64,000 nucleotides of DNA from assembly GCF_029625315.1 (NCBI RefSeq), contig NZ_CP121110.1:4306501-4370500 (forward strand). The letters are read 5' to 3'. Shown piece after piece: positions 1 through 64,000 of the stretch. Under the pieces are notes generated by a model. It had not been told where the DNA came from. It searched no databases and was given only the letters and a program-made list of their open reading frames with translations. Both the position numbers and the translations under genes were made by a program. Position 1 is the first letter of the stretch. Each line of letters opens with the position of its first letter. This DNA is from Flavobacterium ginsengisoli. Lineage in GTDB: Bacteria; Bacteroidota; Bacteroidia; Flavobacteriales; Flavobacteriaceae.

Positions 1-71
1 AAAGTGATTACAGAGCAAAGAAAACTGTGCAAGAGCTATATGAATATGTGTTAGCAAAAACAGAAAAAGTA
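1..71 (+). CDS. possible C-terminal end of an acyl carrier protein (partial)
   Basis: The frame beginning at base 3 is open from the window edge and reads SDYRAKKTVQELYEYVLAK, which resembles the last helix of an acyl carrier protein. TAATG at 70-74 would couple its stop to the start of the KAS III-like gene, but this needs one fewer A in the run at 64-68. As read, the frame simply runs into the next gene, so this could instead be a fused N-terminal tail. An ACP would fit biochemically beside a KAS III enzyme. The call is weak because only about 22 residues are visible. Confidence 0.25.
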
Positions 72-1090
72 ATGGATGCCTATATTAATGGTATTTCTTA
101 CTATTTGCCCGAGAAGGCAATTACAAATGATGAGTTGCAAGAGATCTTTCCTGAATGGGAAGTTGATAAGGTAGCATCTCGCATTGGCGTAGAAAAAAGA
201 TATTTGTCATCAACTACTGAATTTACAAGTGATTTAGCTATCGCAAGTGCAAATAAATTAATTGAGGATTATAACATTGATAAATCCTCAGTTGATTATT
301 TGATTATTTGTTCACAGACGCCTGATTATTTATTGCCTGCAACTTCATGTATTGTACAAGATAAGACAGGTTTGCCAAAATCAATTGGAGCATTAGATAT
401 TAATCTAGGCTGTTCTGGTTATATTTATGGTTTAGGCTTTGCAAAAGGATTAATATTTTCGGGCCAGGCTAAAAATATCATTTTTGTGACTTCTGAAACA
501 TTAACAAAATTTATCCATCAAGACGATAAAGCTAATAGAGCTTTATTTGGCGATGCTGCAACAGCGACATTTATTACATCTGAACCAAATAAAGATTTTT
601 TTCTGCAAAGATAAAAAACTTTAAATATGGTACCGATGGAAGTGGTTATGATAAATTGATAATTAAAAATAGTGCTGGACATTTAAATAAAAAGGAATCG
701 AACAGTATTTTGGATGACGATGGAAACTTTGTTTTAAATGACGATTATTTGTATATGAACGGTACTGAGATTTTTAATTTTACAGCTTTCGAAATTCCAA
801 AATTAATAAAAAACATTTTAGATGTAAATAATCTAACATTAGATGATTTATCTATGACTGTACTACATCAGGCAAATTCATTTATGCTTGATTTTATTAG
901 AAAAAGAAGTGGCATTGCTTCAGAAAAGATGTATATTAATTTACTCGAAACAGGAAATACTTTATCTTCAACAATTCCAATAGCGCTTTGTAAATTAATT
1001 GAAAACAATCAGATAAAAGAGCATAATAAAATTTTATTATCGGGATTTGGTGTTGGTTTATCCATGGCAGGTGTAATAATCGAAAATTAA
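72..1090 (+). CDS. 3-oxoacyl-ACP synthase III-like (KAS III/FabH family) enzyme, one apparent frameshift
   Basis: KAS III-type thiolase-fold condensing enzyme, which would join a short acyl-CoA to malonyl-ACP or transfer an acyl group. Starting at ATG 72 places the active-site Cys at residue 114 (DINLGCSGYIYGL), close to Cys112 of FabH. The partner His is in VLHQANSFML and the Asn in GNTLSST, so the Cys-His-Asn triad is complete. The reading frame breaks at a T7 run (596-602); eight Ts join both halves into 339 residues, the normal family length. It lies directly upstream of a pseudaminate synthase gene, so a role in making an acyl decoration for the sugar is plausible rather than bulk fatty acid synthesis; that is inference. 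The break looks like a sequencing undercall, not a pseudogene. Confidence 0.82.
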
Positions 1091-1101
1091 AAATTAAAGA
1101 A

Positions 1102-2142
1102 ATGAAAATTAGGAATATTTCTATAAATGAAAATTCACCAGTATTTATAATTGCTGAATTATCAGCAAATCATAATGGAAGTTTAGAAGTAGCTTTAGAA
1201 ACTGTAAGAGTCGCAAAAAGGGCTGGTGCTGATTGTATAAAATTGCAAACATATACTGCAGACACAATAACTCTTGATTCCCAAAAAGATGATTTTATGA
1301 TAAAAGGATCAATATGGGATGGAAAGAATTTACACGATTTATACAAAGAGGCTTATACGCCGTGGGAATGGCATAAAACTATTTTTGAGGAGGCAGAAAA
1401 AGTAGGTTTAGTTTGTTTTTCATCACCTTTTGATAAATCATCGATAGATTTTTTAGAAAATTTAAATACACCTGCATATAAAATTGCTTCGTTTGAAATA
1501 ACAGATATCCCATTAATTGAATATGCAGCATCTAAAGGTAAACCTATTATCATTTCTACTGGTATTGCAGAGCAAGAAGATATAGAGTTGGCATTAGATG
1601 CTTGTCGAAGAATGGGAAATAATGATATAGCATTATTAAAATGTACTTCTAGTTACCCTGCTCCTATAGAAGAAGCAAACATGAGTATGGTAAAAGACTT
1701 AGCAGAAAGATACAATATTATTAGTGGATTATCTGATCATACTATGGGGGCAACAGTGCCTATTGTTGCCACAGCTTTTGGTGCTAAAATAATCGAGAAA
1801 CATTTTATCCTTGATCGAGCAATAGGAGGGCCAGATGCTTCTTTTTCTATGAATGAAGAAGAATTTGGCGCTATGGTAAAAGCTGTGAGAGAAGCAGAAA
1901 GTGCTATTGGTGTGGTTGATTACACATTAACGGAAAAACAAGTTGCAGGTAAAGATTATTCTCGTTCATTGTATGTTGTTGAAGATATTAAAGCTGGGGA
2001 AATTATTACAGAACAAAATGTTAGATCAATAAGACCCGGGTATGGAATGCATCCTAAGTATTATAATGATATTTTAGGTAAAGAAGTTGTTGTCGATTTA
2101 GAAAAAGGAGATGCTTTAAAGTGGGATAATATCATTAAATAA
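1102..2142 (+). CDS. pseI: pseudaminic acid synthase (NeuB family)
   Basis: 346 residues. The NeuB family condenses phosphoenolpyruvate with a 6-carbon amino sugar to give a 9-carbon nonulosonic acid. The N-terminal barrel (about 1-280) has IAELSANHNGS and KLQTYTADT, and the C-terminal antifreeze-like SAF domain begins near SRSLYVVEDIKAGE. LYKEAYTPWEWH and GGPDASFSM are typical of the PseI (pseudaminate) branch, whose substrate is 2,4-diacetamido-2,4,6-trideoxy-L-altrose, rather than of Neu5Ac synthases. It sits 11 bases after the KAS III-like gene. The rest of a pse pathway (pseB, C, H, G, F) is not in the window and could lie upstream of base 1. Subfamily assignment is by motif only; the legionaminate branch is the alternative. 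Confidence 0.85.
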   Translation: MKIRNISINENSPVFIIAELSANHNGSLEVALETVRVAKRAGADCIKLQTYTADTITLDSQKDDFMIKGSIWDGKNLHDLYKEAYTPWEWHKTIFEEAEKVGLVCFSSPFDKSSIDFLENLNTPAYKIASFEITDIPLIEYAASKGKPIIISTGIAEQEDIELALDACRRMGNNDIALLKCTSSYPAPIEEANMSMVKDLAERYNIISGLSDHTMGATVPIVATAFGAKIIEKHFILDRAIGGPDASFSMNEEEFGAMVKAVREAESAIGVVDYTLTEKQVAGKDYSRSLYVVEDIKAGEIITEQNVRSIRPGYGMHPKYYNDILGKEVVVDLEKGDALKWDNIIK

Positions 2143-2149
2143 TATCTAT

Positions 2150-3173
2150 ATGAAACAAAAAATACTTACAGTTCTTCTTGTTTTAATGTTTTGTTCTTCT
2201 TGTACGGCTCAAGATGAAGATGATTCATTTAAAATACCAACTCAACGAATAACCTTTAATGGAGGAGAGTTGTATAATGCATTTACGGATTTGGTTTTTT
2301 TGATGATCAATTTTTTTGATATACAGAGAGTCAGATAAACATGCTTATGGTCTTAATGGAGTTGCTAAAATTTATAATAGTTTAGATGGTAAACAATGGA
2401 CATTTTTAAAAGAGTTTAGTGTTGATGGAGTTGATCTACGAGACCCTAAATTTTCTATAGATGGCAATAAATTATCAGTTTATCTTCATGGTTCTGTTTG
2501 GTTGAGAGGAGGAGTTGTTGAAAGTAGAGATTTTATTTCTAATTTGAATAAGGTTGAATGGAGTAACCTCCAACAGGTATTACTCGATAATAAGAAATCA
2601 GGAACTACAAAAATTATAGGTAATGAATCTTGGCCTTGGCGCGTGACTTGGTATAAAGATGTAGCTTATGTTTTCGGATATAATGGAAAGGGCATATTTG
2701 ACTTATATACTAGTAGGGACGGAATAAATTTTGCAAATGATGGAGAGTATTTTGATAAAATAGGAGCAATTCCCACCGAAGCAACAATTCGAGTTGACAA
2801 AAATGGAGTTTTTTATTGCTTTGTGAGAAGAAATGAAGGGTCTTCTGTTTTGTTAAAATCAACAAATAAAGGAGAAAAATGGGAAACCATTGGTGAGATT
2901 CCAATTGTTAGTATAGGAGGACCTAATTTTGTGTTTTATAAAAATGGCTTGATTTTCTCTGGAAGAGACAATGGGAAAGTTATTGTCGGTTATTTTGATT
3001 TGACCAACAACTCATATAGTAAGTTCAAAACTTTGCCTAGTGGTGGTGATTGTGGTTATCCTGGAATGGTCATTAAAGATAATGATTTGTGGATAAGTTA
3101 CTATTCTGCACATGAAAATAAAATTAGCACAGCTATTTATCTTTCTAAAATTGATTTGACGACTATCAATTAA
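2150..3173 (+). CDS. sialidase-like (BNR/Asp-box) lipoprotein, two apparent frameshifts
   Basis: Begins with a lipoprotein signal, MKQKILTVLLVLMFCSSC, with the lipobox Cys near residue 18, so it should be an exported lipid-anchored protein. The body resembles six-bladed sialidase propellers: Asp-box repeats SLDGKQW, SRDGINF and STNKGEKW, and candidate catalytic arginines in YRESDKHA, CFVRRNEGS and FSGRDNG. Two T7 runs (2295-2301 and 2311-2317) each need an eighth T; the joined protein is 341 residues and reads smoothly across both. The gene starts 8 bases after pseI. It could trim or bind a nonulosonic acid in the cell's own polysaccharide, but whether it is catalytic cannot be decided here. 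Several glycosidase propeller families share Asp boxes. Confidence 0.68.
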
Positions 3174-3379
3174 GATTGTTCTGTGCCAAGACATAATGCA
3201 ATAGGAAAAATCTTAAAGATATATGATAAAATTTAATAATTAATAATAACAAAAATTAAATAATACAAATGTTTATTGATGATTTGAGTGAAAATTTATT
3301 TTTGAATGGTTTTGGCTCTTATTAAAATAATTAATTTGTAAATGATTTTAAGTTGAAGGATCCCCTTTAAGTATTTTTA

Positions 3380-4819
3380 ATGTCTCAAAAACTCGTAAAA
3401 AGCACAATATATTATTCAATAGGAGAAATTGTCCCTAGAATTATTTCATTTCTTTTATTACCTATTTTAACTAAATATCTGACACCAGATGAATATGGCA
3501 TAGTAAGCTATACTAATTCAGTAATGATGTTTGTATTTGTAATAGCTACTTTGTCGTTGAATACTTTTGTTCTGCGTCATTATTATAGTTCTAAAGATGA
3601 ATATTCAAGAAAAGAATTAATCGGGAGTACGTTTTTATTTATTTTTGGATTCAATTGTATCTTGATGATTTTTCAAATGCTTTTCTTTCCATTACTAATA
3701 GATTTCTTTAACGTTAATATTCCGTTTAAACCCTATTTCCAATTAGCAATTTTAAATAATTTTTTTGATGTAATTTCTATTATTCCTTTAGTGTTATATA
3801 GGGTAAAAGAAAATGCAAAAGGATTCTTAATATTAAGCTTGTCAAGAACTTTGCTTCAATTTTTGATGGTTTATGTTTTAGTAGTTATATATAGCGAAGG
3901 TTTGTTAGGAAGTTATTATGCAAGGTTGGTTATTAATATACCTTTCATGTTTGTATATTTTTATATGATCTATAAGAATAGTATTTTCAAGATAAATTTT
4001 AAATTAATAAAGGAAGCACTGCATTTTACTTTACCTATTTTGCCTGGAAGTTTGGCTTTTTTATTTGTGTCATTGAGCGATAGGGTAATTTTGGAAAGAT
4101 ACATTTCACTGGATCAATTAGGGATCTTTTCTGTAGCTATAACTCTAGCGACTGTTTTAAATATTGTGATTCAAGCTTTATATAAAACATTTGAGCCAAT
4201 CTTATTCAAAGAATACTATAATGAAAATTTTCAAGAGACAAACTTAAAATTATACAAAATTTATTTATTAGCTGTTTTTTCAGGAGCATTTGGAACTTCT
4301 ATTTTTAGTAAAGAGTTTTTTATGATTGCAACATCAGGTGTTTTTAGAGAAGGTTATAAATTAGTGCCATTATTTATTGTTTCTGTCGTTATTTCAGGTA
4401 TTAACACCTATTTAAATATCTTAATGATAGCAAATAAAAAGCAAAAAATGGTTTCTATAGTTTCAATTATTTCTGCCGTCATATCAGTTATTCTTAATTT
4501 TATTTTAATACCATACTATGGGTGTTATGGTGCTATAATCGCTTCTGTAGCTTCTTTTATATTTTCAAATATTATCTTTCAATACTATACAATTATTACT
4601 AAAAAATATATCATAACTCAAGTGATATTAATTGCACAAATCGTATTTGTACCGATAATTTATGATGAATTATTTAATTTTAACATACTAATAAATTTTG
4701 TATTAAAGATCATTATTTGTATTCTTTTTATACTTCTTAGTTTTAAGTTCTTTAATATTGATTTGAACTTTGTCAAATTAATGTTTACAAAGAATAGTGT
4801 TAAGAAAAATAGTTATTAA
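3380..4819 (+). CDS. Wzx-type oligosaccharide flippase
   Basis: 479-residue polytopic membrane protein, with about 12-14 hydrophobic segments from MSQKLVKSTIYYSIGE to the C-terminus. It has the family's N-terminal pattern (IPRIISFLLLPILTKYLTP-like) and SDRVILERY in the middle. MATE/MOP-superfamily flippases of this kind move undecaprenyl-linked repeat units across the inner membrane in Wzy-dependent O-antigen or capsule assembly. It follows a 206-base gap in which I see no gene or clear promoter, and is followed by glycosyltransferases and a Wzy-like protein at 7203, its expected partner. Confidence 0.88.
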   Translation: MSQKLVKSTIYYSIGEIVPRIISFLLLPILTKYLTPDEYGIVSYTNSVMMFVFVIATLSLNTFVLRHYYSSKDEYSRKELIGSTFLFIFGFNCILMIFQMLFFPLLIDFFNVNIPFKPYFQLAILNNFFDVISIIPLVLYRVKENAKGFLILSLSRTLLQFLMVYVLVVIYSEGLLGSYYARLVINIPFMFVYFYMIYKNSIFKINFKLIKEALHFTLPILPGSLAFLFVSLSDRVILERYISLDQLGIFSVAITLATVLNIVIQALYKTFEPILFKEYYNENFQETNLKLYKIYLLAVFSGAFGTSIFSKEFFMIATSGVFREGYKLVPLFIVSVVISGINTYLNILMIANKKQKMVSIVSIISAVISVILNFILIPYYGCYGAIIASVASFIFSNIIFQYYTIITKKYIITQVILIAQIVFVPIIYDELFNFNILINFVLKIIICILFILLSFKFFNIDLNFVKLMFTKNSVKKNSY

Positions 4820-4860
4820 AGAGTTTGGCCGAGATGGGCATTGTTATTTAAAAAAAATTA

Positions 4861-6170
4861 ATGAAAAGTAGTTTGACTTTAACAGTTGAAAACGTTTTAA
4901 AATCTATCTCTGTAGACAAAAAATATAAAGGTTATGCTTTAGAAGAATCTTTGATAGCCTTTAAGTATTTACAAAAATTAGGTTTACGAAATACGATTTG
5001 GTGGAAAAGTCTAATTAAACTTTCGATAGGTTTTATAAAAAAAATATTTTTTTATAAAAAGTTAATTCTAAGGGAAAGCTTAAAAAAAGATAAATATAAA
5101 ATATTAGTTGCAATTAATTTTTCAATTGCTGATACAAGACATTCTAAAATTCTAATAGATTTTATCAATGAGTTTCCTGACAAGATGGATTTACTTATTG
5201 TAACAAATCAAAAATGTGTTGAAGAACATTGTTTGAAAAATGATTTTTCTTGTATTTTTTTAAAAACTCTATTTACAATTTTAATTTAGGTGATTTACTT
5301 AGTGGTTATACTATTAATGAGAGCTTTATTTTTAAAGAATATAGAGAATATATTGATTTTCTAAATGTTCTTTACCTTAGGGTAACACCGAAAATAGTAA
5401 TTACAACGCAAGATTTTTTATTGCCTGATTTTTATTTTGCCAAGGTTGCAAATTTTCAAAACATCCAGACAATAACACATCAACATGGTGAAATACCAAA
5501 TTCTGAGAAATCTCTTTATAGTGTGCTTTTTTCAGATTATTTTATGTGCTGGGGAGAAGTCTCAAAAGAAAGATTGAAACGTAGCATAAATGAAGATAGG
5601 ATCAAAATTGTTGGAACAACAAAATTTGGTAAAATTAGAGCTAAAAATAGTTTTATTAAAGAAAATATTTTAATTACTCCAACGGTATTTCCGTTACATC
5701 AATTAAAATTTATATTAAGCAATACTCTAATTGAAATAAAAGATTTTAATAATATAATAATAAAAACACATCCAAGTCAAAATACCAAAGAAATTAAGGA
5801 TGTAATTGATGAAATATGTAAATTGAATGAAATTACAACAAATATAAAGGTCATTGGGAGTGAAGAAGGATTAATAGACTTATTAGATAATGCATTTATT
5901 CTAATAAACATTAAATCTGGAGCATATTTAGAAGGAGTTCTCTCTGGTACATCTTTAATTGATCTTGATCTTGATGAAGTTAATAGTTCATTATTTCAGA
6001 ATGCTGATGCGTTTATAAAAGTTAGTGATTTGAAAAATGAAATAGCTAAAAGAAAATCAGATTCAAAATACAATGAAAGTATAATCAGAAATCAAAATCT
6101 ATTATTAAAAAAGAATATATTTTCATCTACTTTAGAAACCGAAATCGAGTTTGTCAAAGGCTTATTATAA
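4861..6170 (+). CDS. GT-B-like glycosyltransferase of unassigned family, one apparent frameshift
   Basis: 436 residues once the T7 run at 5255-5261 is read as T8; as printed the frame ends at 5289. The C-terminal half has the look of a GT-B transferase: THQHGEIPNSEKS, SDYFMCWGEVSKERLK, KIVGTTKFGK, IIIKTHPSQ and a late NIKSGAYLEGVLSGT that resembles a nucleotide-sugar loop. Similar layouts occur in capsule synthesis proteins and CDP-glycerol/polysialyl-type transferases, but I do not recognise a specific family. Because it lies between the pseI/wzx genes and a Wzy gene, transfer of a nonulosonic acid is one possibility; that is inference from position only. Confidence 0.6.
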
Positions 6171-6223
6171 GGTTAATTCTTCTTTATGATTAATTTTTAT
6201 TTATCAAACGAGTAAAATACGAT

Positions 6224-7213
6224 ATGTCTAATAATTTTCAAAATAAAAAAATTTTATTTATAGGTCCAATTTTTCATAATTATCATATTTTAATTAAGGA
6301 AAAATTGGAAATTTTAGGAGCCACAGTTGATTTTTATCCTGAAAGAGATTATGGATGGAAATTTAAAATTATAAATAATTTATTTAAGAATCATTTAAAT
6401 AAATTTCAAAAAAACTATTATGATTCGATTTTAGAGAATTCAGAAAATGCTGATTATGATTTTTTATTTGTAATAAGGGGGTATATGCTATCTAATGATT
6501 TTGTAAATAATTTTAAGAAATTATATCCAAAGGCTAAGACAATAATGTATCAATGGGATTCTGATGAAGAAAATCCATTTTTTGATGTAGCATCTTTATT
6601 TGATAAAGTTTATTCATTTGATTTCAAAGATTGTAATAACATATCATTTGTAAAATATATACCGTTGTTTTACACAGATGATCTTATACCTTATAGACAA
6701 AAAGAACAGGAAGCGGAATATGATTTCTTTTTTATGGGATGGTGTTTTCCTGAAAGATACAAAGCGGTTATTTCTTTTAGAGAGTTTACAAGGACAAATA
6801 ATTATAAATTGAAAGCCTTTTTATATATGCCTTTTTCATCATATCTAAAAGAAGTGTTAAAAGGGAATTTTCTTGATCGGTCTATTGTCTCTTTTACTCC
6901 TATGAATAGAGTTCAATACTTAAGTATTTTGTCTAAATCAAAAGTTATGGTAGATGTAAGTAATCCTCGTCAGACAGGTTTAGCAATGCGTGTAATTGAA
7001 GCAATAGCTATGGGCACTAAAGTTTTAACGAATAATATGAATTTAAGGCAGGATAAGATTGTTGGTAAGACAGAGCTTTTTTCATTTTTTGATGAGAAAG
7101 ATATTTTTGTTAAAGAAGATTTCATAAATGATCAATCATTTAAAGGCTCTAGTAATTCTATGCTGTCTATTGAACTTTGGTTGAAAAATATATTTGAACA
7201 TAATGAAAACTAG
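6224..7213 (+). CDS. glycosyltransferase (CgeB/GT-B-like), paralogue of the 11119 gene
   Basis: 329 residues, probably cytosolic and GT-B fold. Recognisable blocks are KKILFIGPIFHNYH, GATVDFYPER, DYDFLFVIRG, MYQWDSDEEN, SFDFKD, YDFFFMGWCFPERY and a C-terminal donor-binding block SKVMVDVSNPRQTGLAMR followed by EAIAMGTKVLTNN. The same blocks occur in the same order in the protein at 11119-12159, so the two are paralogues within the locus. Family members are annotated as CgeB-like or LPS synthesis transferases. The stop overlaps the start of the Wzy gene by 11 bases. Donor and acceptor are unknown. Confidence 0.7.
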   Translation: MSNNFQNKKILFIGPIFHNYHILIKEKLEILGATVDFYPERDYGWKFKIINNLFKNHLNKFQKNYYDSILENSENADYDFLFVIRGYMLSNDFVNNFKKLYPKAKTIMYQWDSDEENPFFDVASLFDKVYSFDFKDCNNISFVKYIPLFYTDDLIPYRQKEQEAEYDFFFMGWCFPERYKAVISFREFTRTNNYKLKAFLYMPFSSYLKEVLKGNFLDRSIVSFTPMNRVQYLSILSKSKVMVDVSNPRQTGLAMRVIEAIAMGTKVLTNNMNLRQDKIVGKTELFSFFDEKDIFVKEDFINDQSFKGSSNSMLSIELWLKNIFEHNEN

Positions 7214-8387
7214 ATGGTTTACAAATCCTATATGGGTTTACTCTTGGATTTGGATTTTTGTCATGTTAGTTTATAATTTAAGATGGTCAAATTATTATAA
7301 TAATTTATCTGTAAAATTAATATCTTTTTTTTGCATAACATTTTTTTTGTCGTTTATAGGAGGATATATACTGGAGATTACAAAAAAGAATAAATTTAAA
7401 GAGATCCCAGTCAGTTATTATAATTTAACGATGTTATTATTTTTGTGGGTTGGATATATATTAGAGTTTTTGTATTCTGGAGGTGTTCCTTTACTTCTAG
7501 TATTAAAAGGGTCATTTGGAAATTATAAAGATTTTACGGGAATACCTACTTTCCATGTGATTTTAGCATCGTATACTATTTTTTTGGGAGTTTACTTTTT
7601 TCATCAATTTGTATCGACAAAAACGAACAAAAAACTACTAATGTTTTTGATTTTGGCAGTTTTTCCAAATTTACTGGTACTTAATCGAGGGGCAATAATG
7701 ATTACCCTAATAGCTTGCCTAATTATCTATTTAATGAAACAAAATATTGTCAAAATTACTAAAATGATAAAAATTGTTTTAGGAGTTTTAGTTGTTTTGT
7801 TTTTATTCGGACAACTTGGTAATGTACGTAATGAACTTTCTGCAGATAATAAAGAATATATTTTAAGTTTAGGAGGAGCAACGGATGAATTTATTTCTGG
7901 AAATGTACCTTTCGAATATTACTGGGGATATTTATATATTGCTTCTCCTCTAGGTAATTTAGACAATCTTGTAAATAACTATGATCCAAAATTTGACATC
8001 CATAACGTTCCAAATTTGATGTTTGAATTTACTCCAGATTTTATCTCTAATAGGCTACGATTAATTTTTAATGATGGAGAGATAGAAGATATTTCAAATT
8101 ATTTAGTAGTAGAGTCTTTAAATGCACCAACTGTATATTTTAGGTCATACTTTTTATTGGGTTGGATAGGTATGTGGTCGATGTATTTTTTTTCTATGTT
8201 TTCAGTAATTTGTTATCTTTTTATTTTGCCAACTTCAGGAAAATATTATTTAACAGGATTGGGGATACTATCATCCATTATCATTTTAAATACATTTGGT
8301 AATATGTGGATATCTTCAGGAACTGTTTTAATATGGCCTTTGATATTTTCATTGTTTGATAAAATTAAAATTAAAAATAATGCTTAA
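7203..8387 (+). CDS. Wzy-type O-antigen/capsule polymerase
   Basis: About 394 residues from ATG 7203 (a TTG three codons earlier is a less likely start). The protein has around 10-12 hydrophobic segments and a large soluble loop between the later ones, the usual shape of Wzy polymerases, which join lipid-linked repeat units at the periplasmic face. VLNRGAIMITLIACLIIYL and the loop beginning FGQLGNVRNELSADN fit oligosaccharide repeat-unit polymerases. Wzy sequences are poorly conserved, so the call rests on topology and on position between a flippase gene and glycosyltransferases. It overlaps both neighbours (ATG inside the upstream stop, stop inside the downstream start). Confidence 0.72.
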   Translation: MKTRWFTNPIWVYSWIWIFVMLVYNLRWSNYYNNLSVKLISFFCITFFLSFIGGYILEITKKNKFKEIPVSYYNLTMLLFLWVGYILEFLYSGGVPLLLVLKGSFGNYKDFTGIPTFHVILASYTIFLGVYFFHQFVSTKTNKKLLMFLILAVFPNLLVLNRGAIMITLIACLIIYLMKQNIVKITKMIKIVLGVLVVLFLFGQLGNVRNELSADNKEYILSLGGATDEFISGNVPFEYYWGYLYIASPLGNLDNLVNNYDPKFDIHNVPNLMFEFTPDFISNRLRLIFNDGEIEDISNYLVVESLNAPTVYFRSYFLLGWIGMWSMYFFSMFSVICYLFILPTSGKYYLTGLGILSSIIILNTFGNMWISSGTVLIWPLIFSLFDKIKIKNNA

Positions 8388-9396
8388 AAAAGTAGTTAGT
8401 ATAATCGTTCCCGCCTATAATGTACAAGATTATATATATCAATCTTTAGAATCTCTTTTAGATATTAAAGATGATAATGATATAGAAGTAATAATAATCA
8501 ACGATGGATCTACTGATCAAACATTGAATGTCATTAAATCCTTTATAACAAATTATTCTTGCTTTAGTTTTCATTTAATTGATCAAGTTAACACTGGCCT
8601 AAGCGGTGCAAGAAACAACGGGTTAAAGTTAGCCAAAGGAGAATATGTTTTTTTTATGGATAGTGATGATATTATTCATTGCGACGGGTTACTTGAAATG
8701 TTAAAAAAAGCACAGGAAACAAAAGCAGATATTATTGTTGGTAATTATTATGAATTTACTGACTTAGAAAAAAACAAAGTATATAGAAATGATAAAACTA
8801 ATTTTGAAAAACCTTTAATTACACTTGATGAACGTTTGGAAAAATTATTTACAATTGATATTTCTTTTGCTGTTTGGAATAAGCTTTATAAATATGATTT
8901 CTTAGTTCAAAAGAACCTAATATTTAAAGAGGGAATGTGGTTTGAAGATTTAGATTTTGTTTTTAGAGCTTTTTATGAAGCCCATAAAATTGAAAAAGTT
9001 GAAAACTTTGTTTATGGTTACAGGCAACGACCAAATTCAATTATGACTTTAGTAGTTCCTAAAATTCTTGACAAAATGAAAATTATGGAATCTTTGTCAG
9101 TTTTTTTAGTAGATAAGGGGACTTTTGAATATTACAAAGCGCAGTATGATATCTTGTATTTAAAAATGGCATTTTCAATTTTAAGTCCCGTAATTAAAAG
9201 AGACACTGATTCTTTTGAAGTAATCGTGAAAGGAGTTTTGAAGAATCCGTATTTTGCTAATTTAATTAAAAGCAATTTAGTTAATTTAGAATTGATGAAA
9301 ATTAACGAAAGAGTATTTTATTATCTTCTTAAAAGTAATATCATAAATTATTATAGTTTAAGAATGCTATTTAATATTAGTAAATTATGGAAATAA
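8380..9396 (+). CDS. glycosyltransferase family 2
   Basis: 338 residues from ATG 8380, chosen because it immediately precedes the GT-A fold start MLKKVVSIIVPAYN. The nucleotide-binding and metal motifs are in place: INDGSTDQT, GLSGARNNGLK, FFMDSDDIIH (DxD-type) and WFEDLDFVFR (the catalytic ED block). GT2 enzymes of this type add single sugars to lipid-linked intermediates at the cytosolic face. The start overlaps the end of the wzy-like gene by 8 bases, and the stop overlaps the following acetyltransferase by 10, indicating one transcript. Confidence 0.85.
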   Translation: MLKKVVSIIVPAYNVQDYIYQSLESLLDIKDDNDIEVIIINDGSTDQTLNVIKSFITNYSCFSFHLIDQVNTGLSGARNNGLKLAKGEYVFFMDSDDIIHCDGLLEMLKKAQETKADIIVGNYYEFTDLEKNKVYRNDKTNFEKPLITLDERLEKLFTIDISFAVWNKLYKYDFLVQKNLIFKEGMWFEDLDFVFRAFYEAHKIEKVENFVYGYRQRPNSIMTLVVPKILDKMKIMESLSVFLVDKGTFEYYKAQYDILYLKMAFSILSPVIKRDTDSFEVIVKGVLKNPYFANLIKSNLVNLELMKINERVFYYLLKSNIINYYSLRMLFNISKLWK

Positions 9397-9982
9397 TCAA
9401 AAGATATGGTTTTTTAGGAATTATAGAAATGGGTATTTTTTTTTAAGAACAAAACTTATTTTCCCAAAGGCCCGATTAATAAGATTTCCTATCGACATAA
9501 GAAATAAGAGACAGATAAAAATTAATGAAGGGTTTACCACAGGCAGACATTGTAGGCTTGAAGCATATTCTCATGATGGGGAAGTCGTTTTGAAAATTGG
9601 GAAAAATGTACAAATTAATGACTTTGTACATATTACGGCTGTTGAAAATGTTTTAATTGAGGATAATGTGTTGATAGCGAGTAAAGTCTATATTTCAGAC
9701 TCATCACATGGTAGCTATAAAGGTGATGAGAACGATAGTAATCCTAATCTAATCCCTAAAGATAGGTTGTTGGTTTCTAAACCAATAACTATTAAAGAGA
9801 ATGTATGGTTAGGAGAGTTTGTTTCAGTTTTACCTGGGGTTACCATAGGAAAAGGCACTATAGTAGGCGCAAATTCAGTTGTTTCTAAAAGCCTTCCAGA
9901 ATATGTAATTGCAGTAGGAATTCCTGCAAAGCCAATAAAAAAGTTTAATTTTCAATCTCAGAAATGGGAAAAATATCGATAA
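9387..9982 (+). CDS. hexapeptide-repeat O-acetyltransferase, one apparent frameshift
   Basis: The visible long frame starts only at 9590, but ATG 9387 opens a frame reading MEIIKRYGFLGIIEMG that meets it if the T9 run at 9436-9444 is T10. The result is 198 residues with the expected N-terminal block (LIRFPIDIR, GFTTGRHCRLE) before the left-handed beta-helix repeats (IGKNVQINDFVHIT, IEDNVLIASKVYI, IKENVWLGEFVSVL, IGKGTIVGANSVV) and the VGIPAKPIKKF end. This is the NodL/WbbJ/LacA-type acetyl-CoA acetyltransferase family, likely acetylating a sugar of the repeat unit. It overlaps the upstream GT2 gene. Confidence 0.82.
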
Positions 9983-9988
9983 AAAAAT

Positions 9989-11122
9989 ATGAAAAACATT
10001 TTAATTACTGGAGGTGCAGGTTTCATTGGAAGCAATTTAGCCCTTAAGCTTATAGAAAAGGGACACACAGTTACTGTTTTGGATAATCTTTCAAAACAAA
10101 TACACGGAGAAAATCCTCAAGAAACTTCTCCTCTTTATAAAAGCATAAAAGACAAAGTTATTTTTATTGAAGGTACAGTAACTTCAAGAAGTGATTGGGA
10201 AAAAGCACTTCAAAATCAGAATGTAGTAGTTCATTTTGTCGCAGAAACAGGAACGGGTCAATCTATGTATTGTATAGAAAAATACACAGAAGTTAATATC
10301 CAGGGAACAGCTATAATGCTTGATATATTAGCAAATAATGAGAATTCAGTTGAGAAAATTGTAATTGCCTCTTCGCGTTCAATTTATGGTGAAGGAAAAT
10401 ATAAGCATCCAAAATTAGGAATTGTTTATCCGACACATAGAAATGAAAATGATATGTTAGCAGGAAATTTTGAGCTTACTTTTTCAGATAAAGAAGAGCT
10501 TGAATTGTTGGCAACTGATGAGGATTCAAAAATTCATCCTTCTTCTGTTTACGGAATTACAAAACAAAACCAAGAGCAAATGATAATGACCGTTTGCCCA
10601 ACAATAGGAATTGCTCCAGTAGGGTTTAGATACCAAAATGTTTATGGCCCAGGGCAATCTTTGTCGAATCCTTATACTGGTATTTTATCAATTTTTTCTA
10701 CACAGATTAGAAATAATAATCCGATTCAGATTTTTGAAGATGGTAAAGAAACAAGAGACTTTGTTTTTATAGATGATGTTGTTGCCGCAACAATCCTTGG
10801 TATTGAAAAAGAAGAAGCAAATGGACATGTTTTTAATGTTGGTACTGGTGTTGCAACAGATGTTCTTGAAGTTGCAAATTCCTTGATAAAAGCTTATGAA
10901 ATAGAGGTACCCGTAACAGTTACAGGAAGATTTAGATTAGGTGATATTCGTCATAATTTTGCAGATTTAACAAAAATTAAAGAGCGTTTAGGTTTTGAGC
11001 CAAAAGTATATTTCAAAGAAGGAATACAAAAATTTTCTGCTTGGGTATTACAGCAAGAAATCCAAGAAGATAAATTAAGTAAGTCTCTTGAGGAAATGAA
11101 GAAGAAAGGTCTTTTAAAATGA
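9989..11122 (+). CDS. NAD-dependent sugar epimerase, dTDP-L-rhamnose 4-epimerase-like
   Basis: 377-residue extended short-chain dehydrogenase. It has the NAD-binding TGGAGFIGS at the N-terminus, ASSRSIYGEG around the catalytic Ser, and SSVYGITKQNQE with the Tyr-Lys pair. DNLSKQIHG and GQSMYCIEKY resemble enzymes that convert dTDP-L-rhamnose to dTDP-6-deoxy-L-talose rather than RmlB (which has AESHVDRS-like text) or GalE. That reading fits the rmlA, C and D genes 4-6 kb downstream. There is an unusual insertion around residues 155-185. Its exact substrate is inference; UDP-hexose 4-epimerase is the alternative. Confidence 0.6.
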   Translation: MKNILITGGAGFIGSNLALKLIEKGHTVTVLDNLSKQIHGENPQETSPLYKSIKDKVIFIEGTVTSRSDWEKALQNQNVVVHFVAETGTGQSMYCIEKYTEVNIQGTAIMLDILANNENSVEKIVIASSRSIYGEGKYKHPKLGIVYPTHRNENDMLAGNFELTFSDKEELELLATDEDSKIHPSSVYGITKQNQEQMIMTVCPTIGIAPVGFRYQNVYGPGQSLSNPYTGILSIFSTQIRNNNPIQIFEDGKETRDFVFIDDVVAATILGIEKEEANGHVFNVGTGVATDVLEVANSLIKAYEIEVPVTVTGRFRLGDIRHNFADLTKIKERLGFEPKVYFKEGIQKFSAWVLQQEIQEDKLSKSLEEMKKKGLLK

Positions 11123-12159
11123 TGATTGAAGAAGTTCTTAAAAATAAAAACATTTTGTTTTTTTCTGTTCAGACTTTTAATCTTGAGAAAGAGATTTTGA
11201 GTAAATTACAGCAGCTAGGAGCAAATGTTGATTACTATGATGAAAGACCTTCAAATAATAATTTTACAAAGGGAATTATCAGGATTAAAAGAGATTTGCT
11301 TCAAATAAAAATCAATAAGTACTATAGTAAAATTTTACTTGATATAAGTAATAAAAAATATGATTACTTGTTTGTAAATAAAGGAGAAGTCGTTCCAGAA
11401 TTCTTTTTAAATGAGTTTAAAAAACAACAACCTCATTGTCATTGTATTTTTTATACTTGGGATTCTTTTTCAAACAATAAGAATGCAGTGGCAATTTTGA
11501 AGTATTTTCATGAGAAATTTTCATTTGATTCAGACGATGCGGTTAAGTTTGGTCTTAAATTTAGGCCACTTTTTTATTTAGATTTTTATCAAGATATACA
11601 TGTAGATTCAAAAGCGGAAATAAAAAACGATTTACTTTTTTTAGGGACAGCACACTCTGATAGATATCGTATTAGTAGCAATATTGTTGATTGGTGTAAT
11701 AAAAATGATATTAAATCATATTGTTACTATTATATGCAGGGGAAATTGGTTTATATTTATAAAAAACTCTTTGATAAAACTTTTAAAGATTTTGAATATA
11801 AAAAATTAAGTTTTGAAAGCCTAAAAGCAAAAGATTTATTTCAATTGTATCAAGATTCGAAAGTTATTTTGGATATTAATCATCCTGGGCAAAAAGGACT
11901 TACAATGCGAACTTTTGAAGCAATTGGAGCAAGAAGAAAAATAATAACAACCAATAGTGAAATTCGAAAATACAAATTTTATGATCCCAACAATATATTA
12001 ATTGTTGATAGAGAAAATATCGTATTGAATAAGCAATTTTTTGAATCTGAATACAAGGATATTGAATCCACTTTATATGAAAGAATGTCATTAAGAGGAT
12101 GGTTAACGTGCTTATTTGTTAAAAATGAACCAAACATTTGGGTCGAGGGAATAAATTAG
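11119..12159 (+). CDS. glycosyltransferase (CgeB/GT-B-like), paralogue of the 6224 gene
   Basis: 346 residues. It shares ordered blocks with the protein at 6224-7213: GANVDYYDERP, KYDYLFVNKGE, FYTWDSFSNN, KFSFDSDDAV, RPLFYLDFYQ, DLLFLGTAHSDRYR, SKVILDINHPGQKGLTMR and FEAIGARRKIITTN. The C-terminal block is the probable nucleotide-sugar binding site of a GT-B transferase. ATG overlaps the stop of the epimerase gene (ATGATG/TGA). The pair may add similar sugars at two positions, or one may have diverged in specificity; this is not decidable here. Confidence 0.7.
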   Translation: MMIEEVLKNKNILFFSVQTFNLEKEILSKLQQLGANVDYYDERPSNNNFTKGIIRIKRDLLQIKINKYYSKILLDISNKKYDYLFVNKGEVVPEFFLNEFKKQQPHCHCIFYTWDSFSNNKNAVAILKYFHEKFSFDSDDAVKFGLKFRPLFYLDFYQDIHVDSKAEIKNDLLFLGTAHSDRYRISSNIVDWCNKNDIKSYCYYYMQGKLVYIYKKLFDKTFKDFEYKKLSFESLKAKDLFQLYQDSKVILDINHPGQKGLTMRTFEAIGARRKIITTNSEIRKYKFYDPNNILIVDRENIVLNKQFFESEYKDIESTLYERMSLRGWLTCLFVKNEPNIWVEGIN

Positions 12160-12163
12160 AAAA

Positions 12164-13129
12164 ATGCAATACACAATATTAGGTTTAGTTTTAATGATCT
12201 TAATGCTTCTTTATTTCAAAGTTGCAGATCGTTTTAATATTATCGATAAACCAAATCAGCGAAGTTCACATACAGAAATAACACTTCGAGGAGGTGGTAT
12301 AATTTTTTGGTTTTCAGCTTTGCTTTATTTTTTTCAGCATATCGAAAGCAATTATTTTTTCTTTGCAGGAATTACATTGGTAAGTTTAGTAAGCTTTTGG
12401 GATGATATTCAAAGTCTTTCAAATAAGATTAGAATTTCAATTCATTTTCTTGCTATCACATTGATCTTCTTAGATCTCAACTTGTTTACTCTTATGCCAA
12501 TTTGGGGAGCTGTTATATCTTATGTGCTTGCAATTGGATTAGTAAACGCTTACAATTTCATGGACGGTATTAATGGAATAACAGGACTCTATACTTTGGC
12601 TGTACTTGGATCTTTATTATATGTTAATGCCAAAATTCAACTATTTACAGATGGCAGTTTCATAAAATATGGAATGATTGCAAGTCTTGTCTTTTTGTTT
12701 TTTAATTATAGAAAAAAAGCGAAATGTTTTGCAGGCGATGTTGGTAGTATAGCAATTGCATTTTGGATTATTTATTTAGTTTTAAAATTAATTTTAAGTA
12801 CAAACTCGGTTATTTGGCTTTTGTTTTTAGCTGTTTATGGAGTTGATGCTGTTTGTACCATTTTACATAGGCTTTATTTAAAACAAAATATATTCGAAGC
12901 ACATCGTTTACATTTGTATCAAATTCTTAGCAATGAATACAAAATACAGCATAGATTAGTTTCGTTATATTATGCATTGGCACAAATTGTAGTTTCTATT
13001 TTAGTAGTATCACTTTATCAAAAAATAAGCGATTATATATTATTTGCGATTATAATTGTTCCATTGCTTTTAGTATATTCTTTAAAATTTTATTTAATAA
13101 ATAAAAGCAACTTAAAATTACAAGTATGA
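12164..13129 (+). CDS. WecA/WbpL-like undecaprenyl-phosphate sugar-1-phosphate transferase (MraY family)
   Basis: 321-residue polytopic membrane protein. Family signatures are RSSHTEITLRGGG near the N-terminus, FWDDIQSLS, NAYNFMDGINGITG and CFAGDVGSIAIAF. Enzymes of this family start glycan assembly by moving a GlcNAc-, FucNAc- or QuiNAc-type sugar-1-phosphate to undecaprenyl phosphate at the inner membrane. It is followed without a gap (ATGA overlap) by a cupin epimerase and an aminotransferase, a combination often seen with initiating sugars that are modified amino sugars. It is one of two initiating enzymes in the locus; the other is at 48556. Confidence 0.85.
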   Translation: MQYTILGLVLMILMLLYFKVADRFNIIDKPNQRSSHTEITLRGGGIIFWFSALLYFFQHIESNYFFFAGITLVSLVSFWDDIQSLSNKIRISIHFLAITLIFLDLNLFTLMPIWGAVISYVLAIGLVNAYNFMDGINGITGLYTLAVLGSLLYVNAKIQLFTDGSFIKYGMIASLVFLFFNYRKKAKCFAGDVGSIAIAFWIIYLVLKLILSTNSVIWLLFLAVYGVDAVCTILHRLYLKQNIFEAHRLHLYQILSNEYKIQHRLVSLYYALAQIVVSILVVSLYQKISDYILFAIIIVPLLLVYSLKFYLINKSNLKLQV

Positions 13130-13551
13130 GTCCAGAAGTAATTCAGGGAGGAAATTTTTCAGATCATCGAGGTACTATTTCATATGTTAATGATTTTAGT
13201 TTTAATGATATTGAAAGATTTTATATCATAACTAATTCGGAAGAAAACCCTATTCGTGCTTGGCAGGGACATAAATTAGATTCAAAGAATTTTTATTGCG
13301 TAAGCGGATCTTTTAAAATTCATTTTGTAAAAATTGATAATTGGGAGAATCCTTCTAAAGATTTGACGATCGAAACAGTTGAAGTTTCTGAGTTTGACAG
13401 TAAAATTGTTCATGTTCCTGCAGGTTATGCAAATGCAGTAGAATCCTTAGAAAAAGATTCAAAATTAATATCATTTTCTACTTTGCCATTATCAAATGTA
13501 AAAGAAGATGATGCACGATATCCTGCTGATTATTGGAATTTAAATGGGTAG
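13126..13551 (+). CDS. cupin-type sugar epimerase/isomerase (RmlC/FdtA/WxcM-like)
   Basis: 141-residue single cupin domain. SDHRGTISYVNDF, IRAWQGHKLDSKNFYCVSG and HVPAGYANAVESL match the general pattern of RmlC-like and FdtA/WxcM-like enzymes acting on keto-sugar nucleotides. It is shorter and more divergent than the true RmlC at 14690, so it probably works on a different intermediate. It sits between the WecA-like gene (4-base overlap) and the PLP aminotransferase (8-base overlap), suggesting that the three cooperate on one amino sugar. The exact reaction is not identifiable. Confidence 0.65.
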   Translation: MSPEVIQGGNFSDHRGTISYVNDFSFNDIERFYIITNSEENPIRAWQGHKLDSKNFYCVSGSFKIHFVKIDNWENPSKDLTIETVEVSEFDSKIVHVPAGYANAVESLEKDSKLISFSTLPLSNVKEDDARYPADYWNLNG

Positions 13552-14668
13552 AATTTATTTATCCTTATCGCAACAAAGTGGTTTTGAAATAGAATATATT
13601 GAGAAAGCATTACAATCTAACTGGATTACCTCGGGAGGACCAAATGTAAATGATTTTGAAATTGAACTTCAGAATTATTTCGGAGAAGATTCATTCGTTG
13701 CGGCGTTAAATTCAGGAACATCTGCAATTCATTTGTCATTAATTTTATTAGGAGTAAAACCAGGAGATGAGGTTATTTGTCAAAGTTTGACATTTTCAGC
13801 ATCTGCGAATCCGATTTTATATCAAGGCGCTACTCCTATTTTTGTTGATAGTGAACCTGAAACTTGGAATATATGCCCTGATAATCTTGAAATAGCGATA
13901 AAAGACCGAATTAAAAGAGGTAATAAACCTAAAGCAATAATTGCAGTTCATTTGTATGGTATGCCATATAAAGTAGATGATATTCATGCTATAGCTGATC
14001 GCTATAGAATTCCTATTATCGAAGATAGCGCCGAAGCATTAGGAAGTTGTTATAAGGGAAAAAAATGCGGTACTTTTGGTGAATTTGGAGTATTATCATT
14101 TAATGGCAATAAAATAATTACGACCTCGAGTGGCGGTGCCCTAATATCTAATTCAAAAGAAGTAAAGGAAAAAGCCATTTTTTATGCCACTCAGTCAAAA
14201 GATAATGCGATTCATTATCAGCATAGCGAAATTGGATATAATTACAGAATGAGCAATATTTGCGCTGGGATTGGTTTAGGACAAATGAAAATTTTTCAGA
14301 AAAAAATAGATTCAAGAAGGAATAATCATATGTTTTATCAAGAGCTTTTTTCAAGTATTGAAGAGGTAGAGCTTTTTGAGGTAAAAAATGAAGATTATTT
14401 TTCAAATTATTGGCTGAACACGATTTTGCTAAAATCAAGCGAAGTTAAGAATGATTTATTGCAAGCCTTTGAGGAAGCAAACATTGAGACACGTCCTATT
14501 TGGAAACCAATGCATTTGCAACCAATTTTTGAAAGCTATCCTTATTACGGCAATAAAATATCAGAAAAGATATTTGAAAATGGATTATGTCTTCCATCTG
14601 GAGCAGATTTAACTATTAAAAATAAACAAAGAATAAAAGAAGTAATCAACACTTTTTTTTATAATTAA
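13544..14668 (+). CDS. DegT/DnrJ/EryC1/StrS-family PLP aminotransferase
   Basis: 374 residues; these enzymes transaminate keto-sugar nucleotides. Seen in the sequence: ALNSGTSAIHLSL (phosphate-binding), EDSAEALGS (pyridine-ring Asp) and SFNGNKIITTSSGGAL with the PLP Lys at residue 190. The text resembles PglE/LegC-type aminotransferases that make 4-amino-4,6-dideoxy sugars from the product of a WbpM/PglF-type dehydratase; such a dehydratase is at 17120. The start ATG 13544 lies inside the previous gene. Substrate is inferred from context. Confidence 0.85.
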   Translation: MGRIYLSLSQQSGFEIEYIEKALQSNWITSGGPNVNDFEIELQNYFGEDSFVAALNSGTSAIHLSLILLGVKPGDEVICQSLTFSASANPILYQGATPIFVDSEPETWNICPDNLEIAIKDRIKRGNKPKAIIAVHLYGMPYKVDDIHAIADRYRIPIIEDSAEALGSCYKGKKCGTFGEFGVLSFNGNKIITTSSGGALISNSKEVKEKAIFYATQSKDNAIHYQHSEIGYNYRMSNICAGIGLGQMKIFQKKIDSRRNNHMFYQELFSSIEEVELFEVKNEDYFSNYWLNTILLKSSEVKNDLLQAFEEANIETRPIWKPMHLQPIFESYPYYGNKISEKIFENGLCLPSGADLTIKNKQRIKEVINTFFYN

Positions 14669-14689
14669 AAAAACATTTACCCAATTTAT

Positions 14690-15238
14690 ATGAAAGTTGA
14701 AGAAACCTATATTAAAGATTTAGTCATTATTGAACCAACTGTTTTCGGAGACGAAAGAGGTTATTTTTTTGAATCTTACAGTAAAACGAAATTTGAAGAT
14801 TTAGAAATTAATATTGATTTTGTTCAAGATAACCAGTCATTTTCAAAATATGGAACATTAAGAGGCTTACATTATCAAAATCCTCCTTTTGCACAAACGA
14901 AATTAGTGCGTGTTTTAGAAGGTGAAATTATTGATGTTGCTGTAGATTTAAGAAAAGATTCACCTACTTACGGAAAATCTTTTAGTATTTTACTTTCATC
15001 TGAAAATAAAAAGCAATTGTTAGTTCCTCAAGGATTTGCCCATGGATTTTCGGTTATTAGCGAAACCGCATCAGTAATGTATAAATGTGATCAATTTTAT
15101 AATAAAGCTTCTGAAGGAGGAATCAAATATGATGATCCATTTTTAAATATTGATTGGGGAATGGATTTGAACGACGCAATTGTTTCTGATAAAGATCAGA
15201 TTTTGCCGTTTATTGAAAACTGTAATAGCTTATTTTAA
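14690..15238 (+). CDS. rmlC: dTDP-4-dehydrorhamnose 3,5-epimerase
   Basis: 182 residues, the normal length for RmlC. It carries FGDERGYFFESYSK, FVQDNQSFSKYGTLRGLHYQ with the catalytic His, GEIIDVAVDLRKDSPTYG and LLVPQGFAHGFSV. It double-epimerises dTDP-4-keto-6-deoxyglucose in dTDP-L-rhamnose synthesis. Its stop overlaps the ATG of rmlD (TAATG), and rmlA follows, giving the order rmlC-rmlD-rmlA. No rmlB (dTDP-glucose 4,6-dehydratase) is present in the window. Confidence 0.95.
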   Translation: MKVEETYIKDLVIIEPTVFGDERGYFFESYSKTKFEDLEINIDFVQDNQSFSKYGTLRGLHYQNPPFAQTKLVRVLEGEIIDVAVDLRKDSPTYGKSFSILLSSENKKQLLVPQGFAHGFSVISETASVMYKCDQFYNKASEGGIKYDDPFLNIDWGMDLNDAIVSDKDQILPFIENCNSLF

Positions 15239-16084
15239 TGAAAAAAATTCTTGTAACGGGGGCAAATGGGCAATTAGGATCAGAACTTTCAGTTTTATCA
15301 TCAAAATATCCAGAATATGAATGGTTTTTTGCCGATAGAACAAAAGCCACATTAGACAATCTAGATCTTTTGCCTATTCAATTAAATGATATTAAAGCAG
15401 ATGTGATTTTTAATTGCGGTGCTTATACTGCAGTTGATAAAGCTGAAACAGAAAAAGAGCTAGCTTTTACAGTAAATTCTTCGGCAGTAGAAATAATTGC
15501 GAAATATGCTTCAGAAAATAAGGTGAAGTTAATTCATGTGTCCACAGATTATGTTTTCGATGGTACTTCATCAGTTGCTTTAAACGAAGAAGCATTTACA
15601 AATCCTATTAATGCCTATGGGGAAAGTAAATTAGCAGGAGAAATTGCATGCATGAAGCAAAATCCAGATTCAATTGTTGTTAGAACTTCTTGGGTTTACA
15701 GTAAATTTGGAAATAACTTTGTAAAAACCATGCAACGCTTAATGCAAGAGAAAGAAGAAATAAGTGTTGTGAATGATCAAGTTGGTTCACCAACTTATGC
15801 AACTGATCTAGCGCAGGCAATGATCAATATTGTTAATTCACCAAATTGGATTTCAGGAACATATAATTATTCTAATGAAGGAGAAATAAGCTGGTATGAA
15901 TTTGCTTTGAGCATTAAAGAGTTAGGAAATTATAATTGCCAAGTAAACGGCATTCCATCTTCTTCATATCCAACACCTGCAAAAAGACCGAGTTTTTTCA
16001 TTATTAGATAAAAATAAAATAAAATCAATCTATAATTTAGAAATTCCATATTATAAAGAAAGTTTAAAAAAGATATTTCTATAA
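15238..16084 (+). CDS. rmlD: dTDP-4-dehydrorhamnose reductase, one apparent frameshift near the end
   Basis: RmlD reduces dTDP-4-keto-L-rhamnose to dTDP-L-rhamnose. Visible are the NAD(P) motif VTGANGQLGSEL, FNCGAYTAVDKAE, HVSTDYVFDG and NAYGESKLAGE with the Tyr-Lys pair. As printed it stops at 16011 after KRPSFFIIR. Reading the T6 run at 15993-15998 as T5 gives KRPSFSLLDKNKIKSIYNLE and a stop at 16084, which matches the conserved RPxxSxLD end of the family and gives 281 residues. The extra T is likely a sequence error. ATG overlaps the rmlC stop. Confidence 0.9.
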
Positions 16085-16152
16085 TATAAATATTGAGTTT
16101 GATTTCTATATTCTGATTAAAGTCAAAGTTTAAAATACTAAAATTAAAATTT

Positions 16153-17048
16153 ATGAAAGGGATTATATTAGCTGGAGGTTCTGGCACAAGATTACACCCA
16201 TTAACTTTAGCGGTTAGTAAGCAATTAATGCCCGTATATGATAAACCCATGATATACTACCCATTATCAACTTTGATGATGGCAGGAATTAGTGAAATTT
16301 TGATAATCTCCACACCTCATGATTTGCCTCATTTTAGAAAACTTCTGGTGATGGAAGCGCGATTGGTTGTAAGTTTAGTTATGCAGAACAACCAGATCCA
16401 AATGGTTTGGCTCAGGCTTTTGTTATTGGAGAAGAGTTTATAGGCAAAGACAAAGTGGCTTTAGTGTTAGGAGACAATATCTTTTTTGGAACAAATATGC
16501 AAGAACTTTTAAAAGATAATGCTAATCCAGATGGAGGAGTTGTATTTGCCTATCACGTTGCAGATCCTGAAAGGTATGGAGTAGTAGAATTTGACGAAAA
16601 CAAAAATGCAATTTCAATAGAAGAAAAACCTTTGGAACCAAAATCAAATTATGCTGTTCCGGGCTTATATTTTTATGATAATTCTGTAGTAGAAATTGCC
16701 AAAAATATTAAGCCAAGTGCCCGTGGTGAATATGAAATAACAGATGTAAATAAAGTTTATCTTGAAAAAGGACAGTTAAAAGTTGGAATATTAAGTAGGG
16801 GAACGGCTTGGTTAGATACTGGAACATTTAATAGTTTGATGCAGGCAGGGCAATTTGTGCAAGTTTTAGAAGAAAGACAAGGATTAAAAGTGGGTTGTAT
16901 CGAAGAAATTGCTTGGAGACAAGGTTTTATTGATGATCAACAACTTGAAAAGTTAGCACAACCACTGTTAAAATCAGGATATGGATCATATTTAATAGAT
17001 TTTCTAAAACAAAAGAAAAAAGTGTTAAAATTTAATTTGTATCTTTAA
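16153..17048 (+). CDS. rmlA: glucose-1-phosphate thymidylyltransferase, one apparent frameshift
   Basis: First enzyme of dTDP-rhamnose synthesis. [18 protein letters not shown] is the nucleotide-binding signature, followed by [18 protein letters not shown]. The frame breaks after HFRKLL: a missing G at 16347-16348 (GG for GGG) restores [20 protein letters not shown] and then [25 protein letters not shown] and [10 protein letters not shown]. The repaired protein is 298 residues, a few longer than usual, ending in a Lys-rich tail. The broken spot is in a short G run, so the error is not limited to long homopolymers. Confidence 0.9.
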
Positions 17049-17119
17049 CTAATTATTTAAAATCTTTAATTTGTATTTTTGTATAAATGTCGGATTAAAG
17101 GCACTTAAAAAAAGAACAA

Positions 17120-19086
17120 TTGAACACAGAAAAACCAAATAATATAACCTCTTTGTTATATAATACCTTTTCGCCAAGAAATCTTCGGGCAAATATTAAT
17201 AATCTAAGTTATTTGCCTAGATGGATTATTGTTGGTATAGATGTTATGGTTTTGGTTTTTTCTTTTTGTCTTACCTATTTGCTTTTTGAAGGTACGGCAA
17301 TAGGGTATCTTATTACGTCTCATAATTTTTTCTTTGTTGCAGGATTAATTATTGCCAATGTGTTTTTTTCTGGCTTTTTAGAACATACTCAGGAATTATT
17401 AGGCATTCTTCCTATATAGATGCAATAAAATTGTTGTTTTCTCAAATGTCTGTTCTTGTATTTTTCTTGTTTATAAATTTAATTTTTGAATTATATACAG
17501 GGCATAAAGCATTTTTAAACACTGCCCTTTTTATTAATTTAGTATTGTCTTTTTGTGGACTTTTCTTATATCGTGTTGTAGTAAAGCAGACATTTGAAAT
17601 GTATTTTTCTGAAAAAGCTACGACTAAATTAATTCGAACTGTAATTTATGGCACAGATGCTAATGCAATTTCTGTTGCAAATGCATTGAAATTTGAAAGT
17701 CCTTCTCGTTTTAAAATAGTTGGTTTTGTTGATAAGAATAATCAGAATGCGTCTAAACGTATGCTAGATCTTCCTATCCTTATTTTAAGAAAGAAGTTGC
17801 CTGCTTTAATGCGTTCTGTAGCTGCAGAAGGTGTAATTATTGCAGATAAAAGTTTAAGCAAAGACGAACAGCTTATTATAGTTGATCAATGTTTGGAGTT
17901 TAATTACAGAGTATATACAGTACCTCTTATTTCAGATTGGGAAAATCAAAAAGAAATTTCGCAAAAAGTTAAGAATATCCAAATCGAAGACTTGTTAGAA
18001 AGAAAACCTATAGTTCTAGATAGTAGATCTATTTCTAAGCAGTTAAAAGATAAAACAATTTTAATTACAGGAGCAGCAGGATCAATAGGAAGTGAGATTG
18101 TAAGACAAGTTTTGAATTTTAATCCAAAAAATGTTATTGTCTTAGATCATGCAGAAACACCATTGCATAATTTGTGTTTGGAAACTCAAGCAATGAATGT
18201 AAGCACTAAAATAGTTGCGGTAATTGCAGATGTAAGAAGTAAAAAAGCTTTAGATAAGGTTTTTAAAAATTATAATCCACATGTAGTTTTTCATGCTGCA
18301 GCCTATAAGCATGTACCTTTGATGGAAGAAAATCCTTCTCAGGCAATTCAAACTAATATCAAAGGAACTAAAAATCTTGCTGATTTGGCTTGTAAATATC
18401 ATGTGAAGAAATTTGTAATGGTTTCTACAGATAAAGCGGTTAACCCAAGCAATGCAATGGGAGCCAGTAAACGAATCGCAGAAAAATATGTACAGTCTTT
18501 ATTCTTAAAAAATCAAAGAGAGAACATTCAAGGAGGGACAAAATTTATAACGACTCGTTTTGGAAATGTTCTGGGTTCAAATGGGTCAGTCGTTCCGTTG
18601 TTTACTAAACAAATTGCAGAAGGTGGACCTGTAACAATCACACATCAAGACATTATACGTTATTTTATGACAATTCCAGAAGCTTGTCAACTTGTATTGG
18701 AAGCTGGAGCTATGGGGAATGGAGGAGAAATCTATATTTTTGATATGGGTAAACCAGTTAGAATTATCGATTTAGCTCGAAAAATGATTAAGCTGGCTGG
18801 TTTTATACCAGATAAAGAAATCAAAATTAAAATTGTCGGATTAAGACCTGGAGAAAAGCTTTATGAAGAATTATTAAATGATACTTCAAAGACTCTTCCA
18901 ACATATCATAATAAAATTATGATTGCGCAAGAAATTCAAGACGAGTATGAGAATCTTCATATTGATGTTGATGAGTTAATTGGAATTGCTGATTTTTACG
19001 AAAATGATGATATTGTTGCTAAAATGAAAAAAATAGTTCCAGAATTTAAAAGTATGAATTCGACTTTTGAAGTTTTAGATAAATAA
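17120..19086 (+). CDS. WbpM/FlaA1-like nucleoside-diphosphate-sugar 4,6-dehydratase, one apparent frameshift
   Basis: 655 residues after the T5 run at 17375-17379 is read as T6; otherwise the first part ends at 17419. The N-terminus has about four membrane segments, then a CoA-binding-like Rossmann region (IRTVIYGTDANAISVA), then the catalytic SDR domain with TGAAGSIGSEIVRQVL, FHAAAYKHVPLMEENP, VSTDKAVNPSNAMGASK and TTRFGNVLGSNGSV. This is the long PglF/WbpM type, which makes UDP-4-keto-6-deoxy-HexNAc at the membrane and would supply the aminotransferase at 13544. The start is TTG 17120; no in-frame ATG is suitable. A terminator follows at 19120. Confidence 0.88.
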
Positions 19087-19119
19087 TATTAAACAAAAAT
19101 AAAATCAAATATAATCAAG

Positions 19120-19142
19120 AGGTGTTTTTTTAAACGCCTTTT
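19120..19142 (+). terminator. Rho-independent terminator after the WbpM-like gene
   Basis: AGGTGTTT (19120-19127), a TTTT loop and AAACGCCT (19132-19139) form an 8-bp stem with one G-U pair, followed by a short T run. It lies 34 bases after the dehydratase stop and 73 bases before the ABC permease start, dividing the locus into two transcripts if functional. Confidence 0.6.
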
Positions 19143-19214
19143 GACATTTTTAAACAAATTCTAAAATATTAAAAATCTTGTTAATTTTTCACAATAAGGT
19201 TTTTACGCTCTTAA

Positions 19215-20078
19215 ATGGATTCTAAAAATACAAACGATTGGTTGTTTGAGATAACACCAAAAAATAAATTTCTTACGCTCAATTTTAAGGAAATTTGGCA
19301 ATATAGAGATTTATTAATGCTTTTTGTTAAGAGAGATATTATAACAGTTTATAAACAAACTGTTTTGGGACCTCTATGGTATTTAATACAGCCTTTGTTT
19401 ACTTCTATTACTTTTACTATTATTTTTAATAACGTTGCAGGAATTAAGACAGGAACGATTCCTCCATTTTTATTCAATTTAGCAGGAATAATGGTTTGGA
19501 ATTATTTTACTGCTTGTTTAAATGGGACTTCTGATACATTTAAATCTAATGCCAATATATTTGGAAAAGTATATTTCCCAAGAATTATTACTCCTTTGTC
19601 TATAGTGATTTCGAACTTAATTAAATTTGGGATTCAATTAGGTATATTTATTTTCTTTTACATTTTCTTTTATTTTCAAGGAGTAGATTTACAACTTAAT
19701 ATGTCTATATTGTTTTTTCCAATCTTAATTTCAGTTATGGGAATTTTGGGACTAGGTTTAGGAATGATGATTTCTTCAATGGTTACAAAATATAGGGATC
19801 TAAATAATTTGGTTGGTTTTGGTGTACAGCTTTTAATGTATATATCTGCCGTAATGTACCCGATGGAATTAATAAAAGAAAAACTCCCAAAATACGGTTG
19901 GATTGTAGAATACAATCCATTAGCTTATGTGATAGAAACTTCACGTTATATGTTATTAAATATTGGGAATATATCAATTTTAGGTTTAATATATACAATG
20001 GTAGTTACAATTGTTGTTTTCTTTACTGGATTATTAGTTTTTAATAGAACAGAAAAAAGCTTTATAGATACCGTATAA
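19215..20078 (+). CDS. wzm: ABC-2 type polysaccharide export permease (Wzm-like)
   Basis: 287 residues with six predicted membrane segments. The N-terminal cytosolic stretch FKEIWQYRDLLMLFVKRDIITVYKQTVLGPLWYL (shown in part: KRDIITVYKQTVLGPLWY) is typical of the O-antigen/teichoic-acid exporter permease family, as is EYNPLAYVIETSRY near the end. It pairs with the ATPase that starts one base after its stop. Such exporters move complete undecaprenyl-linked chains to the periplasm, an alternative to the Wzx/Wzy route encoded earlier in the locus. Confidence 0.9.
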   Translation: MDSKNTNDWLFEITPKNKFLTLNFKEIWQYRDLLMLFVKRDIITVYKQTVLGPLWYLIQPLFTSITFTIIFNNVAGIKTGTIPPFLFNLAGIMVWNYFTACLNGTSDTFKSNANIFGKVYFPRIITPLSIVISNLIKFGIQLGIFIFFYIFFYFQGVDLQLNMSILFFPILISVMGILGLGLGMMISSMVTKYRDLNNLVGFGVQLLMYISAVMYPMELIKEKLPKYGWIVEYNPLAYVIETSRYMLLNIGNISILGLIYTMVVTIVVFFTGLLVFNRTEKSFIDTV

Positions 20079-21294
20079 ATGAAAGATATAATATTAAAAG
20101 CCGAAAATATTTCTAAACAATACCGTTTAGGTCAAGTCGGTACAGGTACTTTAAGCCATGATTTGAATCGATGGTGGCATAAAATTAGAGGAAAAGAAAA
20201 TCCATATCTAAAAATAGGTGATACTAACGATCGTTCTACCAAAGGAACGTCAGATTATGTTTGGGCTTTACAGGATATAAATTTTGAAGTTGAAAGAGGA
20301 GAAGTTTTAGGAATTATTGGAAAAAATGGAGCAGGAAAATCTACGCTTTTAAAAATACTTTCAAAAGTTACGGCTCCAACAACAGGTAGTATAAAATCTC
20401 GAGGACGTATTGCTTCTTTATTAGAAGTTGGCACAGGGTTTAATGGAGAAATGACTGGTCGAGAAAACATATTTCTAAACGGTGCTATTTTAGGAATGAC
20501 CAAGAAAGAAATTACTTCAAAACTGGATGAAATTATTGAGTTTTCTGGATGCGAACGTTATATTGATACTCCAGTTAAAAGATATAGTTCTGGAATGACA
20601 GTTCGTTTAGCATTTGCTGTTGCGGCTTTTTTAGAACCTGAAATACTAGTTGTTGATGAGGTTTTAGCCGTTGGTGATGCCGAATTTCAAAAAAGCAATT
20701 GGTAAAATGCAAGATATTTCTAGGGGTGAAGGAAGGACAGTGTTATTTGTGAGTCATAATATGCCAGCAGTTAGAAGTCTTTGTACTAGGGGGTTGATTT
20801 TAGAATATGGAAAAACAGTTTTTGAAGGAAATATTAATGAGTCGATAGATTATTATTTAAATAATAACTTAATACTTGAGAAACTTTATCTTAATAAAAA
20901 AGTACCTAAAGTTAATGGTATTAAAAGTGTAAAAATTCTGGAGGCTAATGAATATTTACACCATAGTGAAAGCATTAAAATTGAAATAAGGCTTAATAAT
21001 CAAATACAAAATATTAATGTGGGTATTGCAGTTCTAAATTCTGATAAAGTCAAAATATTTACCACATTTCATTTAATGGCTTCTAAATCCGATATTGTTT
21101 TTTGCAAGATTCCTGCGAAAACATTATTAAAAGGAACTTTTAGTTTAGATGTGGCAGTATTTGAAGATTCAAGAGTTTTTGAATATTTAAATGATATTTG
21201 TAATTTTCAAATTGAAGATTTAGATAACGATTATAAAATATATAATGGAAGTATTGGTGACATAAAAATTGATTGCAAATGGTACGGAAATTAA
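20079..21294 (+). CDS. wzt: polysaccharide ABC transporter ATP-binding protein with C-terminal glycan-binding-type domain, one apparent frameshift
   Basis: About 404 residues. ATPase domain (1-250): Walker [16 protein letters not shown], signature [15 protein letters not shown], Walker [16 protein letters not shown] and the switch His in VLFVSHNM. The frame breaks at the A6 run 20690-20695; A5 (FQKAIGKM) or A8 (FQKKAIGKM, closer to the family) rejoins it. After the ATPase comes a C-terminal beta-rich extension ([20 protein letters not shown] onward) like the Wzt domain that recognises the exported chain. Adjacent to wzm with no gap. Confidence 0.88.
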
Positions 21295-21794
21295 TTGATA
21301 AGTTTTATAAAAAAAATGATTCAATATTATTAGACAAGACCGTAAAGGTATATCCTAATGTTATTTTGGAAACAAATTATGGAGGATCTATTGAGATTGG
21401 TAAGAATTGTGAATTACTTTATGGTGTTATTTTAATGACGTATGGCGGAAAAATAAAAATTGGTCATTCTTGTTCTATAAATCCTTATACCGTTTTATAT
21501 GGCCATGGTAATTTAACTATTGGAAATAATGTTCTAATTGCAGGACATGTATTGATAATTCCAGCAAATCATCGATTTGATGACATAAATATTCCTATAA
21601 ATAAACAGGGAGAAAATAGAAAAGGAATCATAATTAAAGATAATGTTTGGATCGGTGCTGGTTGTCAAATTTTAGACGGAGTAATTGTAGAAGAGGGGGC
21701 AATTATTGCAGCTGGTTCTGTTGTTACAAAAAATGTAAAAGCAAACACGATTGTTGGCGGAGTACCGGCAAAACTAATTAAATTAAGACCGTAG
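21279..21794 (+). CDS. hexapeptide-repeat acyltransferase
   Basis: About 171 residues from ATG 21279, which lies inside the end of the Wzt gene (a TTG two codons upstream is possible). Left-handed beta-helix repeats are clear: [48 protein letters not shown], then [26 protein letters not shown] and [12 protein letters not shown]. The loop IPANHRFDD is typical of maltose/galactoside-type O-acetyltransferases, with a likely catalytic His. It probably acetylates a sugar residue of the glycan made by the surrounding transferases. Confidence 0.82.
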
Positions 21795-21801
21795 TACTAA
21801 A

Positions 21802-22613
21802 ATGAAATTAAAAAAGCTACGAAAGATATATCGTATATTATTTCCGGTAAAATTTTCTGAGAAACAAATTTTTATTAATGAATTGCAATCAAACTGTTTA
21901 ATAAAGGAGTTTAAAGAAACAAATTCTTTATTCTTACTCAACTTATGTAATGGTAAACAGATTTATCTTAGAGACTATACCCATAGTGATTACTCCGTTT
22001 TTACTCAAATATTTAAAGATGAAGAATATAAAATAGCTTTGTCTTTTTTTAAGTATAATAGGGATTTTAAGAATGCAGTAATGATTGATGTAGGTGCAAA
22101 CATAGGTTATGCAACTATATATTTTCAGGAAAAATTAAAGTTTGACCATATCATTTGTATAGAGCCTTCAATATCTAATTTTAATATTTTAAAAAAAATA
22201 TTGAATTAATAGATAATTCAAAAGACATTTTACTTCTAAATAAAGCCATTGCAGATAAAGAAAATTTGAAATTCAAAATTGAAAACAATTTTAGAGATGG
22301 AAAGGATTGGTCAATTACTACAAAAAAAAGTGATTTTGGAGAAATTCAAGGAATTACACTCAATGAAATAATAAGGGAAAACGACTTAAAGGAAATAACT
22401 TTATTAAAAATAGATATTGAAGGTGCTGAAAGATTTATTTTCCAAAGTTCTACAGATTTATCATTTTTAAATATCACAAAAGTTATTGTTATTGAAATTC
22501 ATGATGAGTTTAATGTAAGAGATAGTATTTATAAGATATTAAGCGATAAACAATTTGTATTAATAGAATCTGGTGAAACAACAATCGGTATAAATAAAAA
22601 TTTCCTCAATTAA
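21802..22613 (+). CDS. FkbM-family methyltransferase, one apparent frameshift
   Basis: 270 residues after the A8 run at 22191-22198 is read as A9; as printed the frame stops at 22209. SAM-binding motif VMIDVGANIGYATIYF and IICIEPSISN, then LNEIIRENDLKEITLLKIDIEGAE with the family's (L/I)KIDIEGxE signature. FkbM-type enzymes O-methylate sugars or other small groups. Capping methylation of an ABC-exported chain would fit its position right after wzm/wzt, but that is inference. Confidence 0.8.
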
Positions 22614-22621
22614 AAAACAAA

Positions 22622-23451
22622 ATGTCTCCAAAATTAAGTGTAATTATCCCTTGTTACAATTCAGAGGCTACTCTAGAATTAACTTTAAATTCGATATTGA
22701 ATCAAAATTTTCAAGAATGGGAAGCTATAATTATCAATGACGGATCTAAAGATGCAACGGAAGAGATTTCAATAAAATGGACTGAAAAAGATAAGCGTTT
22801 CAAATATTTTTCAAAAGAAAATGGAGGATTAGGCAAAGCAAGAAATTTTGGAATTGAAAGAGCACAAGGAATTTATATACTTCCTTTAGATTCTGATAAT
22901 CTTGTTGAAGAGAATTTTAGTAGAAAGGCAATCTCTGTTTTTGAAAAAGATTTAAGTATTGGTGTAGTGCATGGATACGCAGAATATTTTGGAGAAAAAA
23001 AGGACTATGGAAAATTGAAGATTTCAATTTACAAAAAATGCTTATTCATAACTATATTGATGCTTGTGCAATTTTTAAAAAAGAGTTATGGCAAAAAAAT
23101 GGGGGTTATGATGAGAATATGCCACATCAAGGTCATGAGGATTGGGAATTTTGGCTGGCTCTCGGAATTAATAACACCAAGTTTTATAATTTAAACGAAA
23201 TTACGTTCAAATATTTTGTAGCTCAAAATTCTATGATTAGATCATTTTCAAAAGAAATGATGATTGCAAATCAAGACTATATTGCGAAAAAATATTGTAA
23301 AGTCTATTATGATGAGTATTGCAAAACCTTTTTTCAAATAAAGAACACTAATAAGAAGATAGATTCAAAATTAAAAAGTGAAAAATTTGTAATTAATCTT
23401 TTCTGTTATACTTTTTTCAGATTTAAAATTTTTAAAGAAAATAGATCGTAA
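22622..23451 (+). CDS. glycosyltransferase family 2, one apparent frameshift
   Basis: 276 residues when the A7 run at 22995-23001 is read as A8, giving FGEKKGLWKIEDFNLQKM and continuing into MLIHNYIDACAIFKKELW. GT-A features: LSVIIPCYNSEATLEL, IIINDGSKDATEE, GGLGKARNFGIERA, LPLDSDNLV (DxD) and HEDWEFWLALG (catalytic ED). It closely resembles the GT2 at 28508 in layout. The gene is 9 bases after the FkbM gene and 8 before the next GT2. Confidence 0.82.
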
Positions 23452-23458
23452 TTTTGTA

Positions 23459-24403
23459 ATGAGTCTACAGATAAAGCCTTTGGTTTCTATTATTATTCCA
23501 AATTATAATCATGAGAAATTTCTAACTCAGAGATTAGAAAGTGTATTCAATCAGACTTTTCAGGATTTTGAAGTTATTTTGCTTGATGATTGCAGTAGTG
23601 ATAACAGCATACTTATTTTAAAACAATATGCTAATCATCCTAAAGTTTCTCATTGTATTTTCAATACCAATAATTCAGGAAGTCCTTTTATACAATGGGA
23701 CAGAGGTATTAAAGCTTCAGAAGGGAAATATATCTGGATTGCCGAATCTGATGATTTCTGTGATATAGATTTTTTGACTAAATTATTAAAACCCTTACTA
23801 GATAATGATTCATTAGGAATTGCATATTGTCAGACAAACGATGTAGATGAAAATGGAATAATTTTGAAAAATAGAATTTCTTATACTCAAATATTTCAAC
23901 CTAATATTTGGGAAAAATCATTTTCTCAAAAAGGTGAAGATTTTGTCAAATTATATCTTAGTTTCTTTAATGTTATTCCAAATGCAAGTGCTGTAATCTT
24001 TAAAAAGGAATTGTTAGAAACATCTTTTCTATTAGCTTCTGTATTAAAAATGAAGATGTGTGGAGATTGGTATTTTTGGATAAAAATAATGTTAAATTCA
24101 GAAGTTTTTTTTCTAAATGAAACATTGAATTATTTTAGAAATCACAATTCTGTTACTCGAAATCATACAACGATACTTAAAAAAAGACAACGTTTATTAG
24201 AAGAGAAAGAAGTGCGGTCTTTTTTGCAGTCAATCAAATTAAATAATTTTGAATCAGAAAAGGTTTTATACAACAGATGGTTTAAATTGTACTCCTTTAG
24301 AAATCTTTTTCGAAAATCTTTTTATGAAATCAAATTAGATCAGACATCTTATTTTAGTTTTTTTAAAACATATTTTTTTTTAAAATCTAAAAAAATTAAA
24401 TGA
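23459..24403 (+). CDS. glycosyltransferase family 2
   Basis: 314 residues, intact. Standard GT-A text: PLVSIIIPNYNHEKFL, LLDDCSSDNSI, GSPFIQWDRGIKASEGKYIWIAESDDF (in part, WIAESDDF as metal-binding block), and CGDWYFWIKIML near the catalytic base. The SGSPFxQWxRG variant is common in GT2 enzymes that add sugars late in chain synthesis. Starts 8 bases after the previous GT2 and ends 3 bases before the next gene's ATG. Confidence 0.85.
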   Translation: MSLQIKPLVSIIIPNYNHEKFLTQRLESVFNQTFQDFEVILLDDCSSDNSILILKQYANHPKVSHCIFNTNNSGSPFIQWDRGIKASEGKYIWIAESDDFCDIDFLTKLLKPLLDNDSLGIAYCQTNDVDENGIILKNRISYTQIFQPNIWEKSFSQKGEDFVKLYLSFFNVIPNASAVIFKKELLETSFLLASVLKMKMCGDWYFWIKIMLNSEVFFLNETLNYFRNHNSVTRNHTTILKKRQRLLEEKEVRSFLQSIKLNNFESEKVLYNRWFKLYSFRNLFRKSFYEIKLDQTSYFSFFKTYFFLKSKKIK

Positions 24404-24406
24404 AAT

Positions 24407-25525
24407 ATGAAATTTAAAAAATAATAGAATAGCGATTGTAGCGCCAGGGCAAAATAAATATTCAGAAACTTTTATTCAAGAACAAAAGAAAGGATTAAAA
24501 GGAGAAATCTTTTATTATTACAACGGAACCCCTCCTAATTTTCTTGAAGATAAAGGAAAATTATTCTCAAAATTTGATTTGACTGTTTTTAACATAAAAC
24601 ACAAATTAAGGCTTACAAGATTTAGTGCGATAGAACAAGCCTTTATACGATCACTAAAAAAAATAAGATAGATGTAGTTCTGGCACAATATGGCCCAACA
24701 GCGCATAAAATTGTCTCACTCTGCAAAAAAATAAATTTACCTTTAATAACTCACTTTCATGGTTATGATGCTTCCGAGTATTCTATCATAACACAATGCA
24801 ATAATTATAAAGAAGTGTTTTCATATAGTAAATATGTTATTGCTGTATCATTATCAATGAAACAAAGATTAATTGATCTTGGCTGTTCAAATGAGAAAAT
24901 AGTTTACAATTCATGTGCGCCAAATTCTATTTTTTGGATGTTAATCCCTCATTTAAAAACTCAACTTTTATAGCTGTAGGGCGTTTTGTAAATAAGAAGG
25001 CTCCGTATTATACTATTTTGGCCTTTAATAAAGTTTTGAATAAATTTCCAGATGCAAAATTAGTTATTGGTGGAGACGGAGTATTGTACGAAACCTGTGT
25101 AAATTTAATACGTTATTTAAAAATAGATAATAATGTATCGTTGCCTGGAATAATTGGAAGAGAAGATTTTCTTGGATATTTAGAAGACTCTTTAGCTTTT
25201 GTTCAACATTCAATAACTGCAATTTCTGGAGATCAGGAAGGTACACCTGTCGCAATTTTAGAGGCTTCCGCTGCAGGATTGCCTGTTATTTCAACCCAAC
25301 ATGCTGGCATTCCTGATGTCATCATTGATGGCAAAACCGGTTTTTTAGTAGAAGAGCATGATGTAGAAATGATGGCAGAAAAAGATGATATTTTTTCTAG
25401 AAAATAGAAGTGTGGCAAAGCAATTTGGTGAAAAAGGAAAAGAACTCGTAAAAAGTAATTTTACGTTAAAGAAACATTTAGATGTAATAGATGATCTAAT
25501 AGAAAAAGCCTTAATTAAAACGTAA
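24407..25525 (+). CDS. glycosyltransferase family 4, four apparent frameshifts
   Basis: Reads as one 372-residue GT-B protein after four one-base corrections: A run 24416-24421 (6 to 5), A run 24656-24663 (8 to 9), T run 24930-24935 (6 to 7) and A run 25379-25383 (5 to 4). In order it then shows NNRIAIVAPGQNKYSETFIQ, ITHFHGYDASEYS, VIAVSLSMKQRLIDLG, FIAVGRFVNKKAPYYTI, and the GT4 donor site EGTPVAILEASAAGLPVIST with HAGIPDVIIDGKTGFLVEE. The family call is secure. Four indels in 1.1 kb is the highest density in the window, so true decay cannot be wholly excluded, though the corrections leave no other defect. Confidence 0.75.
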
Positions 25526-25591
25526 GTATTCTATAATTTCTATTATTGCTTTATACGATTTAGAAATGTTAATCAAAGAAAATTAGAAAAT

Positions 25592-26383
25592 ATGGATACG
25601 ATTGATAAATCTAAAATTGCCATTCTTACCACTGTTACAAATTTTGAGTTGTATAAAAGAACATCTACAATTTTTCCAGAGGAGATTGATAAAATCGTTA
25701 TTGATGGAACTAATGGGAGTATGGTTTAGAGAGTATAAACTATATGTTTAAGAAACTCAACAATAAAAAGTATGAGTGGATTATAATGGCAGATGAAGAC
25801 ATTTTTTTCTATGATTCTAATCTTGTTTTCGATTTGATCACGTACATGGACAAAAATAATTATCAAATATCTGGAGTTAGAAATGGTAGATTAATTAAAC
25901 ACAGAATTAATAACCCAGAAGTAATTGACACTTTTTTCTATGTAATAAATTATAAGAAATATACGGCTTTAAGTCGGTCAAAGAACACCAAATATTTATT
26001 CCAGAAATTTTTGAGAATAAAGACTATTCTTTTTAAAATACGATTATGATATAAAGAGCCTTGATGAATCATATTACTGTTTTTTTTTTTGGTCTATTCT
26101 AAAAGGCTTTAAAATTTTATATCTCGATACAATAAATCCAGTTAAAAATGATGAAACAGGAAATATAGTTCTTGATGTAAATGGAAATAAAATAGCTTTT
26201 CACAGCTGGTATGCTCGTGCCTATAAAGTTCATGAAGATCAAACCAAAAGAATTGATCATTATATAAGAGAATTTAAGATTGAAGAAGCATTAATCAATT
26301 TAAAAGATGTGCATATTTTTAAAAAGAGATTTTTTAATTTTAAGAAAAGATTTAAAAAAATAAAAAAATATATAGGAAAATGA
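25592..26383 (+). CDS. glycosyltransferase-like protein of unrecognised family, three apparent frameshifts
   Basis: Three one-base restorations (G run at 25715-25717, A run at 25957-25959, T run at 26030-26034) give a continuous 264-residue protein beginning MDTIDKSKIAILTTVTNFEL. It includes YEWIIMADEDIFFYDSNLVF, which looks like a GT-A metal site (DED), then GVRNGRLIKHR, SYYCFFFWSILKGFKILYL and KIAFHSWYARAYKVHEDQ. Its stop overlaps the next ATG (ATGA at 26380). I do not recognise the family; the DED block, the His-Trp near the end and the neighbours suggest a sugar transferase or an accessory to one. Confidence 0.55.
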
Positions 26384-27454
26384 TAACAATAATTTTTCCT
26401 TATCGCAATAGAGAATCCGTCCGGGTTAAACGCTCTTTAGATTCGCTGAGGGAACAGACAAATTCTGATTTTGAAGTTGTTTTTGTAGACTATGGCTCAA
26501 ATTCAGTTTCAGCATCCAATATTAAAGACTTGGTGGCTAATTATAAATTTGTAAAATATATTTATAATTATTCAGAATTTCAGCCTTGGTCAAGAGCTAA
26601 AGCAATTAACATTGGACTAAAAAATGCTACCACAGAGTACATATTTACAGCTGATGTTGATATGATTTTTAATCCAAATTTTGTTTGTAAACTTCATGAA
26701 TTAAAAAATCCACTTAAAGGCTATTATTTTAAAGTTGGTTTTTTGAATGAAAAAGAATCAGAGTCTGATAAGAAATTTCAAGATCTTGAAATTGATTTTA
26801 GCAGTGGAGTTGGCGCGCAAGGATTATCATTATTTCATCTTAATAGTTTGAAAGAAGTAAGAGGATATGATGAGTTTTTGCATTTTTGGGGAGCTGAAGA
26901 TATCGATATTCATAATCGATTAGAAAAAAATGGGGTCGAAAGTATTTTTTATTCAGAAGAAATTTTAATGCTCCATCAATGGCATACTAGCTATAGAAAA
27001 GAAGAAAAAAATGCTTACAAAAGATTTGCAACTGACAGATATTATAAAAATAAATCATCAAAAACTGTTAGCAAATACAGAAAATAGAGAAGTGCAAGTT
27101 AATAATGTAAAATGGGGAGCTGGTATTTGTAAAAATGATTTTGAGATTTTAAAAAAAGATAAGAAAGAAAAAATAATGCTTAATAAAAAAGAGATTGTTA
27201 GCCACTTTCTGTTTTGTGAATTACCGAATTTTGAAGACGATATTTTAAATATTAGTTTTGTGGAAGATCCTTTTCAGAATTCTCTGAAATATAAACTAAA
27301 GAAAATTCTAGGCAAAAAAGTTCCTAAATATTATACTTTAAAAGAAATTAATGATTTACTGTTGCTTCATATTATTTCTTTTTATCATACTTTTCCTTAC
27401 TTGTACGAGGTCAGTGACGAATTAAATAGTATCAGATTCAAAATAAAAAAATAA
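26380..27454 (+). CDS. glycosyltransferase family 2 (chondroitin-polymerase-like GT-A domain), one apparent frameshift
   Basis: 357 residues when the A5 run at 27046-27050 is read as A4, giving DRYYKINHQKLLANTENREV. The first 235 residues show MITIIFPYRNRESVRVKRSL, WSRAKAINIGLKNATTEYIF, TADVDMIF (DxD), GVGAQGLSLFHL and the galactosyltransferase-type block HFWGAEDIDIHNRLEKNG. This resembles the second GT-A domain of bifunctional capsule polymerases. A 120-residue helical C-terminus follows and is unassigned. Start overlaps the previous stop. Confidence 0.78.
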
Positions 27455-27509
27455 GTGATTAGAAAAGCAAACCTCAAAAGAATTGAGCTGTTTCGAAAAT
27501 ATAAATCTC

Positions 27510-28493
27510 ATGAATGAGCCTAAAGTTTCTGTAATAATTCCAACATATAATCGTGCACACATTATTAGTGAGACGCTAGATAGTATACTAAACCAAACTT
27601 ATCAAAATTGGGAATGTATTATTGTCGATGATGGTTCAAATGACAATACAGAAAACATAATAAATAAATATTTAAAAAACGATAATCGTTTTAAGTTTTA
27701 CCGCCGTCCAGATGATCGTTTAAAGGGGGCGAATGCGTGCAGAAATTATGGAATTGAAAATAGTTGTGGTACATATATAATGTTTTTAGATTCAGATGAT
27801 ATTTGTGAGTCTTTTTGTTTAGAAGAAAGAGCAGGTATAGTAGCAAATGATCTTTCTATAGATTTATTAATTAGAGATGGAGCCTTTCTTATTGATGAAG
27901 TAAAACAGTCATATTCCATTAACAAAGATCCAGAACTAAAAAATAATGAAAATTATTTAATGATGTTTTTAAGCTATAATACTCCTTGGCAAACTACTGC
28001 AGTTCTGTATAAAAAAAGTAGTATAAGGAATTGTTGGTTTGATGAAAAATTAAAGCGTTTTCAGGATTTAAGTTTTAATATTAGAGTACTTTCGCAACCT
28101 AAAGAATTAAAGATACATAGGGATTATAAAATCGATAATTATTATCGACAGGATGATGAAAAGGTTGTAAAGAACAATTTTATTGGTAATATGTATGAAT
28201 CTTTTGTTGTTTTTCATCAAGTCCATATTAATTTGTTTGAAAATAAAATTTACAAAGGAGACTTTAGAAGATTTAATTGTAAAATCATTTATCAATTTGT
28301 AATACCATATTTCTATCAAAATAGAAAAGCATCAAATCGATTTCTTTTTTGGACAGTAAAATCCAATATATATTCTTTATCACAAAAATTGACATTGATT
28401 ATTTTGTTGATTGTTCTCAATACAAGTTTATATAAAATAAAAGGTATAGGAATGTACCAATTACGAAATAAGATAAAAAGCTTCGCTAATTAA
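27510..28493 (+). CDS. glycosyltransferase family 2
   Basis: 327 residues from ATG 27510, chosen because it directly precedes EPKVSVIIPTYNRAH; a TTG nine codons earlier is in frame. GT-A motifs: IIVDDGSNDNTENI, LKGANACRNYGIENS, IMFLDSDDIC (DxD), and RFQDLSFNIRVLS in the position of the catalytic base. The hydrophobic stretch near the C-terminus (LTLIILLIVLNTSL) may associate it with the membrane. Downstream GT2 begins 14 bases later. Confidence 0.83.
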   Translation: MNEPKVSVIIPTYNRAHIISETLDSILNQTYQNWECIIVDDGSNDNTENIINKYLKNDNRFKFYRRPDDRLKGANACRNYGIENSCGTYIMFLDSDDICESFCLEERAGIVANDLSIDLLIRDGAFLIDEVKQSYSINKDPELKNNENYLMMFLSYNTPWQTTAVLYKKSSIRNCWFDEKLKRFQDLSFNIRVLSQPKELKIHRDYKIDNYYRQDDEKVVKNNFIGNMYESFVVFHQVHINLFENKIYKGDFRRFNCKIIYQFVIPYFYQNRKASNRFLFWTVKSNIYSLSQKLTLIILLIVLNTSLYKIKGIGMYQLRNKIKSFAN

Positions 28494-28507
28494 TTCCAAT
28501 AAAATAA

Positions 28508-29326
28508 ATGTCGAATAAAACTTTAATCTCTGTCATTGTTCCTTGTTATAAACAATCTCACTTTTTAGATGAAAATTTACAATCGGTTTTAGATCAGACT
28601 TTTGAGGATTGGGAATGCATTATTGTTAATGATGGAAGCCCAGATGAAACCGAGGAAATAGCTCAAGAATGGTGTAGAAAAGATGATCGTTTTAAATATT
28701 TAAAAAAAGAAAATGGAGGCTTGCCAAGTGCAAGAAATGCAGGAATTGCAATTAGTAAAGGAAAATATATTTTACCTCTAGATTCAGATGATAAAATTCA
28801 TTTGAGCTATCTTGAAAAGATATGTAAAGCTTTTTCTGATAATCCGGACATAAAAATGGTGACCTCTAGAATTCAATTATTTGGAGTTAGTAACGAGGAG
28901 ATGAAATTGCCAGATTATAGCTATAGAAAAATATTAGTTCAAAATTGTTTTGCGCATTGTTCCGCTTTTAAGAAAGATTCTTGGGAAGAAGTTAATGGTT
29001 ATGATGAAAACATGAAATCTTTTGAAGATTGGGAATTCTGGATTAGGATACTAGATGAAAACAGTAAAGTCTTTAAAATTCCTGAGTTAATGTTTATTTA
29101 TAGAAAACACCTTGAAGGAAGTATGACTAATAAATTTGTAACCAATCCAGATTTTTATTTCGGACTTTATGATTATGTGTATGAGAAACATAAAGACATT
29201 TATAAAAAATATTTTTCAAATCCAATTATAGCATATAATGAGAATTTAATTTTAGAGGAGTTTAATAAAAAAATCAAAAGACATTTTCTCTTCAAATTGT
29301 ATGTTAAAATAAAAAAAATGCTATGA
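28508..29326 (+). CDS. glycosyltransferase family 2
   Basis: 272 residues, intact. TLISVIVPCYKQSHFL, IIVNDGSPDETEEI, GGLPSARNAGIAISKG, LPLDSDDKIH (DxD) and SFEDWEFWIRILDENS (ED base) are all present. It is the closest relative in the window of the GT2 at 22622, sharing the FEDWEFW-type block and overall length. Its TGA overlaps the next gene's ATG (ATGA at 29323). Confidence 0.86.
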   Translation: MSNKTLISVIVPCYKQSHFLDENLQSVLDQTFEDWECIIVNDGSPDETEEIAQEWCRKDDRFKYLKKENGGLPSARNAGIAISKGKYILPLDSDDKIHLSYLEKICKAFSDNPDIKMVTSRIQLFGVSNEEMKLPDYSYRKILVQNCFAHCSAFKKDSWEEVNGYDENMKSFEDWEFWIRILDENSKVFKIPELMFIYRKHLEGSMTNKFVTNPDFYFGLYDYVYEKHKDIYKKYFSNPIIAYNENLILEEFNKKIKRHFLFKLYVKIKKML

Positions 29327-30108
29327 TTAGTGTTGTAATTAGAAATAAAAATCAAGAAAAAGCATTAGAATTTTTATTGAAAAATTTAAAAGAACGCTAT
29401 TTTCAAGATATAAATGAGATTATTGTATTAGATAATCTATCTACAGATAGAAGTAAAGATATAGCAAGTAAATTTAATGCTAAATTTGTTTCCATAGAAA
29501 AATTCAGTTATGGAGGCAGTGCAAATTTAGGTGCCTTGTCTGCATCAAATAATATTGTTGTTATTTTCAGTGCACATTCTTACCCTGTTAGTCCAGATTT
29601 CTTTAAAGTGATTAAAGAAAAGTTTGATAATAATAAGAACTTAGCAGGTCTTCGTTGTTTGCATTCTTCAAATGATTTCAAAAATTATATTCTTGGAATC
29701 GATGCGAAGACTGATCCTAATAAATCAGGAGTTATTTTTTCAGGATCAGCTTTTAGTCGTAAAGTATGGGAAGTTATTCCATTTAATGATCAAGTTCCTA
29801 CTTTTGAAGATAAAGATTGGACTCTTAGAGTTTTAAAAGCGGGTTACGATATAGAATTTGCACCAGTTGTTTTTAGCTATGAAATAAAAAGAACACTGAC
29901 ACAAGAATATTTTAGATTTAAAAATGATGTATTAGGAAATTATCAAATATGGCATGTCGAACCTAGTATGATGTCTATCATTAAAGGTTTTATTATGTCG
30001 TTGTTTAAGGTTTGTAAAAATCCATTTATTCAGATTTATTATATTTTTAAGAGATTCTTTTTTATGATAAAGTTTAAAATTGTCAAACCGCAAAAATTTG
30101 ATTATTAA
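29323..30108 (+). CDS. glycosyltransferase family 2, rhamnosyltransferase-like
   Basis: 261 residues. MISVVIRNKNQEKALEF and IIVLDNLSTDRSKDIAS mark the GT-A nucleotide site, and SYGGSANLGALSASNNIVVI precedes FSAHSYPVS, where the usual DxD is replaced by SAHS. VPTFEDKDWTLRVLKAG holds the catalytic acidic pair. The substitution of the metal-binding aspartates also occurs in some bacterial GT2 groups, so it need not mean inactivity. A C-terminal hydrophobic stretch is present. ATG overlaps the upstream stop. Confidence 0.75.
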   Translation: MISVVIRNKNQEKALEFLLKNLKERYFQDINEIIVLDNLSTDRSKDIASKFNAKFVSIEKFSYGGSANLGALSASNNIVVIFSAHSYPVSPDFFKVIKEKFDNNKNLAGLRCLHSSNDFKNYILGIDAKTDPNKSGVIFSGSAFSRKVWEVIPFNDQVPTFEDKDWTLRVLKAGYDIEFAPVVFSYEIKRTLTQEYFRFKNDVLGNYQIWHVEPSMMSIIKGFIMSLFKVCKNPFIQIYYIFKRFFFMIKFKIVKPQKFDY

Positions 30109-30152
30109 CGATAATTATTTTTTAATGAATTGTCAAATAATTGTGCTTTTAA

Positions 30153-31063
30153 ATGAGAATTGGCGAAAACCCTACAAGAGATAGATTAATAGAAAAAAGT
30201 GATTCTTCGCACCGAATTATCATTCCTTTATATATACCCCATGAAAAGGATTACTATAAGGATGCATTTAAAATTTTTAAATTATGTGTCTCATCTATAA
30301 TGAAGACAAGTAGTTCGATAGTAAAGATCTCGGTAGTAAGCAATGGATGTAGCGATTCTATTAACGAAAGGCTATTGGATATAGCTAAACAAGGTTTAAT
30401 AGATGAGCTTACTATTGAAAAAGGGGCAATTGGAAAAGTAAATAGTATTTTAAAAGCATTAAGAACTGCTCAAGAACGCTTAATTACTGTTACTGATGCA
30501 GATGTATTATTTGTCAATGGATGGGAAGAAGGAGTTTTAGAGGTTTTCAATGCTTTCCCTAAAGCCGGATCAGTAAGTCCTGTGCCAGTTTTTAGAACAC
30601 ATTTAAGACTAACAAGTAATATATGGTTGAGGAATTTTTTTCTAAGAAATTATATTTTAGAGCAGTTAAAAACCCTGAAGGGCTTACTGCATTTGCAAAA
30701 AGTATTGGGTGGCCAGATTTAGAATTGAAATTTAAAGATGTTATTGCGACAATTCAATCTAAAAACAATACGATCGCTGTGCTAGGATGTTCACATTTTG
30801 TAGTTACTTATAAACGAGAAATTTTCGATCAGTCTCCAAAAACAAATAGTATTTATCAATTGGGAGGCAATAGTGAACATCTTTATCTTGATGAGCCTGT
30901 TATTAAGATGGGTGGATATCGTTTAGCTACCTATGATAATTACGCTTTTCATATGGGTAATGTTTTTGAGCCTTGGATGGAAGATGTTTATGAAAATCTA
31001 GAAGTAATAGACAAAACGGTGATGGACTATAATACCCTTCCGTTTTTAAAGAAAAAAAATTAG
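30153..31063 (+). CDS. GT2-like glycosyltransferase, one apparent frameshift
   Basis: 303 residues after the T7 run at 30635-30641 is read as T8, giving WLRNFFSKKLYFRAVKNPEG. The N-terminal half has a nucleotide-binding-like layout (IIIPLYIPHEKDYY, SVVSNGCSD) and ITVTDADVLF as a DxD site. The C-terminal half contains VLGCSHFVVTYKREIF, GGNSEHLYLDEPVIKMGG and YAFHMGNVFEPW. It is divergent from the other GT2 proteins here; donor unknown. It is the last gene before a 187-base gap and the second nonulosonic acid module. Confidence 0.7.
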
Positions 31064-31169
31064 AGTGTTTTTTTTCTGAAAAAATTTTTAAAAAAATTTT
31101 TATGAAAAAAAAATACGTAGTTTGATTTTTAAGTATAAAGGACTAAATCAAGAACAGATAAAAAATTTT

Positions 31170-31190
31170 GTAAGTTGGTAACTTACTTTT
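31170..31190 (+). terminator. possible hairpin terminator between two gene blocks
   Basis: GTAAGTT (31170-31176), loop GGT and AACTTAC (31180-31186) form a 7-bp perfect stem followed by TTTT. It lies in the 187-base gap between the glycosyltransferase run and the CMP-sugar synthetase gene. The stem is AT-rich and short, so termination is uncertain. The rest of the gap is A/T runs with no recognisable gene. Confidence 0.35.
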
Positions 31191-31250
31191 AAAAGAGATC
31201 AGAAAACTTTGTGTTCTCATTTCAAGAGATAAATTAAAAAGGTAAATTTT

Positions 31251-32417
31251 ATGAAAAAAACCGCTATAATTCCACTTCGTAAAAATTCAAAAGGAATTCC
31301 AGGGAAAAATAAAAAGAAAATGCTTGGAAGACCACTTTTTTCATGGGTTTTAACAGAAGCTATTTTCTCAGAATTAGATGAGGTTTATGTTTTTACAGAC
31401 GATCAAGATATTATTGATTATATCAAGAGAGAATATTTTTGGACTCCAAAAGTAAAGACGCTCTTAAGGAATGACGAGAATGCTTCTGACACCGCATCTA
31501 CAGAAAGCGCCATGCTGGAATTTGCAACATTGGTAAAAAACGATTTTGATGTGCTGTGCTTATTGCAGGCAACTTCTCCAATGACAAAAGCCCAAGATAT
31601 TAATACTGCATTAAACGAAATCCTTATCAATAAAAAAGAATCGGCTTTGACTGTTGTCAATACACATCGTTTTATTTGGAATTCAAATGGAACTCCAAGT
31701 AATTATGATGTTTTTAAAAGACCAAGACGCCAAGATTTTGATGGATTATTGATTGAAAATGGAGCTGTTTATGTTACCACAAAAGACGCTTTCTTAAATT
31801 CGAAAAATAGAGTAAGCGGTTCTATTGGCTTGGTAAAAATGGCAGAAGAATCTCTTGTAGAAATTGATAGTTTATCTGATTGGGATATTATTGAAAAACT
31901 TTTAGGAGATCGTCAGAAAAAACAAAAATTGCACCAAAGAATAGATTATTTAGTTTTAGATGTCGATGGAGTTTTTACAGATGGATGCGTCTATTATGAT
32001 GCCAATGGCGAAATGGCTAAAAAGTTTGACATGCGCGACGGAATGGGCTTGGAAATTTTAAGACAGAATAATGTTGAAGTTGTAGTTATGACTTCAGAAA
32101 ATTCTGAATTAGTGGCGCAGAGAATGAAGAAATTGCAGATTAAACATATATTTTTAGGAGTAAAAGATAAATTTTCCTTTTTAACACATTTTCTTTCAGA
32201 GAGAAATAGTAGTTTTGGCGCCGTTTCCTACGTGGGTGATGACGTAAATGATTTGACTAATATTTGCAGTGTTGGATGGTCTTTCGCACCAGCTGATGCA
32301 ACAGATATTGTAAAAGCAAATGCAGATTATGTTTTAACACACCAATCTGGAGGTGGAGCAATACGAGAAACTTGTGAAATTTTATTAAAGTACAATAAAC
32401 GTTATGAAGGAATTTAA
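31251..32417 (+). CDS. CMP-nonulosonate cytidylyltransferase fused to a KdsC-like HAD phosphatase
   Basis: 388 residues in two domains. About 1-225 is a NeuA/CMAS-type cytidylyltransferase: IPLRKNSKGIPGKNKKKMLG, LRNDENASDTASTESAM, LLQATSPMTKAQDI and RPRRQDFDGLLIENGAVYV. About 230-388 is a HAD phosphatase of the KdsC type: YLVLDVDGVFTDG with both Asp residues, VVVMTSENSE, and SYVGDDVNDLTN. Together they would dephosphorylate a 9-phosphate and activate the free sugar with CTP. Animal CMP-sialate synthetases have the same domain order. It overlaps the next gene, a 9-phosphate synthase-like enzyme, by 14 bases, completing a pathway. Confidence 0.85.
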   Translation: MKKTAIIPLRKNSKGIPGKNKKKMLGRPLFSWVLTEAIFSELDEVYVFTDDQDIIDYIKREYFWTPKVKTLLRNDENASDTASTESAMLEFATLVKNDFDVLCLLQATSPMTKAQDINTALNEILINKKESALTVVNTHRFIWNSNGTPSNYDVFKRPRRQDFDGLLIENGAVYVTTKDAFLNSKNRVSGSIGLVKMAEESLVEIDSLSDWDIIEKLLGDRQKKQKLHQRIDYLVLDVDGVFTDGCVYYDANGEMAKKFDMRDGMGLEILRQNNVEVVVMTSENSELVAQRMKKLQIKHIFLGVKDKFSFLTHFLSERNSSFGAVSYVGDDVNDLTNICSVGWSFAPADATDIVKANADYVLTHQSGGGAIRETCEILLKYNKRYEGI

Positions 32418-33286
32418 AAAACCTTATGTGATTGCAGAAATTGGATGTAATCATAAAGGCGAAATGGAAATAGCAAAGGAATTAATTAAAATAGCAAAGA
32501 TCTTCGGAAACGCAGATGCAGTAAAATTCCAAAAGCGCAATAATAAAGAACTTCTAACAGAGGAACAATATTATGCTCCGCATCCAAATGCTTCTAATTC
32601 TTATGGAGAAACTTATGGTGCACATAGGGAGTTCTTAGAATTTGATGTTGAACAGCATAGAGAGTTAAAATCATATTGCGAAGAAATCGGAATTATATAT
32701 TCTACATCGGTTTGGGATACGACTTCAGCAAAAGAAATCGCATCATTAAATCCAGATTTTATTAAAATACCATCTGCTTGCAACAACAATTTTGAAATGT
32801 TGGAATGGCTCAGCGAAAATTATTCGGGAGAAATTCATATTTCTACAGGAATGACAACTAAAGATGAGACAGATACTTTGGTTGAATTTTTTACTAAAAA
32901 AGAAAGAAACCAAGATTTAGTTTTATATAATTGTACATCAGGTTATCCAGTTCCTTTTGAGGATGTTTGCCTTTTAGATATTACTATCCTACAGCAAAAG
33001 TATGGGCATTTGGTAAAGCATATAGGTTTTTCTGGTCATCATTTAGGAATTGCTGTAGATATAGCGGCTTATACTTTAGGAGCTAATATTATCGAAAGGC
33101 ATTATACCCTAGACAGAACTTGGAAAGGTACAGATCATGCTTGCTTCATTAGAACCAATGGGTTTACGCAAACTTACTCGTGATCTTCAGGCGGTTTATC
33201 AAGCGTTGAATTTTAAGTCTACCGATATTTTGCCAATCGAACAAATTCAAAGAGACAAACTAAAAAACAAAAAAGTACAAGCTTAA
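32404..33286 (+). CDS. nonulosonate (sialic acid/KDN) 9-phosphate synthase-like NeuB protein, one apparent frameshift
   Basis: 293 residues when the extra T at 33141-33142 is removed, turning DHACFIRT into DHAASLEPMGLRKLTRDL and moving the stop to 33286. NeuB-fold barrel: VIAEIGCNHKGEMEIA, ADAVKFQKRNNKELL, HISTGMT and GFSGHHLGIAVDIAAYTLGA. GETYGAHREFLEFDVEQHRELK resembles animal sialate-9-phosphate synthases (shown in two parts: GETYGAHREFLEF then EQHRELK). The C-terminal SAF domain present in PseI at 1102 is absent or very short. It likely condenses PEP with ManNAc-6-P or Man-6-P; which one is not decidable. Known related route: the KDN genes of Bacteroides thetaiotaomicron. Confidence 0.8.
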
Positions 33287-33381
33287 AGGAATTCAATTAA
33301 AGCCATTTAAATATCTTAACTTGTAACAGAGGCTAAAAATGAAGATGTAAAATTTTCCTATTAGAGTCTATTTAAATTAAA

Positions 33382-34788
33382 ATGAAAAAAAACATATTTA
33401 TTTTTTTGCCTGATGGTGTTGGACTTCGAAATTTTGCCTTAACCTCTTTTAAAGAAATTGGAGAACAAAATGATTTCGATATTACATATTGGAACAACAC
33501 TCCATTTTCGATTAAGGAGAAACTAGGTTTTGAAGAATTAAAAATTCAAGAAAAATCACTACATCCGTTAACAACAGTTTATAGCCGTGCGCGTAAAAGA
33601 ATGGAATTAAATTTCTTTGATAAGAAATTTAAAGAGGTGGTTTACAATACCTATAATTTTCCGCAATCTTACAAAGGAGTTGCTAATCTTGCTAAAAGTT
33701 TAATGGTTGATGCCTTGACAACTTTTGGATCTAACGAAAAAGGAATCAAATTTGTTAGAAAGCAAATAAAAAAAGGCGAGCGAACTACAAGTAAATACAA
33801 AGAAAGTAAAAGACAATTAGAAAAATACAGACCAGATTTTGTTTTTTGCACCAATCAGCGTCCAACGCAGGCAATTGCTTCTATTTTAGCGGCACAAGAC
33901 TTAGGAATTCCAACAGGAACTTTTATCTTTTCTTGGGATAATCTTCCTAAAGCAACGACGCTAGTCGAAACTGATTATTATTTTGTGTGGAGCGAACACA
34001 TGAAAAAAGAGGTTTTAATGTATTGTCCTTATGTGAAAGAAAACCAGATTTTTGTAACAGGAACGCCTCAATTCGAAAGTCATTTTGATAAAACAATATT
34101 ACAATCAAGAGAAGAATTTTATAGTTCACATAATCTCGACTTAAACAAAAAATATATTTGTTACTCTGGTGATGATATAGTTACATCTCCTTTAGATCAA
34201 TATTATTTAGAAGATTTAGCATTATCAGTTAGAGAATTAAACCAAAATGGATATTCTTTAGGAATCATTTACCGAAAATGCCCAGTAGACTTTACAGATC
34301 GTTATGATGAGGTTTTAAAGAAATATCAAGATGTTATTGTAAGCATTGATCCGTTATGGAGTCCAGTTGGGGAAAGTTGGAATGAAATTATGCCGACAAA
34401 AGAAGATTTTGCATTGCAGGCAAATATTTGTGAATACACAGAATTTGTTGGTAATATAGCTTCATCAATGGTATTTGATTTTTCTGCGCACGATAAATCT
34501 TGCTTATTTTTTGACTACGAACAGCCACAACTTAGAAAGGGAATTCGTGATATTGGGCAAAATTATAAATACATTCATTTTAGATCAAAACCTTCAGAGC
34601 AGGCCGCTTTATGGATAAGAGATAAAAAAGATCTAACCAATATGGTTAAAGATATTATTGACGGAAAAATTTCAAGTGTTAAAGACAGTAAAAAGTGGTT
34701 TGAGATTATTGTTGGACCAAATCCTACCAAAGCATCTGAAAAAATCTGGGAAAGTTTAAAAGATATCTCAGGAAGTAATTTAGATTAA
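33382..34788 (+). CDS. GT-B-like protein of unrecognised family next to the CMP-nonulosonate genes
   Basis: 468 residues, intact, no signal peptide. NIFIFLPDGVGLRNFAL opens a Rossmann-like half; KYRPDFVFCTNQRPTQAIA, IFSWDNLPKATTLVETDYY, FVWSEHMKKEVLMYCPY and IFVTGTPQFESHF are reminiscent of GT-B transferases, followed by ICYSGDDIVTSPLDQYY and EFVGNIASSMVFDFSAHD as a candidate donor loop. I do not recognise the family. Its place 95 bases after the CMP-sugar genes makes a nonulosonic acid transferase the best guess. That is inference from context. Confidence 0.55.
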   Translation: MKKNIFIFLPDGVGLRNFALTSFKEIGEQNDFDITYWNNTPFSIKEKLGFEELKIQEKSLHPLTTVYSRARKRMELNFFDKKFKEVVYNTYNFPQSYKGVANLAKSLMVDALTTFGSNEKGIKFVRKQIKKGERTTSKYKESKRQLEKYRPDFVFCTNQRPTQAIASILAAQDLGIPTGTFIFSWDNLPKATTLVETDYYFVWSEHMKKEVLMYCPYVKENQIFVTGTPQFESHFDKTILQSREEFYSSHNLDLNKKYICYSGDDIVTSPLDQYYLEDLALSVRELNQNGYSLGIIYRKCPVDFTDRYDEVLKKYQDVIVSIDPLWSPVGESWNEIMPTKEDFALQANICEYTEFVGNIASSMVFDFSAHDKSCLFFDYEQPQLRKGIRDIGQNYKYIHFRSKPSEQAALWIRDKKDLTNMVKDIIDGKISSVKDSKKWFEIIVGPNPTKASEKIWESLKDISGSNLD

Positions 34789-34825
34789 TCAATAATATTT
34801 AATTCAGAGAGATGTATTATCTACT

Positions 34826-35978
34826 ATGTCACAAGTAAATCGTATTTATTTACCCAATTTAAATTCATTAAGAGGAATTGTCTGCCTTAATGGTCATTTT
34901 TTCTCATTTACCTGCTGATAAATTTATATTAACATTTAAAAATTTCGGCACTATTGGTGTAACCATTTTTTTTACACTAAGTGGTTTTTTGATTTCATAT
35001 CTTTTACAAGTAGAAGCAAAAGAGTTTTTTACTATAAATGTAAAAAACTTTTATTTGAGAAGAATTTTAAAGATATGGCCACTTTATTTTTTAATATTGT
35101 TTTTTGTATATATATTATATCCACATATTTTTCCGTCATGGTATGATACTGAACAAGAGAGATTTTCTGCAAAAAGTCTATTGATGAATATCTTCTTTTT
35201 GACTAATGTAACTCTTATTTTGAAGTTAACTCCTTTCATTATTAGAGTAATCTGGTCAATCGGAATTGAAGAACAATTTTATTTGATTCTGCCGTGGATA
35301 ATGAAAGTTGAGGAGAAAAGACGAATTTTTATACTTTTCGCATTAATTTTTCTATTGCCATTTTCGAAGCTGTTTTTAGTATTATATCAAAAGATAACAG
35401 CTAGTGATTCTTTACAAATCATTTCAAGTATAATAACTGTTACAAGATTTGATTGCATGGCAATTGGGGTATTGTTTGGAATTTTGTCTTTTTCTAAAGA
35501 AATTAAACTGGGGAGGTTTATTATTAAGCGACAGTATTTTACAAAAAAAGAAGTTCAGATAACGATATATGCTCTTGCATTAATTTTTGTTTTAATCACT
35601 ATAATAGTTCCTTCTCTTTTCAATATAATTAATTATGTGGTTTTACCATGGCTATTTGCAATTATAATTTCTAATCTGGCTACAAACAAAGAATCTATTT
35701 TTCATATAGAAAATAAAGTATTCAACTATTTAGGCAAAATTTCATATGGTATGTATTTATTACATGAGTTTGTTATTTTGATGTTATTGCCTTTAATATT
35801 GCCTTTAATATTGCCTTATCTTGTAGATTTACCGTCGTATATTAAAAGTTTTATTGGTTATATGATTGCTTTTGGTTTGACTATTATTATTTCTCACATT
35901 TCCTTTTATTGTTTTGAAATTCAATTTTTAAAACTTAAAAATAAAGTGTCGTATTTTAAGACATCTAATGAATATTAA
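34826..35978 (+). CDS. acyltransferase 3 family membrane protein (OafA-like), one apparent frameshift
   Basis: 383 residues from ATG 34826. An extra base near 34880-34881 breaks the frame; reading GTCTGCC as GCTGCC gives LNSLRGIAALMVIFSH, the canonical N-terminus of the family with its catalytic His. About ten membrane segments follow, with FFTLSGFLIS, RILKIWPLYF, WSIGIEEQFYLILPW and ISYGMYLLHEF as family landmarks. These proteins move acetyl groups across the inner membrane to O-acetylate periplasmic or surface glycans. It is followed by a second, unrelated acyl-transfer system (MBOAT). Confidence 0.85.
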
Positions 35979-36005
35979 ATTTTATAACCGTTCGTACAGA
36001 ATCAT

Positions 36006-37438
36006 ATGTTTTTTAATTCCTTAGCATTTGCTGTTTTTCTGCCAGTAGTTTTTTTCTCTACTGGTTTGTTTTCAATAAAAACAAGAGCACACAAAATGCT
36101 TTATTAATTGTGGCAAGTTATTATTTCTATTCTTGTTGGGATTGGAGGTTTCTATTTCTGCTAGTTTTTTCAACATTTTTAGATTATTTCACAGGAATTC
36201 AAATCGAGAAAAGTAATTCGGGAAAAAGTCGAAAATTTTGGTTTTGGCTTAGTATTTTGGTGAATTTAGGATTTCTAGGAGTCTTTAAATACTATAACTT
36301 CTTTGCAACTTCATTTGCAGAAATGTTTACCTCATTTGGCTTTAAAGTAAGTCCAATGTTGTTGAATGTAATTTTACCTGTTGGAATTTCATTTTACACT
36401 TTCCACGGATTATCTTACGTAATTGATATTTATTATAAAAGAATTAAAGCAGAATATAATTTCATAGATTATTCTTTATTTGTAAGTTACTTTCCTCTTT
36501 TGGTTGCTGGACCAATTGAAAGAGCAACGCATTTACTTCCAGAGTTAAAAGAAAAACGTGAGTTTAATTTAGAAAAAGCAAAAGAGGGAGTCTATCAAAT
36601 TGTTTGGGGACTTGTTAAAAAAGTGGTTATTGCAGATACTTGTGCAGTTTATGCTAATGCTATTTTTGATCATTATCAGTCAATGAATTCTTTTTCATTA
36701 ATTATGGGGGCAATTTATTTTGCGTTTCAGATTTACGGAGATTTCTCAGGATATTCAGATATCGCACTAGGGGTTTCTAAATTATTTGGTTTAGACTTAT
36801 TACGAAACTTTAATTATCCATATTTTTCAAGAGATATAGCAGAGTTTTGGCGTCGTTGGCATATCTCACTTTCTTCTTGGTTTAGAGATTATTTATATAT
36901 TCCTCTAGGTGGAAGCAAAGGTGGACTTTGGATGAAAATCCGAAATACATTTATCATTTTTGTTGTTAGTGGATTCTGGCATGGAGCCAACTGGACATAT
37001 ATTGTTTGGGGATTTATAAATGCTGTTTATTTCCTTCCACTATTGATTTCAAATAGTAATAGAAATAATATGGATTCTATAATTCTAAGATGGAATCTAG
37101 ATTCTGTCAAAGTATTGTTTAGTATTCTAACAACATTTTTATTGACTTGTATTGCTTGGGTGTTTTTTAGAGCAAAAACCATTACAGATGCTGTTTTGTA
37201 TCTAAAAAGAATATTTACTAACGGCGAGTTTAGCCCTCAGTATTTAGATAACGAAAGATATAATTATGAATTACTATTGATGATTGGTCTGTTTGTTTTA
37301 GTAGAATGGAATAATAAAACTAAAGTAGAACCAATTTCTGGAAAAAGAAGTTGGTTAAAAATGGCAGTGGCAATTATGGCAATTATTGCTTTCGGAACTT
37401 ATTCTGATTATAAAGAATTTATTTATTTCCAGTTTTAA
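36006..37438 (+). CDS. MBOAT family O-acyltransferase (AlgI-like), one apparent frameshift
   Basis: 477 residues from ATG 36006 once the T7 run at 36049-36055 is read as T8, giving PVVFFLYWFVFNKNKSTQNALL. Around ten membrane segments; ILPVGISFYTFHGLSYVID, FPLLVAGPIERATHLLPEL, RDIAEFWRRWHISLSSWFRD (20 residues) and GFWHGANWTYIVWG with the catalytic His are all typical of AlgI/PatA/DltB-type proteins. These pass acyl groups to a periplasmic partner that modifies a polysaccharide. The stop overlaps the start of the SGNH-like gene (TAATG), the likely partner. Confidence 0.9.
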
Positions 37439-38319
37439 TGAAGAAGTTTTTATTATACATATTAGGAGTTTTTCTTTTAACAGCTGTGATGGCAGTTCTT
37501 TTGGACGGATTGTATACTTATGCTTTTATACAGTCCAAAAATCGAGGAAAAATAGAAACCGTTTTCAATTCTACAGCAAAGAAGTATGATGTGGTTATTT
37601 TAGGCTCTTCAAGAGCTAATAACCATTTTGTTTCTCAAATGTTCGAAGATAAAGGATTAAATACGTTTAATTACGGAATGAGTGGCGGACATTTATTTGA
37701 AGCTTCATTAATGTTAAAATTAATGGTAGAAAGAAAATATGAAATAAAAAATTTAATTCTCGAAGCAGATTTAAATCTTTCTAACGATCAGGAATCTGAG
37801 GGAGTTGTCGCAAAATTTCTTCCCTACATACATTGTTCAAAAGCCATTAAAGATCATTTTTTACCAGAACCAAATTTCAACGAATTATATTATATCCCTT
37901 TTTACAGATATGTAAAATTCGATTCGAAAATTGGTTTTCGAGAAATCTATAAAATTGCTGTAAACGAAAAAACTAATGCATTAGACAATTTAGGATATTA
38001 CCCTTTAAAGAAACATAAAAATGGTAATATGAAAAATAATATTGTTAATCTAAATCCGTTGCCACATAATAAATATTACGAGGAAATTAAGAGTATTTGT
38101 AAAAAAAATAATATAAATTTTATTGCCGTTATGACTCCAATGTGCGAAAATGTTGTTGGAATGAATTACTTTGATAAGGTAAAAAAAGCGTATCCTGAAA
38201 TTCATAATTATGAAAATGTTGTTGTAGAAAATAAATATTTTTCTTCATGCGGTCATATGACAAATGATGGAGCTCGATTATTTACCGCAAGAATTATCAG
38301 AGATTTTTTTGGGAAATAA
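37438..38319 (+). CDS. SGNH-hydrolase-like membrane-anchored partner of MBOAT, copy 1
   Basis: 293 residues. One N-terminal membrane anchor (FLLYILGVFLLTAVMAVLL) puts the rest in the periplasm. YDVVILGSSRANNHF is the GxS block of SGNH-type enzymes, VILEADLNLS may give the Asn/Asp region, and CGHMTNDGARLF resembles the C-terminal Asp-His motif. Such proteins (AlgJ/AlgX, PatB-like) transfer acetyl groups delivered by MBOAT proteins. It is translationally coupled to the MBOAT gene and has a paralogue immediately downstream. Confidence 0.72.
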   Translation: MKKFLLYILGVFLLTAVMAVLLDGLYTYAFIQSKNRGKIETVFNSTAKKYDVVILGSSRANNHFVSQMFEDKGLNTFNYGMSGGHLFEASLMLKLMVERKYEIKNLILEADLNLSNDQESEGVVAKFLPYIHCSKAIKDHFLPEPNFNELYYIPFYRYVKFDSKIGFREIYKIAVNEKTNALDNLGYYPLKKHKNGNMKNNIVNLNPLPHNKYYEEIKSICKKNNINFIAVMTPMCENVVGMNYFDKVKKAYPEIHNYENVVVENKYFSSCGHMTNDGARLFTARIIRDFFGK

Positions 38320-38331
38320 TAAATATAGGCA

Positions 38332-39205
38332 ATGAAGAATTTTTTAATTTATATATTCAAAATTTTAGTATTAACTTTTGTTTTGATGTTTATATTGAAT
38401 AAAATTTATTCATATGCCTTTCTCCAATCGAATAAAAGAAGTAAAATCAGTCTTATTTATAATTCGCCGCCAACAAATTATGATGTTGTAATATGGGCTC
38501 TTCTAGAGCAAATAATCATTTCGTGACAAAAATGTTTACAGATACGGGGCTAAAAACATTTAATTTCGGAATGCAAGGTTCTAAACTGTTTGAGTCTGAT
38601 TTGATTCTGAAATTACTTTTAGAAAAAAAAATAAAATCAAAAATGTAATAATTGATGTTGATGTTACACTAAAATCTGAAAACAAATCAGAGAGAACATT
38701 TTTGATGTTTTTGCCTTATCTTGATGATTATCATGTTGTTAGATGGCATTTTGAAGAATTGGAAGACTTTAACAGCTTTTATTATATCCCTTTTTATAGA
38801 TACCTAAAATTTGATTCAAAAATTGGTTTTAGAGAGATGTTTTCTTCTGTCTTAAATAAAAAAAGTAATGAAATTGGTAATGGAAGATATTATCCTTTGC
38901 CTGAAAATAAAGGAAAACTAAATGCCGAAATTTTAGATTTTCAGCCACAAAGGAATAAATATTATGAAGAAATTAAAAAGATTTGTAAAGTAAATAATAT
39001 TAATCTCATTGCAATTATGACACCTATGTGTGAAAAGGCTGTAGTTAATGATTACTTCAAAAAAGTCAATATGCTATATCCTGAAATTTATGACTATGAA
39101 AATAAGATAATTGAAGATAAATATTTTTCTACCTTTGAACATATGAATGATATGGGGGCCAAAGCTTTTACAACAAAAATTTTAAACGTTTTTTTTAATA
39201 AATAA
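38332..39205 (+). CDS. SGNH-hydrolase-like membrane-anchored protein, copy 2, two apparent frameshifts
   Basis: 291 residues after restoring a T near 38494 (giving VVILGSSRANNHFVTKMF) and an A in the run 38633-38636 (giving KKIKIKNVIIDVD). It then aligns along its whole length with the protein at 37438: N-terminal anchor, GSSRANNHF, YYIPFYRYLKFDSKIGFRE, NKYYEEIKKICK, IAIMTPMCE and FEHMNDMGAKAFT. This is a tandem duplication. It may modify a different position, or the two may act together. Its stop overlaps the next ATG (TAATG). Confidence 0.7.
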
Positions 39206-40359
39206 TGCATATTGCTTTTTTAACCCCAGAATATCCCCATTCAAAAACACTGCCATCCGGTGGATTGGGTACTAGTGTAAAAAATCTTGTATCAGCTTTA
39301 ATTGCTGAAGAAATTAAAGTTTCTGTATTTGTTTATGGACAGAAAAACCAAGAGGTTATAAAAGAAGATAATGTCGAAATTCATCTTATTAAAAACAAAA
39401 AATATAAGTTTTTAAGATGGTTTTTTTATCGTAAATATATAGAGGAATATTGCAACTCAATTATAAAAAGAGAGTCTATTGATCTAATAGAAGCCGCTGA
39501 TTGGACAGGAATAACAGCTTTTATGAATTTCAAAATTCCATTAGTAATTCGTTTTCATGGAAGTGACACTTACTTCTGCCATCTAGAAAATAGAAAACAG
39601 AAGATAAAAAATTTCTGGTTTGAAAAATTGGCCATAAATCGTGGGCAAGCATTTATTGCGCCAACTAAATTTGCGGGAGAAATTTCAAAAAAACTTTTCA
39701 AAATTCGAGAAAAAGAAATCAAAATAATTCATTATGGGATTAATCTAAGAAATTTTGAAAACCAAATTCCTCATCAATTTGAAAAGAATTTGATTCTATA
39801 CATTGGAACTTTAATTAGAAAAAAAGGTGTTTTAGAACTGCCGGAAATTTTTAGCAAAGTTCGAAATGATTTTCCAAGTGCTAAATTAATTTTAATAGGA
39901 GCAGATTCTTTCGATATAAAAACAGGTTCAAAATCGACTTGGGAATTAATGAAAAATTTGTTTAATGAAGATGATTTAAAACACGTTCATTATTTAGGTA
40001 AAATTCCTTATGATGAAATTCAAAATTACATAAGGAAAGCAAATGTATGCATATTCCCAACTTTTGCAGAAACTTTAGGAATGGTAACAATAGAATCGAT
40101 GGCTATGCAAAAAGCAGTTGTGAATAGTAATATTGGCTGGGCACAAGAACTTATTGTAGACGAAGAAAGCGGTTATTTGGTTCACCCTTCAAGTCATGAT
40201 CTATATTCTAATCGAATTATTCAATTGCTAAAAAACAATTCACTTTGCCTAGAAATTGGAAAGAAAGCAAGAATTAGGGTAGAACTTAAATTTGATATCA
40301 ATAAGTTAGTAAAAGAGAATATAGAATTTTATAGAAAGATAACCAATCAAAAAAGGTAA
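39205..40359 (+). CDS. glycosyltransferase family 4
   Basis: 384 residues, intact GT-B protein. MHIAFLTPEYPHSKTLPSGG with GGLGTSVKNL (acceptor-side Gly loop), LVIRFHGSDTYF, IIHYGINLRNF, ILYIGTLIRKKGVLELPEIF and FPTFAETLGMVTIESMA, the E-x7-E donor site. Retaining enzymes of this family use NDP-hexoses. Start and stop both overlap their neighbours in TAATG sequences, so it is translated as part of a run from the MBOAT gene through 41888. Confidence 0.88.
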   Translation: MHIAFLTPEYPHSKTLPSGGLGTSVKNLVSALIAEEIKVSVFVYGQKNQEVIKEDNVEIHLIKNKKYKFLRWFFYRKYIEEYCNSIIKRESIDLIEAADWTGITAFMNFKIPLVIRFHGSDTYFCHLENRKQKIKNFWFEKLAINRGQAFIAPTKFAGEISKKLFKIREKEIKIIHYGINLRNFENQIPHQFEKNLILYIGTLIRKKGVLELPEIFSKVRNDFPSAKLILIGADSFDIKTGSKSTWELMKNLFNEDDLKHVHYLGKIPYDEIQNYIRKANVCIFPTFAETLGMVTIESMAMQKAVVNSNIGWAQELIVDEESGYLVHPSSHDLYSNRIIQLLKNNSLCLEIGKKARIRVELKFDINKLVKENIEFYRKITNQKR

Positions 40360-41888
40360 TGGTCGTTGTTTATCATCAAAATAATAAGGTTGTAAAAGTT
40401 TACCGAGAGAGAGAAGTTATTTCATTTAGCGCTTCTTTAAATCTTGCCGCAACTTTAATGACGTTAGCAAAAAAATTTCCAACAGATAGATTAATCTGGA
40501 GTCATACTGCAATAGAAGCCAATATAAACTGGGATGCTTTAGATTCAATTTTTCATCATGACAGAATTATGGCATCTTTCAATAGCGACCAAGAAGAGTA
40601 TTTTTCCGAAGGTATTGGTTATATTGACGAATCTATTTTTATAAATGTCAATAAAAATGTAAGTTATCCGACTTGGTTATGCAGTAGTGCTTTGGGAGGA
40701 ATTAGTTCTAAAGCATTTTTGCAATTTGAAAATACAATCGAGTTAGAAGATAATTTTGATTATTTCTTGAATAGTATAGCAAAAATGGGAGCTCCAAAAG
40801 GATTATTTTGCTATTATGAGCCAAGACTTGTTATAGATAAAACAATTTCTGTACCTGTTAAGAAGGCAAATGTTTATACCTTATTTCGATTTACAAAGCA
40901 ACATTATCGTACACGTTGGATATTCATATTGCTGTTGAGCTTTTTAGTTTTCGAAAAACGGTTTCCTATAATGGCTTTGTTGTTTTCTTTAAGATTTAAA
41001 AAGCGTGATAAAACCGCTATTGACTTGTCTGCAGTACCAGTTCAATCAAAGTTGAAAGTTATAGAATCTAAAACTATTGATGTTATTATTCCAACAATTG
41101 GACGAAAAGATTGCTTATATGATGTATTGCAAGATTTAGCAAAACAGAGTCATTTACCTAAAAATGTTATAATCGTAGAACAGAATCCGATAGCAGATAG
41201 TAGTAGTGAGTTAGATTATTTAACCACAGAGAAGTGGCCTTTTGTTATTAAACACATTTTTACTCATACAACGGGAGCTTGCAATGCGCGAAATGTTGCT
41301 TTGGGCCAAGTCTCGAGCGAATGGGTTTTTTTAAATGATGACGATAATAGGTTTAATGAAAATTTAATCATTGACATTTTTGATAAAATAGAACAGTTCG
41401 GAATATATGTTGCGACAACATCTTATTTGCAAAAAAATGAAAAATTAGTTTATAAGGATATTCATCAAACGGATATTTTTGGCTCAGGAAATAGTTTTGT
41501 AAAATCAAGTTGTTTAGATAAAGTTTCTTTTTCAATGGCACTAGAATTTGGTTATGGAGAAGATTTTGACTTTGGCGTGCAATTACGAAAAGAAGGCTTT
41601 GACGTAATATATTTTCCTAATCCATCTATTTTACATTTAAAAGCTCCTTTTGGAGGATTTAGAATTAAACCCAAATTTCCTTGGTTAAATGATAAACATC
41701 AGCCAAAGCCATCGCCAACAATCATGTACATAAAGAAAAAACATTTACATCCAAAACAACTAGAAGGATATAAATTAAGACTCTTCATGAAATCTATCAG
41801 AAATGAGTCTTTTTTTAATTGGTTTAAATTTTATGCATCATTTACGAGACGATGGAATGCAAGTGTGAATTGGAGTAATAAACTGTAA
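40359..41888 (+). CDS. two-domain protein: unassigned N-terminal domain plus GT2 glycosyltransferase
   Basis: 509 residues. About 1-170 is an unassigned domain (MVVVYHQNNKVVKVYREREV, LIWSHTAIEANINWDALDSI). After a basic/hydrophobic link, the GT-A domain starts at residue 240: IDVIIPTIGRKDCLYDVLQD, TTGACNARNVALGQVSSEWV, FLNDDDNRF (DxD), FGSGNSFVKSS and YGEDFDFGVQLRKEG (ED base). The N-terminal part resembles a second, DxD-less GT-A-like module but I cannot name it. Probably adds one sugar in the same pathway as its neighbours. Confidence 0.75.
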   Translation: MVVVYHQNNKVVKVYREREVISFSASLNLAATLMTLAKKFPTDRLIWSHTAIEANINWDALDSIFHHDRIMASFNSDQEEYFSEGIGYIDESIFINVNKNVSYPTWLCSSALGGISSKAFLQFENTIELEDNFDYFLNSIAKMGAPKGLFCYYEPRLVIDKTISVPVKKANVYTLFRFTKQHYRTRWIFILLLSFLVFEKRFPIMALLFSLRFKKRDKTAIDLSAVPVQSKLKVIESKTIDVIIPTIGRKDCLYDVLQDLAKQSHLPKNVIIVEQNPIADSSSELDYLTTEKWPFVIKHIFTHTTGACNARNVALGQVSSEWVFLNDDDNRFNENLIIDIFDKIEQFGIYVATTSYLQKNEKLVYKDIHQTDIFGSGNSFVKSSCLDKVSFSMALEFGYGEDFDFGVQLRKEGFDVIYFPNPSILHLKAPFGGFRIKPKFPWLNDKHQPKPSPTIMYIKKKHLHPKQLEGYKLRLFMKSIRNESFFNWFKFYASFTRRWNASVNWSNKL

Positions 41889-41911
41889 GAATTTAAAATG
41901 TCTGCTAAAAG

Positions 41912-42934
41912 ATGGTGAAGATATATACAGAACATAGTTTTTTGAATGCTGATAATAGGAAAATAATATTTCCATTATTATTTGATTTAGTATATCTGCC
42001 AAATGATAAAGCGAGATCAAATTTTAATTTAACAGATTCTATTTTAGAAGCAGACGTTGCTATTTTTCCTGTAGATATTATTTCTTTTTTGAGAAAAGAT
42101 AAATCTAATTTTTTTGAAAATTGGATTTCAAAAGTATCAGAATATAAAGTTCCCATTTGGATTTATGCAGCTGGCGATTTTGGACTTACATTTAAGAATG
42201 ATAATGTTTTAACTTTTAGATTAGGAGGTTTCAATTCAAAGTTGAGTAATAATTCATGTATAATTCCTTGTTTTGTAAATGATCCTTATGATAGAATTTT
42301 AAAAAATGATTTTTTTGTACTTTCTAAAAGCGAAAAGCCAAATATTGGCTTTGTAGGAAATGCAAATGGTTCATTTTCTAAATTAATTAAAGAGTTTATT
42401 TTATATTTAAGAAGGAATGTAATTAACAGAAAATTCAAATTCCCAGAAGATTATCATCCTTTTTATCCCGCAGGAAAAAATAGACATAAATTATTGCAGA
42501 AGATTCAGAAGGAAGATAAAATTGAGAGTAATTTTATTTTTAGAGATAAATATCTAGGAGGAAATAAGGATAAAAGCATTAAAGAAAAAACAACTTTAGA
42601 GTTTTTTAAAAATATTCAGGATAATCTATATACTTTTTGCCTAAGAGGAAATGGGAACTTCTCTGTTCGATTTTATGAAGCATTGATAATGGGCAGGATT
42701 CCAGTTTTAATCGATACAGATGTAAGACTTCCTTTAGTTAATTCGATTGATTGGACTAAACACTGTGTGGTAGTTTCAAAAGATTCTATAATTCAGGACT
42801 TACTAGATTTTCATTTATCCAAGCCAGACGAAGAAATAAGAAAAATACAGGAAAACAATCGAAAATTAGTATTAGAAAAATTGAATAGAGTTGACTATTT
42901 TATTCAAATTAGTAAGCTATATTTGAAAAAGTAA
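41912..42934 (+). CDS. exostosin-family (GT47-like) glycosyltransferase
   Basis: 340 residues. The C-terminal half carries the exostosin signature LRGNGNFSVRFYEALIMGRIPVLI (in part RFYEALIMGRIPVLI), preceded by NIGFVGNANGSFS and a loop around KYLGGNKDK. Exostosin domains are known from heparan sulfate polymerases and plant GT47 enzymes, and are found in bacterial capsule loci. No membrane segment is visible. The gene ends in a TAATG overlap with the next GT2. Confidence 0.78.
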   Translation: MVKIYTEHSFLNADNRKIIFPLLFDLVYLPNDKARSNFNLTDSILEADVAIFPVDIISFLRKDKSNFFENWISKVSEYKVPIWIYAAGDFGLTFKNDNVLTFRLGGFNSKLSNNSCIIPCFVNDPYDRILKNDFFVLSKSEKPNIGFVGNANGSFSKLIKEFILYLRRNVINRKFKFPEDYHPFYPAGKNRHKLLQKIQKEDKIESNFIFRDKYLGGNKDKSIKEKTTLEFFKNIQDNLYTFCLRGNGNFSVRFYEALIMGRIPVLIDTDVRLPLVNSIDWTKHCVVVSKDSIIQDLLDFHLSKPDEEIRKIQENNRKLVLEKLNRVDYFIQISKLYLKK

Positions 42935-43933
42935 TGAAATTCTCTTTAATCATATGCACTTACATGCGTCCTACTCCGTTATTAAAATTATTAATTTCGA
43001 TTAAGGATCAAATTTTATATCCAGATGAAATTTTGATTATTGATGGCTCACTTGACGATAAGACTAAATCGATCTTGGAAAACAATAATTTCGATCATTT
43101 AAAATATTATTTAATCTCAGAGCAAGATAGAGGTTTAACAAAGCAACGTAATTTTGGAATTTCGAAAGTAGACTCAACTAGTGATATAGTCTGTTTTTTA
43201 GATGATGATACAATTCTCGAAACTGAATATTTTGCAAATTTGTTGAATACCTATAATTTGTTTCCAGATGCTTTAGGAGTTGGAGGTTACATTACAAATG
43301 AGATTAAATGGCAAAAAATACCAGAAAGTTATTCAGAAAATAAAAATGAATTTTATTATGATGGTTGGAAACGAAAAGATGGAAGTCGTTTTGTTCTGAG
43401 AAAAAAAATAAATCTGGATAGTGATTGCCCTCCTGGATTTGCTCCAAAATTTTCGCATGGAAGAAGTGTCAGTTTTTTACCTCCGAGTGATAAAATTTAT
43501 CCAACAGAACAATTAATGGGAGGGGTTTCTTCATTTAAAAAATCTGTCTTTGAACAATTTTCATTTTCCACATATTTTCAAGGTTATGGCTTATATGAAG
43601 ATGCTGATTTTTGTTTAAGATTGGCTAAAGAAGGTAAACTATATTTAAATACAGCAAGCAAAACTTAGTCATTATCATGACTCAGCAGGTAGGCCAAATC
43701 AGTATACATATGGCAAAATGGTGGTTAGAAACGGATGGTATGTTTGGCGTATAAAAAACCCTAATCCAATTTTAAAAGACCGTTTAAAATGGAATTCAAT
43801 TACAATTTTATTGATCGTTACAAGATTTGTAAATGTGATTAAAGGTAAAGACAAAAAAGTTGTCTTTACAGAATTTGTTGGAAGAGTTGTAGGCTGGTGG
43901 AGTTTAATATTTAACAAACCAAAACAAAAATGA
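42934..43933 (+). CDS. glycosyltransferase family 2, one apparent frameshift
   Basis: 332 residues when the extra A at 43656-43657 is removed (GCAAGC to GCAGC), giving LNTAAKLSHYHDSAGRPNQY instead of a stop at 43668. GT-A features: FSLIICTYMRPTPLLKLL, IIDGSLDDKT, RGLTKQRNFGISK, VCFLDDDTIL (DxD), MGGVSSFKKSVF and YGLYEDADFCLRLAKEG (ED base). The His-rich HYHDSAG after the break is a usual post-catalytic element in this group. It overlaps both neighbours by a few bases. Confidence 0.82.
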
Positions 43934-44945
43934 TTTTTGTTATAAAAAAGAAGATCGTAAAAAAACTTAAAGAATTTAAGCAGAATTACTCTTATGTTAG
44001 ATTTTACAATAATCAAGATCCGGTAATCTATTTAAATTTAAAACATAAGACAAAAGTTCGCACTTATCTAAATCTTTTTTTAGAATTAGAGCAGTGTATA
44101 ATGAGCCAATAGTTATAGAATTTTCACTTTTAAGGATAGTATTTTTAGCAAAATGGTTTAAAGATCTTGACTATATTTATTTTTCAAAGCCTTTTTCAAA
44201 ACTTAATAAAGTAAAAGTTTTTAGCCATAATAAAAAAGCTGATTTTAATGTTAACTATAATTTTAAAAAAGTTTATTCTTCTGTAGATTTTAATAAAAAT
44301 GCATTGCCATACATAATGCATCCTAATAATTATTTAAGCAAGGAAGCTCAAATTATGGAAAAAAAAGTTGGCATTTTAATGAGTGGCAATTTTGACAAAA
44401 AAATTTATGGTACAAACATCATTTCTAAAAACTTTGGAATGATGAATAGATGGGACGTTTACCAAGAAATTTTGAAACATAGTGCCCTACTTTCTATTTA
44501 CGGAACAGATCTTTTAGAGAATTTGGATTCAGGACAATTTAAAAACAAATTTGTTTTAATGAAATGGCAAACAGGAGCAATCCCAATAGAAAAATGGAGA
44601 GATTATCTTTCTTCTGCAGATTTTATATTCTGTGCTCCCGGCATGACCATGCCTATGTGCCATAATGTACTTGAAGCAATGTCTGTTGGAGTAATTCCAA
44701 TTTTAAATTATTCTAATTGGCTAAATCCTTCATTAGAAGATGGTGTTAATTGCTTAGAATATTCAAATTCCAGCGATATTGCTAAGGTAATAGATACTGC
44801 CCTGTCTTTGCCAGAAGAAAAGAAACAGATTTTGAGAGAAAATACAATAGCATATTTTAAAAAATATTATGATTTATATGATTTCAAAAAGAATTCATCA
44901 AATGAACTAGTAGTTTTAAATGAAAATATTTCTGATTTAATTTAA
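43930..44945 (+). CDS. glycosyltransferase-like protein (GT-B), one apparent frameshift
   Basis: 338 residues when the T7 run at 44075-44081 is read as T8, joining TYLNLFFRIRAVYNEPIVIE. C-terminal text such as VGILMSGNFDKKIYG, FVLMKWQTGAIPIEKWRDYL, FIFCAPGMTMPMCHNVLEAM and GVIPILNYSNWLNPSLEDG fits a GT-B nucleotide-sugar loop with a conserved Glu (HNVLEAMSVG). The family is unassigned, but related text occurs in exostosin-like and GT1-like capsule enzymes. Start overlaps the end of the previous GT2. Confidence 0.68.
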
Positions 44946-44956
44946 CGAATGTCTGC

Positions 44957-46075
44957 ATGAAAAAATTTGTTATTATAACGCATGTAAATCACATTCAAAA
45001 TCAAGATCAGTATTATGGTTATGCTCCATATGTGCGTGAAATGAATCTTTGGCTTCAATATGTCGATCAATTAATTGTAGTTGCGCCATTAAAAAAAGAC
45101 AATCTAACATCAATTGATCTAGCGTATAATTGTAATGATATTTTTTTTAGTAATATTCCCGATATTAATTTCATTACATTTAAAAGCAGGATTTCTTCAG
45201 TTTTTAAATTACCAGTTATTTTTTGGAAAATATTTCTAGCAATGTATCGCGCAGATCATATTCATTTAAGATGCCCAGGAAATATTGGACTTATTGGGTG
45301 TTTTGTCCAAATTCTATTTCCAAAAAAAGTAAAAACAGCTAAGTATGCTGGTAATTGGGATCCTAAAAGCAAACAACCTTGGACTTATAGACTACAAAAA
45401 TATATCTTAAATAATACCATTCTAACGAGAAATATGCAAGTTCTTGTATATGGAAATTGGGATGGACAATCAAAAAATATCAAATCCTTTTTTACAGCAA
45501 CTTATTCCCAAACCGAAAAAGAAGCTGTTCAAAAGAAAAGTTTTCAGGAAGGAATTTCTTTTCTTTTTGCAGGAAGTTTGTCAAAAGGTAAAAATTCGCT
45601 TTATGCAATACAAATTGTAAATCAATTATTAAAGAAAGGATATAATATTACTTTTAATCTTTTTGGCGAAGGAGAAGAAAGGGACAATTTGCAACGATTC
45701 ATTTTAGAGAATAAAATAGAAAAATTTGTTTGCTTACATGGGAATCAAGATAAAGAAACAATTAAGAAGGCCATGAAGGAAAGTCATTTTGTAATTTTGC
45801 CTTCTAAAAGTGAAGGTTGGCCAAAAGTTGTTGCAGAAGGAATGTTTTGGGGTGGTGTTTCAATTGCAACAAAAGTGTCATGTGTTCCGTATATGTTGGA
45901 TTATGGTAAACGTGGAGTTTTACTGGAAATGAATTTAGAAAAAGATACTGAACAGATTGAAAATGTATTGATGAATCAAGATGTTTTTTTAAGCAAAAGT
46001 CAACTTGCCTTAAAATGGTCACAGGGTTATACTACAGATGTTTTTCAAGAGGAAATAAGGAAATTAATTAAATGA
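44957..46075 (+). CDS. glycosyltransferase family 4
   Basis: 372 residues, intact. N-terminal acceptor domain with HVNHIQNQDQYYGYAPYVRE and ADHIHLRCPGNIGLIGC; C-terminal donor domain with ISFLFAGSLSKGKNSLYAIQ, FNLFGEGEERDNLQ, VCLHGNQDKETI and VILPSKSEGWPKVVAEGMFW, the E-x7-E block. The HLRCPGN motif is also seen in GT4 enzymes of LPS loci. The stop overlaps the next ATG in ATGA. Confidence 0.86.
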   Translation: MKKFVIITHVNHIQNQDQYYGYAPYVREMNLWLQYVDQLIVVAPLKKDNLTSIDLAYNCNDIFFSNIPDINFITFKSRISSVFKLPVIFWKIFLAMYRADHIHLRCPGNIGLIGCFVQILFPKKVKTAKYAGNWDPKSKQPWTYRLQKYILNNTILTRNMQVLVYGNWDGQSKNIKSFFTATYSQTEKEAVQKKSFQEGISFLFAGSLSKGKNSLYAIQIVNQLLKKGYNITFNLFGEGEERDNLQRFILENKIEKFVCLHGNQDKETIKKAMKESHFVILPSKSEGWPKVVAEGMFWGGVSIATKVSCVPYMLDYGKRGVLLEMNLEKDTEQIENVLMNQDVFLSKSQLALKWSQGYTTDVFQEEIRKLIK

Positions 46076-47148
46076 GGATTGTACAAATTATAGACTCTTT
46101 AGAAATTGGAGGAGCTGAACGCATGGCAGTTAACTATGCAAATGCATTAGGCGAAAAAATTGAATTTTCGGGTTTAATTGCTACTAGAAGTGAAGGTGAG
46201 ATGCTAAATCAGATTTCAAAAAAAGTTTCTTATTTGTTTTTAGATAAAAAGAGAAAAATTGATTTTAAGGCAATTTTTAAATTAAAAAAATATTTAAAAC
46301 AGAATAAAGTAAATACTATCCACGCTCATAGCTCTTCCTTTTTTACAGCTGTTTTGGTTAAATTAGTTTATCCAAAAATAAAAGTTATCTGGCATGATCA
46401 TTATGGACCAAGAATAGAACAGACTAAGAAAGATAATATAATTTTGATTTTTTGCTCTTTATTTTTTGCCTCGATATTTGTTGTAAATAAACAGCTAAAA
46501 GAATGGAATATGAAAAATATGAAATGTAAAAATGTTGTTTTTGTTCCAAATTTCATTCAGCACAATCATTCCTCTGAGCAAATAACCAAATTAAAAGGAA
46601 TAGAAGGAAAACGTATAGTTTTTTTGGCTAATTTAAAAACTCCAAAAAATCATATTGTAATTTTAAAATCCTTTTTTGATCTAAAATTATTTGATCTTGG
46701 GTGGAGCTTACATTTAATTGGTAAAGATTATCATGATCAATATTCCCAAGTTTTAAAAGATTTTATTCAAAAAAATAATTTGGTTAATGATGTACATTTG
46801 TATGGAACTAGAAAGGATATAAGATTTATTCTTTCGCAAGCTTCAATAGGAGTCTTAGCTTCTACCTTTGAAGGATTTCCAGTAACATTGATTGAATATG
46901 GAGAATCGGAATTAGCAGTTCTTTGTACTAATGTAGGGTTCTGTTCGGATATAATTAAGGATGAAGAACGAGGATTATTATTTGATCCAAAAAATGAATT
47001 TGAACTTCTTGCTCAATTTAAAAGAATAACGGCAGATAAAAATTTGAGAACAGAAATTGCATATAAATTAAAGAATTTAGTCCAGGATTATTACACAGAA
47101 GATAAAGCTGTTGAAAAAATTCTTACAGAATATTACAAAGTAAAATAA
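46072..47148 (+). CDS. glycosyltransferase family 4
   Basis: 358 residues, intact GT-B protein. MRIVQIIDSLEIGGAERMAV is a classic GT4 start; IHAHSSSFFTAVL, IWHDHYGPRIEQ, FVPNFIQHN, RIVFLANLKTPKNHIVI, LHLIGKDYHDQ and LASTFEGFPVTLIEYGESEL (E-x7-E) follow. The start overlaps the previous stop and the stop overlaps the next gene's ATG (TAATG), so it is cotranslated with the ligase/polymerase gene. Confidence 0.88.
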   Translation: MRIVQIIDSLEIGGAERMAVNYANALGEKIEFSGLIATRSEGEMLNQISKKVSYLFLDKKRKIDFKAIFKLKKYLKQNKVNTIHAHSSSFFTAVLVKLVYPKIKVIWHDHYGPRIEQTKKDNIILIFCSLFFASIFVVNKQLKEWNMKNMKCKNVVFVPNFIQHNHSSEQITKLKGIEGKRIVFLANLKTPKNHIVILKSFFDLKLFDLGWSLHLIGKDYHDQYSQVLKDFIQKNNLVNDVHLYGTRKDIRFILSQASIGVLASTFEGFPVTLIEYGESELAVLCTNVGFCSDIIKDEERGLLFDPKNEFELLAQFKRITADKNLRTEIAYKLKNLVQDYYTEDKAVEKILTEYYKVK

Positions 47149-48494
47149 TGAAAAACATAAAACTTAATTATTTCTCTCTAATTGTAATTCATGCTTTAAT
47201 TGCATTAATTGTTTTCATAATTCCATTTTTATCCAAAATTTATGCTCTGTCGATTCTTTTTATAGGGATTTTTATTGTTTCTAAAAATAAAAATAAAAAT
47301 AATGAAGTCCTTCTTATAAGTGCTTATTTAGTTGGAACAGAGGTTTTTTTACGCATGACATTAGGTAGTTTGAATAATGAGTATGTAAAGTTTTCTGTGA
47401 TATTTTTTATGCTTTATGGAATGCTTTATAGTAATTTTTCTAAAAATGCATTTATATATCTTGTTTTCTTATTTTTTTTAATTCCAGCAATTTTTGTAAC
47501 CACTAGTGAAGCTACTTTCAATATAGATGTTAGAAAAGTTTTAGTTTTTAATTTGTCTGGCCCCTTCTGTTTGGGTATTTGTGCTGTTTATATGTTTAAG
47601 AGAAGAATTACTTTTGATAAACTACAGAGCATTTTAATTTCATTAGGACTGCCAATAGTCACTACTACGGTTTATTTGTTTTTATATACACCCAATATTA
47701 AGGATGTTGTAACAGGTACACAATCAAATTTCGAAACTTCAGGAGGTTTTGGTCCAAATCAGGTTTCTACAATTTTAGGTCTTGGAATGTTCGTTTTTTT
47801 TACACAATTAGTGCTTTTTTCCAAGTCTAAATTACAATTTTTGATTAACGGAGGACTATTTATTTTTATCAGCTATCGAGGAATTGTTACTTTTTCGAGG
47901 GGAGGAATTATTACAGCAACCATTATGATTGTATGTTTTTTAGCTATTTTATATTATTTTTCTAATGCTGAAGGAAAAAGAAAATTTAGTTTCGTATTTG
48001 TTCTGACGATTTTAATTGGCACAGGAATATGGTTTTATAGTTCGTTTCAAACTAACGGTCTTATTGATAAACGTTATGCTAATAAGGATGCGAGGGGACG
48101 TGAGAAGGGAGATCGTTTAGGAGGAAGAGAAGAAATTATGAATCAAGAGAAAGATATTTTTATTGATAATCCAATCTTTGGCGTAGGTGCTGGAATGAGT
48201 AAGTATGCGAGAGCTCAAATTACCAATGAAGAAATTGCATCACACAACGAAGTAACCAGAATGTTTAGTGAACATGGTTTGTTCGGAATATTTGCATTAT
48301 TGATTCTTCTTATTACACCTTTCATATTATATATTAATAATAAACAGCATATATATTTTTTCTCATTTTTTGTTTTTTGGCTTTTTACCATAAATCACGC
48401 CGCAATGCGAACTGCAGCTCCTGCATTTGTATATGCATTAAGTCTTCTTTCAGTACAAATAAAAATTCCTGAAAAAACAAGAGAAGCAAATTAG
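47148..48494 (+). CDS. O-antigen ligase/polymerase family membrane protein
   Basis: 448 residues, about twelve membrane segments and a periplasmic loop of the Wzy_C type containing KGDRLGGREEIMNQEKDIF and NPIFGVGAGMSKYA, then SHNEVTRMFSEHGLFGI. GGFGPNQVSTILGLGMFVFF is characteristic of this ligase/polymerase family. It could be a second Wzy polymerase or a WaaL-type ligase that attaches the chain to a lipid or protein; the sequence alone does not decide. It is the second such protein in the locus (the other is at 7203). Confidence 0.8.
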   Translation: MKNIKLNYFSLIVIHALIALIVFIIPFLSKIYALSILFIGIFIVSKNKNKNNEVLLISAYLVGTEVFLRMTLGSLNNEYVKFSVIFFMLYGMLYSNFSKNAFIYLVFLFFLIPAIFVTTSEATFNIDVRKVLVFNLSGPFCLGICAVYMFKRRITFDKLQSILISLGLPIVTTTVYLFLYTPNIKDVVTGTQSNFETSGGFGPNQVSTILGLGMFVFFTQLVLFSKSKLQFLINGGLFIFISYRGIVTFSRGGIITATIMIVCFLAILYYFSNAEGKRKFSFVFVLTILIGTGIWFYSSFQTNGLIDKRYANKDARGREKGDRLGGREEIMNQEKDIFIDNPIFGVGAGMSKYARAQITNEEIASHNEVTRMFSEHGLFGIFALLILLITPFILYINNKQHIYFFSFFVFWLFTINHAAMRTAAPAFVYALSLLSVQIKIPEKTREAN

Positions 48495-48513
48495 CTAAAT
48501 TCAATTTTTATAA

Positions 48514-48521
48514 TACATTTG
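48514..48521 (+). promoter_or_regulatory. possible Bacteroidota -7 promoter element
   Basis: TACATTTG matches TAnnTTTG and lies 35 bases before the ATG of the phosphoglycosyltransferase gene at 48556. No convincing -33 TTG is visible at the usual distance, so this is a weak call. The gap between genes is only 61 bases. Confidence 0.35.
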
Positions 48522-48555
48522 CCTCAAGTTTAAGCCCCTAACAAACTGAAAAATA

Positions 48556-49950
48556 ATGTTGTCAAAAAAGAAAATGCATTTCGAAATTTCGGAAAGGAGA
48601 ATACTGCTTCTTTCTTTCGATGCTGTTTTTGTTTTATCCGCTTTATATCTATTAAGTTCAATATTTGAGTATCATTATTTTGATTTCGGAGTAAGTAGTT
48701 CTTTAAGTATTGTTCTATTAATAGCATATCTTTACATTTTTGGAGTAATATTTGAAATTTATAATTTACAAGTAGCAAGTAATCATCTTCAGATTTTGCA
48801 AAATGTTGTTTTTACTGCAACAGCTACTGTTTTAGCCTATTTATTTACGCCAATTTTCTCTCCAGTACTTCCCAAACAAAGACTCGTCATACTAATATTT
48901 TATTTTACGATATTAATTACATTGTTGTTATGGCGTTTGTTTTACTGTTACTTTTTAGCTTCTCATAGATTTTCTCAAAATGTCGTTTTGATTTGTGATC
49001 AAAATGAAGTCGAAAAATTGGTTTTAGGATTGGAGAATGTCGATCCGCATTATAAAATTATTGGTTTTGTAAACTCCGATTCTATTGCAGATGAAAATTT
49101 AGATTTTCATTACGTAAAAGAAATAAAAAAGGATGATTTAGAACATTTTGTATCAACGAACCATATTTCAGAAATTATTATTGCTTCTCAGAATACAGAT
49201 GGTATTACTCCAGATTTATATCAGCAATTGCTTCATTTATTAGAAAAAGGAATTATTATACGAGAATATACTCAAGTTTACGAAAGTAAAACGCAAAGAA
49301 TCCCCGTTCATCATATAGAAAGAGATTTTTATAGATTTTTTCCTTTCAGCAGAAGCAATAGTAATAAACTTTATTTGTCTTTTGTTCGACTTATAGAGAT
49401 CATGTTTTCTATTCTAGGGCTATTAATTTCCCTATTTTTTATCCCAATAATTTTTCTTTGCAACATCTTCGCAAACAAAGGGAGTCTTTTTTATACTCAA
49501 GAAAGAGTAGGGAAGAATGGAATCATTTTTGAGATTTATAAGTTTAGAACCATGACAGAGAATTCAGAAGCCAATGGAGCTGTTTTCGCTAGTCATAATG
49601 ATAAAAGAATTACTCCGTTTGGTAAATTCATGCGAAAGTCAAGAATTGATGAATTGCCTCAATTTATTAATGTTTTAAAAGGCGATATGGGAGTAATAGG
49701 GCCAAGACCTGAGCGACCATTTTTTGTTGAAGAAATCGCCGCAGTAATGCCTTTTTATGAAACACGCCATGTAATCAAACCTGGACTTACGGGCTGGGCG
49801 CAGGTAAATTATTCTTATGGAGAATCTATAGACGAAAGTTTGATTAAGCTTCAATACGATCTATACTACATCAAGCACAGAAGTGTTTTTCTTGATTTAA
49901 GCATCACTTTCAAAACCATTACAACGGTTTTATTCTACAGAGGGCAATAA
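48556..49950 (+). CDS. polyprenyl glycosylphosphotransferase (WcaJ/WbaP-type initiating enzyme)
   Basis: 464 residues. Four N-terminal membrane segments, a CoA-binding-like domain (VVLICDQNEVEKLVLGLENV), another membrane segment, then the catalytic bacterial sugar transferase domain: FYTQERVGKNGIIFEIYKFR, RKSRIDELPQFINVLKGDMG, GPRPERP and KPGLTGWAQVNYSYG. It transfers a hexose- or HexNAc-1-phosphate to undecaprenyl phosphate. It closes the plus-strand locus; the next gene is convergent with only 5 bases between stops. It is the second initiating enzyme besides the WecA-like protein at 12164. Confidence 0.92.
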   Translation: MLSKKKMHFEISERRILLLSFDAVFVLSALYLLSSIFEYHYFDFGVSSSLSIVLLIAYLYIFGVIFEIYNLQVASNHLQILQNVVFTATATVLAYLFTPIFSPVLPKQRLVILIFYFTILITLLLWRLFYCYFLASHRFSQNVVLICDQNEVEKLVLGLENVDPHYKIIGFVNSDSIADENLDFHYVKEIKKDDLEHFVSTNHISEIIIASQNTDGITPDLYQQLLHLLEKGIIIREYTQVYESKTQRIPVHHIERDFYRFFPFSRSNSNKLYLSFVRLIEIMFSILGLLISLFFIPIIFLCNIFANKGSLFYTQERVGKNGIIFEIYKFRTMTENSEANGAVFASHNDKRITPFGKFMRKSRIDELPQFINVLKGDMGVIGPRPERPFFVEEIAAVMPFYETRHVIKPGLTGWAQVNYSYGESIDESLIKLQYDLYYIKHRSVFLDLSITFKTITTVLFYRGQ

Positions 49951-49955
49951 TTTTT

Positions 49956-51092
49956 TTAGATTATAATCGGAATTGGTTTTTTGTTTCGAATTGCTGTTCG
50001 TACTAAAACCACTCCGCTCGTAATGATTAATGGTAAAGTAATAAAGAAATGCGCCTTGTTAATCAAAAATAGAAAGTAAATCACTAAAAGCACAAAGTTG
50101 ATTAGTGAAAATCTATAAGTCCATAATTTGTTTTTGAAAATAGAAAACAAAACTAAAACCAATAAAAACGGACTAAATAATAGGACATTGTAATTCATCG
50201 CCAATTCTTGGTGAAAAGAGTAAAATCCCATAATAACGAAGAATATCCCAATAAGAGATAAAATCACAAAGTAGATTTTATCTACCGTTTTGTTTCTTGC
50301 AAAGATTACAAAAAGCAAGATAAAGAGATAAGTGTAAATGTTATTCCACCAAGATTTTGGTGTTTCTTTTGCAAATTCTAATAGTGTTTTGCTTTTTGCC
50401 GCTAAGGGTTTATTTTGAAAACTTGTTTTGTTTAAACTATTTTTCAATTCAAAAGGAAGAAAAATTCTTGTTCCCATTTGATCGACTTTCGTTCCAAAAA
50501 TAATACTTGTTCCCAACTGATCGTAGAAATGGCCATCAAAATAAGGAAATAGGATAGAACGATAGGTTTTGTCTGTGTCTTGTGTTTTTACAATAACATC
50601 TCTGCCTAAAGTTTTATTCACTACATCTACAACCATCGAAGTACAGTTTTTATCGATGAATTTATAAGTATAATAACGTTCTTCAGAATCTAAAACGGCA
50701 TTTAACTGGTCAAAAAGTTTTTGTTTTAAATCTTGAGAGATCAGTAATTCCTGCTCATAAATACTTCTTTTTTCGTAAGTGTATTCATTAAAAAAATCAG
50801 CAAATGAATGTACAGTTGCAAAATATTGCAAATCTCCTTTAGCAAACTTTAAAACAAAATTTGGAGTTCTAAAATCAAAAGTTCCATAATTGTAAACAAC
50901 ATCAAAATTGTTTACGGGATCTAAAACTCTAATTCCCGTATGTCCGAAATAAGAATAAGTTTCGTTTCCAAGTCCGCAGGTCAAAATACTTATTTTGGCA
51001 TCTTTCGATAAAGCTAAACTTTGGCTGAAACCAATAAAACTTGATAAGAATAATAAAATTAAAAGTGCTTTTTTGGACATGAGAGTTTTCAT
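49956..51092 (-). CDS. DUF4105-domain protein
   Basis: 378 residues. N-terminal signal peptide (ALLILLFLSSFIGFSQS), then the DUF4105 domain with TCGLGNETYSYFGHTGIRV, VYNYGTFDFRTPNF and YTYKFIDKNCTSM, where the conserved His, Tyr and Cys suggest a papain-like/NlpC-type fold. About five C-terminal membrane segments follow. Family function is uncertain; it is common in Bacteroidota. It marks the switch from the plus-strand polysaccharide locus to housekeeping genes. Confidence 0.8.
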   Translation of the reverse strand: MKTLMSKKALLILLFLSSFIGFSQSLALSKDAKISILTCGLGNETYSYFGHTGIRVLDPVNNFDVVYNYGTFDFRTPNFVLKFAKGDLQYFATVHSFADFFNEYTYEKRSIYEQELLISQDLKQKLFDQLNAVLDSEERYYTYKFIDKNCTSMVVDVVNKTLGRDVIVKTQDTDKTYRSILFPYFDGHFYDQLGTSIIFGTKVDQMGTRIFLPFELKNSLNKTSFQNKPLAAKSKTLLEFAKETPKSWWNNIYTYLFILLFVIFARNKTVDKIYFVILSLIGIFFVIMGFYSFHQELAMNYNVLLFSPFLLVLVLFSIFKNKLWTYRFSLINFVLLVIYFLFLINKAHFFITLPLIITSGVVLVRTAIRNKKPIPIII

Positions 51093-51126
51093 GATTTAAA
51101 ATTTTAAATGTTTTGTGGTTTCGAAA

Positions 51127-52193
51127 TTATCTAAAGATACCCAAATCTACTTTTAACGAAAAAATATTAGAATACAAAGCGGTACTTTGATTTCCTAAAT
51201 CGGTTAAAGCATAATCAATCTGTATGCCTTTATATCTAAACCCTAAGCCAATATTAGGCTGAAAGTTTATTTTTTCGGTATTATCTAATTGTGTTACATT
51301 CTGAAAATTTCCTGCTCCAGCTCTTACGAAAACTAAATCGGTATAACCAAATTCAAACCCTAGAGCTGGGTCTATACTTACAGCTTTTGATGAAATAATA
51401 TCATTTGTCTGCTCAAAGCGCATATTTAAATTTGCAGAAGTGACAAGACTACATTCGTTATGGAAATCAAATCTTTTTGAAACTCCTAATTGAGCTTTTG
51501 GCAATGTTATTTCTGTACTTTCCGGCAATTCGTTGTTTTCTCCGGAATTGCATTTGCAATTTTAGCATATTCTTCTTCATCAATATTCCAAACATTGTAA
51601 GTTGTGGTAATATCGCGAAGCATTAAACCAAATTTCCAGTCATTTCTTTCAAACTGAAGTCCGATATCAAATCCAAATCCCCAAGAATTGGCAAATTTCC
51701 CAATTATTCTTCGAATTACTTTTGCATTTACACCATATTGAAATCCATCAACAGGCAATTTTCGAGCATAAGAAAAAGTAAAGCCATAATCTGCCGTAGA
51801 GAACAAGCTGATTCTGTTATAATCAATATTTCCTTGATTATCGATTAACTGCGTGGTGTCCATAATGTCGTCTACTCCAAAACGAATCATCGAAATTCCC
51901 CAAGCACTTCTGTCATCAATTGGACTTGCGTAACCTATGTAATCGTACTGTGCAATATTGGCGAAGTAGCTGGCGTGCATTAAAGCAATTTGATGATCTT
52001 CAAGATGAGTTAAACCTGCCGGATTCCAGTAACCTGCCGTTACATCATTTGTTGCGGCAGTCACAGCACTTGCCATTCCAAGAGCTGCGGCATCGACCCC
52101 AATATTCATAAATTCATTCGAGTATTTTCGAACGGTTTGTGCATACTGAAAAGTACAGCTACAAAATAATAAAAACACTAAATATTTCTTCAA
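51127..52193 (-). CDS. PorV/PorQ-family outer membrane protein, one apparent frameshift
   Basis: 355 residues when the CC at 51542-51543 (GG on the coding strand) is read as three bases, giving ANAIPGENNELPESTEITL; as printed it stops at 51507. Signal peptide KKYLVFLLFCSCTFQYAQ, then NIGVDAAALGMASAVTAATN and AGYWNPAGL, the start pattern of the PorV/PorQ/UPF0164 beta-barrel family, with amphipathic strands to the C-terminal IFSLKVDLGIF. PorV and PorQ serve the type IX secretion system; which subgroup this is cannot be settled here. The start codon appears to be TTG at 52193. Confidence 0.75.
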
Positions 52194-52329
52194 CGTATAT
52201 GTTTTTGCAGATCGAGGCCTGTTTTAAAATTTTTATCAAAAATATAATATTTTACTCATCTAATAAGTTCCTTTAGTTAAATATTCCCAAAGTCATACTT
52301 CGAATTAAAAAACTCTCTAAAAAACTCGT

Positions 52330-52357
52330 TTTGCATCGAGTTATTATACTAAATTTG
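52330..52357 (+). promoter_or_regulatory. probable Bacteroidota promoter of pssA
   Basis: TTTG at 52330-52333 and TAAATTTG at 52350-52357 match the -33 (TTG/TTTG) and -7 (TAnnTTTG) elements. The 16-base spacing is slightly short of the usual range. The pssA ATG is 28 bases downstream. The region lies in the divergent gap between the PorV/PorQ-family gene and pssA. Confidence 0.5.
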
Positions 52358-52385
52358 TTCTCTGCCATTATCAAAATTTAAAGCT

Positions 52386-53102
52386 ATGAATATTAAAAAA
52401 CACATTCCAAATCTAATTACATTAATTAATCTTTTCTGCGGTTGTGTCGCAATTGTCTTTATTTCCGAAAACAATTATTTAATGGCTTTTTTCATGGTTT
52501 GCTTAGGAATCTTTTTTGATTTCTTCGACGGCTTTTTTGCTAGATTATTTAAAGTTTCAAGTCCGCTTGGATTGCAATTAGATTCTCTTGCAGATATGGT
52601 AACAAGCGGAGTTGCTCCAGGATATGTGATGTACAGTATGTTTGTACATAGCGGTCATGAATTAGGAACTCACCCTGCAATTCCGTTTTTAGGATTTATT
52701 ATCACTTTAGGATCTTGTTATCGTTTGGCCAATTTTAATATTGACACTCGTCAGACAGATTCTTTCATCGGATTGCCAACTCCAGCAAATGCTCTTTTTA
52801 TTATTAGTTTGCAAATTGTTCTAGATATGTATGCAGAATCGTCACTGCTTATTCTTGAATTATTAACCAATCAATGGGTTTTGTTGATTATAACATTATG
52901 TAGTGCTTATATTTTGAATGCTGAGATTCCGTTGTTTGCTTTAAAAATTAAAAAATTCAGTTTGAAAGAAAATGCCCTTCAAATTGTATTTCTTGTTATT
53001 TCGGTATTGATGATTATTTTACTTCATTACATCGCAATTCCACTAATTATTGCTTTTTATGTATTGTTGTCAGTTATCAATAATCTTTTCTTGAAAAAGT
53101 AA
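52386..53102 (+). CDS. pssA: CDP-diacylglycerol-serine O-phosphatidyltransferase
   Basis: 238-residue inner-membrane enzyme that makes phosphatidylserine from CDP-diacylglycerol and serine, the first step to phosphatidylethanolamine. The CDP-alcohol phosphotransferase motif DG-xx-AR-x8-G-xxx-D-xxx-D is present as DGFFARLF, then SPLGLQLDSLADMVTSG with the metal-binding aspartates. NIKKHIPNLITLINLFCGC is the usual start of the family, and about seven membrane segments follow. The GH25 gene starts 9 bases after the stop. Confidence 0.93.
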   Translation: MNIKKHIPNLITLINLFCGCVAIVFISENNYLMAFFMVCLGIFFDFFDGFFARLFKVSSPLGLQLDSLADMVTSGVAPGYVMYSMFVHSGHELGTHPAIPFLGFIITLGSCYRLANFNIDTRQTDSFIGLPTPANALFIISLQIVLDMYAESSLLILELLTNQWVLLIITLCSAYILNAEIPLFALKIKKFSLKENALQIVFLVISVLMIILLHYIAIPLIIAFYVLLSVINNLFLKK

Positions 53103-53111
53103 ATCTGTTTA

Positions 53112-53966
53112 ATGGCAAGAAAAACGACTTATCGTAAAACATATACAAGAAAGCCCGCTGGAAGATCATTTCTAAGCAGGCTTTTTCGTTCATTTTTATT
53201 GATTCTTTTCGGACTTTTATTCATTGGGATAATTTATCATTATCGCAAAGGACTTGCTTATTATTTAGGTTTTAAAACAGAAAGAGTTTTAGATGAAGAT
53301 GAGGTAGACAAACATCTTTCTGATGTTCGAAACATTCGTGTTCTCGAAAACCATAAAGGAAAAGTAATTGGAATTGACGTTTCTGAATTTCAAGGAAAAG
53401 TCGATTGGGAAGAAGTCGAAATCTTGGATGAAAAATATCCTGTTCAATTCGTGTTTATTCGTGCAACAGCAGGAAACGACCGCGTAGACAGACAGTTTAA
53501 AAGAAATTGGGAAGGTGCAAAAGAGAATAAAATCATGCGCGGCGCTTATCATTATTATCGTCCAAACGAAAATTCTATTGAACAGGCAGATCTTTTTATC
53601 AAAACAGTAAAATTGCAAAAAGGAGATCTTCCGCCAGTTTTAGATATTGAAAAATTGCCTAAAAATCAGCCTTTAGATAGTTTAAAAAAAGGATTGAAAC
53701 GTTGGTTGAATAAAGTCGAAAAACATTATCAAGTTCGCCCAATAATTTATTCAGGAGAACGATATTATTCTGATTTTTTAAAAGAAGAATTTAGTGAATA
53801 TCTTTTCTGGATTGCGAATTATAATTTTTACAGAGAGAAAATTGAAGATGATTGGTTGTTCTGGCAATTTACAGAAAAAGCTTCTCTGCCAGGAATAAAA
53901 CATCGTGTTGATGTTAATATTTACAATGGAGATTTAGAGCAATTGCATTTTATTACTGTTGAGTAG
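53112..53966 (+). CDS. GH25-family muramidase (lysozyme), membrane-anchored
   Basis: 284 residues. A basic N-terminus and one membrane segment (FLLILFGLLFIGIIYHY) anchor it; the rest is a GH25 catalytic domain with GKVIGIDVSEFQGKVDWEEV (first catalytic Asp), FVFIRATAGN, RGAYHYYRPN, LPPVLDIEKLP (DxE pair), YSGERYYSDF and FWIANYNF. It should cleave the beta-1,4 bond between MurNAc and GlcNAc in peptidoglycan at the periplasmic face. It probably shares the pssA transcript. Its stop faces the DUF5808 gene. Confidence 0.9.
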   Translation: MARKTTYRKTYTRKPAGRSFLSRLFRSFLLILFGLLFIGIIYHYRKGLAYYLGFKTERVLDEDEVDKHLSDVRNIRVLENHKGKVIGIDVSEFQGKVDWEEVEILDEKYPVQFVFIRATAGNDRVDRQFKRNWEGAKENKIMRGAYHYYRPNENSIEQADLFIKTVKLQKGDLPPVLDIEKLPKNQPLDSLKKGLKRWLNKVEKHYQVRPIIYSGERYYSDFLKEEFSEYLFWIANYNFYREKIEDDWLFWQFTEKASLPGIKHRVDVNIYNGDLEQLHFITVE

Positions 53967-53985
53967 TTTTAGTTTCTGTCGAGAA

Positions 53986-54207
53986 CTATTTCCATAAAAC
54001 CAAAATAACAATTATTACAAAAGGCAATAAAAGCATTACAGAATATGGATTGGCAAAATTTATAGTATAACCCATCCATTGAATCTTTTTCGGAGGAAGT
54101 AATCTTTTGTCTTTTGGGTTATAATAAAAGCTATTAAAGAAATACCAATTTTTTGGGTCTTTGTGCCAGTTGTCGTAATCTTCCTGAGTTGGTTTTTCTG
54201 ATTTCAT
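53986..54207 (-). CDS. DUF5808-like small membrane protein
   Basis: 73 residues from ATG at 54207 (a TTG two codons upstream is less likely). The soluble start contains NWYFFNSFYYNPKDKRLLPP and MGYTINFANPYSVMLLLP, matching the WYF...YNPxDxR...P...GxTxNFANP pattern of DUF5808. One C-terminal membrane segment (LLLPFVIIVILVLWK). Function unknown; such domains are often found in small membrane proteins. It lies between a convergent GH25 gene and lptB. Confidence 0.65.
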   Translation of the reverse strand: MKSEKPTQEDYDNWHKDPKNWYFFNSFYYNPKDKRLLPPKKIQWMGYTINFANPYSVMLLLPFVIIVILVLWK

Positions 54208-54232
54208 TTGCAACTATTTAAGAATCTTAGAT

Positions 54233-54269
54233 TAAAAAAAATGGTAAAAAGAAATTTACTTTTTACCAT
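54233..54269 (-). terminator. Rho-independent terminator of lptB
   Basis: ATGGTAAAAAG (54241-54251) and CTTTTTACCAT (54259-54269) form a perfect 11-bp stem with a 7-base loop. On the minus strand it is followed by eight Ts (A8 at 54233-54240), 15 bases after the lptB stop. This is a good terminator for the minus-strand transcript. Confidence 0.75.
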
Positions 54270-54284
54270 TGATATATAACTGTC

Positions 54285-55025
54285 TTAAAATTCAAGTTTC
54301 TTTTTGCGTAGCTCGAAGTTTTGTCCAAGATAAACACGACGAACCATTTCGTCTTCTACCAATTCTTCTGGAATTCCTGCTTTTAGAATTCCTCCTTCAA
54401 ACATTAAGTATGTTTTATCAGTAATTGCTAATGTTTCCTGAACGTTGTGATCGGTAATTAAAATTCCGATATTTTTGTTTTTTAATTGCGCAACAATTCG
54501 CTGAATATCCTCAACCGCAACAGGGTCAACTCCCGCAAAAGGCTCATCCAATAAAATAAACTTTGGATCGGTTGCCAATGCGCGTGCAATTTCGGTACGG
54601 CGGCGCTCACCTCCAGAAAGTAAATCTCCTCGGTTAGTACGAATGTGCTCTAAGCTGAATTCTTCAATTAAGCTTTCCATTTTAGCAATTTGCTCTTCTT
54701 TAGAAAGTTTAGTCAATTGCAGTACACTAAGAATATTATCCTCAATGCTAAGTTTTCTAAATACAGAAGCTTCTTGTGCCAAATAACCAATTCCTTGTTG
54801 TGCACGTTTGTACATTGGGTAATCGGTAATATTCAAATCATCAAGATAAATGTTTCCTTGATTTGGTTTTACTAATCCCACAATCATGTAAAAAGACGTT
54901 GTTTTTCCAGCTCCATTTGGCCCCAAAAGCCCTACGATTTCTCCTTGATTTACTTCAACAGAAATTCCTTTTACAACACTACGTCCTTTATAGGTTTTGA
55001 TTAAATTATCGGCTCTTAATTTCAT
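54285..55025 (-). CDS. lptB: LPS export ABC transporter ATP-binding protein
   Basis: 246 residues, the normal length. Walker A LLGPNGAGKTTSFYMIVG, Q-loop GYLAQEASVFRKL (the LptB-type text), signature LLSGGERRRTEIARAL, Walker B FILLDEPFAGVDP and switch His ILITDHNVQET. LptB powers lipopolysaccharide extraction from the inner membrane and its transport across the periplasm, with LptF/G and LptC. The product would move LPS, possibly carrying glycan made by the neighbouring locus. A gap of 90 bases with an inverted repeat separates it from the AhpD-like gene. Confidence 0.93.
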   Translation of the reverse strand: MKLRADNLIKTYKGRSVVKGISVEVNQGEIVGLLGPNGAGKTTSFYMIVGLVKPNQGNIYLDDLNITDYPMYKRAQQGIGYLAQEASVFRKLSIEDNILSVLQLTKLSKEEQIAKMESLIEEFSLEHIRTNRGDLLSGGERRRTEIARALATDPKFILLDEPFAGVDPVAVEDIQRIVAQLKNKNIGILITDHNVQETLAITDKTYLMFEGGILKAGIPEELVEDEMVRRVYLGQNFELRKKKLEF

Positions 55026-55052
55026 TTTTTAAGTTTAATCGTTTAATCGATA

Positions 55053-55089
55053 AATCGTTTATTCGTTGCAAATTAACAAATAAACGATT
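55053..55089. repeat. 11-bp inverted repeat between lptB and the AhpD-like gene
   Basis: AATCGTTTATT (55053-55063) and AATAAACGATT (55079-55089) are perfect inverted copies around a 15-base spacer. The stem is AT-rich and lacks a strong T run, so it may be a weak terminator for the tatC/AhpD transcript or a structured leader of lptB. Nothing else is seen in this gap. Confidence 0.45.
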
Positions 55090-55115
55090 CAACAGTTAAA
55101 CGTATTAACAATTAT

Positions 55116-55466
55116 TTATTTTCCAGCTTCTTCAAGTGCTTCCCAAAATTCGTAAGCTCTTCTTAAATGTGGAATTACAATTGTTCCTCCAACAAGAGTT
55201 GCGATTCCCATTGCTTCCATCATTTCTTCTTTAGAAACACCTTCTTTATAACTTGTTTCTAAATGGTATTTTACACAGTCGTCACATCTCAAAACAGTTG
55301 ATGCAACTAAACCTAAAAGTTCTTTTGTTTTTACATCAAGAGCGCCTTCAGCATAAGCATTGGTGTCAAGATTAAAAATTCGCTTTACAATTTTGTTATT
55401 GTCAGCAAGCAGTTTTTCGTTCATTTTAGAACGATAGTCATTAAATTCTTGAATTATATCAGACAT
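55116..55466 (-). CDS. carboxymuconolactone decarboxylase/AhpD-like protein
   Basis: 116 residues, all alpha. The motif LRCDDCVKYHLETSYKEGVS has the redox-type CxxC and a His four residues after the second Cys, as in AhpD-like peroxidase accessory proteins, and IATLVGGTIVIPHLRRAYEFW closes the domain. Its start codon overlaps the end of the repaired tatC frame by 8 bases, so the two are likely cotranslated. Physiological partner unknown. Confidence 0.85.
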   Translation of the reverse strand: MSDIIQEFNDYRSKMNEKLLADNNKIVKRIFNLDTNAYAEGALDVKTKELLGLVASTVLRCDDCVKYHLETSYKEGVSKEEMMEAMGIATLVGGTIVIPHLRRAYEFWEALEEAGK

Positions 55467-56275
55467 TTTCTTTCATTTTATTTTTATACACAATCTTCGA
55501 TATCCAGATACTTAATTCGTAAATGATTAGCATCGGAATTGCAACAATAGTTTGACTCACAACGTCTGGCGGAGTTACAATTGCAAGCAATAATTAAAAT
55601 AATTACAACGGCGTATTTCCAATATTTTCTTAAAAAAGAAGGAGTTACTAAGCCTAATTTTGTTAAGAAGTAAATTGCAATTGGAAGCTCAAAAAAGATC
55701 GCACTTCCCAAAATACTTGTTTTTACCATTCCCATGTAAGATTCTAGTGTAAACTGATTTTTTACAACATCACTCACAGAGAAAGTAGCAACGAAATTAA
55801 CCGACATCGGAATAACTACAAAATAGCCAAATAATACGCCTAAGAAGAAAAGCATTGAAGAAACAAAGATGAATACTTTTGCATTTTTGCGTTCTTTCTC
55901 ATATAAAGCAGGACTGATAAACTTCCAGATTTCCCATAAAATATAGGGAAAACTCAAGATAAAACCTGCCAGAAGGCACATCCATACAAAAATATTTACT
56001 TGCCCTTCCATTTCTGTATTCTGAATGATAAAATTCAATTCAGTAATACAAATGCTGTCTGCAAATCCTAATGAATGCGATAAATCACAGAACCAAACGT
56101 AGGTAAAAAATGTTGGCCTAATTGGTCCTAAAATAATCTGATCAAATAAATAATCACTGATAAAATAAGTGACAAATGCCATAATACATATTGCAATTGT
56201 ACTTCTAACTAATAACCATCTAAGTTCTTCAAGATGGTCCAAAAATGACATCTCGCCAAGGTTTTTCTTTGCCAT
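55459..56275 (-). CDS. tatC: Sec-independent protein translocase TatC, one apparent frameshift
   Basis: 271 residues when the extra A at 55585-55586 (GCAAGC for GCAGC) is removed; as printed the C-terminus runs into a nonsense tail ending at 55484. Corrected text reads LIIAAIVTPPDVVSQTIVAI and ends MKENV with its stop overlapping the AhpD-like start. MSFLDHLEELRWLLVRSTIA is the TatC N-terminal signature recognised by twin-arginine signals, FISPALYEKERKNAK is the conserved loop, and six membrane segments are visible. An intact TatC is expected, which argues that the break is a sequencing error. Confidence 0.92.
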
Positions 56276-57240
56276 TATACGATTCCTTCTTTTAAAATGT
56301 CATGTAAATGTAATACTCCTTTATATTCGCCATTGTCGGCTACGATTAATTGTGTAATCGAGAAATCTTCTAAAATATTTAAAGCGTCAACCGCCATAGT
56401 TTCCGAGGAAACTACTTTTGGATTTTTAGACATAATATCTTTTGCTGTTAAGTCTGCTATAGTATCTACGTCGTTTAGCATTCTTCGGATGTCTCCATCA
56501 GTAATAATTCCAACAATTTTATTGTCTTCAATTACTGCTGTAACTCCTAATCTTTTTTCAGAAATTTCAAAAATTGCTTTTTTAATAGAAGTTTCTGGCG
56601 TAACTGCAGGTTTTAATGAATGCTCAATCATATCTTTTACTCGAAGCAGTAATTTTTTTCCTAAAGCTCCTCCTGGATGATAAACTGCAAAATCTTCGGG
56701 TTTAAAATCACGCATTTCCATTAAGCAAACAGCCAATGCATCGCCCATTACAAGCTGTGCTGTTGTACTATTTGTAGGAGCTAAATTGATAGGGCAGGCT
56801 TCTGTATCAACAGTTGTATTTAAAACCAAATCAGAGCCTTTTGCCAAAAATGAAGTTGTATTTCCTGTAATGGCAATTAAAGTGTTTCCAAACCTTTTTA
56901 ATAAAGGAACAAGAACTTTAATTTCTGGACTATTTCCGCTTTTAGAAATGCAGATAATGATATCGTCGTTTTGAATCATTCCTAAATCACCGTGAATCGC
57001 TTCTGCTGCGTGTAAAAACATAGAAGGAGTTCCAGTTGAGTTAAAAGTAGCTACCATTTTTTGAGCAATGATCGCGCTTTTTCCAATTCCTGTAACGATC
57101 AGACGGCCTTTGGTTTCATATATGCGTTGGACGGCTTCGTAAAAATTTTCGTCCAAAAAATCAATTAGTTTTGTAATTGCTTCACTTTCAGAGAGTATTG
57201 TTTTCTTGGCGATCGCCAATATATTTTCTTTTGTGATCAA
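56275..57240 (-). CDS. kpsF: arabinose-5-phosphate isomerase (KpsF/GutQ family)
   Basis: About 321 residues from TTG 57240, which starts the conserved text ITKENILAIAKKTILSES; the longer frame from 57336 would overlap the divergent recQ start. SIS domain: GRLIVTGIGKSAIIAQKMVA, LHAAEAIHGDLGMI and IICISKSGNSPEI, then CPINLAPTNSTTAQLVMGDA with the catalytic residues. Two CBS domains follow (MIEHSLKPAVTPETS and DIMSKNPKVVSSET). The enzyme interconverts ribulose-5-P and arabinose-5-P for Kdo synthesis, hence LPS. Its stop overlaps the tatC ATG (TAATG). Confidence 0.92.
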   Translation of the reverse strand: MITKENILAIAKKTILSESEAITKLIDFLDENFYEAVQRIYETKGRLIVTGIGKSAIIAQKMVATFNSTGTPSMFLHAAEAIHGDLGMIQNDDIIICISKSGNSPEIKVLVPLLKRFGNTLIAITGNTTSFLAKGSDLVLNTTVDTEACPINLAPTNSTTAQLVMGDALAVCLMEMRDFKPEDFAVYHPGGALGKKLLLRVKDMIEHSLKPAVTPETSIKKAIFEISEKRLGVTAVIEDNKIVGIITDGDIRRMLNDVDTIADLTAKDIMSKNPKVVSSETMAVDALNILEDFSITQLIVADNGEYKGVLHLHDILKEGIV

Positions 57241-57294
57241 AACAGAATATTTAAAATTTGTATGTATAAAAGAAAGTTGTATCTTTATGTGTTG

Positions 57295-57302
57295 CAAATT
57301 TA
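57295..57302 (-). promoter_or_regulatory. possible -7 promoter element of kpsF
   Basis: On the minus strand the sequence reads TAAATTTG, matching TAnnTTTG, 54 bases upstream of the TTG start at 57240. It lies in the 86-base divergent gap between kpsF and recQ. No clear -33 element is seen at the right spacing. Confidence 0.35.
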
Positions 57303-57326
57303 TACAAAATACCATTAATATAGAGA

Positions 57327-59522
57327 ATGAATTCAAATGAAATTGAAATACATAAAGAATTAAAGAAGTATTTCGGCTTTAGCCAATTTAAAGGCTTGCA
57401 GGAGCAAGTCATTACGAGCATTTTAGACGGAAAAAATACATTCGTAATTATGCCGACCGGTGGAGGAAAGTCTCTTTGCTACCAATTACCGGCTTTAATT
57501 CAAGAAGGAACAGCAATTGTTGTTTCTCCTTTAATTGCTTTGATGAAAAATCAGGTAGACGCAATTCGAAGTCTTTCGTCTGAAAATGGAATTGCACATG
57601 TATTAAATTCCTCTCTAACTAAAACAGAAATTGCTCAGGTTAAAAAAGATATTACATCTGGATTGACCAAACTTTTGTATGTCGCCCCCGAATCATTGAC
57701 AAAAGAAGAATATGTGGCTTTTTTACAAAGTGTTCCAATTTCTTTTGTTGCTATTGATGAGGCACACTGTATCTCAGAATGGGGACATGATTTTAGGCCA
57801 GAGTACAGAAATCTGAGAAATATAATCAAGCAATTGGGTAAAGTGCCAATTATTGGTCTTACCGCAACGGCAACCCCAAAAGTTCAGGAAGATATCCTGA
57901 AAAACCTTGACATGGCTGATGCTAATACTTTTAAAGCATCATTCAACAGACCGAACTTGTATTATGAAGTTCGCACAAAAACGAAAAATATTGAGTCGGA
58001 TATTATTCGATTTATCAAACAACATAAAGGTAAATCTGGAATTATTTACTGCTTAAGCCGTAAAAAAGTAGAGTCGATTGCCGAAGTTTTACAAGTTAAC
58101 GGAATCAGCGCAGTTCCTTACCATGCAGGTTTAGATGCCAAAACACGGGCCAAACATCAAGATATGTTCTTGATGGAAGATGTCGATGTTGTTGTAGCAA
58201 CAATCGCATTCGGAATGGGAATTGATAAACCAGACGTTCGTTTTGTAATTCACCACGACATTCCAAAATCACTTGAAAGCTATTACCAAGAAACTGGTCG
58301 TGCAGGACGTGACGGCGGAGAAGGACATTGTTTGGCTTACTACTCTTATAAAGATGTAGAAAAGCTAGAGAAATTTATGTCTGGAAAACCAGTTGCAGAA
58401 CAAGAAATTGGTTTTGCACTTTTACAGGAAGTTGTGGCTTATGCCGAAACCTCAATGTCACGCAGAAAATTCCTGCTACATTATTTCGGAGAAGAATTTG
58501 ATAGCGAAAATGGTGAAGGTGCCGATATGGATGACAATGTTCGTAATCCTAAACATAAAGTAGAAGCCAAAGAACAAGTGGTTAAATTGCTTGAAATTGT
58601 TCGTGATACCAAACATATTTATAAATCAAAAGAAATTGTGTTTACTTTAATAGGGCGTATTAATGCCGTAATTAAAGCACATAAAACAGATACTCAGCCT
58701 TATTTTGGCGTAGGTTCAGACCACGACGAAAAATACTGGATGGCATTATTGAGACAAGTTCTAGTTTCTGGTTATTTGTCTAAAGACATTGAAACTTATG
58801 GAGTAATCAAAATCACAAAAGCTGGTTTAGACTTCATTAAAAAACCAGTTTCATTCATGATGTCTGAAGATCATGAATACAGCGAAGCGGATGATGAAGC
58901 AATAGTAACATCATCAAAATCTTCTGGAACTGCCGATGAGGTGTTAACGGGAATGCTTCGTGAACTTCGTAAAAAAGTAGCCAAAAAACTTGGAGTGCCT
59001 CCATTTGTAGTTTTCCAAGATCCGTCAATTGAAGATATGGCTTTAAAATATCCGATAACAATTCAGGAATTATATAATATTCATGGTGTTGGTGAAGGAA
59101 AAGCTAAAAAATATGGTAGTGAATTTGTTGCTTTAATCAGTCGTTATGTAGAAGACAACGATATTATTCGCCCAGACGATTTAGTGGTTAAATCTACAGG
59201 AGTAAATTCTGCCAACAAATTATATATTATCCAAAATATTGATAGAAAGCTTTCATTAAATGATATCGCTTCCGCGAAAGGACTTACGATGGATGCGCTG
59301 ATCAAGGAAATGGAACAGATTGTTTATTCTGGAACAAAATTAAATATCAAATATTGGTTAGACGATATTCTAGATGATGATCAGCAGGAAGAAATTCACG
59401 ATTATTTCATGGAATCTGAATCTGATAAAATCGAAGATGCGCTGAAAGAATTTGATGGCGACTACGATATAGACGAATTGCGATTAATGCGTATTAAGTT
59501 TATTAGTGAAGTAGCGAACTAA
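57327..59522 (+). CDS. recQ: ATP-dependent DNA helicase RecQ
   Basis: 731 residues. Superfamily 2 helicase motifs in order: FKGLQEQVITSIL (Q-type motif 0), IMPTGGGKSLCYQLP (I), VVSPLIALMKNQVD (Ia), FVAIDEAHCISEWGHDFRPE (II), GLTATATP (III), IIYCLSRKK (IV), VATIAFGMGIDKPDVRF (V) and YYQETGRAGRDG (VI). A winged-helix domain and a C-terminal HRDC-like domain (VFQDPSIEDMALKYPIT) follow. The usual zinc-binding cysteines are not evident: the corresponding region reads RRKFLLHYFGEEFDSENG. It unwinds DNA 3'-5' in recombination repair. The gene reads intact. Confidence 0.95.
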   Translation: MNSNEIEIHKELKKYFGFSQFKGLQEQVITSILDGKNTFVIMPTGGGKSLCYQLPALIQEGTAIVVSPLIALMKNQVDAIRSLSSENGIAHVLNSSLTKTEIAQVKKDITSGLTKLLYVAPESLTKEEYVAFLQSVPISFVAIDEAHCISEWGHDFRPEYRNLRNIIKQLGKVPIIGLTATATPKVQEDILKNLDMADANTFKASFNRPNLYYEVRTKTKNIESDIIRFIKQHKGKSGIIYCLSRKKVESIAEVLQVNGISAVPYHAGLDAKTRAKHQDMFLMEDVDVVVATIAFGMGIDKPDVRFVIHHDIPKSLESYYQETGRAGRDGGEGHCLAYYSYKDVEKLEKFMSGKPVAEQEIGFALLQEVVAYAETSMSRRKFLLHYFGEEFDSENGEGADMDDNVRNPKHKVEAKEQVVKLLEIVRDTKHIYKSKEIVFTLIGRINAVIKAHKTDTQPYFGVGSDHDEKYWMALLRQVLVSGYLSKDIETYGVIKITKAGLDFIKKPVSFMMSEDHEYSEADDEAIVTSSKSSGTADEVLTGMLRELRKKVAKKLGVPPFVVFQDPSIEDMALKYPITIQELYNIHGVGEGKAKKYGSEFVALISRYVEDNDIIRPDDLVVKSTGVNSANKLYIIQNIDRKLSLNDIASAKGLTMDALIKEMEQIVYSGTKLNIKYWLDDILDDDQQEEIHDYFMESESDKIEDALKEFDGDYDIDELRLMRIKFISEVAN

Positions 59523-59543
59523 AAAATAAATTCCAAAGTTTTT

Positions 59544-59667
59544 AAATTCCAAATTCCAACCCTTTTTGGGAATATTCAAAATAAAAATTCCAAATTCCAA
59601 GTTTTCTATAGCATTGGAATTTGGAATTTCATTTTTTTAAGTATTTCAGTTTTGGAATTTGGAATTT
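59544..59667. repeat. nested TTGGAATTT inverted repeats after recQ
   Basis: AAATTCCAAATTCCAA occurs at 59544-59559 and 59585-59600, and its inverse TTGGAATTTGGAATTT at 59614-59629 and 59652-59667. The inner pair forms a perfect 16-bp stem with a 13-base loop followed by T7 (59632-59638), suitable for terminating recQ and, from the other side, the small minus-strand gene at 59682. A further TTGGAATTTT lies at 59674. The family looks like a Flavobacterium intergenic repeat. Confidence 0.7.
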
Positions 59668-59681
59668 AAAATATTGGAATT

Positions 59682-59922
59682 TTATTCAGTATATAATTCC
59701 CCACGATGCGGTTTCAAAGCATCTCTTACCTGAATCATATTCTCATCGGTTACGACCATAAATGCTATGGCGTACATTTCGTCTATGATTTTAAATCCAG
59801 TAATATTTAAAGGCAGACTTTTCTATTGTAATATATTCTTTAAGATGAATTTCGTGATGTTCTGCAGTTTTAGCAGAAGCTGGCCCACGGAAATCCCAGA
59901 TTAGTTTTATTTTTCGTGACAT
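59682..59922 (-). CDS. small conserved-looking protein, one apparent frameshift
   Basis: A 79-residue protein becomes visible on the minus strand once one extra base near 59817 is removed (GCAGAC read as GCAGC). It begins MSRKIKLIWDFRGPASAKTA, continues EHHEIHLKEYI, and after the correction reads LPLNITGFKIIDEMYAIAFM and ends KPHRGELYTE. No signal peptide or membrane segment. Codon use and a clean stop support a real gene; I do not recognise the family. The 60 bases downstream carry the TTGGAATTT repeats. Confidence 0.6.
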
Positions 59923-59930
59923 TTTATTTA

Positions 59931-60150
59931 AAGGTGCAAAGGTTCAGAGTAGCAAAGGTACAAAGTCTTTCTCAAAGGTTCTAAGATTCTGAGGTGCTAA
60001 GGTTCTAAGTTTTTTTTTGTAGAGATATACTGCAGTGTGTCTAACTGCTCTTAAGAGAAATCTTTTTAATCCAAATAATCTGTGGCTAGAAATAAATTGC
60101 AAAGATTTTATGAAAAATAAATTAAGGATAAAATCTGCGTAAATCTGCGT
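59931..60150. repeat. intergenic short repeats upstream of the FAD dehydrogenase gene
   Basis: This gene-free stretch contains degenerate tandem copies of GCAAAGGTACAAAG / AAGGTTCTAAG-type sequence (about 59937-60010) and an exact direct repeat AAATCTGCGT at 60131-60140 and 60141-60150. No open frame of note is seen on either strand. Similar short repeats are common between Flavobacterium genes. Confidence 0.5.
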
Positions 60151-60189
60151 GAAAATTTAGAGTAAATATAAAATCTCATTTCAAAATAG

Positions 60190-60197
60190 TACTTTTG
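60190..60197 (+). promoter_or_regulatory. possible -7 promoter element of the FAD dehydrogenase gene
   Basis: TACTTTTG matches TAnnTTTG and is 47 bases before the ATG at 60245. No clear -33 TTG is seen 17-23 bases upstream. Confidence 0.4.
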
Positions 60198-60244
60198 CAT
60201 GTTCTTTTCATAGAAAGAAAAGCTAATAGAATAAATAAAACAAA

Positions 60245-61804
60245 ATGCCTAAAGAACTTTTACTTCAAGTTACACCCGAAATTGCCGCAAACGAATCATT
60301 GCTAAAAGATCATTTGTCTAAGCAGATTAAAGTTTCTGCTCAAGAAATTCAGCACGTTTCAATTTTAAAACGCTCTATTGACGCACGTCAGAAAGCGATT
60401 AAAATTAATTTGAAAGTTCTTATTTATTTAAAAGGCGAACCTTTTCAGGAAACTAAAATTGAGCTTCCTATATATAAGGACGTTTCGAATGCACAAGAAG
60501 TTATTGTTGTCGGTGCTGGTCCAGCTGGACTTTTTGCGGCATTGCAATTAATTGAATTAGGTTTAAAGCCAATTGTACTCGAAAGAGGAAAAGACGTTCG
60601 TGGCCGTCGCCGTGACTTAAAAGCGATAAATCGTGAACATATTGTAAACGAAGATTCGAATTATTGTTTTGGAGAAGGCGGAGCAGGAACATATTCTGAT
60701 GGAAAATTATATACTCGTTCTAAAAAGCGTGGCGATGTAACTAGAATTTTAGAACTTTTAGTTGCTTTTGGAGCTTCTGAAGATATTTTGGTAGAAGCGC
60801 ATCCGCATATCGGAACTAATAAACTTCCAAAAATTATTGAAGATATTCGAAATAAAATTAGGGAGTTTGGCGGTCAGGTTTTGTTTGAAACCCGTGTAAG
60901 CGATATTTTAGTAAAGAATAATGAAGTTGAAGGAATCGTAACGCAGAACGGAGATAAAATTCATGCCAATAAATTAATCTTAGCAACAGGACATTCGGCT
61001 CGCGATATTTTTGAATTATTAGACAAAAAGAAAATTTTAATAGAAGCAAAACCTTTTGCTTTAGGTGTTCGTGCAGAACATTCACAAGAATTAATAGATA
61101 GTATTCAATACAGTTGTGATTATCGTGGAGAACATTTGCCTCCAGCTCCGTATTCTATTGTAAAACAAGTTAACGGTCGCGGAATGTATTCGTTCTGTAT
61201 GTGTCCAGGTGGAGTAATTGCGCCATGTGCGACAAGTCCGGGAGAAGTGGTTACAAATGGTTGGTCACCATCTAAGCGAGATCAATCAACGGCAAATTCT
61301 GGAATTGTAGTCGAATTAAAATTGGAAGATTTTAAGCCTTTTGCAAAATTTGGTGCTTTGGCCGGAATGGAATTTCAAAAAAGCATCGAACAAAAAGCTT
61401 GGCATTTGGCAGGAGAAACCCAAAAAGTTCCAGCACAGCGAATGATTGATTTTACAAAAAGTAAAGTTTCGGCAGATATTCCGAAAACATCTTATGTTCC
61501 AGGAACCACTTCGGTTGAGTTAGGACAGGTTTTTCCTGGATTTTTAACTCAAATTATGCGTCAAGGTTTTCAGGATTTTGGAAAATCAATGCGCGGATAT
61601 TTAACTAACGAAGCAATTTTGCATGCGCCAGAAAGTAGAACTTCATCACCAGTTAGAATTCCGAGAGATCCGATGACTTTGGAGCATTTGCAAATCAAAG
61701 GTTTATATCCTTGTGGAGAAGGTGCAGGTTATGCAGGCGGAATTATTTCTGCGGCAATTGATGGCGAAAAATGTGCTTTAATGATTGCGGAATCCTTGAA
61801 ATAA
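60245..61804 (+). CDS. FAD-dependent dehydrogenase (COG2509-like)
   Basis: 519 residues, intact. An N-terminal domain of about 85 residues (ending IELPIYKDVSNAQEV) precedes the FAD-binding Rossmann motif VIVVGAGPAGLFAALQLIEL with ERG at the end of strand 2. Then CFGEGGAGTYSDGKLYTRSK, KLILATGHSARDIFELL, GMYSFCMCPGGVIAP and the C-terminal LYPCGEGAGYAGGIISAAID. This matches the uncharacterised COG2509 group of flavoproteins. Substrate unknown. Confidence 0.85.
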   Translation: MPKELLLQVTPEIAANESLLKDHLSKQIKVSAQEIQHVSILKRSIDARQKAIKINLKVLIYLKGEPFQETKIELPIYKDVSNAQEVIVVGAGPAGLFAALQLIELGLKPIVLERGKDVRGRRRDLKAINREHIVNEDSNYCFGEGGAGTYSDGKLYTRSKKRGDVTRILELLVAFGASEDILVEAHPHIGTNKLPKIIEDIRNKIREFGGQVLFETRVSDILVKNNEVEGIVTQNGDKIHANKLILATGHSARDIFELLDKKKILIEAKPFALGVRAEHSQELIDSIQYSCDYRGEHLPPAPYSIVKQVNGRGMYSFCMCPGGVIAPCATSPGEVVTNGWSPSKRDQSTANSGIVVELKLEDFKPFAKFGALAGMEFQKSIEQKAWHLAGETQKVPAQRMIDFTKSKVSADIPKTSYVPGTTSVELGQVFPGFLTQIMRQGFQDFGKSMRGYLTNEAILHAPESRTSSPVRIPRDPMTLEHLQIKGLYPCGEGAGYAGGIISAAIDGEKCALMIAESLK

Positions 61805-61878
61805 TTGACTTCAGGTTTTTTGGTCCAGTAAAGATTGTTATCTTAGTATTCTGATTTTAATAGAATATTCCCCCAAAG

Positions 61879-62581
61879 ATGACAATACAAGAAATCGAAA
61901 AAAAATACAGATTTGAATACCCTTTCTTATACAAACAGTTAGAGGCTGACGGCATGCTAGATGTTGGAGAATATGGTCCAAATTGGTATACAGATGTCTA
62001 TCCTACTTTAAAAGACAATCCGCCTTTGCTTTTACATTCTTATGATTTTGAATCGCTGAATTTAAAATCTGTTGCAGAAGAAATAGAAGAACTTCAAGAT
62101 CCAGAAGATTATCGAAATATAAATCCAGAATTTAAATTTATTCCGTTTGCTAAAAGTGGCGGTGGCGATCATTATTGTTTCTTTTTAAACGAAGAAAACA
62201 ATGGAGATGTGCCGATTGTTTTTGTTTGGCACGACTCTAATGAAGTTAATTATTTGGCAAAAAACCTTCAGGATTTTATTTTCAAAGTTTTATTGATTGA
62301 TATGTCGAAACAAGATGTCTATAATGAACTTACTGATGAGGAATTTAGAGACGATATAGAATCAGTATTTAAATCGCACAAAAAGTATCTGACTGAGCAG
62401 ACAAAACGCAATTCTATCAGCTATTTTAGAACGAGATATAATTGATTACGAAATACATGTTTCGCCAAAAATAGTTGAATCTGCTAGAGGATTATTAACA
62501 GATCATGAATTAGAATCGATTGTTAATGAAGTGATTCCTTTTGATAAAATGAATCAGAGTTTTAAATATTCTAACGATTAG
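61879..62581 (+). CDS. SMI1/KNR4-type protein, one apparent frameshift near the end
   Basis: 233 residues. The first 185 residues have the SMI1/KNR4 look: EIEKKYRFEYPFLYKQLEAD, FKFIPFAKSGGGDHYCFFLN and VPIVFVWHDSNEVNYLAKNL. As printed it stops at 62445, but the frame one base over continues SAILERDIIDYEIHVSPKI and ends FKYSND at 62581; removing one T near 62412 joins them. The exact corrected base is uncertain. Many SMI1/KNR4 proteins are immunity proteins for polymorphic toxins, but no toxin gene is present in the window. Confidence 0.68.
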
Positions 62582-62601
62582 TTTTAATACCAGTAATTGT
62601 A

Positions 62602-63675
62602 ATGAGCTTTTTCTCAAACATATTTGGACGCAATAGCGACCCAAAATCTATCATTTCTTTTGATGTTATTGATCCTATTTACTCCTATTTATATAATGAG
62701 CAGTCAAGTCTTGAATTTAAAGTAAAGGGAATTCAGGAAGATGTGATGGTGAATTTATTTTTCTTTCCAAGTTCATTTGATCATGAAGAAGGAAATGAAG
62801 AAATTAAAAAAGCAGGTTTCAATAATGCTTATGAAGTTTTGAATGAACTTTATAAAAAAATGAATATTTCGACTCTTTCTGATGAGCAGATTCAAGAAGG
62901 TTTAGAGTACGATTTTATACACATTCAATTTTATTCGGAGCCAACCCCAGAAGAAAAAAAGTTCTTTAAGCGTTCTATAAAAAACTTCGTGATCTTTTTC
63001 TGTCGCACGAATAGTTTAGAAATAAACGATTTTAAAATATTGTATTCAGGAAGACATTTCTTTGATTATACAAAAGGATTGCTGGAAAGCGAACTTTTAG
63101 ATGTAAATAATCCGAAGAATGAAAGTGAAGAAATCGGAATTAGAGATTTTAAATTGGTTTTGCAGGGAATCTGCCAATATTTAAATATTGAAATTCCTAA
63201 AACAGTAGAACTTTCTTCTCAAGAAAATTTAGTGCAAAATGAAGAAGCGACTGTAGAAACATTTAAAGAATTTCTACAATTAGTTTCTAGAGGAGAAATC
63301 GACGAAGAACTATTACAAAGTCAATCCCAAGAACTTTTTGATAAGAGAAATCAAAATGATGATGAATTTGATTATGATTTTGACTTTTTTGAAGGTATGA
63401 ATTCATGGCATAGCGACTGGAAATTTGATCCAGAAGATGCAGAATATTTTATTTCTGAAATGCTTGGTGAAGATTTCAGGTTTGATTATCCAGAAGAAAC
63501 CTATAGTCATGATTTGTTTCCATACATTCAATCTGAATTAGAAAAAAGGAATTTGGAATTAATGACGTATGAAACGTATGGCGATAGTTATTTGTTTTTT
63601 CTAGCCAATAAAAATGAAGTGAATAGGATTCTAGAATTGTCTGAATTGACAAAAATGGAAGTCGTTAAATTATGA
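62602..63675 (+). CDS. hypothetical protein with a DUF6630-like C-terminal domain
   Basis: 357 residues, acidic, no signal or membrane segment. The last 110 residues (SWHSDWKFDPEDAEYFISEM, EDFRFDYPEETYSHDLFPYI, GDSYLFFLANKNEV, ILELSELTKMEV) resemble the DUF6630 family. The N-terminal 200 residues are unassigned; a very acidic linker (QNDDEFDYDFDFFEG) separates them. It follows the SMI1/KNR4-type gene by 20 bases and may be cotranscribed with it. Function unknown. Confidence 0.6.
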   Translation: MSFFSNIFGRNSDPKSIISFDVIDPIYSYLYNEQSSLEFKVKGIQEDVMVNLFFFPSSFDHEEGNEEIKKAGFNNAYEVLNELYKKMNISTLSDEQIQEGLEYDFIHIQFYSEPTPEEKKFFKRSIKNFVIFFCRTNSLEINDFKILYSGRHFFDYTKGLLESELLDVNNPKNESEEIGIRDFKLVLQGICQYLNIEIPKTVELSSQENLVQNEEATVETFKEFLQLVSRGEIDEELLQSQSQELFDKRNQNDDEFDYDFDFFEGMNSWHSDWKFDPEDAEYFISEMLGEDFRFDYPEETYSHDLFPYIQSELEKRNLELMTYETYGDSYLFFLANKNEVNRILELSELTKMEVVKL

Positions 63676-63677
63676 TG

Positions 63678-63764
63678 TTTTGCCACGAATTACACCAATT
63701 CTCACGAATTAAATTTAAAACCAAAAATAAAAATTAGTGAAAATTGGTGTAATTCGTGGCAAAA
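63678..63764. terminator. 23-bp inverted repeat, bidirectional terminator
   Basis: Positions 63678-63700 and 63742-63764 are perfect 23-base inverse copies. The left arm starts TTTTGCCACGAATTACACC and the right arm ends GTAATTCGTGGCAAAA, with A8 after it on the plus strand. It lies exactly between two converging genes (stops at 63675 and 63769), so it probably terminates both. The CGAATTACACCAATT text resembles a widespread Flavobacterium palindromic repeat. Confidence 0.65.
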
Positions 63765-63768
63765 AAAA

Positions 63769-64000
63769 TTAAGGAATCAAAATAATTTTTCCAGTGCTTT
63801 TTCTGCTTTCTAGAAAATCGTGCGCTAATTTTCCTTCTGATAATTTAAAAGATGTTGGTTCTGAAAGTTTGATTTTTCCTTCGGTAATCCAACTAAATAA
63901 TTGAGTTGCTCTTTTAATTCTTTCTTCTTTAGAATTTAAATAACTCCATAAGTCACCTCCCGTTAAAGTTTTAGAACCATCCATTAGCATTCTTGGGTCT
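63769..64000 (-). CDS. zinc-type alcohol dehydrogenase-like quinone oxidoreductase, C-terminal part
   Basis: The last 77 codons of a gene that begins beyond the window. DPRMLMDGSKTLTGGDLWSY and TQLFSWITEGKIKL, then FLESRKSTGKIILIP at the end, match the C-terminus of NADPH:quinone reductases (medium-chain dehydrogenase family). The catalytic and cofactor-binding parts are outside the window, so only the family can be named. Confidence 0.78.
   Translation of the reverse strand, partial: DPRMLMDGSKTLTGGDLWSYLNSKEERIKRATQLFSWITEGKIKLSEPTSFKLSEGKLAHDFLESRKSTGKIILIP

Follow-up and report, generated by a model that had tools for sequence, protein, structure and literature searches.

Errors mediated by DNA modification at GCAGC and GCTGC have been described in native-DNA nanopore assemblies of some strains of Listeria monocytogenes (Chiou et al. 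2023; PMC10687267), where the authors link them with a system that encodes a methyltransferase and with the established specificity of M.BatI for GCWGC (W being A or T). M.BatI is a C5 methyltransferase whose mark falls on both strands of GCWGC but on a single strand of GCSGC (PMC8936443), and consensus errors at Dcm sites (CCWGG) are described for nanopore assemblies of Klebsiella (PMC6591954).

The same pentanucleotide as in Listeria carries systematic errors in the assembly of Flavobacterium ginsengisoli (RefSeq GCF_029625315.1, contig NZ_CP121110.1). In Listeria, mismatches were dominant and each isolate could be compared with its own hybrid assembly (PMC10687267), whereas in F. ginsengisoli 68 of 493 sites also gained a base and the true letters were deduced from a same-species relative. 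The likeness to Klebsiella lies in errors that cluster in a C5-methylated motif alongside homopolymer errors (PMC6591954); in contrast, the motif of F. ginsengisoli is GCWGC and perhaps CCGG, its CCWGG sites being unremarkable (21 of 185 substituted, no indels). With regard to M.BatI, a mark of this sort could plausibly come from an orphan C5 methyltransferase, and 4 of 178 GCSGC sites gained a base in F. ginsengisoli. M.BatI is prophage-borne (PMC8936443), while the F. ginsengisoli enzyme, whose specificity is putative, adjoins a Vsr gene. GCWGC-linked nanopore errors are already known from Listeria (PMC10687267), and no paper on such errors in Flavobacterium was found in the literature listings searched.

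The frame breaks described below are very probably consensus errors of a nanopore-type single-contig assembly that lacked effective short-read polishing, with long A/T runs and methylated GCWGC, perhaps also CCGG, as their causes. Judged from the letters and their comparison with relatives, the frameshifts present in the printed sequence are almost certainly not biology. Nanopore is the probable platform of the assembly. The phenomenon is ordinary in kind; it is useful because it warns users of such assemblies and points indirectly to the methylome.

Frame breaks in the window and along the contig

The window is the whole stretch of 64,000 nucleotides analysed here. A frame-switch scan was performed in which 3,477 ORFs from relatives were compared with the window by tblastn and proteins continuing in another frame were recorded. 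This returned 26 junction clusters, 21 of them with at least two relative loci and 20 with at least two source genomes (loci of one genome being merged where possible). Junctions at 23027, 31007, 52358 and 59830 were not counted as defects, having one locus each (23027 and 31007 at approximately 40% identity), nor was that at 57317 (nine loci), which lies at an overlap of two gene starts. The junction at 5254 was retained despite its single locus, as it coincides with a previously named T7 run. Affected genes are collected in Table 1.

Table 1. Genes of the window with frame breaks, and their support from relatives and Pfam domains (G006, G103: aligned relatives)
Gene	Coordinates	Strand	Break	Support
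KAS III (FabH-type)	27..1090	+	two ORFs, split near 599 in T7 run	2 G103 loci switch frame; N- and C-terminal Pfam domains in separate ORFs
Gene without Pfam match	2290..3173	+	net two-base shift across 2295-2312, two T7 runs	6 loci, 5 genomes
Split gene	4861..6170	+	near 5254 in T7 run	one relative locus only
rmlD	15238..16011	+	frame change near 3' end; T run 15994-16000 one longer than in G103	5 loci; G103 alignment; Pfam RmlD
rmlA	16153..17048	+	split near 16347; one base fewer than relatives, outside any long run	4 loci; G006 and G103 alignments; Pfam NTP_transferase halves
Polysacc_synt_2 gene	17120..19086	+	split near 17367, T7 run	not recovered by frame-switch scan; G103 alignment; Pfam in second ORF
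wzt-type ABC ATPase	20079..21294	+	split at 20690, net two bases; A run two bases shorter than in G103	8 loci; Pfam ABC_tran and Wzt_C halves
FkbM methyltransferase gene	21802..22613	+	split near 22190	2 loci; Pfam in second ORF
GT4 glycosyltransferase and following region	24404..26049	+	shifts near 24416 (indirect), 24656, 24940, 25381, 25718, 26031	loci: 5 (24656), 5 (24940), 4 (25381), 3 (25718), 3 (26031)
GT2-type gene	26380..27454	+	net two-base shift near 27002	10 loci, 9 genomes; Pfam
GT2-type gene	30153..31063	+	split near 30635, T7 run	2 loci at about 43% identity
NeuB gene	32404..33183	+	extra base in GCWGC site at 33141	2 loci; G103 alignment; Pfam
MBOAT gene	36003..37438	+	frame change at 36049-36056 in T7 run; N-terminus in frame 3, body in frame 2	T8 in G006 (DNA alignment); Pfam MBOAT
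Gene with three shifts	38264..39208	+	near 38327, 38493, 38630	18 loci at 38493, 16 at 38625; G006 alignment
GT2 gene	42934..43927	+	one base gained at 43655, within GCAAGC; GCWGC class probable (aligned G006 without GCWGC there)	5 loci
PorV/Q-like outer-membrane gene	51127..52193	-	split at 51542, in CCGG	69 loci, about 67 genomes; G103 alignment; Pfam PorV
tatC	55484..56275	-	extra base in GCWGC at 55586	95 loci, about 89 genomes; G006 and G103 alignments; Pfam TatC
SUKH (SMI1/KNR4) family gene	61879..62445	+	extra base in GCWGC at 62401	9 loci; G103 alignment; Pfam

Of the approximately 31 single-base indels that it counted, the first-pass annotation of this DNA had named 17 by coordinate, 15 of which were independently supported by relatives. 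The scan recovered 14 (596, 2295, 2311, 5255, 15993, 16347, 20690, 22191, 24656, 24930, 25379, 30635, 51542 and 55585), and 36049 was borne out by the DNA alignment to G006 together with the two frames of the MBOAT gene. Coordinate 24416 was supported indirectly: the match to proteins of relatives begins with their residue 3, at 24414 in frame 3, and by hand reading the adjacent ATG lies in another frame. Coordinate 44075 was matched by no relative. At 20690 the shift is of a net two bases and not one, and the pair 2295 and 2311 together make a net two-base shift. A frame comparison with close relatives had been suggested as a check.

One-sided shift points, at which the frame is broken in just one member of a genome pair, were counted in block A (the window plus 140 kb) and block B. 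Between F. ginsengisoli and G006 there were 36 versus 2 in block A and 14 versus 1 in block B, and between F. ginsengisoli and G008 there were 30 versus 5 and 13 versus 3, while the control pair G006 and G008 gave 4 versus 4 and 2 versus 1. Omitted from the counts against G006 were points with no spanning ORF in either genome (82 and 78) or with both spanning (10 and 8). The one-sided breaks of F. ginsengisoli are more numerous than chance would give. The data as a whole are accounted for by uncorrected long-read errors, the earlier reading, and not by gene decay.

As a proxy for the true letters, the same-species assembly G103 was used, which is approximately 98.3% identical. Of 263 aligned genes taken from the 5.4 Mb contig outside the window, 87 have a frame-breaking gap relative to G103, and 53 of the 263 were affected at GCWGC. 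The defects are distributed along the sampled blocks and are not peculiar to the window. Part of what separates the two assemblies is genuine strain divergence.

An annotation pipeline would tend to call about one in three of these aligned genes broken, and an assembly of this kind would yield spurious pseudogenes and amino-acid variants, rRNA heterogeneity that is not real, and branch lengths that are too long. Because the apparent breaks would be sequencing mistakes, the genome should be corrected before genes are called dead. Homopolymer spectra alone were rejected as a detector, run-length densities resembling those of relatives; only aligned comparison reveals the problem.

Probable errors at GCWGC, A/T runs and CCGG

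Sites of G103 were read against F. ginsengisoli, and the reverse. At GCWGC, 244 of 493 G103 sites were changed (171 substitutions, 68 one-base insertions and 5 other changes), while in the reverse direction 19 of 268 sites differed. One-base insertions at other motifs numbered 4/178 for GCSGC and none for CCGG (173 sites), GATC (896), GANTC (916), CCWGG (185), GGCC (193) and GCGC (439), with overall change at other motifs of 5-15%, and 25% at CCGG. No GCWGC insertions were found between G006 and G008. GCSGC as a full target was rejected on its 4/178 insertions; the 61 of 212 GCSGC sites of F. ginsengisoli that differ from G103 would fit GCWGC miscalled into GCSGC.

The same motif stood out in composition, GCWGC being the most depleted 5-mer relative to G006 (z -9.9, the next being -4.3, runs of N set aside), approximately twofold, with GCAAGC and GCGAC in excess. 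Other assemblies could easily be screened for this depletion and excess. The GCGAC/GCWGC ratio was too noisy to flag genomes among 69 named loci of at least 15 kb (of 80 fetched). The outcome at a site was found to depend on its 3' neighbour base (mutual information 0.108, against a maximum of 0.046 in 500 shuffles), while equal three-base flanks on both sides did not predict it (0.265 of 68 pairs agreeing versus 0.307 expected). A strand asymmetry, GCTGC becoming GTCGC 59 times and GCAGC becoming GCGAC 19 times, counts, like the discordant flanks, against miscalling of methylated GCWGC.

The A/T runs of G103 were shortened in F. ginsengisoli in 6 of 376 cases at length 7, 25 of 92 at length 8 and 9 of 19 at length 9, so the homopolymer error rate rises with run length, and most of these errors are deletions. 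The first-pass annotation had taken T7 runs as the commonest class; this holds in the AT-rich sugar cluster and fails in the coding DNA of blocks D and E, where 59 one-base insertions in GCWGC form the largest coding class and one-base deletions in runs of at least seven number 8, with 27 more in non-coding DNA. It had recognised run length as an error class and missed the GCWGC motif (tatC, 62401 and 33141, for example). That every site is a run-length miscall of long reads could draw on the frequent shortening of runs of at least eight and on the many T or A runs among the sugar-cluster sites, but those 59 coding insertions lie at GCWGC, outside long runs, the 171 substitutions add to them, and tatC, 62401 and 33141 are themselves GCWGC insertions. 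The GCWGC counts already refute the view that homopolymer error is the only cause, and an explanation by it alone is considered very improbable; it remains one of two causes.

Two mechanisms would be at work. A/T runs of at least eight true bases would often be called one base short, which would account for most T7 cases of the AT-rich sugar cluster, and a methylated base in native DNA would lead to miscalls at GCWGC, perhaps also at CCGG, the GCWGC site gaining a base or having its middle letters scrambled. The modification within GCWGC is probably 5-methylcytosine. At CCGG, one-base losses were found at 13 of 173 sites, compared with 2/193 at GGCC, 2/916 at GANTC, 2/493 at GCWGC and none at GATC, GCGC, CCWGG and GCSGC. 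Only these losses are directional, overall change at CCGG being 44/173 from G103 and 33/162 in reverse.

Coding sequence, gene kinds and rRNA operons

Among coding GCWGC sites, 59 of 439 had an insertion that passed the event filter, and among non-coding sites 6 of 33 (p 0.43); the insertions are not measurably rarer in coding DNA, the small non-coding sample of 33 sites leaving room for weak selection. Codon changes at GCWGC in blocks D and E comprised 104 nonsynonymous and 76 synonymous, against 617 and 2,984 elsewhere. Names of affected genes rest on 19 of 55 listed genes; 4 of the 19 look like central metabolism, with the rest being transporters, surface proteins, other enzymes and unknowns. 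Among them were a match to sucB with five inserted bases and three genes with complex I or ferredoxin-type domains, which by their sequence may be nuoF, nuoI and an antiporter-type subunit.

Among the rRNA operons, one spacer GCWGC site had four readings in the five operons of this one genome, and all five readable copies have GTCGC in place of a GCWGC close to the start of 23S. One operon breaks a base pair that is part of the Rfam LSU consensus (position 1115), and another copy has the ordinary letters. The errors appear indifferent to coding and selection, scattered between repeat copies and absent from relatives. All five 16S GCWGC sites were unaltered in three full copies, as were two readable ones in a partial fourth; the chance of this was estimated from the context table at approximately 5%, and it counts against consensus error at methylated GCWGC. 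An alignment end inside three 23S copies was traced to a stretch of N in the retrieved sequence and set aside as not biology. G006 gave no match in the 23S pattern search and none to the 16S model.

Methylated cytosines generally mutate faster, and real gene decay by mutation at runs and GCWGC, for example in a mutator or driven by methylation, would find a plausible location in a surface-sugar cluster and agree with the intact 16S sites. Under decay, dispensable genes would tolerate frameshifts and important genes would purge them, but sucB, complex I-type genes and 23S were affected, these protein genes being among the 53 of 263 outside genes altered at GCWGC. Coding and non-coding rates did not measurably differ, copies of one spacer site disagree, and G103, whose methyltransferase is 99% identical, retains its sites. 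Decay is accordingly held to be highly improbable. Slipped-strand phase variation of surface-sugar genes, assembled in the off state, would suit the many window sites that are A/T runs in glycosyltransferase genes, but it should be confined to contingency genes, while the runs are short and defects occur in all sampled blocks and many gene kinds, including tatC, rRNA and central metabolism; it is scarcely credible. Some endosymbionts are known to use slippage at A/T runs, and real frameshifts could be rescued by it during transcription or by ribosomal frameshifting, a reading to which we attach a negligible probability, as it leaves the GCWGC insertions, the nonsynonymous scrambles and the rRNA changes unexplained.

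Candidate methyltransferases

The error motif hints at the methylation system of the strain. Two C5 methyltransferases are encoded in the genome, one adjoining a Vsr gene (G000:C1:4007468-4008451) and one an HpaII-type nuclease (G000:C1:3188603-3189559), and no match to the N6_N4 methyltransferase family was found in the genome. The Vsr-linked enzyme is a candidate for GCWGC by elimination, in a search that covered the C5 and N6_N4 families, and would make the GCWGC mark, while the HpaII-linked enzyme would make a CCGG mark. A plasmid search found nothing, and a protein search returned generic names only.

The chances are evenly balanced that the miscalls are a methylome fossil, in which a C5 methyltransferase with a convergent Vsr gene, kept by a Flavobacterium clade, modifies GCWGC throughout the genome. 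In that case, systematic errors would by themselves be enough to search public single-contig assemblies for methylation motifs, and a Vsr enzyme would be associated with one more protected motif, GCWGC. Against consensus error at methylated GCWGC, G222, with a methyltransferase at 95% identity, had no GCWGC insertions in approximately 24 kb. The loci of G124 and G072, approximately 10 kb each, are too short for the GCWGC test. When 29 methyltransferase loci were inspected, Vsr was present in 23, with 13 of them at 87-100% identity.

Frameshifts in the window and across the genome

Comparison of the window (positions 4306501-4370500 of a single contig of 5,414,540 bases, completeness 95.5%) with related genomes supported the first-pass annotation in reading its broken genes as uncorrected long-read errors, and extended that reading from homopolymer errors, chiefly at T7 runs, to a second class linked to the motif GCWGC (W = A/T), which had been missed. 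The nearest named relatives belong to Flavobacterium; F. ustbae is one of the top RecQ matches. The yardsticks were G103, an assembly of the same species (40 contigs, completeness 100), and G006, the next closest genome (90% over 55484-59522).

Using TBLASTN of relatives' ORFs against the window, 26 places were identified at which a protein switched frame, with at least two supporting loci at 21 and at least two genomes at 20; five of the 26 were left uncounted as defects. Support was found from 95 loci for tatC and 69 for the porV/Q-like gene. Of the approximately 31 single-base indels previously proposed in 24 genes, relatives backed 15 of 17 named coordinates, with 24416 backed indirectly and 44075 reached by no relative. 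At 20690, in the wzt-type ATPase gene, and across the pair 2295/2311, the shift is a net two bases.

The defects are not restricted to the window. In block A, which extends the window by 140 kb, 36 shift points were broken here and intact in G006, as were 14 in a second block, B, lying ~3.4 Mb away; the reverse direction gave 2 and 1. These counts omit points lacking a spanning ORF in both genomes (82 and 78) and points where both have one (10 and 8). Against a further relative, G008, the counts were 30 and 13 (reverse 5 and 3), while the control pair G006/G008 gave 4 versus 4 and 2 versus 1. Median ORF length was shorter than that of relatives in every block compared. Frame-breaking gaps were found in 87 of 263 fully aligned genes of sampled blocks D and E, located at GCWGC in 53 of these, though a few of the 87 may be true strain differences.

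Most of the window is a surface-polysaccharide cluster, with housekeeping genes forming much of the remainder. The cluster is mosaic relative to G103 contig C34: within 1-47132, alignment at ≥94% is confined to 12157-20760 and 31215-34760, while 47132-64000 reaches this level throughout.

Features of the window and the two methyltransferase loci (window positions unless a contig is given)
Feature	Position	Remark
Surface-polysaccharide cluster	to ~49,950	
wzt-type ATPase	20690	
NeuB gene	33141	GCWGC class
GT2 gene	43655	probably GCWGC class
porV/Q-like gene	51542	within CCGG
tatC	55586	GCWGC class
SUKH family gene	62401	GCWGC class
DUF7821 + DUF6630 protein	62602-63675	downstream of the SUKH family gene; perhaps an immunity-gene neighbourhood
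C5 methyltransferase L151	G000:C1:3188603-3189559	HpaII-family restriction nuclease downstream
C5 methyltransferase L152	G000:C1:4007468-4008451	adjoins convergent Vsr gene

Run-length, GCWGC and CCGG classes

A/T runs of G103 were shortened here at 6/376 (length 7), 25/92 (length 8) and 9/19 (length 9). As 25 of the 92 runs of eight were affected, the proposal that T7 should read T8 was borne out as quite frequent.

In comparison with G006, no 5-mer was more depleted than GCWGC. Among 493 GCWGC sites of G103 (~368 kb; alignments of at least 500 bases at ≥94%), 249 were the same here, 171 substituted, 68 carried one extra base and 5 were otherwise changed, while in the reverse direction 19/268 sites of this genome differed in G103 (Fisher p 3e-36). 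The top outcomes, in GCAGC orientation, were GCGAC (78), GCGGC (34), GCAAGC (25), GCGAGC (19), GCAAC (18) and GCAGAC (17), of which GCGGC and GCAAC can also be explained as ordinary divergence. Alignments with G006 placed 10 insertions at GCWGC within block A and a further 14 within block B, with none between G006 and G008. The substitution class was strand-asymmetric (the window block, D and E against G103), with GCTGC to GTCGC at 59 sites and GCAGC to GCGAC at 19, this outcome being ~3x commoner where the plus strand reads GCTGC.

One base was lost at 13/173 CCGG sites. CCGG may represent a third, smaller error class, less certain because overall CCGG change was alike in both directions (44/173 and 33/162).

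Ribosomal RNA and coding effects

At LSU model position 1115, a consensus pair was broken in one operon of this genome (195.3 bits over this stretch versus 204.4 for G103). The altered and ordinary forms each occurred once among copies readable there; the ordinary 23S form was found in six copies in G022, four in G010, five in G124, three in G222, six in G072, one in G103 and none in G006. A spacer GCWGC read GCGAGC, GCGGC, GCGAC, GCAGC and GCAGC in five copies, whose shared stretch had one other difference (755), gap placement in an A run aside. Such scatter indicates uncertain consensus calls, unlike real mutation. A GCWGC near the 23S start read GTCGC in 5/5 copies. Counting against the error reading, the five 16S GCWGC sites were unaltered in three copies, an outcome whose probability by chance is estimated at about 5% from the outcome table.

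Around 16S column 473, a paired four-base change distinguishes this genome from G103; it is identical in three full copies and a partial one, and looks like true within-species rRNA variation.

Frameshifting GCWGC insertions were about equally common in coding (59/439) and non-coding sequence (6/33; p 0.43, the non-coding sample being small), and codon changes were rich in nonsynonymous differences at GCWGC (nonsynonymous:synonymous 104:76, with 617:2,984 elsewhere). Due to these observations, together with the rRNA hit, the frameshifts are almost certainly not a real biological feature. Of 55 genes listed with GCWGC insertions, 19 were scanned: one, carrying five inserted bases, matched sucB, and complex I or ferredoxin-type domains occurred in three others.

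Methyltransferases and known parallels

The errors track a motif of the kind recognised by Type II methyltransferases, and the motif-linked sites are probably methylated. Among the methyltransferase families searched, C5 gave two matches (L151, L152) and the N6_N4 family gave none in this genome. L151 and its HpaII-family nuclease are likely a CCGG restriction-modification pair. The GCWGC mark is assigned to the Vsr-linked methyltransferase, L152, only by elimination. Across 299 genomes searched, the latter is common to G103 (99%), G006 (95%) and others. Vsr was present in 23 of 29 methyltransferase loci, the adjacent convergent pair being retained in part of this Flavobacterium clade.

G103, G006 and G222 possess the same gene without the error signature, which suggests sequencing as the cause, rather than an effect of the enzyme on evolution. 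We infer a nanopore platform and methyl groups here; taken as modification-linked nanopore error, the case adds a further instance to a type already described. Nanopore errors at GCAGC/GCTGC are described in a Listeria report (PMC10687267), which draws attention to M.BatI and its GCWGC specificity (PMC8936443). In a Klebsiella benchmark, ~70% of consensus errors from then-current basecallers fell at Dcm sites (PMC6591954).

A Flavobacterium phragmitis locus of 22 kb contained 5 GCWGC and 15 GCGAC, a ratio above that of all the others in a set of 69 loci; this may be chance.
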